From Gigantopelta aegis (Eukaryota > Mollusca > Gastropoda > Neomphalida > Peltospiridae): a DNA stretch of 64,000 bases. The first letter of the stretch is position 1. Every line of letters starts with the position of its first letter. A program made the position numbers and the translations under genes. The stretch lies in assembly GCF_016097555.1 (NCBI RefSeq), contig NC_054712.1:47152571-47216570 (forward strand). The letters run 5' to 3'. The notes under the pieces are model-generated. The model saw only the letters and a list, made by a program, of their open reading frames with translations, was not told the origin of the DNA and made no database searches. Shown here one piece after another: positions 1-64,000 of this stretch.

Positions 1-999
1 CTTCATCATTTCTAATTTTGTAAATTAAAAAGTTGTGTTGGATCAATGAACAAAATGGCACCTGTATTATAGTTTATATACCAAAAAACACAGGCCTCTG
101 GGAACTGAACATTTCTGTAACCTTTTCACAGGTTTCAATAAGTAAATTCAAGTAATCCATTCATGGTTCATATAGACATTTCAAACCTAAATTTAGGGGC
201 TTTTTAGGGTCCATATAAGTAAAATTTAGGGACTAAAACTTCGCTCTCCGCCATTTGCCATGATCTTCAAACTCGACCAAATAATTGGAGTGTTCGAGTG
301 GGCTGTCGGAATTGACAGAGAACTGTCCTATACATTTTCATAAACATAAATATGTAGAACCCACATAGGCATAAATGTCCGATTCAGTTCAGATAATTTT
401 AGAATATTCCATTTTATTTAGTTTGAGATTAAGACTCTTGATTAGTATTTTAGAAATGTGTTTCATTTTAAAATGACCAATCAAGCACTCCCTGAAAGTT
501 ACGAATGAATCCTTCTATAAAAAATACATTGACGATGCTTTACAAATGAATCGTTGGCATAATTTTGGCATTGTTTACACACCAACATTCGAGTGAGCAC
601 AGAGATCAACGAAATGAAAGTAGATATAAAATTATTTTTGGCAATTTATTTAATGTTTCCGGAAAAAGAAAATGTCTATTGATTTCAGGTCTTAATCAGC
701 CCAATTTAGGGTCTTTTGTGAACTTGCCCATAAAATATAGGACTTTTTAGGGCTAGATAATCAAAATAATGACTTTTTAGGGGAACCCTTCAAATTTAGG
801 GTCTTTTCAAGTGTGTGCGAACCTTGCCATTTCTATTTTGCATGACCAATTATGTCCATGTAACTGATGTCTTATATTTGATGCACAAACAAAAGATAGG
901 TTAATGACTCATGAACAAAACAACAACGTACTGTTCTTGTAATTTTCATAGGCTTCAAAGTTAAAAATATAACATTAATATTTTTAAACCTAATCTTAC
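1..999 (-). other. Intron of AARS1, with an A/T-rich repeat at about 173-830
   Basis: This is the intron that follows the first coding exon of AARS1; its donor GTAAGATT reads on the minus strand from 999. No further exon is visible. From about 173 to 830 the phrase TTTAGGG followed by CTTTT recurs near both ends (for example 193-212, 222-233, 703-716, 769-783 and 796-810). This looks like a miniature DNA transposon with repeated subterminal motifs, but I could not fix its ends. Small open frames here, such as 565-750, have no recognisable protein and are probably chance. Confidence 0.5.
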
Positions 1000-1163
1000 C
1001 TGATTCATTCCCGCATTTGTGAAAAGTAGTGTTGGATCATCAAGTGGAATGGTTGAAGAAGAGTGGACGTAAATGTGATCCTTCTCTTTGAAGAAATCGA
1101 TGAACAGTTGACGAATCTCCACTGCGGTTAGATTCTCGTTCATGGTTGTGATCTAGCTGTTAC
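1000..1163 (-). CDS. AARS1: Alanyl-tRNA synthetase, cytosolic, first coding exon (partial gene)
   Basis: AARS1 joins alanine to tRNA-Ala in the cytosol, a class II synthetase reaction. The coding part is 1143 down to 1000: 48 codons beginning [14 protein letters not shown] and ending TNAGMNQ. It includes the family signature [15 protein letters not shown] of motif 1, almost identical to vertebrate AARS1 residues 1-48. The exon ends in CAG|GTAAGA at 1000/999, phase 0. Upstream of the ATG a TTTGTAG acceptor at 1164-1170 suggests the exon starts at 1163, so a non-coding first exon should lie to the right; I could not locate it. All later exons lie beyond the left edge. The family match is certain; the 5' border is inferred. 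Confidence 0.95.
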
Positions 1164-2094
1164 CTACAAATTGGCATTAATCATTAACAAATACTATTAC
1201 ATGTGTACACATTTTAAAAAGGAAAGGAATGTTTGTTTAACGCAACCTCAGCCCATTTTAAACAGTAAAGCTATTTTGTGGTTAACATATGGTTATTTTG
1301 ACAACTGATTATGATGATTTTTGGACAGTTGGTGCAATTAATATGCAGTACATGTACAGGTTACACATTTGGCAATTAATTTATATTTTGTCAAATGTTC
1401 TGAAATTCATTTTAGAAGTCCTAATTAACATTTTTAAAAAAGATCAACAAAAGCTAGCAAGTGTTTAATTAACAACCCAGTCTGTCAAAGGATTAATCTG
1501 AATACTGAGGGGATGAGTTTTAAGTCGGCTTTAAATTAATGTTCCCATGTAACAACTATGAAACGATTGGCAATCTGTTAACACCATGTAAACAAGTGAT
1601 GCAACCCAAAAGTATTCTAGGTGTTTAATCTATGTCAACACAGTCACTTGATATACATGGCCTAGATAATCGAAATCCATGCCAAAACTGAACAAGTTTC
1701 ACTAGCCGGTTTAAATAATTTTCTGTAATAAAATAACGTATTTTTATTGTACTTTCAACACTGCTACATCGATCAATATTTGTCTTTGTCACATTTAGCT
1801 ACATAAATAAATATATAGACAACATACGTAAACGATGGGAACTATTGTCACCTCCGTAGTTGTTAGTTTCACAGCAGTCACAAAAACGTGGTGACCGGTG
1901 TTAAAGTTATTTGTTATCCGTGAAAACTAATGGGCCTACTGAACATTGCGCTTGTGTACCATTATTCCTCATTACGTAGATAATACCAGGGGCATAGGCT
2001 AGGGGGTTCGGACGAACATACACAAGTTTACAAGATAGCACATACCACAGTCTTAGTCCACTAAAGCAAATGTATATGGTCCATTACAATATGT

Positions 2095-2440
2095 GTATAG
2101 TACAGTGACCTAGTAATAGTATGTGACACACTGCCATCCCAAGTTGTTCCTACTTGTGAGGTTTGATGGTCCTGTATGCATCTGTATGTATGATATGGTC
2201 CGGACAAGCATTTACTGTTATGTGCATTAGACTGAAAAGTAGGTCACAGTGACCTACAAATAATATGCAACACACCACCATCCCAAGTTGTTTCTACATG
2301 TGAGGTTCGATGGTCCTGTATGCATGTGTATGCAAGATATGGTCCAGACAAGAAAAAGTTAACAGATGTACAGACATATAAATGGACGGATCGACAGACA
2401 ACGCCATACCATAATGTGACCCATAGATGGGTGTATAAAA
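2095..2440. repeat. Two-copy interspersed repeat with a perfect AGGTCA-CAG-TGACCT palindrome
   Basis: About 125 bp is repeated in direct orientation. Both copies contain CCATCCCAAGTTGTT and GATGGTCCTGTATGCAT (near 2135-2190 and 2279-2325). At 2241-2255 the junction carries AGGTCACAGTGACCT, two perfect nuclear-receptor half sites inverted with a 3-bp spacer. The earlier copy has a related CAGTGACCT at 2103. The tail (2368-2440) is a run of GACAGA/GACGGA words. It looks like a dispersed repeat rather than a gene control region. Confidence 0.5.
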
Positions 2441-2865
2441 AGAGCTGAAATGTTTATGTTAAAGAACTAATCTTTGGTTATAATGGGATAAAAAAAAGAG
2501 AAGGCCTAATTCACTAAACTTACAAAGTGCAAAGCAAGAGATGTGCTGGGACAATGCGATTCTGCTTAAGAAAGAATGCATATAAGTCTAAACATACCAT
2601 CAACTGGAGGGGACAGTTATATATTACCATAATGCACCTTTCAACTGGGACAGGTGTAAGCATAGCCATCAGTTGATAGGGCTGGTGCCATCCTCTCCCC
2701 TCACCCCCCACCCCTTCCTTAATCTACTACTGAGAACTACATGCAGTTTGCCTCAATTTATCATCGGATCAACTTCTTTATTTGTAACGTCTTTCTTTTT
2801 TTTCAAATCAAATAGACTTAAAGCAGAAAAGGAATATGATAAGTAGATGGTAAAAAAGTTTTGTT

Positions 2866-3076
2866 TAAAGACATCACTAGAACACATTGATTTATTAATT
2901 AATCGGCTATTGGATGTCAAACATTTTGTAATTTTCAGTCTTAGGAAACCCGTGACATTTTCCCATTAGTAGCAAGGGATCTTTTATATGCACCATCACA
3001 CTGACAGGATAGCATAAACCACAGCCTTTGATATACCATCAGGAGAGTGCTTTACCACTGGGCTACATCTCACCCT
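2866..3076 (-). mobile_element. tRNA-derived SINE, minus orientation
   Basis: Read on the minus strand it has a tRNA-like head (GATGTAGCCCAGTGGTAAAG, reverse of 3055-3074), the central domain with AAAAGATCCCTTGCTACTAAT, and the tail type ending GTGATGTCTTTAAAC. It is somewhat diverged and shortened. It combines the head seen in the GTAGCCCAGTGG group with the tail of the TTAGCTCAGTCGG group, so head and tail types are not strictly linked. Confidence 0.75.
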
Positions 3077-3317
3077 TCAAGTAGATGGACATTGTATACC
3101 AGTATGGACAAAATTTGATGGATGAGATTTTTAAAATTGGTCGACAGTGAACACATTATACTACAGCCCAACCTTCCATATTGTACTCGCACCAAGTTTG
3201 ATAATCTTGAGGTAGCATGCTATATGGAAAATATTCTCTTTTCCCCCCATTTTTCTTCAAAGCAGCAAGGGATCCTTTTTATAAATTTACAATCCATACC
3301 ACAACCTGTCTGGAAAA

Positions 3318-3620
3318 AGTTTTTTTGTTCAACACAAATAGAGCACATTGATTTATTAATCGGCTATTGGATATCAAACATTTGGTAATTCTGCCTAGCA
3401 GTCAGAGGAAACCCGCTACATATTTTCATTAGCAGCAAAGGATCTTTTACATGCACTTTTCCCACAGACAGGAAAGTACATACAACGACCGTTGACCAGT
3501 TGTGGTGCACTGGTTGGAACAAGAAAACACAATCAGTTAAATGGATCCACCGAGGTGGTTCGATCCTGCAATGCAAGCACTCAGGTGAGCGCTGAACCGA
3601 CCAAGCTAAATCCTGCACCT
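3318..3620 (-). mobile_element. tRNA-derived SINE, second head type, minus orientation
   Basis: The head (right side, minus strand) reads as a tRNA-like segment with ATTTAGCTTGGTCGGTTCAG (A box) and GGATCGAACC-like B box. Then come the shared central domain and the tail containing GGATATCCAATAGCC and AATCAATGTGCTC. It is near full length and moderately diverged. The same family is represented in plus orientation at 53620-53919. Confidence 0.8.
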
Positions 3621-5909
3621 ATCCTAATCAAAGGTGAATTTACACAACCCACTTCATCTTAGGCTCATTAGCTTGCAAAAAGTAATATAAAGTTTGATGA
3701 CCATGGCTTTTGATATATCAGTTGTGGAGCATTGGTTGGAACAAAACAAAACCTGATGACCCCATTAAACAGGATGATGGAATGCCACAACACAGTCAAA
3801 GAAAAGCAGTGTAGAAACACCATTAATAAAGAACAAAAACACCTGTTCACATGTAATTTTTAATATATTTTCATGAATCAGTATATACAAATATTATATA
3901 ACATAAAGGCCTTGAGCTATGATACTCGAACAAAACAACCATCTCGACAAAACAAACCTGATTTTGATAGCCTTCTCTTAACCACAAATTATGAGAAAAG
4001 TCAAGTCATCCACTTTTAACATCCTAGTCCGATTAAAATTAAATTTTATCCTTCAGTTTGTTAGAGAGATTTTAGAAAATGACAATAAGATTCAATCCGA
4101 ATCAGATAATGGAAATTAGGACTCACAAAGGTATACATAATTTTTAAAAACTGCATATACATCTGTATAACTATTTAACACAGCTTATTGCTGTGTTCAC
4201 AGTAAAAGCTATTTGAAACCAAGTTGCAAATATTTACAGTAATAATTTTCAAACCGCACTCATTGTGAATATACATGTCTTTTCATTGGTTGTGTATTTG
4301 AAAATGTTCTGGTGCAGAAAATGTCTTCCTAAACATTTTAAGAACAAAAGTACATACCATAGCCTTTTGATATACCGGTTGTGAGCAAATGGTTGGGATG
4401 GGGGGAAATCCAGTCAGAAAATGAGTCTGAGGGGATTCATTCCTAAGACCAATGGACTCCAGAGGAGCATCCAATTATTAATTAATACATGTCGAAGATA
4501 TATATACACTGTATATACATTTGGTTTTTTTGGCAGGTGGGTAGACATAAATAAACCACAAAATAATTTCCTATATGACATGGTTTTTTGTTTTTGTTTT
4601 TTACAACCTATAGGTTAACCACAAAGTTTGTGCTAAGACATTTATCAAACAGGGTTTTAAAATGTACCATTTTCATACTTGCCATCACTTACAGAGGAAC
4701 CTAAAACTACAAACGGTGAGATACAAATTGCTAGTGAATGTTTTCAGGTGATGGTAATGCAGGTGACTTGCCCTTGTCAGATAGGTGTTTACTTATAAAT
4801 CTTATCACAACACAACGCTAAACCAACTGATACAGTGGCCTCTAAACACATGTAAAGGTTACACATGCAGCAATATGATTAAAATAAAAACAAATTTCAC
4901 ATGATGCTTGATATATGCAATTAAATGTACTGTAATAACTGTACAACTGTTGAAACATGCAATTAAATACTGAATACTTTTAGGCATTATTTTTATGTAA
5001 TAAGGCCCACTTTCCATTAACACAATTCCACGTTTCCATGAGAAGAAATGTTTTTCCATATCTGCATTTTCGCAAGCCGATTGTCGGAGTGTACTTTAAA
5101 CTGAAATAAAATGCTTCACGTTATGACCTTGCTGAACTGAATGCCCGTGCGTTGTTCATGTATATGGAAAAGGTACTATGTAAATGCATGGAAATGCATG
5201 CAAAATCGTGTTAATGCAAAGCGGGTCTGAGGTAGAAAATCCTCACGAAATGCAACTTTGATTTATGACAGTAAATGTAATATGGTTGATTAGGAGTCAT
5301 TAAAATTTCAACATATCACTAAAATTTTCTGAACTTAAGTCAGGTAGATCAGGGCTCACGCGAACGGGCGAAGTGAGCCCAAACTTCACTTTGACCAGCT
5401 TGACTTCACCGTGCCAGTCACTTTAAGGTGAAACTGGTGTCACTTTAAAAAAAAAATTGTAATCACTTGCAGTGTACAGAATCGCGGATGAATGGTGAAG
5501 AACTTGAGGAACACCTATTCATAGATAATAATTAGGTCTTACATGTCTTGAGAGTTTGATGCAACACTGGCTCCATAAAATCATGGAACAGGCTCACAGA
5601 TAGGCTGTCTAGCTCAAACACCACCTGTGTCTGGCACTAAAAGTAGGCATACATGTGCTACCAACTGTTAAAGCGTGTAACTTTAATTCTATTGTCAGGC
5701 GTGTGTCTTTGAAATTGTACATGGGTGGGGATCTAGACTATGGTGAATGAATGTTTTAGGGAGGTTGGGTCATGCTTCACTGGAAAATATATATATTTTT
5801 TAAATTTGACGTGGGGAAAATAGGGGAATGATTTATTAGTTTCAAGCAGACTTTTTCACAATGAATAAATTCAATGTTCAAACAAAGATATCAAAATTAT
5901 AAAATAATA

Positions 5910-6760
5910 CACGCAAACCTGTCCAAATGGTCACCTGTAATCAGCAATCTCTTGCAGTAGGCGGCCAGTTTTTCCCTACCAAAAGATTTTTAATGTCAAT
6001 GCACTTGTTATCAAGTGGTCACTTTTTCTAATGCACCTAGCAGTTACCTAAACTGAATCCCAAGTTACTAAAATGCCTGTGTTAAGCTGCCACTGTAAAT
6101 TAAAAATGTTAAATTAAACAGCGACAAAGTGCAGCAAATAAGCAATCTTCCCACCTTCACGGATAGCAGTACCCATTCAGTCCAACATTTCCCCTGTATA
6201 TCAATTATGAAATTGTTCCTGTAGAATGCATTTAATTGCCTCTGGGTAATCTAAGCTTGACTGGTAGATTAATCCACTAGGACAATATTCTGCAGGAGCA
6301 GATCCAGGATTTTTTAATAGAGAGAGTGCTCAAAATCTGTTGTTGTTTTTGAAAATAGAATTTAAAGGTCCTTGACAGGTGGATGGGATAACTTTGCATT
6401 TTTGTGTATTTTGTAATATATATTGTTTCACCAAACATAGGGAGAGCCCGGGCCCCTAGGGCCCCCACCTGAATCCGCGCCCGCTCTGCGTGGAGTAGTA
6501 GTTAAATGAAAAGAGAAGACTAACTTATGAGATAATGAATTCCAAACGGTTAAATTAGTTACATTTCATTATTTCTGAAGAAGACGGCATGTGGAAAAGT
6601 GATTTTTTAAAAACTGTAGAGCACTTCCATCAATTAGCTCTACTGACAGTAAAAAAGACAAAAAAATACAGACAGTAAAAGTTGTATGTCAGCAGCCACT
6701 TGTCTTAAGTGGTTCCTTTTGACAATTACTGATTGTTGCCGTTTAAGACAGGTTTGACTG
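5910..6760. mobile_element. Degraded Tigger-family non-autonomous element
   Basis: The right end (ACAGGTTTGACTG, 6748-6760, followed by TA) is the inverse of the left end (CACGCAAACCTGTCC, 5910-5924, preceded by TA). Subterminal GGTCACC and GGCCA words match the ends of the Tigger element at 46979-49552. No transposase frame is left. Part of the interior (about 6290-6490) looks like an unrelated repeat with a GC-rich end. Confidence 0.6.
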
Positions 6761-7203
6761 TATTGGGTTAATATAAGTCTTTTTGCTTATTTTAAAAACT
6801 TCGCCCTCACAAACATTTGAGAGAGAAGTGACTTTGCCCTATGATTTTGATAAAGGGCATGCAATAATAATAATAAAAGTTACTGTGAGAATGGAATGTA
6901 AAATTATTAAACCACCGTTGACATTTCTGGGAGAGGTGGGTGGGGTTGTTGCTGTGTGTCATGATTTGTTTCCTAATCAGATAACAATTTGTTTAATAAA
7001 TACTTATGAGATGTTCTTTGACCCTAGTTTGTACTGTTATGCTGTTTTGGAAGGTCTTTCTCATGAATAAAACAATACAATAAATAAAAACAAAACTGAA
7101 GATGCTCCTTCACTAAATGACAAGACCCTGCATGTTAATAATATTTTCTAAACATTAAAAAATGAAACATTTCATTCATGTGTTGAGTCTGAAAGTTGAA
7201 ATA

Positions 7204-7363
7204 CAGTGAAACCCCTCTAAACCGGACACCCCCAGGGCCTAGTAAAATGTCTGGTTTTAAGAGGTTATTTTCTGTACTGATTTAAAAAAAAAGGACTGTG
7301 GAAAATGTCCGGTTTTGGAGGAATTCCGGTTTTGAGAGGGTCCGGTTTTGAGACGTTTCACTG
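7204..7363. mobile_element. 160-bp MITE with TA target duplication, pogo/Tigger-type ends
   Basis: It starts CAGTGAAACCCCTCTAAACC (7204) and ends TTTTGAGACGTTTCACTG (7363), flanked by TA on both sides. Internal GTCCGGTTTTGAG words repeat towards the right end. A diverged relative lies at 14161-14330. It is too short to encode anything and would depend on a transposase supplied elsewhere. Confidence 0.8.
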
Positions 7364-9844
7364 TATATTATAACTTAAACAATGTACTTCTTGTAGTGAT
7401 GTTATGAACAAGGTTTTAATAGTGTATGCACTTGGTTATGTTGAAACATTTTAAAGCGAGAAATAAACATTCTTCATTAAGATTTATCCATGCATGAAAG
7501 CCGATTATGCAATACATCATTCAAACAGTAATGCTTACTCCTGCTGCAATTTTTTTAATAAAACAACTGAAATTACAATTTGAATAACCACATTGTGTTT
7601 TCCAAGCTACCAACTCGATGGTTATATATATATATTTTTTTTTAAATCCTATTTTATTGTCTACACTTCAGCATTGCAAAAAACTAAACCTTTTCAACAG
7701 TAAAACCATCAATACATGTTGACTAACTGAACAATACAGTAGTTATTCTCCAAAACATCCAGAAAATATAGCAGCATAGGTTATAATCCAAAATGTAAGT
7801 AAGTTTAAAAGCCAATGACTTTACACCAATGTGTGGTTCTCACGACAGTGGAGGAATATAATATGTAAGAAGAAAAGGTATGGCTGTATTGAGATGCTTC
7901 AGTGCATACAAGTAGATTTCAGCAAATAAAATTTATAGAGACTATTGCTTTGGTGACATGATGCAAGGACACTTATCTAGTATGCATTTATGGACGACAT
8001 ATAGTTACATAAACCGGTATATACAAACGATGGAAATTACACGAAGCTGTAATATCAACAAACAAAAAACCCTCATCACTTATGCACTATGAAACACATG
8101 CAAACAGCATTATGCATACTGAAAATTGATACTTGAAAGACCACGCTTAGACTGGTATGTTACGTAACAACTTCAGAATAATATCTCTATTTTGCTTATT
8201 GCTCAAACAAAATCATAAAAGATAAAAAGCTAAAAAAAAAATACATCCACAAATTTCTCACTTCTTACAGATATAATAAATTTTCCGTTAAATTCATTAG
8301 CACATAACGTCATCCCACTGGTCCAGACGTAGCAACGGGAGTTTGTACAATTTTCAATGAACGTAAAAATTACGTCTTCAGGGAACGTCATATCTGATGA
8401 CGTCGTTTTATATGGGCAAGTTGTCTTAATGAGCGTTATTGTTTATGGACCAAAAATAATTCAAAATAAAGTATAAAGTTTGAGTGTTATTATCAGCAAG
8501 TATGATTCAAATTTAATTATAAGTATTGTCTGTTATTTCTTTCACATTCATCTGGGTATGAAAAAAATAAAAACCTTCAAAAAGAATAATGTGGGAACGG
8601 CTTCGCCGATTCACAGTTTACAGATGATTCTTTTTGTTCATGTCCCGATGGACGTAAAACAAATAACAGACAATCCTTTATAAAACCTGATGTTAACTCT
8701 TTCACTTCTAATTTCTATTGCAGTTCTTTGTCCTGAAGAGGTTCACCGGTAAAAAGGGTTAAGGCACCAATGTTATGTTCCCATCAATTACAGGTGCTTT
8801 CTCAAAGTTGCAGTGCAATATTTCACTATTTTAAACATTTATTACTAATGAATAACTACAAATTAATGGATCCCATATATTATTTTTGTGTATAAAAGTC
8901 AGGAATGTCCAAATTGTACTGTGCTTTAACCCTATATAAACGAACACATTCGGTACTACTAGATACTAGTTTCCTGTCTTATCATATCTCATCTGGGTTT
9001 CTACCAGAGGATATGAAGGGTAAAATTACATATCCTAAAATCTTGAAAATTAATGGATAATTTTTTTTTTTAGAAAGATTATACAGGGGTGGGAATTGGT
9101 GAACTGTAAAAAAGAGGAAATCTAGAGGGATCCTGGAAATTCTTGAAATCATAGGTTAAAATCTGTGCCATCTAACACAATTTGGAGGAAAGGACGATTA
9201 AAATGCGAAGAAACGCAATGTTCCATGAAAGGAAAACAGCTGATCAGAGGAGAATTCCCACCACTGATTATAGTCAGAGAACTGCTGTTTAACATATGTC
9301 AAAGTACATGAAAGGCAGTGTCCAATTTCAAACCCAAAAACATCTAGTAAGGGCGCTTATGATCTATTTTATTTTTATTACATACCCAAAATTTGTCAGA
9401 AAGCCTGATTATAAATATGGAGAATCCACAAAATCTGTCAAGCTGACTGTCAGCAGCTAGAAAGGACTAACAGAGACAGATAATTTTTACAAAGACAGCA
9501 AACCTGATGACAATAGTGTTTCTGGCCATCCTAGTATTTCTAATACCACAAAATGTGTTTTCCATATTTTATAAATCACACATACCTCTGAGAAGTAAAC
9601 AGTTATGGAAACAAGTTCTAGTCTATTTTAAAGGGTATTTCACTATTTCAACGTCACAGACTTTTGTTTTCTCTTTTGTAACTTTATATCCAAATGTATT
9701 ACAGGTTTGTAACCAAACTTACTGTTCATTTTCACGAGGTGAGTCTGTAACTTTAAAACAAAATGTGTACACAGACTTGTATAATGTATGAAGGCAGCTG
9801 ATGTTAACCACTAATAGCAATAACACATAAGTTTACTAAACAAT

Positions 9845-10800
9845 CGGAGCTGCCAACCCCTAGCCACAAGTGAGAGTAGCATTCATGACAAGCTGAGCGT
9901 AACAAATGATATTTGAGCGTAGCATGGCCGAATGTCGTAAACAACAGCAAAGGAAAAACCAAATAACTATGTCATAGTAACTGCAAACGACTGGGTCATG
10001 CTATTTTTAGCATAGATAACACTTGTCGTCGGTTAAGGGATACAGAAATACCCGAAATGTAACGGGCGATTTAAATAGGATTATGAATGACTAAAATCTT
10101 GTTTTTAAAATGGCATCAAAATGTAATAAACCCAAAATTAACTGTTATGCAATGATGTGATCAATACTAAATTTGAATGCTTATATTCTTATTTCAAGTT
10201 AAAATTAAAATTACTCTATTCCTAACTGGCATACATTCAAACGCAATTTTCTATATTCATTGTATGCAAGCGTAACATAAATAAAGAACAGTTCTTTGAA
10301 GGTTTTATAGTACGCTACACTGGGGTCGGACTACAGTAAAACTACATGTCTGTTATTGAATGTATCTTACTATAACTGTTTTACAATGGTTCTTAATTCG
10401 CAAATTATACTTTTATATGTACGAATAAAAATTTAAAAAAAAGCCACAGAAATGAGGAATTCAGTTTTTAGTTACTGTATTCCAAGATTACGTCCAATTT
10501 TTAGTATAACTGCCAGAAATCGCCCGCTTTTCAAGTTCAACTGTACTCTGTAGACCTATAATTTGTGATAAAGATAACATATAAATGCTTGCCAAATAAA
10601 ACATAATTTGTTAGTAGAAACTTTGGCCAAATACACTAATCAACCAGTTATGTTTATCTGTTGCAAAGGTTATTACTGGTTTTCATTAGCGTATCATACT
10701 GGATTTGTTTTCAACTGAGCGTAGCAATTTGGGCATGAGCGTAGCAAACGTCGACTAAGCGTAGCAAACTACGCCCAAAGCATAGCAGTTGGCAGCTCTG
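9845..10800. mobile_element. 956-bp non-autonomous DNA transposon with 13-bp TIRs and 6-bp direct repeats
   Basis: The left end CGGAGCTGCCAAC (9845-9857) is the inverse of the right end GTTGGCAGCTCTG (10788-10800) with one mismatch. Both sides are flanked by AACAAT (9839-9844 and 10801-10806). Near both ends the word GAGCGTAGCA (or GAGCGTAACA) recurs in the same orientation, at about 9895, 9914, 10715, 10737 and 10757. These are the kind of subterminal repeats transposases bind. No transposase frame is visible. The superfamily is uncertain. Confidence 0.72.
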
Positions 10801-11394
10801 AACAATAGTTGTTTGTATTTTGCATTAGTAAATGATGGTTACTAGTATAATACAGTGAGGTGGACTGTATCTTTAACTTAGAAAACACACAACATATCAG
10901 AATAAAACTCAACTGGATGATCGCTACTAAATTATTAAATATTACAAATACACTTGACACTAGTGCACAACTCAATGTGAATGAATGAACGTTTAACAAC
11001 ACCCCAGCATGAAAATAACCCAATATGAAATGATGTTATTAACACTGTTAACCCCCCCCCCCCCACCATCTGGCAATTGCTCATTTTTATACAAAGTGGC
11101 TACAACATGTAGTATTTGGCTAATCAAATTTTGTTTAAATTAGTTACTTTGTAGTATTTTTCCAAGAAATATTCTACATATCTGAAAATTGGCTCAAACA
11201 AAATTACTCCCAGTGTGATCCCTGCAACTGTGGAGATACTGTTCTCTGCAAGAAGACCAAATATTCCTTGACGACACAATTCCATTTCATTATGACGAAC
11301 AGTAAATTTGTTCCTCACTATATAATTACTTCAGCACAAGCCATGTGTTGCAAAACAGAACTGTAATTGGTTCTATCAAAAGGGTTATAACCCT

Positions 11395-11850
11395 ACTGTT
11401 ATGAAATTCGCATATTATGAAATTCACAACAGAAATCTTATTGGATGTATTTAAATAGTTATAAACCAATTAAAATTCTCATACTGTTGAATTCAAAACA
11501 GAAATCTGATTGGATGTAGCAAAAATGGCTATAAACCTAATAAAATTCACATATTGTTGAATTTACAACAGAAATCTGATGTATCGAAATGGTTATAAAC
11601 CTAATAAAATTCACATATTGTTGAATTCACAACACATATCTGTTTGAATGTATCAAAATGATTATAAACCTGATAAAATTAATGCCTTTTTCCTCCTGAA
11701 TTCAAAACAGAAATCTGCTTGAATTATTATAATGGTTACAAACCATATGACACCTTGATGATTTCAAACCAGAAATCTGATTGGATGTATCAAAATGGTA
11801 ATAAACCTAATACAATTAATGTCTTGTTCAATTCACATCCGCTGACCAGA
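11395..11850. repeat. Decayed tandem array, unit about 70 bp
   Basis: The phrase TTGAATTCACAACAGAAATC followed by TGATTGGATGTATCAAAATG and GTTATAAACCTAATAAAATT recurs about six times with many differences. No exon border resembling the unit was found nearby, so unlike other arrays in this window its source is unknown. Confidence 0.75.
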
Positions 11851-11925
11851 GACGAAGGAGAATGCCCGCAGAAATATGCACAATAATCTGAAAAGAGAAA
11901 AGAAACCAATTCAAAATATATAGAG

Positions 11926-12047
11926 AATAACTGGTTACCGTCTTAAGATATCGGCTTTATCCTGCGAAGGTTAGAATGGCGAATGCAGCGAGGCTCTGTC
12001 GACCTGAGCAGGATAAAGCCGATTTCTTAAGACAGTAACCAGTTATT
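11926..12047. repeat. Fold-back (inverted repeat), arms about 40 bp
   Basis: The left arm 11926-11966 (beginning AATAACTGGTTACCGTCTTA) pairs with the right arm 12008-12047 (ending TAAGACAGTAACCAGTTATT), with two or three mismatches and a 41-bp spacer. The DNA or its transcript could form a long hairpin. It may be a small MITE; no target duplication is obvious. Confidence 0.75.
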
Positions 12048-12781
12048 TCTTTTATCCTGCAATCCTACAGGAATATTCAGAAAATCATTATTTATTCAAG
12101 TTTTGTGTACACAAATCGAGTACCGTCAACCTAGCAAGGCTTTTGCCATAGGACGTCATACAAGATACATGACGTCATTATATGTAAGACGCTAACTACA
12201 TTCTGTCATATTAAAAAAGTGTTTCTAAACTCTAATTCACAAATAAATATACAGGTTTTGTATTGTTATCGCCAAACTAAAAGTTATTTGTATTTACTGT
12301 ACTTCAACAAATGATTTAAAGAGTATGTTTATTGACAATCTACTCTGAAATACTCGACTCGAGTCGAGTTGGGCTTATGTCATATGATCTATATTTTTGG
12401 TCAGTGACTGAAAATATAGAGATTTATCTAGTCATCATATATTGCCAATATATACAGTGATTGCTGGATAAATAAACATTAAACATTTGCATGATACAAG
12501 TCAAGAATCCACTCTACCAATATTCACTCAACAGTAACACACTACGTTTTGTCGCAGCAATACTGAAATTAGGGATATGATAGATAAACAAGAATTATGC
12601 AGAATTAATGTCTCACTTATCACCACACTGTGGTGATCACAGGCTACTGATACCAACAGCAACAAAATATTTTTTTATAATCACGTTTCCATAAAGAGAA
12701 TGAAAGAAGGAATCATTTTTTTTAAATAACACATTTAACATATTTTAATTAATGTTACATTGTGTAAGACCATAAAATGAA

Positions 12782-12896
12782 ATGCCATACCATAGCCTTT
12801 GATATACCAGTTAGCTAGTTAGAATGAGATAATCAGTCCTACAGCCTATTGCACTTCAGACGAGAGCTCTACCACTGAACTACATCCTGACCTACT
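12782..12896 (-). mobile_element. SINE fragment, head half, minus orientation
   Basis: It matches the central domain and head of the SINE family: CCATAGCCTTTGATATACCA at 12790-12809 and GAGCTCTACCACTGAACTAC at 12865-12884. The tail half is missing. Confidence 0.6.
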
Positions 12897-12969
12897 AAGG
12901 CTGGAGTGAGACCTCTTGTTAAAACTTGAAATGTGTTTCTCATGTATTTGAAACAGTTCTAAATGGAAG

Positions 12970-13180
12970 GAAGTAAATGTTTTATTTAACGATGCACTCA
13001 ACACATTTTATTTATGGTTATATGGCGTCAAACATATGATTAAGGACCACACAGATATTGAGAGATGAAACCTGCTGTCGCAACTTCATGGGCTACTCTT
13101 TTCGATTGGCAGCAAGGGATCTTTTATATGCACCATCCCAGACAGGATAGTACATACCTCAGCCTTTGTTACACCAGTCA
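12970..13180 (-). mobile_element. SINE, head-truncated, minus orientation
   Basis: It begins with the family tail (AAATGTTTTATTTAACGATG at 12976) and runs through the conserved body with TTAAGGACCACACAGATATT and GCAAGGGATCTTTTATATGC, then stops in the central domain. The tRNA head is absent, the usual sign of a 5'-truncated retroposed copy. Confidence 0.85.
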
Positions 13181-13385
13181 GTTCTAAATATTCCGAAAAG
13201 GCAACAACATGTTCGTGAATGCATTTCCATTATCCCACTACTTCACCTGGTGTTGTGATGACAATGGGTTCTCAGCCATTCACAAACAGTTTTGAATACA
13301 AAGTGCATTTCCTCTTTTATACAAGCCAAAATGTATACATCTCCTGCACCATTTGAGTTGCTGGAGTACTAATAAACTAAATATA

Positions 13386-13612
13386 CTGATGGAAAGAAAT
13401 AAAGGATCACACAGATAGCAACAAGAAATAATGACTGCATCAAAAATCAATTTATATTGGCAGAAGTCGACTGGGAACATATAGGCAGCACAATCAACAC
13501 TACAGACAGTCAATCCCACATTACAACTGGTATGATATACAGACATTACTATGCTAGTTGTGAATTAAATTTGGTCTACAATTTGAGGTGTTCCCTTATA
13601 TTTTTCCATCAG
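13386..13612. mobile_element. 227-bp MITE, mariner-like TIR, TA target duplication
   Basis: It starts CTGATGGAAAGAAATAAAGG and ends with the inverse (AAATATAAGGGAACACC region, then TTTTTCCATCAG), flanked by TA at 13384-13385 and 13613-13614. A second copy lies at 18663-18890 inside RPRD1. Open frames on both strands here are chance readings of this element. Confidence 0.8.
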
Positions 13613-13702
13613 TATATTATAAGTGGGTTTTTTTTCTCTAACTTAAACCAGTGCTTACTGTGACAAACACTACTACCGTTATTCTCTGATCAGATGCCAG
13701 TG

Positions 13703-16700
13703 TTACAAACTAAACAAATCGCCTGCTGATGGAAGGGGAGCTAATCCGCCGGTGACGTCCGGCAGTAAGGTGAGATCAGGTAGATTCTGTAAATGCGACT
13801 TCAGCTCGTTCCGAACAGCTGACACTTTCGATAGTTTAGACTGGTACTCCTGAAATTATAATACAAAGTATGACAGTAGCTTTATGCAATATTCTGGTGA
13901 TTAATAGTATTCATAATAAACACTCATAGGGCTAGCTCTGGCACTCGCCAAATTCACCAATTGTGTATTTCAAAAACAAATGACACATTTTATTTTATTT
14001 TGGCGAATTAATTTCATGTAATAATTTAAATTTTGTTACAAAAATAACAGGGTTTCTGCAATTTTTGAAGTTTAATAAATAATTTGGCGAAATTTTCTGT
14101 AGACCCAGAGATAGCCCTGACTCACATATTCAAAATATGTAATGAGTCTTTTATTATATACAGTGAAATCTCTCTAAATCGAACATCCATTGGACCAAGT
14201 AAAACATCTGTAATAAGGGGTATTCGGTTTAGAGAAATTCTGTTCTGTACAAAAATTTAAAAAAGGACAACGAATGTCCAGTTTTGAGAGGTCCGGTTTA
14301 CTCAGGGTCTGGTTTTGAGGGGTTTTATTGGATAATGGAAGGTCACTTGTTTTATAGCCGTTCTTTCTTGGGAAATGTAGTGTTGAAGACGGTACAGTTT
14401 ACTGATAAACAACGATGTGGTGAGATTAGGCTGATCGTGTAAACATGACTTTTATCATGTTAAACATAGCAGACAACTTGGTAATCAGATACTTCTGAGA
14501 TTGTACTGGCTCTAAAAGTTTTAATACAAGATTAATTATTTCCAATTACAAGTCTAGGTATTCTGCTAGTAACGTATGAATCCGAGGTCCAAGTCAAAAC
14601 AAATTACTCAAATATGTTTTCATAAAGCAGATTAAGCAATCAAGCAAACTGATATGTAAATATTACAATGTAAATATTACAATGTAAATATTACAATGAA
14701 ACGGGACTTGTGATATTTCAATCTGTATCTGAATGATATACAGTCTGCTTTTCAAATTGTGGAGTACATTGGTAGCTATATAATACCAGTCATTCATTAA
14801 ATGTTAACATTGATAATCCATGCTTATATTCAATTACGGTTCAAGTATGACAGCTTCAAAAATATGCCACCAAGCCACCAAGGCTAGTACAGAAAGCTGC
14901 CCAAATTAGTTTTAACCTTTGACCCGACCCCAGATTTAAATGACATTACATGCAGTTTGACATATGACCCGACCCCAGATTTAAATGACATTACATGGAG
15001 CCTGCTCTCAGACTTCTGCAGCTCTCCCTTCTGCTGTTTGATGAACTCCCGCAACATTTTGGCCACCTTCTTCCTCTCCTCGAGTTCATCCGTCAGCCGC
15101 TGGTTGTAGTCCGTCAACAACTGACACGCATTGTCCACCTGCTTGACTAGTTTTACACCCGACTCCTTGTCTGTACATAAACAATACAACACTGAACATT
15201 ACACTCTTATTAACTAATACTGTAACATCACTGGTTGTAGTCTGTCAACACCCGACTCCTTGTCTGTAAATAAATACAACACTGAACATTACACTCTTAT
15301 TAACTAATACCGTAACATCATTGGTTGTAGTCTGTCAACACCCGACTCCTTGTCTGTAAATAAACAATACAACACTGAACATTACACTCTTATTAACTAA
15401 TACCGTAACATCATTGGTTGTAGTCTGTCAACACCCGACTCCTTGTCTGTAAATAAACAATACAGTACTGAACATTACCCCACTCATTAAGTTGCAATTC
15501 ACTATACAAATTTCAGATATCGCTACACAATTCTAAAAAGTTGAATATTAGTTGCTACTCAATTTTGAACTGATCACTAACTGTCGATAAGCAAAATTTT
15601 AAAAATAAAATGTTTCCCGATTATGGATGAAAATAATTTTGGAAAACAAGTTAAAAAACACCAAACTCCTCGCCTCCAAATAAACAATACAAAACCAAAC
15701 ACTACACACTTATAAGTAATAACACCACTTATGGATAAAACAAATTCAAAAACACCAAACTCCTCGCCTCCAAATAAACAATACAAAACCAAACACCACA
15801 CACTTATTAAGTAATAACACCAATTATGGATAAAACAAGTTCAAAAACACCAAACTCCTCGCCTCCAAATAAACAATACAAAACCAAACACTACACACTT
15901 ATTAAGTAATAACACCATTTATTATGGAAAAATTGATACTAAACAAAACTAAACAGAAAATTTAGCAGGATCTTGAAAGGTTGGGGTTATCAAGACCACA
16001 CCTAGCCAAAAATTAATTAGGAGTGCAGTTAAAAACAACTGGGAACAGTGGTAGTGGGACATCTCCACTTAATAAAAAGGGCTTTTATCAGGGGTTACAG
16101 ACAAATGCCTCATTGCCATTATTACAGCCATGGGCATCTAAAGGGGTGGGGAGGGGAAGTGGATCTAGATCTAAGTTATTTTTAGACGTTTCAGTAAAAG
16201 TATATGTTAGCTTTACAGATTACATTGCTAATAGTACATTTAAAAAGTATTGCATTAACCTTCTGACTACTGCAGGCGAGATATCTCACCCGACGTCACG
16301 CCAGTCGACATACTGTACAGTGTATACAGTGCATTTCCCAATTCATATTTCCCGCCGTTTTGCACACGACACTCACTGGAAACTTTTTTTCTTAACAGGA
16401 AATGGTTTATTCTACAGTATGATAGCTTTTGGTTTTAGACAAGTATTTTCGCGTACAACAATGGCGGCACGTCGCAGTCATTTTCAGGGATCGATAGCTG
16501 ATTGTGACAGCTAATTTGATCGTTTTATCAACAACAAAAATCACCAAATATTGCAATATGAATCAGAGTTCGGTTTTTTTTTTTTAATCTGGTCAGAAAA
16601 CCACTTTTATCGGGAATAATGGACATAAATACTGGACAGCTGTCCACAAATGCCTGTAAGTAAACGCAACTTTTTCTAATTTTAATTGCCATTAACTGAT

Positions 16701-19700
16701 CTAAAATATTATTAAAATTATAAAAACCCACGAAAATAATACTTACCGATTCATATATGAACTTTATTTTATGTATTTATAAAAGTGAATATATGTCAGT
16801 AAAAATTATAAACTTGTACCCACTCAACGTAGTTTTTGTCAAAAATTAATCCAGTAGTCTAAATGTTAAGTGTTCAGCATTTGGAATGGTGAATTTCACT
16901 TGTAGAATGCAGGAAAAAGCATTTCAGAACATCTAGCTTTCAATATGTCCCCAGAAACTCAGTCAAGTGGACCTTCCAATGGTCACTCGTTTTACCATGC
17001 CTGTGTATGCCAAACTATGCCTACACGTTATTATGTGCCCCCTCTAAAAACATTCCTGGATACAGACCTAGTCTGTTTGAGTGAAAAGGAAATTGATGAA
17101 TTGGCATATAACTCTATGATGAATAAAGTTAAAATTCATATTAAAATATATTATTAAGTTTTAAACCCAAACCAACTCAAATAACATTTTATGAAAACAA
17201 ATTCAGTGTAAATAAAAAATGTTTCTTTACAAATTATCATCAAATTACATAAGCAAAATCCGTTTACAATGCAGGTATGAAGACAACTGATGGAACAGCC
17301 AACATAGAGAACACACAGCACTACCTTTAGTCTCACTTTACAGCATTATTGATTATTTAATGCAGTTAAGGCTGTTCTGGGATTTTGTCTTCACCCATGT
17401 ATTAAAAATGACATTAATCTATATAATTTGATGGCAGTTTGTTAAAAAACTTTTTTATTTGCACAGACATTTAAAAAAAATAATTTGAGTTGGTAATGGT
17501 ATGGGTTTAAAACTCAGTAATATGTTTTAATATAAGATTTAACATTATTCATTAAAGCTATACCCCTTCATAGTCCATTCCTTGACGTGGTGAGGGGGCT
17601 TGTATGTCTCAATGACCCAGAGAGCTATGCCAGCAGGAGCTTTGGCTTCTGTTAGGGACACTCAAGCTGGACTGGTCAATGGGTAGAGGCTAGACTTATA
17701 TGGACTAAGGGTGATGTAACCCTAACAGAAACCTCAAGTGCTGAAGTCAGAGGTATTGGGCCACATGGCACACTCTAATAGACCACAATACCATGCATCA
17801 ACAGCTATTATGACTACATTAGAGCTATATGCCAATTCATCAGTTAACTTTTCATGCAAACAGACTATAGTTGCTGTTATTACTCACTAACTATTAGTCA
17901 AAGAATAAGGATGGAAACAGATTTAGGGTAGAGGCTTAAATCCAGAGAATCTCCGACTCATGAATGACATGAGAAAAATTTTTTTTACATTTTGCAAAAA
18001 CTGATCAGATTGCAACGTTCACCTTCAAATTTGTAATAAGGGGAGACAACTACTGACCTGATATTTTTTCAAGGTGAGATATATCGGACACTTCTGGCGG
18101 TAGAGCTGCAATCTTTTCTCGTACTGCTGCATCACTCGAAGCTGACGTTTCCAGATCACACAAGCGTTTTACCAGCTCTTCTGCCTGCAACGCAACCAAA
18201 AATATATTTCTAGAAATAAAGTCAATGATGCTAGTGGTTCTTTCTGGTATTTGAAGAAAACCTGGGACCTAATTCACTAAACTCTCGCAACTTTGTGATG
18301 TCACATTTGCAGTGCTAAAAGACTTGCAAAGAGGATGCTTTGTTGTCTAACAGAGCCTAAGAGACCTTTGTGAATTAGGCCCCTGGGCCCTGTTCCACGA
18401 AGCGACCTTAGCCCTAAGATCACATAACTGCACAGCTAACATATGCACTTAACGTGATTTAGCGCTAAGATCACTTTGTGGAACGGGACCCTGGGCATTA
18501 AGTCTTCAATGCATCTGTTGTTATGTTATACAACTGTGTAAGAGATGACCCATAGTAGATCAATATCATGGCCAACATACACTGGAGTCCACTTTTGAGA
18601 CTTGTGGTTGGTTGCTCCATGGTGATAACCCAGTCACTGTCGCCATACCATCCAATAGTATACTGATGGAAAGAAATAAGGGATCCCATAAATACAAACA
18701 TCAAATAAAGAGTGCAACCAAAACCATAATTCATAGTATCAGGAAATTGACTGTGTTACTGGCAGTCATTCCCACAGAATTGGCTTTCAGTCACACATGA
18801 CATCTTTGGATTATATACCGATATTACTACAGTAGTAATTCATTAAAATTTGATTACATTTCAAAGTGTTTTCTTAATTCTTTCCATCAGTATATAAAGA
18901 TGACTGAAATTGATAATTCTGTGATGTGAGAGTTAACCTGAAACTAATTATTGTGTGACGCACATGTGAACATCCGTGCGAGTGCCGTAAACAGGTTTTA
19001 GTTGAAAAATATGTTTAAATTTATTTGAAACCTGGTTTTTGAGGATGTGTAAGAAGGAGAATACTACACGTACATTCATTCCTATTGGTTACCATTTATT
19101 TTACAACAAATTGTTTAAAAATGTATCAAACTCACTTTCGTTCATTACATATGCTTTTTAAACAACTTAGACAAAATAAATGGTATTCAACGGTCACTCG
19201 TGTAGTATATCGACATCGAGTTTGGTTGTAATATGCACCACAATTTTATTTCGCTCAAACATTCGCCAAAATAATTCCACTGTTTCTCACCAATCTACAG
19301 GTTCTCCAATATTAGTCTTACAAACTGTTATAACACTGCTGGTCATGAATAGTAATCTTTATGTAGTAAAAACACTGGAGCTCACATGTGGAGGGTCAAA
19401 AACACCATCCATTGCATCTACTTCCTGTCTGAGAGTCATGAACTGGTCTTGTTTCTTCTTCTTCGGTGGCACAGGCTCCGGAATGGGTGATTCTGAAAAC
19501 AAGCATCATATAAATGGCTAACAGGATGATAAAAAAAAGATAGCAATTTAATAATTAAATTTCCATTATTCATTACAATATAATGTCATCCGATTAGTGC
19601 AGCTATAGAAAAATGAGTCTTTTTAAATTATGGGTTTGATTATGCATTTATTTTCAACACAATTAGTAGCAAACAGGAACGTATTTATTCCTACACGGCA

Positions 19701-22700
19701 TAATTTTCAACTTGAGCCTACTAAAAAACAAGAGTTTCCATCTTCTTTTTTTTAAATGCAAGACACAAGTTGATGATTACCTAAATGTCGTTTGAGTCCT
19801 CGAACAAACTCTTTATCATACACGCCGCGTTCCAACCATATCCCCAAAACCCGGCCAACCCTCTCCTTCATCTTGTCATCAGAATTCCTACAAAATAAAT
19901 ATAATCATGTTAATATACAGCACAGGCCAACTATTTTCAACTCGTAAATATATATGAAATTAAAAGCTTTCTGAAAATCAGTCACCTAATGGTTACTCCC
20001 TGTATAACAAAAGATGCAAGATCCATAAGCAGGGCTTCTAGAATTTTCTTAAAATCCACTAGCCATGGAATCAGTGATTTAAACAATTTACTAGCCACGT
20101 TTAAAAATTCACTCGCTCTACTTTACTTTAAGTTAATACAATTTTACTAAATAATAGTAATAATCAGATATGTCACCTAAAGAGGGAAATGAAGCTTAAA
20201 CGAAACATGACACGAGACCATATTATAGCTCATTTTAAAAGAAAAATGATATAAAAATAATATACAAATAACTTTATAACAATAAAATACGTGTAGTTAA
20301 CTTAAAATTAAGAAATTACGCTAATCAGTATCAAAGTACGATTTATGCATATTTCTTCGTGAGCGTTCGGAAAAAAGGGAAGTGACGTCAGAGCCGCTGT
20401 ACTCTTCCATTGTTGTTAACTGTTTATATATGGAGTAAGGGGCTTACGATCTTTTCAGTCCAACAGTGCCGTACTGCGCGGCCTTTGGGTGTAAAAATAA
20501 ACAGTTTAAAACGATCGGGATTGTCTTTTTATGGTTTTCCAAAGGATTGTATCCGAAGAAAGACGCGTGTATTTTATCGCAAAAGAAAAGATTGGACACC
20601 AACACCGCATAGTACTTTGGTGTCAGCCTAATTACAGCCCGGAGCCCCGAACGTTACCCGGAGACAAAAACAGTACTCGGTTGCGAATGCCGAGTTGTAC
20701 ATTGTACATATTTGGCACAAAGATACACCTCAGCATGATGTATTTATATATGTTAAAACAAAAATGTAGAATTTTTTATTTATTTATTTTTTTGGAAAAA
20801 AATAGATTTTTCATGTTAGGGCTGTAGGCCTACATAACAAAATCTGTATTCACCGTCCGAAGAAGGAAACGGCAATAAGTAATTAAATATGGCATATACA
20901 AACATGGGATTTGGCATGAGGATACATCTCAGTACGATGTATTTAAATATGTTTTTAAAAAACGTGTAGAAAACAATAATAATTTTAAATAATGTTTTTA
21001 ATCTTCGGGCGGAATACGTCACAAAAACGTTCCTCATCGCCCGAAGCCCCAAAGCAACACGAAGTTCAATACAAAAAAACCCACTACTGTCGGTGTCGAA
21101 ATAACTATTATGTTTCATCCACGGGGCTGACTTGAGAATCGGAGTGTTGTTTTAGTTAATTGGTCCTTTCTTTCCGTGGCCTGCACATGTGATTCCTGAT
21201 TGGCAGGTGTATATTGCAGGGTATCGACCAGGTAAGTGATTACCACGGTCTAGACATACGTACAAAATACGTGCCAGTTTTTTTAAGATCACAGGGTATT
21301 GTGGCGTAACCTGTCGCGACTATAGTACAATGTTAATAGACATTATCAGCCTCCCTGCTTCATTACTGTAAATAATGCTGTAAAACCCTTGATTAAGTAG
21401 ACTTTCCCATCTAAAATTACAAAACTGACCAATTACGTAGTACCAAAGAAAAGAAAATTATCACTTGGGTATCGTGAGTGGTCGTTTTTACTCTAACGCA
21501 CCCTACCAATAGGCCTAATAATATGCTACTTTTTTTATGAGAGAAAAATACTTAACCCCATTTCGTTCTATTGATGCAAATAGAAATATATTTTTTAGTT
21601 TAAAAGTTGATTATACTCTCAAGTCATTTATGTTGTTTTACAAGCCAGGTTAATGAAAGTGAAGCGCCTTGTCGTAAATTAGAGCGTTTGTTTACACTGT
21701 GCATACAGATTTCATTATGTACAGCCCGAACATAAAAAATGCGACATTTTCTTTTAAAAAACACCCAAAAATGTTTGTCCTACATTTATATTTTTTACAT
21801 ATTTAAATACATCATATCGAGGTGTATCTTTATGCTAAATATGAACAGTATACACCTCGGCATTAGCATCCGAGTTTTGGTTTTGTCTCCGGGTTGCTTT
21901 CGGGCTCCGGGCTGTAAATTGGTCGACCGGTTTCTGGCACCATCAGTTTCTCCACCCTCCGACTCGCTATCCGTTTTTTCTTCAGTATCACTGTTGTAAG
22001 TAAATGTGTGTCTTTCTTCATTTACTAACGGCTCATATTGATACGGCAAAACGTTTTGCGAAACGAACACTCATTGTTTTTGGTAAGCTGTGCAAGTCTT
22101 AGATTCTTTATGAGTGGTACGGACTAATGCTTTTAAGTGTAAGGCTTCAGATCAAGCGACGCGTCTCTGACGTCACGGACCTCGTGATTGCCCTGCTTAT
22201 TAAAGATCGGCAATTTCCGCTAAGAGCTCGTATCTGGGGTTCTTTTATGGAGATATTTTAAGTAATTAATTTTTTATAAAAAAATTTTTTTAGGTGATTC
22301 AATTTATAATTAATTGTACATGGTTGATGCCAAATATGGTTTACGTGACATGTTTCCTTTAAAAACACCAAAATTTGGGGTTGGGTTGGAATGGGGTCAT
22401 GATATTCATATTTACAAAATAGACCTAACTGCCACAATTGACCAAAAACAAATTTCACTAGCCGTCAGGCATGGCAATAGTAGTCATTTACTAACCCAAC
22501 ACTGAATATCACTAGCCATGGGAGTGGGTCTACCATAATCTATAAGCCCCGATAAGAATTATTCTTATGCATTCATATAGACAGTAAAGCACCATTCCCA
22601 ATGACCTAAATTCTATTTTGATCTTTTAATTAAAGAAAATATATATATGAATGTACTATATATAATAAAATAATTTAAAAATTTAAATAGCTAATGTCCA

Positions 22701-25700
22701 GTCCATTACATGTATAGTATTTATGTAGATGTATAACTAAGTAAATTCTAATGGTTGCAATTTAACTTACTTTCCTGTGCACTTAATTGCATCGGACAAA
22801 ACTGTTGCAAAATCTCTGGACAACTCTGGACCTTTCTTCTTACTGTTTTGGATGACATCATTTGCCAGGTAGATAAATATCAACCTCTTTGCAGGTTTAG
22901 CTGAAATCACATAAACAAACAATATCATCCCAGTAACACAGTGTTCGACAAATGTCTGAAAAAGTCACTAGCCCTCACAGAAGCTTTGGCTAGTGTCCTA
23001 TGTATTATAGTAATACAGTTGATAATTTTTACTAGGCCAGGCAAAAGAGTCACTAGCCGGAACTGAGGGCTAGTAGATTTGTCGAACCCCGTAATAATAT
23101 ATATACAGGTGGTATATGATAAAGTAACTACTATTTAACATGTGACTGGTGGTGTTGCATGGACATCATCAGTAAACATATCCCATGTATGGCATTCCTG
23201 TTTATTCAGTGCATGTACAGGGCTAGCTATTTCACCAAATTATGTTAAGCTTCAAAAACTGCACAAACCCACTTATTTTCAAAACAAAATATCAATTATT
23301 ATATGTAATTATTTTCGTAAAAATTAAAATAAAATTTGTCAATTGCTTTTAAAATTTGCAGTTGGCAAATATGGTGAGTATCCAGTGTTCGAGATTAACG
23401 GTATCCCAATATCCCGGGATACCAGAATTTAATTTTGAATACCAGACTTCAATAACCCAGTATCCCACCGGGATACCCTATAATGTTGGGGTTTTTTTTT
23501 TTTAATCCTGCGTTTAATTTTCGCATGAAACAATGAAAGTCTTCATTTATTGGTGAAGTTAAATAACAATATTTTTGAGCTCGTACTCAATCCAATGCTA
23601 TGCCGTAACAGTATCTCCCCCAACTCATACCCAGTCTAATGCTACACTGGAGCAATAACGGGGTAGCAATACACTGGAAACTGCTACGTCGCTACTGTTT
23701 TTGTTGGACGTTTCCTCCCTTCAAATATTTGAGATATTGATTCCACATCAGTAATGTCAGAAACACTTATAGAGTACCGCTAAATATTAATTTATGTCAA
23801 TATTACTCAAAAATAGATGCAGCAAATCATTTTGCTGATTCCGTTCGATTGCTAATTTCACGAATTCCGCAATTTCAATTGCGGCGTAGCAATAGATCGC
23901 GAACGAGAACAGTGTCCTCCAAGTTTGTTACGATGTTATTTATGAATTTCATTTATAGTCCGTTCCATCATTGTATAAAAATGTTTCTGTAAATAATTTC
24001 AGTTTGGTTTGACGTAAGAAAAGTAAAAGTGGTTTGGAAATAGCAAAACAATACTATTTTTCTGTATAACTTACAAATCAATCAGTCGGCTCAGAAATAA
24101 ATCATTTGTAGTAAATTCCATAGCATGAAAAAAGGCCTTTTCTGTTAGATGGAATATAAGTGGAATACTAAATTCTCAGGTGGGATACCAGATTTTAAAA
24201 TGTTACTATCCAACTGGGATACTGCCTAAAAATGTTAATCTCGAACACTGGTATCAGATCTAGCCCTGGGCCGCGTTCAACCAGACTGAATGGAAAAACA
24301 TCCGCTGTACTGGTTTAGACGCCTCACGTTAAAGCAAATGACCACGTTTGGAACCCAGGGCTTCTAGATTATGATAGCCCCACTCCCATGGCTAGTGATA
24401 TTTAGTGTTGGGCTAGTAAATAACTGCTATTACCATACCAGGCAGGGCTTCTAGATTATGGTAGCCCCACTCCCATGGCTAGTGATATTTAGTGTTGGGC
24501 TAGTTAATAACTACTATTACCATGTCAGACGGCTAGTGATTTTTTTGTCAAATGTTGCAGTTAAAGGGACATTCCTGAGTTTCCTGCAATTTTTAAGATG
24601 TTATCGACTAACAGGACTTTTTAATGATTGTAATTACATATCAAATATATTTTTCTGCATAGCATATTAGTGGCTGTATATTAAACATGTTTCTGATCGT
24701 TTTAATATTTGTACTAGGTTCAATTTCATTTTATTTCCTAAAAAATATCTTTTTCGTACGTACAAAATTATTCGAAGACAAAATCCAGTTTGTGCTTCTT
24801 ACAAATATTAAGACGACCAGAAACACATTGAATATACAGAAACTGATATTCTAAACAAGAAAATATATTTAATATGTAAGTTTAATCGTAGAAATATTTT
24901 CTTATTCGAAAACACAGGAATACACGTGTTCCTTTAAGTCTGTTTTATAAATATAAATATCCTGCCCCTACTTTAAGTAAATACAATTTTACTAACAGGA
25001 ATAATAGGTTATGTCACCTAAAGATGGACATACAGCTTAAAAACCATTAGATATTGGGGAGGACAGTGACAGAAATAAGCAGAATTTTCCACTAGTCCAC
25101 CGGACAAATACATCTAAAAATCTACTTGTCCAAGAATATTTTTATTTGTCCAAATAAATAGTTTGCTTTATTCAAGTACAAGGATGATGGTTTTCACTGT
25201 TCAAAATGAAACTTCTTTTAACATTTTTACTTGTCCACTGGACAACCACCAAGGTACACTTTGTTTGTCCGAGCAGATTTTCACTTGTCAGGACAAACGG
25301 ACAAGTGCTTATTTCGAACACTGGAGGGGGGAGCAGGATATTCATATTTACAAAATGGACTTAAATGCATTTGAAACCTTAATTGTTTGGTTTTTTCACT
25401 AGACATTGGGCATGGACATAGAAGTTATTTACTAGCCCAACATTGAATATCACTAGCCATGGGAGTTGGGCTACCATAATATAGAAGCCTTGGTGAAACG
25501 TTTGCTGGCTGAACTTAAAGCTGATGTACCTGTACATGGAAAACTATTACTTACACCAAAACTGGGGGGGGGGGGGGGGGGGGGGATGATCATGTAAATA
25601 ACACTTTTAAATATAAAACTTAAGTTCTAAGATTATGTATTACTTTGTTCACAGCCTTTAAAATGCAAACCATGTTAGACATTGTGCACAGTCACAGACT

Positions 25701-26163
25701 CAGAATGACTGAATCACAGTGAATGAGTTGAATGACTGGTACTAGTGCCAGTAGTGGTAGGCCTAACAGTAACACATGCTGATCACTGATCAGTATGGAA
25801 AGAAAATGTTTCTACAGCCATGATTCAGATTTAAACAAACACCATGCAAAACAAATACAACCACTGATGATGATGGTGATGATGATAATAAATAATAATA
25901 AAAATTTAATAAATATTTAATAAATATTTATTTCACTTCAAAAGATTACTACTAAACTGAAAACAAAATAACCAACTTCTCCCTACGATTCTTAAACAGA
26001 TTTGCATTTTACCTTTCTGAAGTTCTCTCTGCCACACCTGTACGATAGATTTAGAATGTTTTCGGTGGTGTATTAACCACAGAGACAGGGTCTGGATGCT
26101 CTGCTGAGTGTTGTTTAGTTCGACGAGCTTCTTGGCAAAGTTGGCATCGGAAAAAGACGACAT
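13703..26163 (-). CDS. RPRD1B: Regulation of nuclear pre-mRNA domain-containing protein 1 (complete, 7 coding exons)
   Basis: This is a nuclear RNA polymerase II CTD-binding protein: the N-terminal CID domain reads the phosphorylated tail and a C-terminal coiled coil dimerises. Coding exons (minus): 26163-26013, 22900-22771, 19887-19781, 19492-19386, 18184-18058, 15170-14995, 13849-13703. All junctions are GT-AG and phases agree. They total 945 nt, 314 aa (human 1A and 1B: 312 and 326). The CID (about residues 1-130) begins MSSFSDANFAKKL and contains LSLWLIHHRKH and IYLANDVIQNSKKKGPE. The middle holds a PPKKKKQDQF basic patch. The end reads LPDLTLLPDVTGGLAPLPSA then GDLFSL, closest to vertebrate RPRD1B; invertebrates usually have one RPRD1. 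The start was chosen by homology; an upstream in-frame ATG at 26244 would add 27 unconserved residues. The acceptor at 15170 has been tandemly copied. Confidence 0.96.
13927..14119. mobile_element. hAT-like MITE (CTAGCTCTG/CTCGCCAAATT family), 5-bp duplication
   Basis: In the RPRD1 intron, flanked by ACTCA at 13922-13926 and 14120-14124. The ends are AGGGCTAGCTCTGG and CCCAGAGATAGCCCTG. The motif TTTGGCGAA recurs inside in both orientations. Sisters lie at 28686-28866 and 50862-51048, and a disrupted one at 23218-24268. Confidence 0.85.
14161..14330. mobile_element. MITE, diverged sister of 7204-7363
   Basis: It starts CAGTGAAATCTCTCTAAATC after TA and carries the same GTCCAGTTTTGAGAGGTCC and CTGGTTTTGAGGGG words before a decayed right end near 14330. 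Confidence 0.7.
15070..15480 (-). repeat. Exon-edge tandem array at the RPRD1 exon 6 acceptor
   Basis: The first coding bases of RPRD1 exon 6 and its acceptor (CAG|ACAAGGAGTCGGGTG on the minus strand, 15156-15173) are copied three more times into the upstream intron, at about 15246, 15336 and 15429, with a period of roughly 90 bp. Each copy joins those 15 exon bases to a second exon piece, GACAGACTACAACCA (exon: GACGGACTACAACCA), skipping about 36 exon bases. It is therefore derived from the exon and not the reverse. Every copy keeps an AG acceptor. The unit ends in intron sequence with TAATAAGAGTGTAATG. Confidence 0.88.
15640..15925. repeat. Second tandem array, diverged relative of 15070-15480
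   Basis: About 2.5 copies of a 105-bp unit, each with CACCAAACTCCTCGCCTCCA then AATAAACAATACAAAACC and CACTTATTAAGTAATAAC. It lines up along most of its length with the neighbouring exon-edge unit (ACTCCTTGTCTGTAAATAAA, CAATACAACACTGAAC, CTCTTATTAACTAATAC). The acceptor AG is lost in these copies. It is probably an older amplification of the same junction. Confidence 0.65.
18264..18383. mobile_element. Small palindromic MITE
   Basis: The ends GGGACCTAATTCACTAAACT and TTTGTGAATTAGGCCC are inverse of each other. A similar end (GGCCTAATTCACTAAACTTA) is seen alone at 2503-2522. It is non-coding and lies in the RPRD1 intron. Confidence 0.6.
18384..18496. mobile_element. Small palindromic MITE, GGGCCCTGTTCCACGAAG family
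   Basis: It starts GGGCCCTGTTCCACGAAGCG and ends TTTGTGGAACGGGACCCTGG, near-perfect inverse ends, with an internal palindromic CTTAGCCCTAAGATCAC. It directly abuts the previous MITE. A decayed relative is present near 57880-58095. Confidence 0.65.
18663..18890. mobile_element. 228-bp MITE, sister of 13386-13612
   Basis: It starts CTGATGGAAAGAAATAAGGG and ends TTAATTCTTTCCATCAG, flanked by TA. The length equals its sister within one base, and the interiors are diverged but alignable at the ends. Confidence 0.8.
20030..22551. mobile_element. 2.5-kb hAT-like element carrying a broken THAP-type zinc-finger segment
   Basis: The ends are CAGGGCTTCTAGAATTTT (20030) and TCTATAAGCCCCG (22551), flanked by ATAAG at 20025-20029 and 22552-22556, a 5-bp duplication. 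Near both ends the words ACTAGCCATGG and TTTACTA recur. On the plus strand near 20460-20700 a THAP-like DNA-binding domain is recognisable in pieces (PYCAAFGCKN, LSFYGFPKD, KRKDWTPTPHSTLVS, RLRMPS). It is frameshifted and no longer one frame. An inverted copy of its 3' part (about 20640-20760) lies at 21795-21925. On the minus strand 21795-22070 codes an acidic stretch with NVLPYQYEPL. It lies in the RPRD1 intron between the exons at 19887 and 22771. Confidence 0.7.
22939..23091. mobile_element. 153-bp hAT-like MITE (CAGTGTTCGACAAAT type)
   Basis: The ends CAGTGTTCGACAAATGTC and GTAGATTTGTCGAACCCCG are inverse. Flanks TAACA and TAATA fit a 5-bp duplication with one change. The word ACTAGCC (or GGCTAGT) occurs several times inside. 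A larger sister lies at 30091-30371. Confidence 0.72.
23218..24268. mobile_element. hAT-like MITE of the CTAGCTCTG family, split by another element
   Basis: The outer ends are CAGGGCTAGCT (23218) and GATCTAGCCCTG (24268). The host copy is cut at 23382/24251 by the 868-bp element described next. The outer copy itself shows no matching flanks. Confidence 0.65.
23383..24250. mobile_element. 868-bp hAT-like element (GGGATACC motif), inserted in another MITE
   Basis: The ends CAGTGTTCGAGATTAACGG and TTAATCTCGAACACTG are inverse, and GTATC flanks both sides (23378-23382, 24251-24255). Clusters of GGGATACC or TATCCC lie within about 90 bp of each end. The interior (23930-24150) resembles 37135-37310, where it is part of a palindrome. 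No transposase frame. Confidence 0.82.
24565..24933. mobile_element. 369-bp MITE with TTAA target duplication (piggyBac or Kolobok type)
   Basis: TTAA flanks both sides (24561-24564 and 24934-24937). The ends AGGGACATTCCTGAG and GGAATACACGTGTTCCT are imperfect inverses. No coding capacity. The target site choice points to piggyBac or Kolobok; I cannot separate these by eye. Confidence 0.75.
25064..25323. mobile_element. 260-bp hAT-like MITE (TTGTCC motif)
   Basis: The ends CAGTGACAGAAATAAGCAG and GTGCTTATTTCGAACACTG are inverse. The flanks GAGGA and GAGGG fit a 5-bp duplication with one change. The word TTGTCC or GGACAA appears at least eight times. Short open frames through it are chance. 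Confidence 0.75.
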
Positions 26164-26553
26164 CTCGTCTCTGTTTTCGTTTACCAACACAACACTAAAT
26201 GGTCCCCAAGCGGAAATGTGTTGGGAAACTACCACAACTAACATTATAGGGGTGCACTATATTATACATTTATTATTATATAGACACGCTAACTCTCTGT
26301 ATAAAATATCCTTGTTAAGTAGCTATATTTCGTTTTGTACATGTTAACATTAATAGTATAAGCTATCTTAACGTTAATAAATAAACAATGTAATTTTGTC
26401 AACAGTGTTTTGACAACCTTACATTATACAAAAATAATAAACTAATCCAAAGTGCACACAGATGGCGCAATCTACTTCCGATTTTATTTCACGTTTTCAG
26501 GAGTAAATTCTTAAACGTAATTTTCATAGTAAAAGCTGTTGCTTTAATCAGTC
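26164..26553. promoter_or_regulatory. Divergent promoter region between RPRD1 and POLR2C
   Basis: The RPRD1 start codon (26163, minus) and the POLR2C start (26554, plus) are 390 bp apart and face away from each other. Both 5' UTRs and promoters must fit here unless non-coding first exons lie elsewhere. The strip is AT-rich. ACTTCCG at 26475-26481 resembles an ETS-type site and GATGGCGC at 26462-26469 is close by; both sit about 80-90 bp before the POLR2C start. No clear TATA box for either gene. Shared regulation is an inference from spacing. Confidence 0.7.
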
Positions 26554-29500
26554 ATGCCGTATGCTAACCAGCCGAACCGTAACAATAACTCAGTTGACAG
26601 ATGAAAACATAAAATTTATTATTGAAGACACCGATTTAAGGTGATTTGTAAATCAATTTGTGCTAGGATTAGGAAACTGAAACTTGTGAAAGCAAAAACA
26701 TAACGAACTTGAAACTTAGGAACGTTACAATGAACTTTACAAAATCATAAATCGTGTAGACAGGCTCAGTGACTGCGGAGACATAGTGAACTCTGGACGT
26801 TAAAAAAACATTTCTTAAGTTAGGGTTAGATATATAGAGGATATATAGTGCAAGAAAATTAACATAACAATGCAGTGTTGCCACTGTTTGGGTCGAGCAT
26901 ATTCATTTTGTTCAAAACATTTTGCCGATGAGCCTGATTCAACCCACATATAAACTTCTCTCACCACACCCTAGGATATCAGGTCGTTTCGCCCTTATTC
27001 CCGATCGCCTCGTGTCGTTTCGCCCCCATACCAGGTCATTTCGTCCTCTATACAGGGTCGTTTCGCCCTCATGTTTATGTTTGTGAATGATGAATAAATT
27101 TGTTTACGTGACTAGTTGCAAATCAGATATAGGTTATCAATTTGTAACCCTTTATCAACCATAAACACCATTTATATACATGTATATGTTATTATGTGCA
27201 ATATTTTAAAGAACCCCTCCCCTCACACCATCCCAGTTCCTACGGGCCTGATGTATTTTATATTAATAAGTACAAAGACTAGCCTACACAATGATATTGT
27301 CGATAGGACATATTGGTTATAAAGTGCTTTGGTGTGTGTGTGGGGGGTGCGGTTTTTTTTGCGAAATTGGCCTCTGTAATATCCATTGATGTATCATGTT
27401 TACATCTATGCTGAAGAAGATTTATGATGAAATATTAAAAGGTCCATTTGCTTCAGTTTACATTTAAATACATGCAGTTTTCTGCTGTCTGCCATTTTGG
27501 GTTTTTATGGAATACTCTTCAAGAGGGGTGAAAGACTCTAAAATATTAATATAAAATCAATGATCTCTAGTGGTATCTTTAAACAATCAAATAATATTAA
27601 TAATAATAAAATAATATGATGTCATCACATTTGCATTTATATCATAACATGTTATTACATTCAACGGTTGTTAGATTAAGACATATCCTTTCACCCCTCT
27701 TGTCGAATATTCCATAAAAAGTCAAAATGGCAGCCGGCACAAAATTACATGCTTTTTGCCCAATGCGATCTCAGCGAAGTCGATACAGGTGACATGGTTA
27801 TCATCTAGTATGTGGAATCCATGCCATTGTAATTGTTTTTTCAAGGTTTCTGTCTGAACAAAATGTGGGTAAAATCTAACGAAAAATAAAGGTAGGAGCA
27901 ATTTATTGTAGTTGTCCACATTTTGTTTCGGACTTTACGTTTAAGTCTACAACCTTGTTGCCTGTTAGGTGACTATTACGACAAAATTATGGGTAAAATT
28001 ATTTTTATATACCAAATTTTGCATACTAGTATCACCCCAATACATAGGGGCGAAACGACTCATAATGGAGGACGAAACGACTCATTCTAAGGGCGAAATG
28101 ACTCTGGGCGAACAGGAATAAGGGCGAAACGACTCAGGGTCGAATAGGAATACAGGCGAAATAACCCGGATTCCACTCTAGACCCCCTCCAGTGTGGAAA
28201 TTCCTGCACACATACCTGTAATGTTTATCTTGTACCAAAATAATGTTCTGGCACATCACCTGTACTAGTCGTACTAAAGTCTGCACCACATTGTTAATAA
28301 CTACTATAAATTACTCTCCTACCTTTAATTAGTTAGATTTCCCCCAATTTTGTACAGACACAAATTGTGAAACAACCATTACAGTGAGACTAGTGTAACG
28401 ATGTCACCGATATCGACTTTGCTGAGGGCAAAATACATGCAGTTTTCTGCAGTTTGTCATTTTGCTTGTTTATGGATCGATATGACGTAATCAAACAACA
28501 TCATGACATGCGCTAAGATATAATGCACTCATCATGATGCCAGATTAATTACGTCACATACTTAGGAGGCTCCCACCCCTCTTGATGAATATGCCATAAA
28601 AAAGAAAAATAGAGACTGAAAAATTGCATGTGTTTTGTCCTAGGAGATCTTAACAGAGTCGATATAGGTGATATGGTTTCAGTCTCAGGGCTAGCTCTGC
28701 CACTCGCCAATTGCGAATTGTAAAAACAATTGGCAAATTTTATTTCAATTTGGCGAACAAAATTGGGTAACTTGATATTTTGTTTGAAAATAAAGTATGG
28801 TTTTGTCCTTTTTTAAGTTTATTGGATAATTTGAGGAAATTTTCTGCTCGCCTAGAGCTAGTCCTGAGTCTAATATGTGGAAGCCATGTCAACGTAATGG
28901 GTATTTTTACGATTTATGTTTGGACAAAATGTGGAGAAAATCTAATGGTAATTCAAGGTAGGAGAGTAATTTATTGTAGTTGCTAACAGTTTGGTTCGGA
29001 CTTAGTTAGTTGTCACTTAGCAATGTCCAGGTGATAGATTTATTTTAGGCCTTTTATCAACATGGACAAGCATTAACATAGAGCTCTGATTGGGTTTCAC
29101 TTTGATTATTTCTTTCTAAAATTATTTTTCAGTGTTGCAAATGGTTTGCGAAGAGTGTGCCATGCTGAAGTTCCAACCATTGGTAAGCAGTCATGTAACC
29201 TGGATTAATTTAGATAAATTTTGTTTTAGCATATATACACGTTTTATGTTTACAAGTGCTGGAACATCTAGAGGTTTGTTAATAATTTTTTGACTGTTAT
29301 ATGTGTAGTTTATGTCTATTTTTTTTGTCAGATGTATATTTTAATTGTATTTTCACATTTTGCAGTATCTTACATATATATATGTGTGTGTGATAGAGTA
29401 CTTACACACTGGCGTAGGAAGTGGGGGGGGGGGGCAAATATTTTGCTTTATAATAGTGTAAAAGTGTGTAAATATAAAAGTGTGTCCCCCCACTTTTTGG

Positions 29501-32500
29501 CACCTTCCCACTTTTCAGATATTTTGCTTTATATTTGCTTTATAATAGTGTAAAAGTGTGTAAATATAAAAGTGTGCCCCCCAACCTTCCCATATTTTGC
29601 AATAGTGTGCCCCCCACTTTTTGGCACCTTCCCACTTTTCAGATATTTTGCATTATATTTGCTTTATAATAGTGTAAAAGTGTTGCCCCCCGGCCCCCCC
29701 CCCCACACTTTTGGCACCTTCCTACACCACTGTTACATGTTTTTAACTTCATTATATATATATATATCATGAAACTTTTTGTTCTGTTTCTTATCAGGAT
29801 TTGCTACGCAAGTTGTACAGAACTTTCTAAAATTGTAGTTGGTAATTAATTGTTTTTTAAAACAAAATGTTTCATATATGTTAAATAATTGTTTATTATG
29901 TGTATTTATTTTCAGCTATTGACTGGGTTCAGTTTGAAGCCAACTCAACTGTAATGTTTGACGAGTTCATCTCACATCGACTTGGTCTTATTCCTCTCAC
30001 CAGTGATGACGTTGTTGACAAAATGCAGTATTCAAGGGTATGGGTGCACATCGTTGTTATTTATGTGTACTTTGATACACACTCAAACAGCAGAGTTCGA
30101 CAAATCTACTAGTCCTCTGTCCCGGCTAGTGAAGTTTTGGTCTGGGCTAGTGGAAATTATCAACTGTATTATTGTAATACATAGGGCACTAGCCAAAGCT
30201 GCTGTGAGGGCTAGTGGAAATTATCAACTGTATCATTGTAATACATAGGGCACTAGCCAAAGCTGCTGTGAGGGCTAGTGGAAATTATCAACTGTATCAT
30301 TGTAATACATACGGCACTAGCCAAAGCTGCTGTGAGGGCTAGTGACTTTCTCAAACATTTGTCAAACACTGCAAATGGCTGGGTCTGTGCTTATAAAACA
30401 TTTAAAGTTCAGGCTACACATATTCGAAGCTATCTTAGTTTTACAATATACCATAAAACCTACATAAGCTATGACTTAAAAACGATGCATGCCATAGCCT
30501 ATGACGGTTTTATGAAATCATAGTGCTAACATAGCTTTGGAAATATAGGCCCAGACTACTAACTTCAGTAAAGTCTTCAAACTATACTTAGGAATCAAGA
30601 CGGGGACAATTTTGGCGAAGTAGTCACTCTATACATTCATAATTCATTAAAATGTACACATTCATTAACCACGGTTTTACATTTGAGATCATTTTGTTGG
30701 ACCCCTTTTCATTTTATTCAAAATGTACATTGTCATTCATTATTGAATGGTGAGTCCGACGGTTTTTACATTTGAGATCATTTTGTGATGGAACACCTTT
30801 TCATTTGTGGCCTCCGCGTGTGTTACAACTATAGAAGATTATGACGTCCCGGGGGATGGTGGCCCACTGAAGGCTGCTGCCAGCTTGGGGCTGTGTTGTC
30901 GCTGTCGGATTTTCCGAAACGAGTGTCATAGATGCTCAATTGGGTTCAAATCCGGAGATTTCGATGGCCAGGAAGGACATTAATGTTGTTGTTCTGTAGG
31001 AAAGCCGTTGTGAGACGTGCTGTGTGAGGCCTGGCGTTGTCATGTTGGAACACTGCGTTGGCGTTGGCCATAACTGGAACGATGTGTGGCCGGAGGATGG
31101 TCAATGTAGCCCTGTGCATTCAGGTTGCCCTGCACGTGGACCAGGTCAGTTCTGCCAGTGTGTGAGATTGCCCACACCATGACACTACCCCCGCCGAATC
31201 TGTCCACTTCCTGCAAGTTTGCCGCATAACGTTCACCACGACGCCTATACACGCGACATCTTCCATCATGACGTCGGAGCAGAAATCGGGACTCGTCACT
31301 GAACCACACCTGTCTCCATCGCAGTTGAGGCCATTGTCGATGAATCTGGCACCACTGCAGTCGGAGTCGACGGTGTTGTGGTGTTAAGATGACACCTCGA
31401 ACTGGACGTCTGGCACGAATTCCTACCTCACGTAGGCGGTTCCGTACGGTCTGGTCGGATATCCTGCGCAAACCTGGTATTGCTGCGGCTGTGGAGGTGG
31501 CAGTAGTCAATCGTTCCCGAAGGTGGCGTACCCGGATGTAGCGGTCCTGCCCGGGGGTAGTGACCCGTGGTCGACCGGATCTAGGGAGGTCATGTGTTGA
31601 TCCATGTTGCTGGTAACGGTCCCACAGTCTGGAGATGGTGCTTGGGGACACATGGAATGCCCTGGCAACGGCCGTTTGGATTCGCCTGCGTCTAGTCGGC
31701 CGATGGCATTGTTTCTCTGCGGTTCACTGAGACGTGGCATGTCCTGGATTGTCAACTGTCGGCCAGATACAGAGGCCAGGCAAGCGAACACCCTGCACTT
31801 TTATACTGTCGGTGTTCATGTTGCACGTGCAGACAACGCACGTGCAGTGGTGACATGGTTTGTACGTGGCTGCGTTTTTGCGAATATTCACATTTTGGAA
31901 CTTTATTGTACAGTAGCTGCGTTTTATCGAATGTAACCGTGGGAATGTGTTTGGGACATGCAATGACCTTATATTCACAAAGCATGAACCGGTAGGAAAC
32001 ATAAAATCGGAGTTATAACCCATTTGTACCCTTTTGCGTTTCTTTTTTTGAAGAGTATATATAGAGATTACTATATGAGCTTGTGTGTCACACTGATTTT
32101 ACGAAACGAGTGTCAAAAGATTCTTTTATTACATACCTATTCAATCTTACTATAGTGATAAAGACATTTTTAAACTGTGTGATGAATTTTTTTTTGTATC
32201 GCACATATGTGCGATTTGGACTGGAACTTTTAAATGGAGAATTCCCTTTTTATTTTTACTGCAGTTTGCACCTTTTATTTACTGACATCATATATGATTT
32301 ACAAATTACGTCACGTCATATTTGAAAGGCTGCCGCAGAGTATGATTCTGACCGTTAAGCAAATCCATGAAAGGAGTTTTGATCATAGATTTAACAAAGT
32401 GTTGTTATGACATTAAATTAAAAACTCTTTTTGTAAAACATAAAAAGTATGTAATAAATACAGAACTTCACATATGTTGTTTTAGCTTCCTATTTATTGC

Positions 32501-35500
32501 ACTTGTTTATTTTGCGAAAGAACATACCACTCAACTGCTACGCAATTTCGTGGCATATATTCTTGTGCAAAATAAACTCATGTAATAAATAGTAAGCGAA
32601 AACAACATGTGAAGTTCTGTATATGTATTGCCTGAGTGAGAATTTCATAAAATAGGTGCGATTCACATGTGAGCTTGATAATTTCTTTATTATACATATT
32701 ATCCATAATATTATTTTTATGAATAATAAACCAGAAGAAGACGACGAAATGACATCATTTTGGTAAGTGATTACACAGAGCTAAGACTGGGGAAGTTGCA
32801 TTAGGATATGACGTTGTTTCCCAAAATTGTCATTTGTTGTGCACATGAAATCATTCTGACACGTTTGTGTCATACTGGTTATATTTTCCTGGTATATGTG
32901 GATAATAAATTGTATATATAGACCTGTGGATCTGATAAATGCAAAGTATTTGTATCTGAAAAGTATAGGGCATCTGCACTTGGTAACTGTAGAGTATTTA
33001 CAACTGACAGATGTAGATTTTTGCACCTAATAAAGATAGAGTATTTGTACCAGGTAAAAGTAGACTATTTGCGTGTGATAAATGTTGAGTATTTGGACTG
33101 ATGTGTTTTTGTGTTTTGTTAGGACTGTACTTGTGACGAGTTCTGTCAGGACTGCGCAGTGGAATTTCAGCTGGATGTCAAATGCCAGGATGACCAGACT
33201 CGTCATGTGACCAGTGCCGACCTGATTTCATCAAACCCCAAGGTTATTCCAGTAAGTTAAGTGTAACTAGTGGAAATAACCACATATTACTGTATTTTAG
33301 ATAGTGACACTGTATCTTAAGTTCTAGCTTGATGTTTGTATACGTTGTTTTGACGATCTTCACATTATATCATACATAATCTTATCAAAGTGTTTGCACT
33401 GAAACATTATTTCAATCACTATTCTTCTGCAGGCCATTATGGCATAGGATTTAAAGTTTCATGGGAAACACTTTTTCAGTTCCGTGCTTTGTGATCATGG
33501 GAACCCATCGGAAACTGTTCTATTAGATATGTGTTATTTTCGTTGAATGGTCGTACTCGATATAATAATCGTGGGAAACACTTTTTCAGTTCCGTGCTTT
33601 GTGATCATGGGAACCCATCGGAAACTGTTCTATTAGATATGTGTTATTTTCGTTGAATGGTCGTACTCGATATAATAATCGTGGGAAACGAAATTTCGGT
33701 GCTGTAATTTTATCGACACGGTATCGGAAACGATCGTTAACGTGAAATCTGAAGGCCTGTTCTGTGATTTTGGAACGCAACAAATTCACTGAATGCAAGA
33801 TTGTTCCACTTGTATATCAGGCACACATGCATGAAATAATACAGGGATGGAGTGTAGACTGTGGCTAGTGAAATTCCTAGGTGGGTTCAGGTCATACTGC
33901 CCTGGAAATTATATTTTTAAAAAGAAAAATGATTGTGAACAGAGCGAGTGAACCCCCCGAAAGCCTCCACCTCTGAACACACCTATATATTTCTATGCTG
34001 GAAGTCAGAAATAAACATTAATTTTTCACTGGCCACAGTGACAAGAGTTAACATCCTGTACAGACTGAACCCATGAAGAATAATAAGCAATACCCTTTGT
34101 AATTGATAGCCTGATAAATAACAAATTCATATTTTGAACAAGCATGTATTGCACTTGTTTACTGAGATGAAATAACAAATAGATTTTTAAAACATATATA
34201 CAGTAGTTGGCTTAATGCCAATGACACATAAACAAAAACAAAAGATTTTTCAAAATGAATGTTCTACAGTTTGTTACATAAATAGTAACATGATTCAAAT
34301 AACATGAACAAAAATCAATAAATTGTCACATTTTATTTCATACTATTTTCCCCACTGGCATACTCACTAATACTGGCCAGTAAGATCAAGCAATAGGTTC
34401 ACTGAGTTCTATGCGGTTATCTTGCGACAGCCTTTTGTAACGGCACTGCCGATTGCTATCGCAAATTTCAAGGGCTGTTATAGATAGCTGCAGTTACATA
34501 TATTGATCTTATCTTTCATTTATTAAATAGTGTGCAGTTAAAGATTAGGTGAATTCAACTTAAAACCATCAAAATCATCAGCTATTGGATGTCTAAGTCC
34601 AAACAGGTTTTTCTCTCTGAATTCTATGACTGATTGAATATTTCACAACAGTGAAGGAAAAGGAAGGAAGTTACAATAACATGACCGGAACAGGAAGGGG
34701 TATGCAGTAGAAGAATTTTAGGCTATCCCATTGGCTGTTGGAATTTTCAAACCAGACTACTTAGGGGACTATGCATTTTGTTTGAGGACAGGTGGAGTAT
34801 TCATGAAAGAGAAAACACCTTACGTTTTCTACATTTTGTTTGAGGACAGGTGGAGTATTCATGAAAGAGAAAACACCTTACGTTTTCTACATTTTGTTTG
34901 AGGACAGGTGGAGTATTCATGAAAGAGAAAACACCTTACGTTTTCTACATTTTGTTTGAGGACAGGTGGAGTATTCATGAAAGAGAAAACACCTTATGTT
35001 TTCTACATTTTGCCTGCTGTAGCATCACCTGTCAGCTGCTGGGTTTTCAAAACAAAACAAGGTGTGGGGAAAATAGTATGAAACATGATTAACAACTTCA
35101 TCTATGTACGTGTCACAGTTTTTTAAATATAATAAAACAAAAACAACAGAAACAAATAACTTTTTGATTAAAATGTGATTATAACTAATACTTAAAACAA
35201 ATCAGAATGTATTTACATATAACAGGTAGTGCCGAGTAAAAAGTATTTCAAATCACACTTACATATCGAACATCAGAAACAGCAACTATGAACAAAAGGG
35301 GAAGCAATTCAGATGTACATAAACTGTATAATATATTAAAAATATATATATATATTATATATATATATGCAAATTAAGGAATATTGTCTGTATTAAAAAA
35401 AAAGAGAAAAAAAAAGACTTTAACAATTATTCTAACAAACAATATTTATATACAAGATATGTCGAATATTAAGTTAAAAACCCAACAATATTATTTGTTA

Positions 35501-38500
35501 TAAATGGAAATGACAGAATCAGTCCGAGCCTGGTATGTGACTCTTGGAAAGTGTTACCAGGTATTCAAGAGTGGGTCGTAGTCCCGGCTCCGTTCTCATG
35601 CAACTTGAGGTCAAATCCTTTAGTTCTGTGCTGCCCTGTAGATTCTGGAAGGACGGGAGTTCTCCTTGCACGATATCCATGTACATCTGGAATGGATTGA
35701 TTCCCTCTATGTCGAAGAACGCTGGTTCGAGACAAAGAAGCTCGTACAGGATACAGCCCAGCGACCAGACAAAAGCCGTACTGTCAGGGTTATTGTGTGT
35801 GATGACCTCCGGGGCGTCGTATATCGGCTCGGGTAAACCCATGTTGAAAAACGTGATGTCCTCCTCGTCAGGTTCCGTTTCCTTGACATCGAGGAAGATC
35901 TTGTTATGGGCGAGGAAGATTATCACGCTGGGTTTGATCTTGGTGTCTGGCCGCGGGTTGGTCAGTACGAGCTGGCTGCACACTGCGTGGATGACGCGCC
36001 ACACAAAGGTGTCTTCGAAGGACTCCCCGTCTTTGATGCACCGAGCGATCTTGTCCTGCAGCGAGTCGGTGCTGTTGTACACACAACACAGGTATCCCTG
36101 CTCGCCAAACACAGTCAGGTAACTCGGGTGGCTTGTGTCCAGTTGCACCCCTGGAATAGAATCATTCAACATGCTTAGGCTAAATACCATATACAGTAGA
36201 GAATATTTTGTTCAGTATCGTGCAACCCCTGCAATTGCATCACTGCCAGTGCACCATGACTATATCAAAGACTGTGGTATATGCTATCCTGTCTGTGGGA
36301 TGGTGCATATAAAAGATCCCTTGTTACTAATGAAAAAATGTAGCGGGTTTCCTCTCTGTGACTCAAAATGACCATATGTTTGACATCCAATAGCCAATGA
36401 TTAATAAATCAATGTGCTCTAGTGGTGTCTTTAAACAAAACAAACTTTTTTTTTTACTAAGTGATCTTGGCGCTTAAAGTGCTTTTCCAGACCATACACT
36501 AAAATTTCAAATTCAACAATTAAATGCTTTCTTAATTCATTGCAATAATATTTTACACCGATATGTAAATCAATAATTACGAAAATGCCCCATAAAAGTA
36601 TTAAAACATCACTCCTGTAGAACACTTCCGGAAACACCGAGTAAAATTCTCGGTAAAAACATTTGCTTGTAAATAGCCGTGACGTCATGAAGGGAATGCG
36701 CTTCACAGAAACCTACCACGAGATGACTTCCAGGTCAAGCGAAAGTGGGACTGACAGCGACTGCCAAGCTCAATTATCATGCGATTCTGCTTTTGATGAT
36801 GAATAGTGTAGTAATGACGACTGGACTAATATTTGTGCAACACAACAAATAATGCCTTATCAGTTTGAACCTGGAACATCTTCCGATGAACCACCGGCCT
36901 GACAGATGACGATGAAAATAGTCGTGGAGACAGCTTATTACTAATTTACAACTTTTATTCTTGTTATATGTTGTTTAGCTTTTCGTGCAAATTATTTTGC
37001 TACACTGTATGTTCTAATAATTGTGATGTAGTAGAAAAGACGATAAATAACTCTTGAATTCTACGAGCCAAGTGGACCCGATATCGGTAATTTTAAGAAA
37101 TAAAGAAAAACGACTTTTAGTCCGTCCCGTCCCTCTATTAAGATGTTTTTTTGTGAATAATTTCAGTTTAGTTTGACGTAAAAAAAAAAAGTAAAAGTGT
37201 TTTGGAAATAACAAAACAGTACTAATTTTGTGTGCAGTTGTGAAAACAATCGGGTCAGAAATAAATGACTTGTAAATTCCATAGTATGAAAAAAAGTGTT
37301 CTCTGTAAGGTATAGTAAAATTAATTTAATGTATTTATAGTCTGTCTTACAGGGAACGCCTTTTTTCATACTATGGAATTTACAAGTCATTTATTTCTGA
37401 CCCGATTGTTTTCTAAGATGCATACAAAAAGAACTGCTTTTTTTATTCTTATTTACAAAATTTATTTTTACAAAAAATTGGTAGGATGGGACGGACTAGG
37501 CTATAGATACTTACTTGTCTGAATTTTATTGTTAATGAAAATGTTCTCGAACTGTAAAGAAAAACCTCATAAACGAACGAGATGCAAACGACGACAAATC
37601 GGATCTCGATGATTGCAAGAACCGTGCATGAGAAAACAAACTGACCGGAGTTGGAAGCATAACACAGTTTGGGACATTGACGATATGCACCCCACGGTCG
37701 TTTTGGTGTGGATCATCTGGATGGCGTCGGCTTGTTGTCATTTGTTTTGTGTCGCAGAAAAATTGTTGGTATGGCATCTTTTTTAAAAGCCATAACATAT
37801 GGTATTCCCAAATCTCGCTTAAGCCGACAAGCCAGTTCGGATGAATCGAAACTAAAGTGTCTGCTATCACAACGGTCTCCGGCATTTTCTTCCTGTCCAG
37901 TCTTTCCACGTTGTTTTAATTAATTCACACACAGCTTTCTCACAGCAACATTACTAGGAAATGCTTCAGCCGCCAACAACACGCTGTTTAAACATAATAA
38001 ACACACAAGAAGCAATGAACAATGGCGCTGACTATCAAAAGGAGTCTTACGAAATCTTACTCAATCTTACTCGCCGCTCTTGCCTAGCAGGATGACTTTG
38101 TGCTTGTTGAAGAGGCAGGTGGCGGGGTATGTGCGTGTTATGTATTCACCACTCTTGCCTGGCAGGATGACTTTGATGAAGACTCTGCTTGTTGAAGAGG
38201 CAGGTGGCAGGGTATGTGCGTGTTATGTATTCACCACTCTTGCCTGGCAGAATGACTTTGACATAGACTTTGTATCTGTGGAAGAGGCAGGTGGTGGGGT
38301 ATGTGCGTGTTATGTATTCACCACTCTTGCCTGGCAGGATGACTTTGATGAAGACTGTGCTTGTTGAAGAGGCAGGTGGCAGGGTATGTGCGTGTTATGT
38401 ATTCACCACTCTTGCCTGGCAGAATGACTTTGACATAGACTTTGTATCTGTGGAAGAGGCAGGTGGTGGGGTATGTGCGTGTTATGTATTCACCACTCTT

Positions 38501-41500
38501 GCCTGGCAGAATGACTTTGACATAGACTTTGTATCTGTGGAAGAGGCAGGTGGTGGGGTATGTGCGTGTTATGTATTCACCACTCTTGCCTGGCAGAATG
38601 ACTTTGACATAGACTTTGTATCTGTGGAAGAGGCAGGTGGTGGGGTATGTGCGTGTTATGTATTCACCACTCTTGCCTGGCAGAATGACTTTGACATAGA
38701 CTTTGTATCTGTGGAAGAGGCAGGTGGTGGGGTATGTGCGTGTTATGTATTCACCACTCTTGCCTGGCAGAATGACTTTGACATAGACTTTGTATCTGTG
38801 GAAGAGGCAGGTGGTGGGGTATGTGCGTGTTATGTATTCACCACTCTTGCCTGGCAGAATGACTTTGACATAGACTTTGTATCTGTGGAAGAGGCAGGTG
38901 GTGGGGTATGTGCGTGTTATGTATTCACCACTCTTGCCTGGCAGAATGACTTTGACATAGACTTTGTATCTGTGGAAGAGGCAGGTGGTGGGGTATGTGC
39001 GTGTTATGTATTCACCACTCTTGCCTGGCAGAATGACTTTGACATAGACTTTGTATCTGTGGAAGAGGCAGGTGGTGGGGTATGTGCGTGTTATGTATTC
39101 ACCACCCTTGCCTTGCAGGATGACTTTGATGAAGACTGTGCTTGTTGAAGAGGCAGGTGGTGGGGTATGTGCGTGTTATGTATTCACCACCCTTGCCTGG
39201 CAGGATGACTGATGAAGACTGTGCTTGTTGAAGAGGCAGGTGGTGGGGTATGTGTGTGTTATGTACTTACCACTCTTGCCTGGCAGGATGACTTTGATGA
39301 AGACTGTGCTTGTTGAAGAGGCAGGTGGTGGGGTATGTGCGTGTTATGTATTCACCACTCTTGCCTGGCAGGATGTCTTTGATGAAGACTGTGCTTGTTG
39401 AAGAGGCAGGTGGTGGGGTATGTGTGTGTTATGTACTTACCACTCTTGCCTGGCAGGATGACTTTGATGAAGACTGTGCTTGTTGAAGAGGCAGGTGGTG
39501 GGGTATGTGCGTGTTATGTATTCACCACTCTTGCCTGGCAGGATGACTTTGATGAAGACTGTGCTTGTTGAAGAGGCAGGTGGTGGGGTATGTGTGTGTT
39601 ATGTACTTACCACTCTTGCCTGGCAGTATGACTTTGATGAAGACTGTGCTTGTTGAAGAGGCAGGTGGTGGGGTATGTGCGTGTTATGTATTCACCACTC
39701 TTGCCTGGCAGAATGACTTTGATGAAGACTGTGCTTGTTGAAGAGGCAGGTGGTGGGGTATGTGTGTGTTATGTACTTACCACTCTTGCCTGGCAGGATG
39801 ACTTTGATGAAGACTGTGCTTGTTGAAGAGGCAGGTGGTGGGGTATGTGCGTGTTATGTATTCACCACTCTTGCCTGGCAGGATGTCTTTGATGAAGACT
39901 GTGCTTGTTGAAGAGGCAGGTGGTGGGGTATGTGTGTGTTATGTACTTACCACTCTTGCCTGGCAGGATGACTTTGATGAAGACTGTGCTTGTTGAAGAG
40001 GCAGGTGGTGGGGTATGTGCGTGTTATGTATTCACCACTCTTGCCTGGCAGGATGACTTTGATGAAGACTGTGCTTGTTGAAGAGGCAGGTGGTGGGGTA
40101 TGTGTGTGTTATGTACTTACCACTCTTGCCTGGCAGTATGACTTTGATGAAGACTGTGCTTGTTGAAGAGGCAGGTGGTGGGGTATGTGCGTGTTATGTA
40201 TTCACCACTCTTGCCTGGCAGAATGACTTTGATGAAGACTGTGCTTGTTGAAGAGGCAGGTGGTGGGGTATGTGTGTGTTATGTACTTACCACTCTTGCC
40301 TGGCAGGATGACTTTGATGAAGACTTTGTGTTTGTTGAAGAGGCAGGTGGCGGGGTACGTGCGTGTGATGTAGTTCTCCCGACACAGGTCCTCCAGTTTG
40401 ATGAGGAAGTCGTCCAGATGAATGTTACTCACCGACTCCACAAGGATGCTGGGCAGAGGAAGATTCATTGCCTGAAAGTTTACTCATCTGTTTTGGTGTT
40501 ATATTTTCACAAACATATTTAGTCAACTGCTGTTTTGATATTATATTTTCCCCAGACATGTGGTCTAAATGGGTGGGGTGAAGCTTTCTGGTAGAAAGAA
40601 AGAAATGTTTTATTTAACGATGGACTCAACACATTTTATTTTCGGTTATATGGCATCAGACATATGGTTAAGGACCACACAGATTTTGAGAGGAAACCTG
40701 CTGTCGCCACTACATGGACTACTCTTTCCGATTAGCAGCAAGGGATCTTTTATTTGCGCTTCCCACAGGCAGGATACCCCAAACCATGGCCTTTGTTGAA
40801 CCAGTTATGGATCACTGGTCAGTGCAAGTGGTTTACACCTACCCATTGAGTCATGCGGAGCACTCACTCGGGGTTTGGAGTCGGTATCTGGATTAAAAAT
40901 CCCATGCCTCGACTGGGATCCGAACCCAGTACCTACCAGCCTGTAGACCGATGGCCTAACCACGACGCCACCGAGGCCGGTATTTTCTGGTAGATAACTT
41001 GTATGAGGTGCAGTGGGTCATGAGAATGATCATCTTGACATCAGTTTTTTCCTGTCCTAACCAATGAGGCATGACTGGTACATCAGTGTCCATGGTGTGT
41101 ACTGTCCTTTCCATATAAACATGGATATTAACATTCTCTAGACCAAGTGATTAAATAATCATATGTGATAGCCATAGTTTTAAAATGTGATGAGGTGTCA
41201 TTAAACAAACGTTCCTTTCCTTTTGAAAGTATACCCCAACCCTCTCTTAGAAATAGGTTTTTCTTAGAGAGTGAAAACGTTCTGCTTTTATTTTATTAAA
41301 TTATGTTTAATAGTGTACATTAGCCATAACCGTCACTGTACCTCACCCCACCCACACACAACATATGGTTTGTAAATCACTTTATCTCTCACCCACCACA
41401 TACTCAGACTATCATGGTTTGTACATAAACCCTCACCCCTTTCTTTGACAGCTGGAACATATAGTGTGTACAAAAAATAACAACTCACTATACTTCACTC

Positions 41501-44500
41501 CACTCGCACACAAGTAAAAAACACACCAAAAAACTTTAAATAAAACAACGTTTAAAAGGAAGGAAAGAAAAAAAAAAGGTGTTTTTTTTGCGGGATAAGA
41601 GTAAATTAGTTAGATTTTAATGAGCTTTTTGGGTTCTAAAAGACGCATTTGTTAAGGATTCTCTCAAGTGACATGTGTGTTAATAGTCTGGGCGAGATAG
41701 GGTTTGACCTTCCAAAAAATATACCAAAGCTGATTTTTGGCTCACTGATGCCATATCATATGTACATTGATATATTAGGAGCCTCACGCTGAGGTTGTTG
41801 GGGATTTATTTTTAATTGGATTTGTTTCAGGGGTAGTGGAGGGCCCAATTTACATTAAAATGCCATCAAGAATGAGAAAAGTGAGTCACATGCAACTTCA
41901 CTAACAAAACTTTAGTACTAACTCTTACAGGTATAGGCGCCTATAGTATGAAACTATACATTAGTAGTGCTTTAAACCTTAATAAGTTGAAAATATGCTG
42001 TTAACATAACTATTTCCTGAATCACGGGGGACTAAATGTAACATCGTACGATATAATGGTATTCGGTTTAAGACGGGTGGTATAAGGCTCCTAAATAAAA
42101 TTTCTACAATGTAAGGACACAGCATCAATGTTATATAGAGTCTGCACTGTATAAAAGGAAAGGTTTTTAATTGAAATTCCAACAAAGATCCACGAACAAA
42201 AGCAAGCCAGTTTACACATTTTCGAGTGCATCACCTTCTAAGATGGCGTCTGTTTGTCAGCAGAAACGTTATTGCAAGAGACACCCCGGCAATCAATGCA
42301 TGCAGGAACACATGCAAGTCCATTTTCCTTGCAGCTACACACCATTGTACCGCATGCATTTCTTGATGTTGATTTGCAGCTTAACACACAACCTAAAAAA
42401 TAAACTCTGGCGCAGCATCAATGTCAATCTTGATTGGAAGGAGGAGATTATTCTCGAATCTCCATCCCCACTTAGTCGGATCTAGGCATTCTAGGTTCAG
42501 CGTGGCCCATTGACATACCTGAAGATGCACCTTGAGTGCATGGAAGTATACTGTACGCCCAGATGGTGTCAGAGCTTCCGGTGTTAGCTTTTTCTTGCCC
42601 AGTACCATCAAATGCCAGTCAGCATGACGCAGTGTTGTGAGCGTATCATCCTCTTTTCTATTGTAGACACTTAGCATAAGGGTGTTACCTGCAGTGCCAA
42701 TTTGTTTTTGAGTGACATCTAATTTGCAAAGCAAGAACCAGCTTCCTGAATAATATCAGACTTCAGTGTTTGCAGGATCTTGAGCTTCCCTTTGCTATAG
42801 GTAGCAGACGTTGTGTCACAGCCTCCCCAGGTATGAGCTAACAGGATAAGTTCTGAAGGAATCGGCAACTTGTCCACGAGGGTTTGAATATTCCACCACA
42901 TCGACACTGCTTTGATTCTTGATGCTTTACAGGCCATTTCTCTAGCACGCTCTTTCATTGATGTTGTATAGAACACATTTTCCATAGTTGTGTTTACATG
43001 TTTCATCAACATAATACATACCTCTGTGTCATCGCCACAACTACAGATTTTCCAGTTTTGGCAAGACCAATCGCAGTTTTGACAATGAGAGCATCAGCAT
43101 CACTCTCACTTTGAGAGTTTCCTATACGGTGCTCAGTCAGTCTCTGACGTAGTAGCTTGATCAATTGACTCTGTTGACACGTGCGTGCTTCCATCTATAG
43201 TGATTGTAAAATTAGCAGCCACCCTACCACTAGTTTGACGTTGTTGCTCTTCATTTGTTTTTATCGAACGATCAAACTTGTAAGCATCGAAGACCACGTA
43301 TATTTCGTAGCTGCCGTGCAATGTGAAACAATGTGTTTGATGAAGTTAGAAGCCAGATCATTGTAGGCACATTGCAGAACCCATGGAGATTGGTGGAGAG
43401 CTGCACCACCGTCCACAACACAACAGTCAGCATTTGGCTTTTTAACGCGAAGTGATTGCTTAAGTAAACATGCGTAATTCCGACTTTCGTGTTTTTCTCA
43501 TGAACCCATTTTTGAAAAGGGCAGTGGGCTCTGGTGTGAACTCATAGTTGAAGTTGTTGATTTGGACTTTTCAGTCTTGACGAACAGTACAAGTGGGTCA
43601 ATGTGCACCACCTTTTTGTCCACTTTCACTCTCTTTTTGTAACCATTCAAGCGTGCATATTTGGTCTTTTCTACTAATTGAGGCATCTTCAAAGCACACT
43701 CCATCTAGCTTCTGCTGTATCTTAGCTCCAATTGCTTCGGCATCGTCACAACTGATACCGTCATTCTCCCCAGCAGTTAAACCATTTGCGAGACTTTTCA
43801 GGGTTGGGACGTCAGGGTCAAATGGATTGTGGTTTCCGAACCACACAGCCAACTTTTTCATATCCGACCAATCTCGTGATCTCCGACTCGTGCTTAGATT
43901 TACGTGCTGTTCACTCGTTCTGTGTTCCATCTTTGTGAGTGCACTCATCGCATTGTGGATTGCAGCACATCGGTGCATGCTGTTGATCAAGGTAGTGCGT
44001 ACTGACTCTGTTACTCCTCGCCCCCGTGTTAGACCCCTTCGACTTTTCAAGGATCGCATCAAGACCTGTTCGATGATAAGGTCGGTCCATAACCCTGCCC
44101 AATATCTATTACTCCGACGCTCAGTATGATATTCATGCTCATGGAAACTTCCATACACCCATGGATAGTCTGTATTCAATTGAAGCATCTGCTGCAGGTA
44201 CATCCTTGTAGACTTGGCATAGTGCACATGTCCAGCTGCTGCAAATAGATTGATCATCTTGCCAACTGTTTGCAGATGCAGACTCCAGTTACTGGTCCTC
44301 TCTGCGCAAATGAATTCTTTGATGATGCTGACATACCAAGGCATTGTATCGATAATTTGGCTGTATGAGACGATTTTCCCAACTCTTCCTTCAGTTTGCC
44401 AAGATTTTCTCCCAAGTTTTTCAGTTCTAACGACTTGGTGATCTCTTCTAGTCCACCTTGATAGTCTTCTTTGATGGCGCCACAAAGTAAGTCTATGTTC

Positions 44501-47500
44501 TCAACTTCCACATAAGATAGTGGCTTCAGGATACTGTTCCCCATACTAACGAGATTCTTACTCCTGTCATCATCATCGTCTCCTACGTCATCGCTCTCAT
44601 CATCGCTGGCATCATCATCATTCATGTCTGACTCGCTGTTATTGTGCGAATAATCTTCTTCACTACCAGCATCAAACTCAGTTTCACCTGATTCAATAGT
44701 GATCGTTGCTGGGGAAAACTAAGACAACAGTTTGAAGTTAACACAGACTCCAACATGAAAAATGCTCTGAGAGTGACTGCAATTCCTTCCCCAGTGAGAA
44801 TGTGTGTTACCACAACCTTTCAAATACCGTTTCGAAAGCAACGCTGAGACCAGACTCTGACATGATGATGGCTTTTTTATTATAACCACTTATAAGCTAA
44901 TAGGTACTTTAAAAGAAAGTATATCTTCAAAATTACCTAATTTGGGCATTCATAAATTTCCCGTATTTTACCGCGATACCCCCTCTACATAAAGTAACAT
45001 AAAATAATTTCCCCAACAGACTCAGAGTGAGGCTCCGAGTATGTTAAACTGCATAAAATTCTGCTTCGAATGGTACCAAACACAGCTTTGGTATATTTTT
45101 TGGAAGGTTAACCCTGTTTTGGGGCTATCTCGCCCGGACTATAAGTTTGCTGTACCTGATCCAAGCCTTGAGTGTGATGGCAGCCAGCACCGCTTGACGA
45201 CTACTTTGTTAAGTTTGTTGTACCTGATCCAAGACTTTGAGTGTGATGGCAGCCAGCACCACATGACGACTACATTGTTGTTAAGTTTATTGTACCTGAT
45301 CCAAGCCTTTGAGTGTGACGGCAGCCAGCACCACATGACGACTACATTGTTGTTAAGTTTGTTGTACCTGATCCAAGCCTTTCAGTGTGATGGCAGCCAG
45401 CACCGCTTGACGACTACATTGTTGTTAAGTTTATTGTACCTGATCCAAGCCTTTGAGTGTGATGGCAGCCAGCACCTCATGACGACTACATTGTTGTTAA
45501 GTTTATTGTACCTGATCCAAGCCTTTGAGTGTGATGGCAGCCAGCACCACATGACGACTACATTGTTGTTAAGTTTATTGTACCTGATCCAAGCCTTTGA
45601 GTGTGATGGCAGCCAGCACCACATGACGACTACATTGTTGTTAAGTTTGTTGTACCTGATCCAAGCCTTTGAGTGTGATGGCAGCCAGCACCGCTTGACG
45701 ACTACATTATTGTTAAGTTTATTGTACCTGATCCAAGCCTTTGAGTGTGATGGCAGCCAGCACCACATGACGACTACATTATTGTTAAGTTTATTGTACC
45801 TGATCCAAGCCTTTGAGTGTGATGGCAGCCAGCACCACATGACGACTACATTATTGTTAAGTTTATTGTACCTGATCCAAGCCTTTGAGTGTGATGGCAG
45901 CCAGCACCACATGATGACTACATTGTTGTTAAGTTTATTGTACCTGATCCAAGCCTTTGAGTGTGATGGCAGCCAGCACCGCTTGACGACTACATTGTTG
46001 TAGAGATGGTGGACTTTTCGGCTGATGGAAAATCGTTATTGTCTGTGATATTGGATTGAAGATGTGATACATCATGTTCCTGAAATGTAATAGCAATAAC
46101 AAGATTCTTGGAAAGTCATGGAAAGAAAGAAAGAAATGTTTTATTTAATGACGCACTCAACACATTTTATTTACGGTTATATGGCGTCAGACATGTGGTT
46201 AAGGACCACACAGATATTGAGAGAGGAAACCCGCTGTCACCACTTCATGGGCTACTCTTTTCGATTAGCAGCAAGGGATAGCACATACCACGACCTTTGT
46301 TACACCAGTTGTGGAGCACTGGCTTGAACGAGAAATAACCCAATGGGTCCACTGACGGGGATCGACCCTAGACCAACCACGCATCAAGCGAACGCTTTAC
46401 CACTGGGCTACGTCCAGCCCCTGGAAAGTCATGGAATAATGTCATGTTTTTTTGTGCCTTGAAAAGCCATCAGATTTTGTGGGTTGGATCAGAGAAAATG
46501 AAAAATGATTTGCATATTATTTTCTAGTGCATTCAAAAGTGCTAGAAAACCATGTTACAAAAAATGTCTAGCACATGGCATTACAGAATAACCCTTTTCA
46601 TTTGTTAATTGGTTACTGTTTACATATAAAAATTTTGTGACATAATTTATATTAGCTGAGAGAACGAGTGATGTCACATTAACAAAATAAAGTGCAGTGA
46701 ATTTTATATAATAATTAAATCAAAAGTATAACAACAATTGCACTAGAAAATAGTTCCTGGACTTATCCAATTATAGATGTTTTTTCTGACATTTGTCTCA
46801 AGAAAGTCAATCCATGGAGCTTGCTTCAAGGATTGATTGTTTTTTTAGATGTGTGTCAGAAAAGTCATCTACAAAAGATCTTTTTCTAGAAACTTATTCT
46901 CTCATTTAAAATAACACGAGCAGAATTCTGCATCAAAACATGTTGATTATTACAGAAATTAAAAAATATATATATATACAGTCGAACTTGGTCTAACGGT
47001 CACCTGTATATAATGGTCACCTGCCTATAACGGCCACTATAAATTCCCCCTAATGCATTTCCTTCTTTATTTGACCTGTACATAACGGCCAGCGGCCACT
47101 ATTTTTCACCCAAAATCACAGGTTGAACCTGCTATAACAGTCACAAAATGATCGTCGTGAAGATGTGTTTTTGGTGGGGTTTTTTTTAACCCTGATTATG
47201 TCTTTACTTTTTGAATCATCTTAAAAATTATAAATTAAATGTGTTTATTTGGCCATGTCTGTAGCTTTGGGTTTATTTTCCGTCAATGTAAAGTTCCATT
47301 GTAATTCTCTGATCATAATTGAAAAACAAACGGACCCTCGGTAACTTCTGTGACACTGAACAGTAGACGACTTCCCATTGGCTGTACATAATGTAATCTG
47401 TATGTATGATCACTCTATTCATTCTCAAGAAACAAAACAAATGAAGTGTTAAGTTAGGTGTCTGATTGTTTCTAGCTAGAGATGATTGGTAAATAAACAT

Positions 47501-50500
47501 GAATTGCTGAAGGCAGCGGTCAGTAAAGATGCCCCATGTTAGGATTATTTAATGACTCGTGATCTTATTCAGCTGTAATCAACGGTCATACTCCACTGAA
47601 GGATTAGCAGTGATATGAAACAAACACATGAGTTAAACATGCCACATGGGTAATAACCTTCAATTAAACAAAATATATTCTGAAAGTCAATGTCAGTGTT
47701 TGCGAAATGTATTAACGAATACGTCTGCATGCAAAATGCCCGACAAATCGTACTGTTTTAACATTAGAACAGAGAATCGACGTTATCAACAAATCTGAAA
47801 AAGGCAATTTAAGTGTGCGAAAGATCGCCGATCATTTTGGTGTAGGGTGTTCTCAGATTAATTCAATTTTAAAAAGAAAAGCTGATGTTCTGGCCGATTT
47901 TGACACTAATATTTCATCCGAAAGAAAAAGGCAGAAGAAAGCAACAGTCAATGATGACATAAACAAGCTAGTGTGGGACTGGTTTAAAAATGCGACATCT
48001 AGAAGGATAAATTTGAGTGGGCCGTTGATTAAAGAGAAAGCACTTAAATTTGCCGAAGATTTGGGTGTCGCGTCAAATGGGTGGCTGGACTCTTTAAACA
48101 CCGACATAACATTGTTATGGGCACTATGAGTGGCTAGAGAGGTGATGTCAATAACGCTACTATTATTGACTGGAAGGCAAAGCTTCCGACTGTGTGCGAG
48201 GGATACACACCACAGGACATCTTCAACATGGATGAGACAGGCCTTTTCTACAGAGATACAACAAAGAGCACATTCAAAGTTAAAGGAGAGGAATGTGCCG
48301 GTGGGAAGCGATCCAAAGAGAGCTTGACTGTTGCGTTGTGTGCCAGTATGACAGGGGAGAAGCTTCAGGCTCTTGTAATAGGGAAATGTAAAAAGCCACG
48401 TTCTTTAAGAAAATAACGCCCGAGGCTCTACCTGTGATATACACAAGTAACAAAAAGGCTTGGATGAAAAGTGCTTTGTTTCAGTGGTGGATAGAAAAAT
48501 TCAACCGAAAAATGAGACGTCTAGAGTAGAAAAGTGCTCCTGTTTGTTGATAATGCGCCTTCCCACCCAACAGTAGAACTTTCTAATGTTAAACTTGCTT
48601 TTCTTCCTCCCAATACAACTTCCAAATCCCAGCCATTGGACCAAGGAATCATTCAGACCATGAAACTCAAATACCGCAAGCGTCAACTGCAGCATGTTAT
48701 TTCTGCCATGGAACAAGATGAAAGCAAATGTGGCACACAGTTGTTAAAAGATATTAACGTCCTCCAGGCCATTTATTGGATTCACAGTTCCTGGAAAGAA
48801 GTGGAATCTTCAACAATTAAAAGGTGTTTTGAAAGGTGTGGATTTCAGTCTGTCGAAGAGAATACATCAAACGGAGACAACAGCGATTAGGACGACGGTG
48901 ACGACGATGTACCCCTGTCCATCATAGCCAAGTCAAAGGAATTGTTTGGGTTACCATTACATGAAGTTGCTGACTGTGATACACACGTCAAGACGTGAGA
49001 CGAGTCTGTTGTTGATTGGGCTAGACCTGCATCGGTTCTTTTGAAAGAAATGGATAGCAATGAATCGGGCCAAAGTGATGATAGTGACGAAAATGATGAT
49101 GGGAGTGATGAAGGCGAGATTGAAAGTAGGAAACAAAAGGTGTGTTCAATAACAGAAGCGGAGAAGTATGTGAGTTACATTGAAAGAGTTTGCTCTATTT
49201 CATGGCAGGTGTGACATTCTAAGCGCTACTATGGATATAGAAGAACATGTGTCTTCGATGCGAGTGGAATGCTATGGGAAGCAATCCAAAATTGGCGACT
49301 TCTTTAAAAAGTGAATAAACAAAATAGGTGTGTTATTTGTGTACTATCATTGTATTGTGTTGTATTGACATGGACAGTCTCATGTAATAAAAAAAAACTT
49401 TATTTATAACATGTGTATCTTCTTTTTTTATGACAGTTGTGATATGTTTTAATATATGTGTTCTAATTTTGAACCTGTATATAAGGGTCACCTCTCTATA
49501 ATGGCCACTTTTGTCAAGTCCCTTGGGTGACCGTTATATACAGGTTTGACTATAAATTGTATGGTGAGCTAGTGAGTTACGTATTTTTGTTATATCAGTC
49601 AGTTATCTGATCTTGTACAACCAGTTAGTGAGTTACCTGCTCTTGCATGGTGAACTAGTGAGTTACCTAGACTTGTATCTAGTGAACTAGTGAGTTATGT
49701 GCACTTGTATGGTGAACTGGTGAGTTATCTGCTCTTGTATAGTGAACTGGTGAGTTACCTGCTCTTGTGTGGTGCACTGGTGAATTACCTGCACTTGTAT
49801 GTGAGTTACCTACACTTGTATGGTGAACTGGTGAGTTATCTGCTCTTGTATAGTGAACTGGTGAGTTACCTACACTTGTATGGTGAACTGGTGAGTTACC
49901 TGCTCTTGTATGTGAGTTACCTACACTTGTATGGTGAACTGGTGAGTTACCTGCTCTTGTATGTGAGTTACCTGCTCTTGTATGTGAGTTACCTGCACTT
50001 GTATGGCCAGTGGAGCCAGTAGAATGGGTGGAGTCGTGAGGACACAAGGAAGTTGTTGAGTCCAATATCACTGAACAACATGATCCACAAGTGCTGGTGG
50101 CATCATTTGTCAAGATCATCATCTGGAATAGGAAAACCTCCTGTTAATTAAAACTTCAGTAGACTACAGGATGGCATATTTTTATGTTTTCCTTACGAAG
50201 GAAGGAAATGTTTTATTTAACGACGCACTGAACACATTTTATTTACAGTTATATGGCATCAGACATATGCTTAAGGACCACACAGATATTTAGAGGAAAC
50301 CTGCTGTCGCCACTTCTTGGGCTACTCTTTTCGATTAACAGCAAGGAATCTTTTATATGCACCATTCCACAGACAGGATAGCACATACCACAGCCTTTGT
50401 TACACCAGTTGTGGAGCACTGGTTGGAACGAGACATGGCCCAATGGGACCACCGACGGATCGATCCTGGTCCGACCGTGCATCAAGCGAATGCTTTACCA

Positions 50501-53500
50501 TTAGGCTACGTCCCGCCCAGTTTTCCTGATGAAGTGAGACACTAACTAGACATGAACATAATTCTATCACAGTTTGTTTTTTAAAGTATTCTTTTCACTG
50601 TGTAATAGATCTATACTAATAGACATATACACAGATTTAGAAGTGATGGTGGTTTTTGTCATTTTGGTACATACGGTGTCCATCCACAGGATGGGGAATT
50701 TAATGTTTTGGGCATTTGTAATGAATTTTTTTTTTTTTTTTAAAATGTCTTCTTCTGTTGCCAGGTGACGTCCAAGCACAGGGAGGAAGCGAGTGAATAT
50801 GAAGATACCGATGGTGAGTCTTTAACTTATGTTGATATAGGGAACCTGGTTATGTGAGACTCAGGACTAGCTCTGCCACTCGCCAAATTTGCCAATTACT
50901 AATTTTAAGAACAATTGGCGAATTTTATTTTAATTTGGCGGAAAAAAAATTGTCTGTCATAATTGGATATTTTGTTGGGAAATAGCTCTAGGTTTTGCAT
51001 TTTTTAGATAATTTGGCAAAATTTTCTGATCACCCAGAGCTAGCCCTGAGACTACTTAGTCTATTCAAGGATCAGTCGTTGGCTTACCTGAAGAAACTGC
51101 TGCTCATTCTGTACCATATGTTTGTCATTAACATATTAAGGGGGTTTAGCATATCGGGGTGGCCGGGACGTAGCCCAGTGGTAAAGCGCTCGCTCGATGC
51201 ATGGTCGGTCTGAGATTGATTGCTGCCAGTGGGCCCATTGGGCTATTTCTCATTCCAGCCAGTGCACCACGACTGGTATATCAAAGGCCATTGTATTTAC
51301 TACCCTGTCTGTGGGATGGTGTATATAAAAGATCCCTTGCTACTAATCGAAAAAAAGTAGCCCATGGAGTGGCGACAGCGAGTTTCCTCTCTCAATATAT
51401 GTGTGGTTCTTAACCATGTGTCAGACGCTATATAACCGTAAATAAAATGTGTTGAGTGCGTCGTTAAATAAAACATTTCTTTTTTTCTTTCTTTCTTGCA
51501 TATTGGGGGAGACCACTGCTTGTTCTATACAGGGCTTTCGTGGTCAAGTTTCAAATTGCAAAAAGTACACATGTGCAAATAATACTCATTATACAGTATC
51601 TCTTTAAAGTTGGTTATGTTACCTAGAGGAGGAAGAAGGCTCAATGTTTTTTTTTTAAATCATATATTTGGTTTCAGAATATATAGTTTTGTGTCTTGGT
51701 CCTATTCTTATGAGTGTTATAAAACATTCTGTTTTGTGCTTCCAGACATTCTGATAGCCAAACTGAGAAAGGGACAGGAACTGAAGATCAGAGCGTTTGC
51801 CAGGAAAGGTTTTGCCAAGGAGCATGCTAAATGGAATCCCACGTCTGGTGTGTCATTTGAATATGACCCAGACAATGCCCTGCGACACACACTGTTCCCA
51901 AAGCCAGAAGAATGGTACGTACATATTCGATTCTGTTAATGCCCTCTGACATATGCTGTACCCAAAGCCAGAAGAAGGGTACGCACATATTTGATTCCGT
52001 TAATGCCCTGCGACACACGCTGTACCCAAAGCCAGAAGAATGGTACGTACACATTCAATTCCGTTAATGCCCTGCGACACGCGCTGTACCCAAAGCCAGA
52101 AAAATGGTACATACATATTGGATTCCGTTAATGCCCTTCGACACACTGGACCCAATGTCCGAAAAATGGTATGTACATATTCGATTCCATTAATGCCCTG
52201 CGACACAGCTGTACCCAAATTCAGAGGAATTACGTACATATTTGATTCCATTAATGCTCTGTGACACAGCTGTACCCAAATTCAGAGGAATGGTACGTAC
52301 ATATTCGATTCCATTAATGCTCTGTGACACAGCTGTACCCAAATTCAGAGGAATGGTACGTACATATTCGATTCCATTAATGCCCTGCGACACAGCTGTA
52401 CCCAAATTCAGAGGAATGGTACGTACATATTCGATTCCATTAATGCTCTGTGACACAGCTGTACTCAAATTCAGAGGAATGGTACGCACATATTCGATTC
52501 CATTAATGCTCTGTGACACACACCTAAATCCAAAATCTCGAGCATAGTATTTATTTGTCAAGTATTAGAGCGGTGTGATGTTTTAGCTTGTTATCTGACT
52601 TTAGCTCTAATTTGTTTTGTTTTTTGGCATGAAGATATTTTCTTTTTTCTAGAATCAAATATTGTCAACCAGATTAATATTGCGACATGTTTTTTTTTTT
52701 GTTAGTAATAATAATAATAGTATAAACCTTAGCAGAACTGTTGGTATCTGCATTGAGTATCTGAGGTTGGGCACAAATGACACAAAATGTATACACATGC
52801 ATTTGTTTTCCCCAGAATACAATAATCTTTTAGTTTTTAAATGGGTATCACATGAATGGGATAAAAAGTTTGATGTATGTTTCTCTTGAAGGTGAGTTGC
52901 ATTCTGCCAGTTTATATTGTTGATGTTAGGTCTCACTACACAGACCACTTCCGGGTGAGAGTTCATTCATCACGGTCCTCTATAGTTCCTGATTGTGACA
53001 CAAGTTATGGTTCACATATTCACTTCTAAGAAATGGTGAAGAATTAAAACAATATGTATGTTTAATGGCAAGCCTTCTGGCTGTATTTTGCCCATATTAT
53101 TTTGTAATATTGTGCATTGATCTTTTTGGGACATGGGTGTATAACGCAAGAGACAGCTGGTAGGAATCGGTTAATGAACCACCTGTTCAGACCGGTACTA
53201 TAGCCAGATGTGGTCATATAGCAAAAAACTGAGATGGAAATGTTCTCAATTTTGGAGTGAAAATAAATGCTTATTTAATGTATGTTCGCAATGGTATATG
53301 TTGTTAATGCCGGCGAGAACCCATTCTACTGGCAATCTTCATTTGAAGTTGGGCAATTTAACATGGGTTTCAATGGCAGATGACATGTATGTAGTGAGAC
53401 CTTAAATCACTGTACTGTACCTTCCCTGATGTAAAGATTTTAGTGTTAATAAAATAATCATTTTTACTTTTCACTTTCAGGCCAAAAAGTGAATTTACTG

Positions 53501-54402
53501 AATTGGACGAGGAGCAGTGTAAGTTTCTGTGTTTATGTGTATAAAATTGACTCTCACATAATAGGTGTCACATTTTTCACTGGGCTTTTAATGTTAAATG
53601 TTTGTCATTTAATTATGAAGGGGCAGGATTTAGCTCAGTCGGTTGAGTGCTCGCTTGAGGTGCCTGTGTCACAAGATCGAACCTCCTCAGTGGATCCGTT
53701 CAACTGATTGGGGTTTTCTCTTTCTAACTAGTACACCACAACTGGTCAAAGGCTGTGATATGTGATTTCCTGTGTGGGAAAGTGCATATAAAAGATCCCT
53801 TGCTGCATTAAGAAAATGTAGTGGGTTTCCTCTATTGACGAGTCAGAATTAACAAATGTTTGACATCCAATTAATATATCAATGTGCTCTAGTGGTGTCG
53901 TTAAACAAAAAAACTTTACTTTATGAAAATTGTTTAACATCTCATTGTTAAAACTGACCTTTTAATATACTGTTTATTACGTAATCAAATATTTGAAGTA
54001 TTGTTTTGTAAAATGTTATCTATATTCACAGGTAATTGTAATAAATTAAACATTGTATTGGGGTGGGGAGGGGGTCCATTGATATTGAATACTTTGAAAG
54101 TAGTAATATCAGCTTAAACCATTTATAAGTGCATAATAGAAATACAATATTTTGGTTACTTATAAAAACATCTTGGTTTTATATGTCAACCTAGTTAATC
54201 TGTAACATGTTATATTATTTTAGACGAAGCAGAATTTGATGTGTATGGCAAGCCCAACAAGTTTTTTGTCAACATCGAAACCTCAGGATCATTAAAACCT
54301 GAAGGGATTGTGTTCTCTGCCTTGTCTGTCATCAAGAAGAAACTCAGTGATTTACAGACCCAGCTCAGTCAGGAGATTGCACAGGACGCATTGACAATAT
54401 AG
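26554..54402 (+). CDS. POLR2C: DNA-directed RNA polymerase II subunit RPB3 (complete, 8 exons)
   Basis: RPB3 pairs with RPB11 to seed Pol II assembly. Exons: 26554-26640, 29133-29182, 29916-30037, 33123-33251, 50765-50813, 51746-51914, 53481-53518, 54224-54402 (stop TAG 54400). All junctions are GT-AG with agreeing phases. The protein is about 271-275 aa (human 275). Landmarks: [12 protein letters not shown] in exon 3, the zinc-binding [10 protein letters not shown] in exon 4, [20 protein letters not shown] in exon 6, [15 protein letters not shown] in exon 8. The linker in exon 5 is shorter than in human. Exon 1 is odd: the conserved start MPYANQP at 26554 runs out of frame after one extra A at 26575-26576, while an ATG at 26561 gives [19 protein letters not shown] in the correct frame. 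Intron 4 is 17.5 kb and contains an opposite-strand gene. The exon 6 donor and the stop-codon region have been tandemly copied. Confidence 0.97.
26974..28174. mobile_element. 1.2-kb non-autonomous element with clustered GTCGTTTCGCCC motifs
   Basis: About 100-bp end regions carry the motif GTCGTTTCGCCC (or ATTTCGTCC and similar) four times on the left (26982-27072) and its inverse GGGCGAAACGAC about six times on the right (28048-28160). Terminal GGATATCAGGTCGTTTCGCC pairs with the inverse of GGCGAAATAACCCGGATTCC. The interior (27480-27940) is one copy of a repeat whose second copy lies at 28440-28995. It is in POLR2C intron 1. Superfamily unknown, no coding frame. Confidence 0.68.
28296..28995. 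repeat. Fold-back element, arms about 190-330 bp, interrupted by a MITE
   Basis: Left arm words TAAATTACTCTCCTACCTTT (28310-28326 region) and GATATCGACTTTG pair with right arm AAGGTAGGAGAGTAATTTA and AGAGTCGATATAGG. The right arm is also a second copy of 27730-27940 (TATGTGGAA, ACAAAATGTGG, TAAAATCTAA). A hAT-like MITE sits inside the right arm at 28686-28866. The region lies in POLR2C intron 1. Confidence 0.65.
28686..28866. mobile_element. 181-bp hAT-like MITE (CTAGCTCTG/CTCGCCAAATT family) with empty-site evidence
   Basis: It starts CAGGGCTAGCTCTGCC, ends TAGAGCTAGTCCTG, and is flanked by AGTCT (28681-28685, 28867-28871). The related repeat copy at 27795-27820 lacks the insertion at the equivalent place, which supports the borders. 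Confidence 0.88.
30091..30371. mobile_element. hAT-like MITE with internal triplication
   Basis: The ends are CAGAGTTCGACAAATCTAC and ACATTTGTCAAACACTG; this is the reverse orientation of the 22939-23091 family. A 66-bp piece with GGAAATTATCAACTGTATC and CATAGGGCACTAGCCAAAG is present three times in tandem, making this copy longer. It starts 53 bp after the POLR2C exon 3 donor. The next 170 bp (30380-30545) may be another small MITE. Confidence 0.72.
30840..32055 (-). mobile_element. Tc1/mariner transposon, transposase broken
   Basis: On the minus strand the transposase starts [20 protein letters not shown] (31740), continues in a second frame [20 protein letters not shown] (31650) through [20 protein letters not shown] and [10 protein letters not shown], shifts again near 31060 after NAQGYID, then [11 protein letters not shown] (about 31045) and NPIEHL followed by a stop where W is expected. 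That order matches a Tc1-type DDE triad (SDES, QHDN, NPIE). There are at least two frameshifts and one stop, so it is inactive. The right end near 32055 carries TTTCTTTTTTTGAAGAGT beside TATATA; the left end is not clear. It lies in POLR2C intron 3. Confidence 0.88.
33459..33690. repeat. Two-copy tandem duplication, 110-bp unit
   Basis: GGGAAACACTTTTTCAGTTC begins at 33463 and again at 33573, and the two copies are nearly identical. It lies just inside POLR2C intron 4. The start of a third copy (GTGGGAAACGAAATTTCGGT) follows. Confidence 0.88.
34781..35012. repeat. Minisatellite, 58-bp unit, four copies
   Basis: TTTGAGGACAGGTGGAGTAT begins at 34781, 34839, 34897 and 34955; copies are nearly identical, suggesting recent amplification. 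No nearby exon border contains this sequence. Confidence 0.92.
35519..50122 (-). CDS. NEK-like pseudokinase with a SOCS-box-like segment (partial gene, nested in POLR2C intron 4)
   Basis: Four minus-strand exons join in phase: 50122-49993, 46079-45944, 40471-40291, 36150-35519 (stop TGA 35519). Exon 2 of this set ends [19 protein letters not shown] then GLDQ and the next begins [14 protein letters not shown]; together these resemble a SOCS box (SL, R, LPLP). From about [13 protein letters not shown] onward a protein kinase fold follows: FIKVI at the position of the ATP-site lysine, [28 protein letters not shown], then [10 protein letters not shown] where HRDIKP is expected, LDVKET for DFG, YDAPEVI for APE, and [19 protein letters not shown], closest to the NEK C-lobe. 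The catalytic Asp of HRD and the DFG motif are absent, so it is probably a pseudokinase. The first visible exon has an in-frame TGA near 50106. The true 5' end is not found; function unknown. Confidence 0.75.
36235..36450 (+). mobile_element. SINE, head-truncated, plus orientation
   Basis: It runs from the central domain (CCAGTGCACCATGACTATAT) through GATGGTGCATATAAAAGATC to the tail with AATAAATCAATGTGCTCTAG and GTGTCTTTAAACAAAAC. The tRNA head is missing. It lies just upstream of the last exon of the nested pseudokinase gene, in its intron. Confidence 0.85.
36440..38040. repeat. Degenerate element remnant with a palindrome and a broken acidic coding stretch
   Basis: The plus strand from about 36685 reads [18 protein letters not shown] and, after a stop, [17 protein letters not shown], comparable to NVLPYQYEPL at 21795-22070 (minus). 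A strong palindrome has arms at 37240-37300 and 37350-37412 (AATAAATGACTTGTAAATTC and inverse). The left arm side resembles the interior of 23383-24250. A minus open frame at 37532-37909 has no recognised relative. I read this as remains of a DNA transposon, family unknown. Confidence 0.5.
38085..40375 (-). repeat. Large exon-edge minisatellite at a pseudokinase-gene donor (about 26 copies)
   Basis: The 3' end of the exon at 40291-40471 (CTTCATCAAAGTCATCCTGC, CAGGCAAGAGTG) and its donor GTAAGTACATAACACAC are repeated about 26 times into the downstream intron. The left half (38270-39110) uses an 87-bp unit with donor changed to GTGAATAC. The right half (39240-40290) alternates a GTAAGTAC copy with a GTGAATAC copy, an 85 + 85 bp dimer. 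The 87-bp unit is a multiple of three, which is the only reason a 292-codon frame appears on the plus strand; it is not a gene. Confidence 0.93.
40598..40982 (-). mobile_element. SINE with a third tRNA-like head, minus orientation
   Basis: The body and tail match the GTTGAGTGCGTCG group (AAATGTTTTATTTAACGATG at 40604, AAGGACCACACAGATTTTGA), but the head is different: minus-strand CCGGCCTCGGTGGCGTCGTG, GTTAGGCCATCGGTC (A box) and GGGTTCGGATCCCAG (B box). Full length, about 385 bp. Confidence 0.85.
41000..42235. other. Intron sequence without recognised genes
   Basis: It holds a SINE scrap at about 41065-41220 (central domain words and tail GATGAGGTGTCATTAAACAA). Otherwise it is unremarkable AT-rich DNA with no open frame that I recognise. 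Confidence 0.4.
42240..44870 (-). pseudogene. Broken repetitive-element ORF with GCDTTSA motif and Cys-rich tail
   Basis: On the minus strand a long protein can be followed in several frames: an acidic N-terminal part, then [47 protein letters not shown] and [12 protein letters not shown] (44485-43598), a [20 protein letters not shown] part (43310), [20 protein letters not shown] (about 42840), [17 protein letters not shown] (42460), and a cysteine-rich tail [15 protein letters not shown] (about 42330). I recall similar uncharacterised proteins as multi-copy in molluscs and cnidarians, which suggests a mobile origin, but I cannot name the family. It is broken in several places and not expected to make a protein. 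No terminal repeats found. Confidence 0.6.
45150..45943 (-). repeat. Exon-edge minisatellite, 72-bp unit, about 11 extra copies
   Basis: The end of the exon at 45944-46079 (GTGCTGGCTGCCATCACACT, CAAAGGCTTGGATCAG) with donor GTACAATAAAC is repeated about 11 times into the following intron (minus strand). Most copies keep CAG|GTACAATAAAC. One sign that the exon is the source is that exon sequence upstream of the repeated part (from NMMYHIF to KSPPSLQ) is unique. Because 72 is divisible by three, a spurious 320-codon frame crosses the array on the plus strand. Confidence 0.93.
46117..46421 (-). mobile_element. SINE, near full length, minus orientation
   Basis: From tail AAATGTTTTATTTAATGACG (46135) to head GGGCTACGTCCAGCCCC (inverse of the GTAGCCC A-box region) at 46421. 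The central domain lacks a small part after GCAAGGGATAGCACATACCA. Confidence 0.88.
46979..49552 (+). mobile_element. Tigger (pogo-type Tc1/mariner) transposon, transposase broken
   Basis: The TIRs CAGTCGAACTTGGTCTAACG (46979) and the inverse of CGTTATATACAGGTTTGACT (right end 49552) are flanked by TA. GGTCACC/GGCCACT words repeat inside both ends. The transposase (about 47730-49310, plus) shows a CENP-B-like HTH ([20 protein letters not shown]), then NMDETGLFY (first Asp), [20 protein letters not shown] (second Asp), [20 protein letters not shown] (third Asp) and an acidic C-terminus. It is split by several frameshifts and a stop, so inactive. It lies in POLR2C intron 4, between two exons of the nested gene. 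Confidence 0.92.
49610..49992 (-). repeat. Exon-edge minisatellite, unit about 30 bp
   Basis: The end of the exon at 49993-50122 (CCATACAAGTGCAG) and donor GTAACTCAC are repeated with a basic unit of about 30 bp (CATACAAGAGCAGGTAACTC, ACCAGTTCAC) a dozen times or so into the downstream intron on the minus strand. Most copies keep CAG|GTAACTCAC. A 147-codon minus frame and a 110-codon plus frame through it are artefacts of the repetition. Confidence 0.85.
50201..50519 (-). mobile_element. SINE, full length, minus orientation
   Basis: Tail AAATGTTTTATTTAACGACG at 50207; head inverse GGCTACGTCCCGCCC at 50505-50519. It lies 245 bp before POLR2C exon 5. Confidence 0.9.
50862..51048. mobile_element. 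187-bp hAT-like MITE (CTAGCTCTG/CTCGCCAAATT family)
   Basis: It starts CAGGACTAGCTCTGCC, ends CCAGAGCTAGCCCTG, with AGACT flanking both sides (50857-50861, 51049-51053). Multiple AATTTGGCGAA words. It sits 48 bp after the POLR2C exon 5 donor. Confidence 0.9.
51160..51497 (+). mobile_element. SINE, full length, plus orientation, with 11-bp target duplication
   Basis: Head GGGACGTAGCCCAGTGGTAA (A box) and GGTCTGAGATTGATTGC (B box), central domain, tail GTCGTTAAATAAAACATTTC plus a T/C-rich stretch. Flanks GCATATCGGGG (51149-51159) and GCATATTGGGG (51498-51508) are a target duplication with one change. It lies in POLR2C intron 5. Confidence 0.92.
51860..52540 (+). repeat. Exon-edge minisatellite at the POLR2C exon 6 donor, about 10 extra copies
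   Basis: The last 50 or so bases of exon 6 (AATGCCCTGCGACACACACT, TCCCAAAGCCAGAAGAATG) with donor GTACGTACATATTCGATTC are repeated about 10 times in intron 6 with a unit of 60-63 bp. The first copies keep CCAAAGCCAGAAGAATGGTA; later ones drift to CCAAATTCAGAGGAATGGTA. Nearly all keep GGTACGTACAT or GGTACGCACAT. Apparent open frames on both strands here are products of the array. Confidence 0.93.
53620..53919 (+). mobile_element. SINE, second head type, full length, plus orientation
   Basis: Head GGGGCAGGATTTAGCTCAGT and CGGTTGAGTGCTCG (A box), AGATCGAACCTCC (B box), shared central domain with CATATAAAAGATCCCTTGCT, and tail CAATGTGCTCTAGTGGTGTC, GTTAAACAAAAAAAC. The flanks share TTATGAA (53613-53619 region and 53922-53930). 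It lies in POLR2C intron 7. Confidence 0.88.
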
Positions 54403-54690
54403 ATTTGACTACACCAGATTACTGACAATATAGATCTTACTACATCTCACTGCTGAGAACACAGATCTGGTTGTAGTACTGACAATACAGGTCGTATTAC
54501 GCCACATTGCAGACAATACAAGTGTTATCTGACAGCAGACAATACAAGTCTTATTTGATCTCTGACAGTATAGGTCTTATTATACTACTGACAATACAGG
54601 TCTTATTACACCACACTGCGGACAGTACAAGTGTTATCTGACAGCGGAAATACAAGTCTTACTTGATCTCTTACACAGGTCATGTGTCAT
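54385..54690 (+). repeat. Irregular tandem array starting at the POLR2C stop codon
   Basis: The last coding bases and stop (GCATTGACAATATAG, 54388-54402) are echoed in the 3' flank as TACTGACAATATAGATCTTA, TACTGACAATACAGGTCGTA, TACTGACAATACAGGTCTTA and further decayed copies, with irregular spacing of 35-65 bp. It forms the start of the 3' UTR. Confidence 0.75.
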
Positions 54691-55064
54691 TGCTGACAAA
54701 GAATTTTTGATTCATTGAACAGGCTTAAAGCTGGATTTTCATGAATGAGGTCACAATCTGTAGCAAAATTCAAAGTTAGGTATCAGCCAAACAGTGAAAA
54801 TGGATGTAGATGTACAAAGAGCATGCAATTCTTTAATTAGCTTTTTGGTGAATTAATAATGACATGTATTCGCTAAATTGAACTTAATTCACATTTGGTG
54901 AACATCAGGTTAAACCATGATTGAAAATACACATCATATTCTGTCATTAACAGTATTCATCATATTCCATGAGGACAGTATCAGTTTGGGAGTTTGGGTG
55001 TATTTCTTGAGCAAGAATGCTGGGAATAATTCTAGTGAATGTTATTTGTGAGGATGACGTATCA

Positions 55065-56010
55065 CAGACAAGTATCTCACATTGTAAAGATAAAGGTATT
55101 TCACACTATGAAGATAAAGGTATCTCACACTGAAGATAAAGGTATCTCACACTGTAAAGATAAACTTGCACTGTAAAGATAAAGGTAACTTGCACTGTAA
55201 AGATTAAGGTATATCTCGCACTGAGAAGATAAAGGTATCTCACTGTAAAGATAAAGGCATCTCGCACTGTGAAGATAAAGGTATATCTCGCACTGAGAAG
55301 ATAAAGGTATCTCTCACTGTAAAGATAAAGGCATCTCGCACTGTGAAGATAAAGGTATATCTCGCACTGAGAAGATAAAGGTATCTCGCACTGTAAAGAT
55401 AAAGGCATCTTACACTGTGAAGATAAAGGTATCTCTCGCTCTGTGAAGATAAAGGTATCTCGCACTGAAGATAAAGGTATATCTCGCACTGTGAAGATAA
55501 AGGTATATCTAGCTCTGTGAAGATAAAGGTATCTCGCACTGTGAAAATAAAGGTATATCTCGCTCTGTGAAGATAAAGGTATCTCTCTCACTGTGAAGAT
55601 AAAGGTATTTCACACTGTAAAGATATGTGAATCTTTCAATTTAAAGATGGTGTCAATATATTTTCTCACTGTGTAAACATATAGGTAACTCAGTTTAAAG
55701 ATACAGGTTACTGAAGTATTTCAGTGTAATGATATTCAGTATCTTCCAGTGTAAAGATATAGGTATCTCACAGTGTAAAGATATAGGTATTTTACAATGT
55801 AAAGATATATGTATTTCACAGTGTAAAGATATATGTATCTCACAGTGTAAAGATTATTTTGTATATTACACTGGAAAGATATATGTATCTAGCAGTGTAA
55901 AGATATAGGTATTTTGTAGTGTAAAGATACTATAGTTACCTTGCATTGTAAAGATACTAAATTATTTCAGTGTAAAGATATTTTAGTTATCTCACAGTGT
56001 AAAGATAAGT
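55065..56010. repeat. Minisatellite, unit about 20-28 bp, about 35 copies
   Basis: The words GAAGATAAAGGTATCTCGCA and CTGTGAAGATAAAGGTATATC recur throughout, clean on the left (55080-55620) and more decayed on the right (55620-56010, TGTAAAGATATAGGTATCTC). Two minus-strand frames rich in IFTVRD or YLYLHSAR are artefacts. Confidence 0.92.
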
Positions 56011-56534
56011 AATTTAACTGTTAAAATATCTTGAAGGAACTAGTAAAAAAGAGAAATGGAAATTCAAAAGTGGATTTATATTTAATTTGTTCACCAAGTT
56101 GTAATGACTTAAGCTGGATTTTGTACAAATAAAGATTGTGAGGAAATAATTGTAAGTGTTGTTTATATGAATATTCGCCTTATAACCAGACCTCACCCTG
56201 TCTTTAGACAAATTCGTCAACTAGTAATTTTTACATTTAGTATTTTGCTAATGCAGTTTTGTTTAAATGAGCCATTTTTAAATAATTTTAAAAACATTAT
56301 TTATGTAACGGAAAATTAGCTATTTTAAAACTAACTCTTTGCAGTGTAAGCACTGCATAATGTACTATTTGTCATCATGACGTAAGTTTTCCTTGTGCAA
56401 ATATATTTAACAATGGATTGGGGAGAGCAAGAAATCTTTTTACGATGATTATCTTTATGTCCAGTCTTGTATACAGATGGGAAATGTGTACAGCCTCCGT
56501 TTTGTACTGACACTAGATCTCATGGTGGTGGGAT

Positions 56535-56565
<31 letters not shown>

Positions 56566-57204
56566 AAGACAACTGTCAGAAACTACAAGAACAGCACACT
56601 CTGTCTCCTACCTTCACCATCTGATCTTTGTTAGATTCACTACAGCCCACAAAAGGCATGCTTTTTAATATACATTTCTCCAATTTTGATTAAATCTTTA
56701 TTCAGACCTCCCATACTTCTTGCTGCTAATAGGTAATAATAGTCATGGTTTTTTCTTTGCTTTTGCTCCCCTCCAATCACTCTCTAAACCACCTTTTATT
56801 CTTGCCTATATCCCCATAACACTGCAAAAAGACCGTTTGGACCCCCCCCTCCTCCCCCCCCTCCCCCAACACGCATACGCATTTTTGTTCGGAATTGCAC
56901 GAACATGCCTCGTGGATTGCAACCATAACATTGTGAGTAGAATCATACCATTGGTGGAAATACGGTACATGGTGAAACAGTTTCAGACCATCTCATTTTG
57001 CCTGAACGTCTTTATCGGTTTTGCCGGAATGTGAAGATTTGTTTCAGCATTACGGGGGGGGACATTGTATTTGCTGTCATCGAGTTATGAACATCTACTA
57101 TCTACCGTTGCACTATATTGCTGGGGGAGGGTAGTGGGCAGGTCTGCAACTTTTAAAGGAGGAGACTTGTAATATTCTAATTTCATCTAGAACCACACAG
57201 CTAA

Positions 57205-57829
57205 CGAAGGAAGGAAATGTTATATTTAACGACGGACTCAAAACATTTTATTTACGGTTATATGATATCAGACATATGGTTAAGGACCACACAGATATAT
57301 AGAGAGGAAACCGGCTGTCGCCACTTCATGGGCTACTCTTTTTCAATTGGCCTCAAGGGATCTTTTATATGCAGGGGCGGGACGTAGCCCAGTGGTAAAA
57401 CGTTCGCTTGATGCGCGGTCGGTCTGGGATCGATCCTCATCGGTGAGCCCATTGGGTTATTTCTCGTTCCAGCCAGTGCACCACGACTGGCATATCAAAG
57501 GCCGTGGTATATACTACTCTGTGGGATGGTGCATATAAAAGATCCCTTGTTGCTAATCGAAAAAGAGTAGCCCATGAAGTGGCGACAGCAGGTTTCCTCT
57601 CAATATCTGTGGTCCTTAACCATATATCTGATGCCATATAACCATAAATAAAATGTGTTGAGTGCGTCGTTAAATAAAACATTTCCTTCTTTTATATGCA
57701 CCATCCCACAGACAGGATAGTACATACCACGGCATTTGTTAACCAGTTGTGAAGCACTGGCTGGAACGAGAAATAGCCCAACGGGTCCACCGACGGGGAT
57801 CGATCCTAGACCAACCGCGCATCATGCAC
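57205..57829 (-). mobile_element. SINE interrupted by another SINE
   Basis: The outer copy is in minus orientation: tail part 57205-57373, head part 57701-57829 (GGATCGATCCTAGACCAACC, B-box region). It is split by the plus-oriented copy 57374-57687. The break lies inside GGGATCTTTTATATGCACC of the conserved central domain. Confidence 0.9.
57374..57687 (+). mobile_element. SINE, full length, inserted in an older SINE
   Basis: It runs from GGGGCGGGACGTAGCCCAGT to GTCGTTAAATAAAACATTTC plus CT. The 13-bp target duplication TCTTTTATATGCA lies at 57361-57373 and 57688-57700 and is perfect, so this is a rather young insertion. Confidence 0.95.
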
Positions 57830-59159
57830 GTCCCTAACAGTTTCAGAGGACATTCTTCCAGGATACATTTTTGAAGTTCAGGCCTGGTGCTTATAAAACC
57901 TTCTAGACTCGGACTCTAATAAAGTCTGAGACAGTAACGCCATGCACATTGTATGCGTGTGACGTCATTAGAGTTAGAGTCTGGACTTAAGTCGTAGCGT
58001 TAAGTTTACCGTAAGTGCATAACTACATTTGTACATATGCACTTAAGTCTTAAGGTGATCTTAGTGCCAAGATGACTTCGTAAAACGGGGCACTGTTATT
58101 TAAGTACAGCATTTTCAAACTTGAACACAATAATATAGAAAAGTGGGGATGGCTCCCGCGGGGTGGGGTATGGTGGGAACTTGCGAATCACAGAACATGT
58201 AGTGGCGTAGCCAGGAATTTTATATGGGGAAACCACCCTTGTTGGGGGGGGGGGGGGGGGGGGGGGGGAGGACGACAATCAGACTGTACAAGTCGTGTTC
58301 TGTGGGTAGTGGGAAAAACAGAGATGAAATTGGGGAAGGGGAGATTCCCTGTTCCGGCTACGCTAGTAACAATTAACGTGGACCGCACCGAAAATGATAG
58401 ATAAAACTTAAAGTACATCATTACCTGTACCCACCTTGAAGTCGCCTTTCATTGTGCTGAAAGCGTATTCAGTGGCACAACACTCTCACAGCTGTTTGGC
58501 TTTTTCGGTGTTATGATAGTTAAATGACGTCATAGGCGACATCGCCAATTAATTTTGTAATGAATTGGTTACCTGGAAATTAATTTGGGTAGTTTTCATG
58601 TCAAATAAAAACAAAAAACAAATAAAAACATACACTAAAACATCCCTAAAAACCCCACAAAAAACAATACAAAATAAATAAATATTTATAATAAAATTTA
58701 AAAACAACAACAAACAAACGCCTTAAAAATAAAATGAGTCTGCGTGGCCCGTAATACCCATCTGATATTTATTATAGACCCTATTTTGTTTTTAAATATT
58801 TGAAAAGAAAGCAGTTTTATTTATTTATTTAAATGTTATTATTATTTCAACTTATTTTCGTGCTTATATCCAATTACGGTTCAAGTACGCTGTTCTGGGC
58901 ACATATCTCAGCTAACAGGGCTGTCTGTCCAGGACAGTGGGTTAGTTGTTAAACAGGGCGGTGCTAGAATATTCAATGACAGGTGTCGGTTACTAAAGAA
59001 GGGAGTTGAAAGCCTTTCAGTATGGGGGGGGGGGGGGGGGGGGAGTCACCCTATACAAAGCATTTCTAATTATTCATCACTAAAAGCAATATAAATAAAG
59101 ATATCTTTATTTTTTAGCAATATCATCCAAAAATTTGTCATCTCTTCGTGACGTAAATA

Positions 59160-60496
59160 CAGTACTCACAAAAGGTAGGGGACATTGACATTAAAATTAG
59201 GCTTACAATTAAAAAATGTATACAAATTAAATACATTTTAATTAGCACACTCTATACCGAGAGAGAATACATTTCATAAATGAGTTCTCTTGTTAGGGAT
59301 ACTTCAATCTGGAAGGACGCACAATATACAGCACAGCAATTGCAAGTTTCGCAATCTGTTATCAGTAGACTTTGGCATCGGTACCAAACTATTGGTCGCG
59401 TTTGCAAAATTGCGATAGACATCGTAGTGGATGTCGGAATGTAACAACCCGTTGCCAGGACAGACTTAATTTAGGCTACTTTGGTTCTACGTAATTGTAA
59501 GATCGACACTATTCAACTTAAGCAACTGGGTTGAAGTGAGTGCCTGAATTGTGAGAAACCGTCTCCATCGAGCCAGTTTGAGAGTGCACCGACCATATAA
59601 CGGGAGAGACTAAATCGTAGACACTCTTTACCTCACTGCCAGACATCAGCAACAGTTACTTCAACTGGACTTATAAATCCACGGTTGACATATAGCATTG
59701 GGTAGAGGCACAATGCTCATGTATATGCCGGGGCGGCACAGTGTAAAAAAAAATCTGGTACGGTTCGTGGTTGCCAGACTCGCCTTTCAATTTTACGTGT
59801 ACGGACATTTTCACAGATAGGGGGGCGGGACGTAGCCCAGTGGTAAAGCGCCCGCTCCATGCGCGGTCGGTTGAGATCGATCCCCGTTGGTGGGCCCACT
59901 GGGCTATTTCTCGTTCCAGCCAGTGCACCATGACTGGTATATCAAAGGCCGTGGTATGTACTACCCTGTCTGTGGTATGGTGCATATAAAAGATCCCTTG
60001 CTGCTAATCGAAAAGAGTAACCCATGAAGTGGCGACAGCGGGTTTCCTCTCTCAGTCTGTGTGGTCCTTAACCATATGTCTGACGCCATATAACCGTAAA
60101 TAAAATGTGTTGAGTGCATCGTTAAATACATTTCCTTCTTTTCACAGATATAACCAATACCACACACACACACACACAACACACACACACACACACCTCT
60201 TTGAAAAGTGGTACGGCCATGGCCGTACCATCTGCGCCGCCCCTGATATGCAACTTTCAGTGATGAATCGAGATTCATGCTAGATTTTAATCATTTTAAT
60301 GACAGTCACACGAGTAACAAAGCGAAGTTTGGCGTCATCCTAGCGAATGTTTTCAATGAAGCCAGTCTTATTGAAGAGGTTCAGTAATGGTGTGGGCAAG
60401 AATCTCAGTAACCGGAAAAACTGATTTCCGTATTTGTCAAGGACGAATTGCAATTTAACTGTACAAATCAATATCCCCTACTTTTTGTGAGCACTA
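59160..60496 (+). mobile_element. Tc1/mariner element, decayed, with SINE insertion
   Basis: Left TIR CAGTACTCACAAAAGGTAGG (59160) and the inverse of TCCCCTACTTTTTGTGAGCA (right end 60496), each with TA outside. Transposase pieces remain on the plus strand (59300-59700), in shifted frames around TTCAATCTGGAAGGACGCAC and TGTGAGAAACCGTCTCCATC, and near 60240-60450 (strand GATGAATCGAGATTCATGCT, matching the DES region). It is clearly inactive. A SINE is inserted at 59820-60138. Confidence 0.8.
59820..60138 (+). mobile_element. SINE, full length, inserted in the Tc1 element
   Basis: Head GGGGGCGGGACGTAGCCCAG, B box GGTTGAGATCGATCCCCG, usual body and a tail ending AAATACATTTCCTTC. A perfect 12-bp target duplication TTTTCACAGATA lies at 59808-59819 and 60139-60150. 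A CA run follows at 60161-60195. Confidence 0.95.
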
Positions 60497-60570
60497 TATA
60501 AGTTCAGATCGCCTCGTAATGGGTCACATGATAGACAATTGTCACATGACTTTGACAGACGGCATCAAAC

Positions 60571-63500
60571 ATGGCGGATGCGGAAGAAAGGACACCACTG
60601 TTGAAAGAAAACACTGGCGTGAATGATGCTCAAGAACCACCGCCTTATACGCGTAATGCCAAACAACTGCCAGTACTATTAGTTAGCGATTCCCATGAAA
60701 TATTAGCTGTGTTATGTTTGCATTTTGTATTGTAGATTCATTTTAGTATACTATTTGCATGGCATTTTTTTTGGCTACCCATATCTATGTAATTTCGTGA
60801 TAACAACGCATATCAGTATTAGGGGCTGAATGCCAGACAACTCGGCCCCGAGGACAACTCGGCCCAGACAACTCGGCCCACGTCGAGACAACTCGGCCCA
60901 GAGTTCTGAGACAACCCGGCCCACCGCGAGACAACTCGGCCCGGAGTCCAGGGACAATCTTGTCTATTGTTGGACAAGTGTTGTTTTTTAAATTAAAGTA
61001 TTCTCTCTGAAATAAAAGAATGTGTTTTTGTTAGTATTGAATTAGTCCCACCTTAACCTAAACGTCCCGAAACGAAGTGTCATGTCGGATTGATAAATTG
61101 CTGATCCATTTATCTTTGAAGATAGTTTCCGCTGTTCGAATAATTTGTTTTTGTTCTACAGTCGGTGACCTAAATATTGGAGTTGATCCCAGAAAAAACA
61201 TGCAAAAGTTCTTTATCGTACTTTATCGTAGTAACAACACTCGCGGATATAGCCTCCTGACTTGTTGTAGTATGAAGTATTTTCCTCCTTCCAATTTCTG
61301 ACTCAGATTCCACTTCGGCACAAAGATCAAGCAAATGATATCACGTATGACATGCACAATTGTCATTCTTAATGGTGACCATATAGTTAGCGGTATCTAT
61401 CAGTATAATGCATTAATATTACTATAGTACAATACTACGACATGGCCAACTATCATACTTAACACGCATATAATGTGTCGCAGCATGCCCCGTCTATCAG
61501 TCTAATAACGGCCCCGAGGCCGAGTTGTCTGGTCCCCTTAGGGGCTCCAGGTAAATCTGGAATTATTAAATAATTTTTGGCGATAATGGAACCATTGAAG
61601 CCTACCGTAATGTTGATATATATATATATATTTTTTTCATTTAGATAAAAAACCCAAACCCAAACCTGATTTGTGTTTATCCTCAGCCTATCAAAAACTA
61701 GTTCATCAAGATAAACCTCGCATGCAAAGCACAACGGCGAGGTATATCCTGTCTATCCATTCCGCCATTCGCAGTTTCTGGACAACGGTTCCGAGGAATT
61801 TTGCTCGGAACGAAATTGCGGTCAAAATAACGATTACCATCACATTTCCCCACCCTAATCATATATTGTGATCTATTTCGAGCTCACTGAGACCAAGAAA
61901 TACTTACTTTGAAACGATCTTCACTTTGAATTAAAGGAAAAAAGTCTGACTTTACCAAGCGGATTCTAGTAGCCACTTTCTAGCAGCCAATTACGCTGGC
62001 AGACAATATCAGCTGACACGCAGGGCGACGTTCTAAACACCGGAATCATACACCTTTCGAAGACCTTTAAGACATAAAAATGAGTCTTGGTTGCTATTTT
62101 GATTTTGTGTGTTTTTCTATATAAAGATACTCTTTTAAACTCTGAAATTCTTAAGTTATAGTGAATACTAATAATTAGCATATGATTATCAGTGTGTTTA
62201 AAAGTGTGGGAAATACAAGTAACAATTGAAAGGCGTATGATTCCGGTGTTTAGAACGTCGCCATGCGTGTCAGCTGATATTGTCTGCCAGCGTAATTGGC
62301 TGTTAGAAAGTGGCTGCTAGAATCCGCTCGGTAAAGTCGGACTTTTTTCCTTTAATTCAAAGTGAAGATCGTTTCAAAGTAAGTATTTCTTGGTCTCAGT
62401 GAGCTCGAAATATATCACAATATACGATTAGGGTGGGGAAATGTGATGGTAATCGTTATTTTGACCGCAATTTCGTTCTGAGCAAAATTCCTCGGAACCG
62501 TTGTCCAGAAACTGCGAATGGCGGAATGGATAGACAGGATAAACCTCGCCTTTGTGCTTTGCACGCGAAGTTTATCTTGATGAACTAATCAAAAACCATC
62601 CCATTAAGCTACTGCACATGACCATTGCATTCATCTGATTCATTTAGCGACATTGTTTTTGTGTTTTTAAATCTAAGGTAATATCAACTAACAACAAATC
62701 GATACTGTTTTGCTTAGTTTAATTACTTATGACATGAAAAATCCTATGATGGTAGGGTTAGTAAATGTTATGTTTCTTTGTAATTAGCCCAAGTACTCTG
62801 CCATTAAACAGGTGGACAGTTATGATTGCTATTAGTGTAATTATAAAGGCCCAAATTCTGTCTAGCTCTCTAATGGCAGAGTATCGTACTCGGCCTGTTG
62901 TGTAACTAAGACTGAAAACCATCCCATGTGGCAGACAAGAATTTATATGTAGGCCTACCATCCCCAAAACAAGATAGCACATACTATAGTCTGTGATATA
63001 CAAGTTGAGATGCGCTGGCTGGAACGGGAAATAACCCAATTTGTCCACCAAGTGTAGTAGACAGTGACATGACTATCTAGAAAATGTGTCATTTGAACCT
63101 GTCTTGGGCAGAAAACACTCACAAAGTCAGAGGTGGTGTCCACAGCAGGTGTGATTGAACAGTTCTCTGGTGGAAAAGAAAAGTTACTTGTTTGCCAAGC
63201 CTAACTAAATATAAACAAAGACGTGTCATTCAGTCGATTAATTTGTAATGCTGTTGTGTAAGACAATCAAACTTACTTTGAAAGTGTTTTATATAGAATA
63301 TATTATCAGATTATTTAATCCATGAAATACATAATATTATTTTCTGTCACATGCTTGTGACCAAAGACAGCATTGAGTTTCTTTCCATCAAGACAGTTAT
63401 TGCTTTTTATTTTTATTTTGGTTTGTACCATAACATTTGTTACTGATCAGGTTTATATTATAAGACTTAAAACACAGTCAGTTGATAATTTAACTTCATT

Positions 63501-63791
63501 TATGTAGCAATGTAGTAAATGTTATGAGAATGAACGTAACAAACTACTCTAAATGGTTTGATTCCTTTGCTTAAATCAACTAATAAAAATCTTTTTGCAG
63601 AACCGCTTACCTCATCTCAACAGGAAGTGACCATTCCACCGATAGGACCAGATGAACTCCCTCCCCCATACACTGCCACACCTCAAGGGGGTCTGCCGAT
63701 GATCAACTGTAAAATATGTCAGGCTATGATCAACATCGAGGGCAAAACTCATCTTCATGTAGTGAAGTGCTCAGTGTGTCATGAAGCTACA
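60571..63791 (+). CDS. PIP4P2: Type I/II phosphatidylinositol 4,5-bisphosphate 4-phosphatase (TMEM55), first two coding exons
   Basis: PIP4P proteins sit in late endosome/lysosome membranes and are reported to convert PI(4,5)P2 to PI5P. Exon 1 is 60571-60652 (MADAEERTPLLKENTGVNDA, QEPPPYT), with donor C|GTAATG, phase 1. Exon 2 is 63601-63791 (QPLTSSQQEV, GPDELPPPYTATPQGGLPMI, NCKICQAMINIEGKTHLHVV, KCSVCHEAT), with acceptor TTTTTGCAG and donor ACA|GTGAGT, phase 0. Both match vertebrate PIP4P1/2: the acidic ERxPLL N-terminus (a likely lysosomal sorting signal), proline-rich PPPYT, and the first two CxxC pairs of the zinc-binding domain. The catalytic CX5R motif and the two membrane spans lie in exons beyond the right edge. 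Intron 1 holds two transposon-like elements. The exon 2 donor is tandemly copied. Confidence 0.93.
60821..61540. mobile_element. 0.7-kb non-autonomous element with clustered GACAACTCGGCCC motifs
   Basis: The left end (60821-60950) carries GACAACTCGGCCC six times in direct orientation. The right end carries the inverse GGCCGAGTTGTCTGG (61517-61532) next to TTAGGGGCTCC, matching the left AGGGGCTGAATGCCAGACAA in inverse. In architecture it is like the element at 26974-28174 but with another motif. In PIP4P intron 1; no coding frame. Confidence 0.65.
61699..62587. mobile_element. Mutator-like fold-back element, about 370-bp TIRs, 9-bp target duplication
   Basis: The left arm 61699-62066 and right arm 62217-62587 are inverse with only scattered differences (left TAGTTCATCAAGATAAACCT; right ends with its inverse). 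The spacer is about 150 bp. ATCAAAAAC flanks both sides (61690-61698, 62588-62596). Long TIRs with a 9-bp duplication are the hallmark of Mutator-like elements. No transposase inside. In PIP4P intron 1. Confidence 0.85.
62925..63060 (-). mobile_element. SINE fragment, central domain, minus orientation
   Basis: It contains CAAGATAGCACATACTATAG and GCTGGCTGGAACGGGAAATA. Diverged and truncated on both sides. Confidence 0.65.
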
Positions 63792-64000
63792 GTGAGTATT
63801 AACATCGCGGGCGAGACTTAATGTAGTGAAGTGTAGTGTCGTGAAGCTACAGTAAGTATTAACACCAAGGGCGAGACTTCATGTAGTGAAGTACTCAGTG
63901 TGTCATGAAGCTACAGTAAGTATTAACATTGAGGGCAAAGACTTCATGTAGTGAAGTGCACAGTGTATCATGAAGCTACAGTGACTATTAACACCGAGGG
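63725..64000 (+). repeat. Exon-edge minisatellite at the PIP4P exon 2 donor
   Basis: The last 50 or so bases of exon 2 (CATGTAGTGAAGTGCTCAGT, GTGTCATGAAGCTACA) plus donor GTGAGTATTAACA are repeated at least three more times to the window edge, unit about 60-66 bp. Copies at 63847 and 63916 read GAAGCTACAGTAAGTATT, a stronger donor than the original GTGAGT; the copy near 63980 has GTGACT. The array runs past the right edge. Confidence 0.92.

What the first reader, a model, noticed from the sequence alone, without database searches (positions are those of the whole stretch)
15070..64000. Tandem arrays repeatedly grown from exon edges, each copy carrying a splice site
Six arrays in this window start exactly at an exon-intron border and repeat the same kind of unit: 14-60 coding bases, the splice site and 10-45 intron bases. 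They occur at RPRD1 exon 6 (acceptor), three donors of the nested pseudokinase gene, POLR2C exon 6 donor and PIP4P exon 2 donor, with a looser case at the POLR2C stop codon. There are about 20 recognisable exons, so this is far above chance placement of minisatellites. Units differ in sequence and length (about 30, 63, 65, 72, 85-87 and 90 bp), so this is not one dispersed repeat. It suggests a process that amplifies DNA at splice junctions, for example something linked to transcription, R-loops or local re-copying, or selection tolerating arrays only there. The effect could be rows of decoy or alternative splice sites. I know of no named system that does this.
Basis: partly seen in the sequence, partly recalled or inferred. 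Interest (0 to 1): 0.9.

Follow-up and report, generated by a model that had tools for sequence, protein, structure and literature searches.

The report
Exon-edge minisatellites ("mirages") in animal genes
In this stretch of an animal genome about one in five mapped splice junctions has been copied over and over into the neighbouring intron, a real but already named oddity ("mirages", reported from amphioxus) that probably grows by ordinary repeat copying anchored on an exon edge which selection cannot let go.

Summary
The POLR2C stop codon has a looser array with no splice site. The arrays are unrelated, apart from an older diverged one in the same RPRD1 intron. Enrichment depends on the null: one founding unit per array, 7 of 17 against 0.80 expected (P about 8e-6); whole-array overlap, only P 0.04-0.09.

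The kind is not new: such arrays are described in amphioxus genes as "mirages". The junction sits at no fixed place in the unit (intron share 5-60 nt). About half the copied donors (31 of 58) score as well as the real one, yet in five arrays 0 of 57 would give an in-frame, stop-free product. Sense-strand skew is inconsistent and units do not fold unusually. Best reading: random junction-spanning duplication, filtered by splicing, then amplified in blocks around a conserved master copy; the master-copy step is inferred. The host is an animal of unproven phylum; a SINE that I recall from molluscs hints it is not amphioxus, which would extend mirages to a second phylum.

The parts
15155..15478 (-). 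Array at RPRD1 exon 6 acceptor (last intron base 15171): 4 acceptor copies, 90-93 bp unit, about 32 exon nt (with 38 exon nt missing inside) + about 60 intron nt
15643..15922 (-). Older diverged array (95 bp x 3) related to the 15155 array, same intron
   Evidence: 68% over 261 bp; one search shows the same with a mis-cut unit
14905..15000 (-).
38068..40372 (-). Array at donor of pseudokinase exon k3 (last exon base 40291): 26 copies, 85/87 bp (one 83), about 82 exon nt + 5 intron nt (up to 3 of the 5 also match the exon); exon-side copies form 170-bp dimers
45142..46001 (-). Array at donor of pseudokinase exon k2 (45944): 12 copies, 72 bp, 58 exon + 14 intron nt
49598..50005 (-). Array at donor of putative pseudokinase exon k1 (49993): 15 copies, 30/21 bp, about 14 exon + 7-16 intron nt; 4 of 15 have lost GT
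51874..52520 (+). Array at donor of POLR2C exon 6 (51914): about 10 copies, 62-64 bp, 41 exon + 22 intron nt
63729..64000 (+). Array at donor of PIP4P exon 2 (63791): 4 copies, 60-65 bp, about 58 exon + 6 intron nt; runs to the window end
54392..54675 (+). Looser array grown from the POLR2C stop codon into the 3' UTR; no splice site involved
   Evidence: shuffle P 0.004
13703..26163 (-). RPRD1 gene: exons 26163-26013, 22900-22771, 19887-19781, 19492-19386, 18184-18058, 15170-14995, 13849-13703
26554..54402 (+). POLR2C (RPB3): exons 26554-26640, 29133-29182, 29916-30037, 33123-33251, 50765-50813, 51746-51914, 53481-53518, 54224-54402
35519..49993 (-). Nested NEK-like pseudokinase: exons k1 (ends 49993, start not placed), k2 46079-45944, k3 40471-40291, k4 36150-35519; phases join open (2, 0, 1), worked out by hand
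   Evidence: only k4 has homology support, k1 weakest
60571..63791 (+). PIP4P (TMEM55) exons 60571-60652 (donor chosen by phase) and 63601-63791

Best explanation
These are mirage-type minisatellites: tandem arrays whose unit spans an exon-intron border. Most likely a short tandem duplication (about 20-95 bp) arose at random; those that straddled a border survived if the outermost copy kept a working splice site; they then grew by unequal exchange or slippage of one or several units at a time (170-bp dimers at k3). Shown: unit anatomy, noncoding-side growth, mostly intact copied sites, no fixed breakpoint offset, dimer structure. Inferred: the enrichment at borders comes from persistence. One copy, the real exon edge, is held by purifying selection and cannot be lost, so the array keeps a good template while purely intronic arrays decay or vanish. 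Splicing must choose the outermost site; copied sites are silent or lead to broken messages.
For: 7 of 41 borders have strong local copies, the rest background; founder test 7 of 17 arrays vs 0.80 expected, robust to adding four dropped short arrays (P 1.2e-5) and to leaving out the pseudokinase (4 of 14 vs 0.55, P 0.0015). Intron share of unit 5, 6, 14, 16, 22, 39, 60 nt, compatible with uniform; donors keep the first 5 or more intron bases, the one acceptor keeps 60 nt, as a splicing filter predicts; 6 of 18 donors vs 1 of 17 acceptors (P 0.088). k3 next-but-one units match at 83-85 of 85 bases, adjacent ones at 81-82. Border arrays longer and with more copies than the ten others (one-sided P 0.028 and 0.035). 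Only 1 of 91 pairs of 14 arrays is related. A stop-codon array shows that no splice site is needed.
Against: Persistence itself was not tested; it needs sister species or haplotypes. The founder P rests on a uniform null and one hand-picked window; the overlap null gives only P 0.04-0.09. In the grid test, 7 of 39 borders beat 95 of 1585 positions outside border arrays (P 0.009), but with border-array bodies included the grid rate is 249 of 1751, close to that of the borders. The donor excess is not significant alone. Scores are bimodal, with few decayed arrays visible at borders, which a long-lived class might not predict. One array of many copies (55072-56007, 24 bp) lies off any mapped border. 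k1-k3 are predicted exons.
Confidence: 0.6

Rival explanations
1. A transcription-, R-loop- or splicing-linked process actively amplifies DNA at splice junctions (mutational hotspot).
For: Enrichment at borders in the founder test and a donor-heavy pattern; all seven lie in genes.
Against: No fixed offset to the junction; sense-strand GC skew -0.36 to +0.40, no G-rich sense bias; no unusual folding in six units; stop-codon array without splice site; 10 of 17 arrays not at splice borders.
Confidence: 0.2
2. Chance: ordinary minisatellites of a repeat-rich genome, some of which overlap junctions, noticed because the window was picked.
For: Whole-array overlap test only P 0.04-0.09 (0.037-0.066 by circular shifts); many other arrays in the window; grid rate 249 of 1751 when border arrays are included; picked window.
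Against: The junction falls within the first unit of the array: 7 of 17 vs 0.80 expected, 4 of 14 vs 0.55 without the pseudokinase; 7 of 39 borders vs 95 of 1585 grid positions outside border arrays (P 0.009).
Confidence: 0.15
3. The copied sites are used: rows of decoy or alternative splice sites regulate expression (for example through NMD) or add protein repeats.
For: 68 of 73 copies keep the splice dinucleotide; 31 of 58 copied donors score at least as high as the real one by a simple recalled matrix. Arrays k1, k2 and part of k3 are open in another frame than the predicted one, so the verdict for them rests on the predicted phases.
Against: 0 of 57 copied donors in five arrays give an in-frame stop-free insertion; 1 of 1 at the RPRD1 exon 6 donor does. 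High copy identity alone can explain intact sites; in the more diverged k1 array 4 of 15 have lost GT. NMD regulation remains possible.
Confidence: 0.08
4. Assembly artefact.
For: Repeats are easily mis-sized; a 1-base frame break in POLR2C exon 1 suggests residual errors; two assemblies of lancelet PGBD5 disagree on copy number.
Against: Unrelated units at seven junctions with diverged, ordered variants; the PGBD5 authors report that re-examined reads confirmed their sequence. Copy number here may still be wrong.
Confidence: 0.04

Closest known systems
'Mirages' of amphioxus (Adh3, globins Gb6 and Gb9, PGBD5, TnC)
   Same: Tandem repeats spanning 5' or 3' exon-intron borders, units from 10 to about 160 bp, many copies with splice signals (PMC3087553 and PMC3902484, passages only)
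   Different: Up to 26 copies here; 7 of 35 splice sites in one window; a stop-codon case; host possibly another phylum; no RNA or polymorphism data here
Intron gain by tandem duplication of AG/GT-bearing segments (Rogers model, named in PMC3087553; potato RdRp case PMC4974935, listing and abstract start only)
   Same: Tandem duplication creates extra splice sites
   Different: No new intron was seen here; the duplication spans an existing border
Introner elements (recalled)
   Same: Repeats linked to splice sites
   Different: Introners are dispersed families that make new introns; here units are unrelated

Membership tests
mirage minisatellites | tandem units span an exon-intron border | tested here: met
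   7 junctions
mirage minisatellites | both donor and acceptor borders can be involved | tested here: met
   6 donors, 1 acceptor
mirage minisatellites | many but not all copies keep splice signals | tested here: met
   68 of 73, plus one copy read by eye
mirage minisatellites | regular splicing is undisturbed | not testable with these tools
   no RNA; in five donor arrays only the outermost donor keeps the reading frame
mirage minisatellites | length polymorphism and somatic instability | not testable with these tools
   one sequence only
mirage minisatellites | host is a cephalochordate (all cases I found reported) | tested here: inconclusive
   no genome held; SINE searches empty; molluscan origin of the SINE is recalled only
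introner elements | one dispersed sequence family at many sites (recalled definition) | tested here: not met
   1 of 91 array pairs related, and that pair shares one intron

The most novel reading that the evidence does not exclude
Exon-anchored minisatellites are a general, frequent feature of some animal genomes outside amphioxus (here perhaps a mollusc), affecting about a fifth of splice sites, because a selected exon edge acts as an undying master copy; the spliceosome in such animals must reliably choose the outermost of up to 26 closely similar splice sites.
Probability: 0.4. Interest if true: 0.72.

Novelty: new member of a known kind. Interest (0 to 1): 0.5.

Why it matters
If general, such arrays are natural tests of splice-site choice among near-identical neighbours, a source of intron growth and perhaps of new introns, and a case where purifying selection on one copy may keep a minisatellite alive. 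A second phylum would show that mirages are not an amphioxus peculiarity.

Tried and rejected
Tried without result: identifying the host by its SINE in viral and bacterial/archaeal contigs and in paper texts (passages of two papers); Pfam on three minus-strand frames of 37-52 kb for the pseudokinase N-lobe (none; the k4 open frame alone matched). Considered and rejected: one dispersed repeat; R-loop orientation; hairpin-driven slippage; homology of every unit's intron part to upstream exon sequence (holds for PIP4P at shuffle P 0.006; P 0.32 e6, 0.86 k3, 0.19 k2, 0.12 k1). Donor against acceptor bias is suggestive only (P 0.088).

Not done: genome-wide test, sister species, reads, RNA. The original 2002 mirage paper was not held (one search used a DOI given from memory that proved not to be that paper's); it is known here only through PMC3087553 and PMC3902484.
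Full report
WHAT WAS CHECKED. Tandem Repeats Finder lists 49 rows in the window, which I merged to 19 arrays after leaving out mono- and dinucleotide runs and arrays shorter than 50 bp (14654-14698, 25886-25930, 35343-35368, 46994-47037, 56535-56564, 58244-58268, 60161-60196). Seventeen lie in the annotated part (13.5-64 kb) and are used in the tests. Four of the dropped arrays (14654, 25886, 35343, 46994) lie 82-915 bp from the nearest border; adding them changes little.

GENES. Pfam searches of parts of both strands, three frames each (plus 36-64 kb, minus 14-29 and 37-52 kb, plus one minus frame of 20.5-35.5 kb), and tblastn with recalled human proteins place RPRD1 on the minus strand (7 exons), POLR2C/RPB3 on the plus strand (8 exons, including a 49-nt exon 5 at 50765-50813 found by a phase-aware scan) and PIP4P exons 1-2. 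Window 1-13.5 kb was not annotated. A minus-strand gene nested in the 17.5-kb POLR2C intron 4 ends in a kinase C-lobe exon, k4; it matches Pkinase (2.9e-12) and NEK7 best among solved structures, with degraded catalytic motifs by eye. Its upstream exons k3, k2 and k1 were placed by hand from open, phase-consistent frames and splice signals; the structure match does not extend into them, so they are predictions, k1 most of all. That gives 21 exons, 41 coding borders and 35 splice sites (18 donors, 17 acceptors; the k1 acceptor is not placed).

THE ARRAYS. For each border a 60-base probe was aligned to 700 bases on either side. Seven borders score 67-120, each with its best copy on the noncoding side; the other 34 score 28 or less (32, two). 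The seven are RPRD1 exon 6 acceptor and donor, pseudokinase k1, k2 and k3 donors, POLR2C exon 6 donor and PIP4P exon 2 donor. The RPRD1 exon 6 donor was not in the finding; it has two copies, crosses the border by 3-6 nt, and TRF's own interval stops 5 bp short of the border. Copies with intact GT or AG: 4/4, 2/2, 11/15 (k1), 12/12 (k2), 26/26 (k3), 9/10 (POLR2C; the tenth, near 52231, was read by eye), 4/4 (PIP4P), 68 of 73 in all.

UNIT ANATOMY. Exon and intron shares (nt): RPRD1 acceptor about 32 + 60; RPRD1 donor 3-6 + 39; k3 82 + 5 (up to 3 of the 5 also match the exon); k2 58 + 14; k1 14 + 7 to 16; POLR2C 41 + 22; PIP4P about 58 + 6. In PIP4P what looks like intron is a diverged copy of more upstream exon, with 5 nt missing. 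In RPRD1 the copies join exon nt 1-15 to exon nt 54-70 with 38 nt missing between, so a longer duplication seems to have been trimmed before it was amplified. A second array in the same intron (15643-15922) is related to the first (68% over 261 bp), so this border has probably grown arrays at least twice. In k3 the exon-side units alternate GTAAGT and GTGAAT, and next-but-one units match at 83-85 of 85 bases against 81-82 for neighbours: block amplification that includes the working site itself.

CHANCE. Placing one founding unit per array at random over 50.5 kb, 0.80 of 17 arrays are expected to straddle a border by at least 3 nt; 7 do (P about 8e-6). Placing whole arrays, which favours long arrays, gives P 0.042 (7 of 17, slack 15), 0.093 (6 of 17) and 0.079 (6 of 15). 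The founder test fits how arrays arise, but both are told. Local copies occur at 7 of 39 borders against 95 of 1585 grid positions outside border arrays (P 0.009), but against 249 of 1751 when the bodies of border arrays are counted too. The window was chosen by a reader looking for oddities, so none of these is a genome-wide P value.

MECHANISM. The junction position within the unit is compatible with uniform (KS P 0.76, n=7). Duplications locked to the splicing machinery should show a fixed offset; random duplications that must leave the outermost site working should only show a lower bound, and donors indeed keep 5 or more intron bases while the one acceptor keeps 60. The same filter predicts more donors than acceptors (1.4 to 3.9 fold depending on the acceptor need assumed); observed 6 of 18 against 1 of 17 (P 0.088). 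Sense-strand GC skew varies from -0.36 to +0.40 over seven arrays and none of six units folds unusually as single-stranded DNA (z from -1.47 to +0.85). The POLR2C stop codon has a looser array at a border without splicing (P 0.004). Border arrays are longer and richer in copies than the other ten (one-sided P 0.028 and 0.035). I infer, without direct test, that the selected exon edge acts as a lasting master copy.

DO COPIED SITES MATTER? Using a copied donor gives an in-frame, stop-free product in 0 of 57 cases in five arrays (8 POLR2C, 3 PIP4P, 25 k3, 11 k2, 10 k1; copies without GT left out) and in 1 of 1 at the RPRD1 exon 6 donor; the three extra RPRD1 acceptors add stops in every frame. 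For k1-k3 this rests on predicted phases; k1, k2 and part of k3 are open in another frame. By a simple recalled donor matrix 31 of 58 copied donors score at least as high as the real one; in k3 only 6 of 25 do. So the outermost site must be chosen, or the message is lost.

WHAT IS KNOWN. Tandem duplications of exon-intron borders are described in amphioxus as 'mirages': Adh3 (10-72 bp units), globins Gb6 (150-160 bp) and Gb9 (157 bp), with length instability, somatic instability at Adh3 and apparently normal splicing (PMC3087553, passages), and PGBD5 (60 and 108 bp, copy number differing between assemblies; TnC also named) (PMC3902484, passages). I noticed no report outside amphioxus in the listings of searches (15 of 28 listed), 53 and 63 of this open-licence library; that is not proof of absence. 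The abalone TSSK1-like gene has an intronic 27-bp minisatellite (PMC6905558, passages), not described there as lying at a border.

HOST. No genome is held for the window. A tRNA-derived-looking SINE-like element of about 320 bp (8 copies aligned) is one I recall from molluscs; nothing retrieved confirms this. If the host is amphioxus the finding is an added example; if a mollusc, it extends mirages to another phylum.

Noticed in passing
26554-26640: POLR2C exon 1 has a one-base frame break shortly after the start codon; probably a sequencing or assembly error in an essential gene.
   Followed up: partly
26163-26554: RPRD1 and POLR2C start codons lie head to head about 390 bp apart, perhaps sharing a promoter region.
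   Followed up: no
33252-50764: A pseudokinase gene lies antisense inside POLR2C intron 4, and three of its predicted donors carry the border arrays with most copies (26, 15 and 12).
   Followed up: partly
12966-13180, 40593-40819, 46122-46423, 50195-50519, 51158-51490, 57201-57693, 59822-60144: SINE-like element of about 320 bp, 8 copies aligned, two of them side by side in opposite orientation; could identify the host.
   Followed up: partly
47746-48830: pogo/Tigger-like transposon remains (CENP-B_N, HTH_Tnp_Tc5, DDE_1 matches), plus strand, spread over more than one frame.
   Followed up: no
31040-31723: Tc1/mariner-like transposase fragment, minus strand.
   Followed up: no
43598-44500: 300-aa open frame on the minus strand with no Pfam match; possibly from a mobile element.
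   Followed up: no
61699-62587: Inverted repeat of 360 bp (96% identical), arms about 170 bp apart, in PIP4P intron 1.
   Followed up: no
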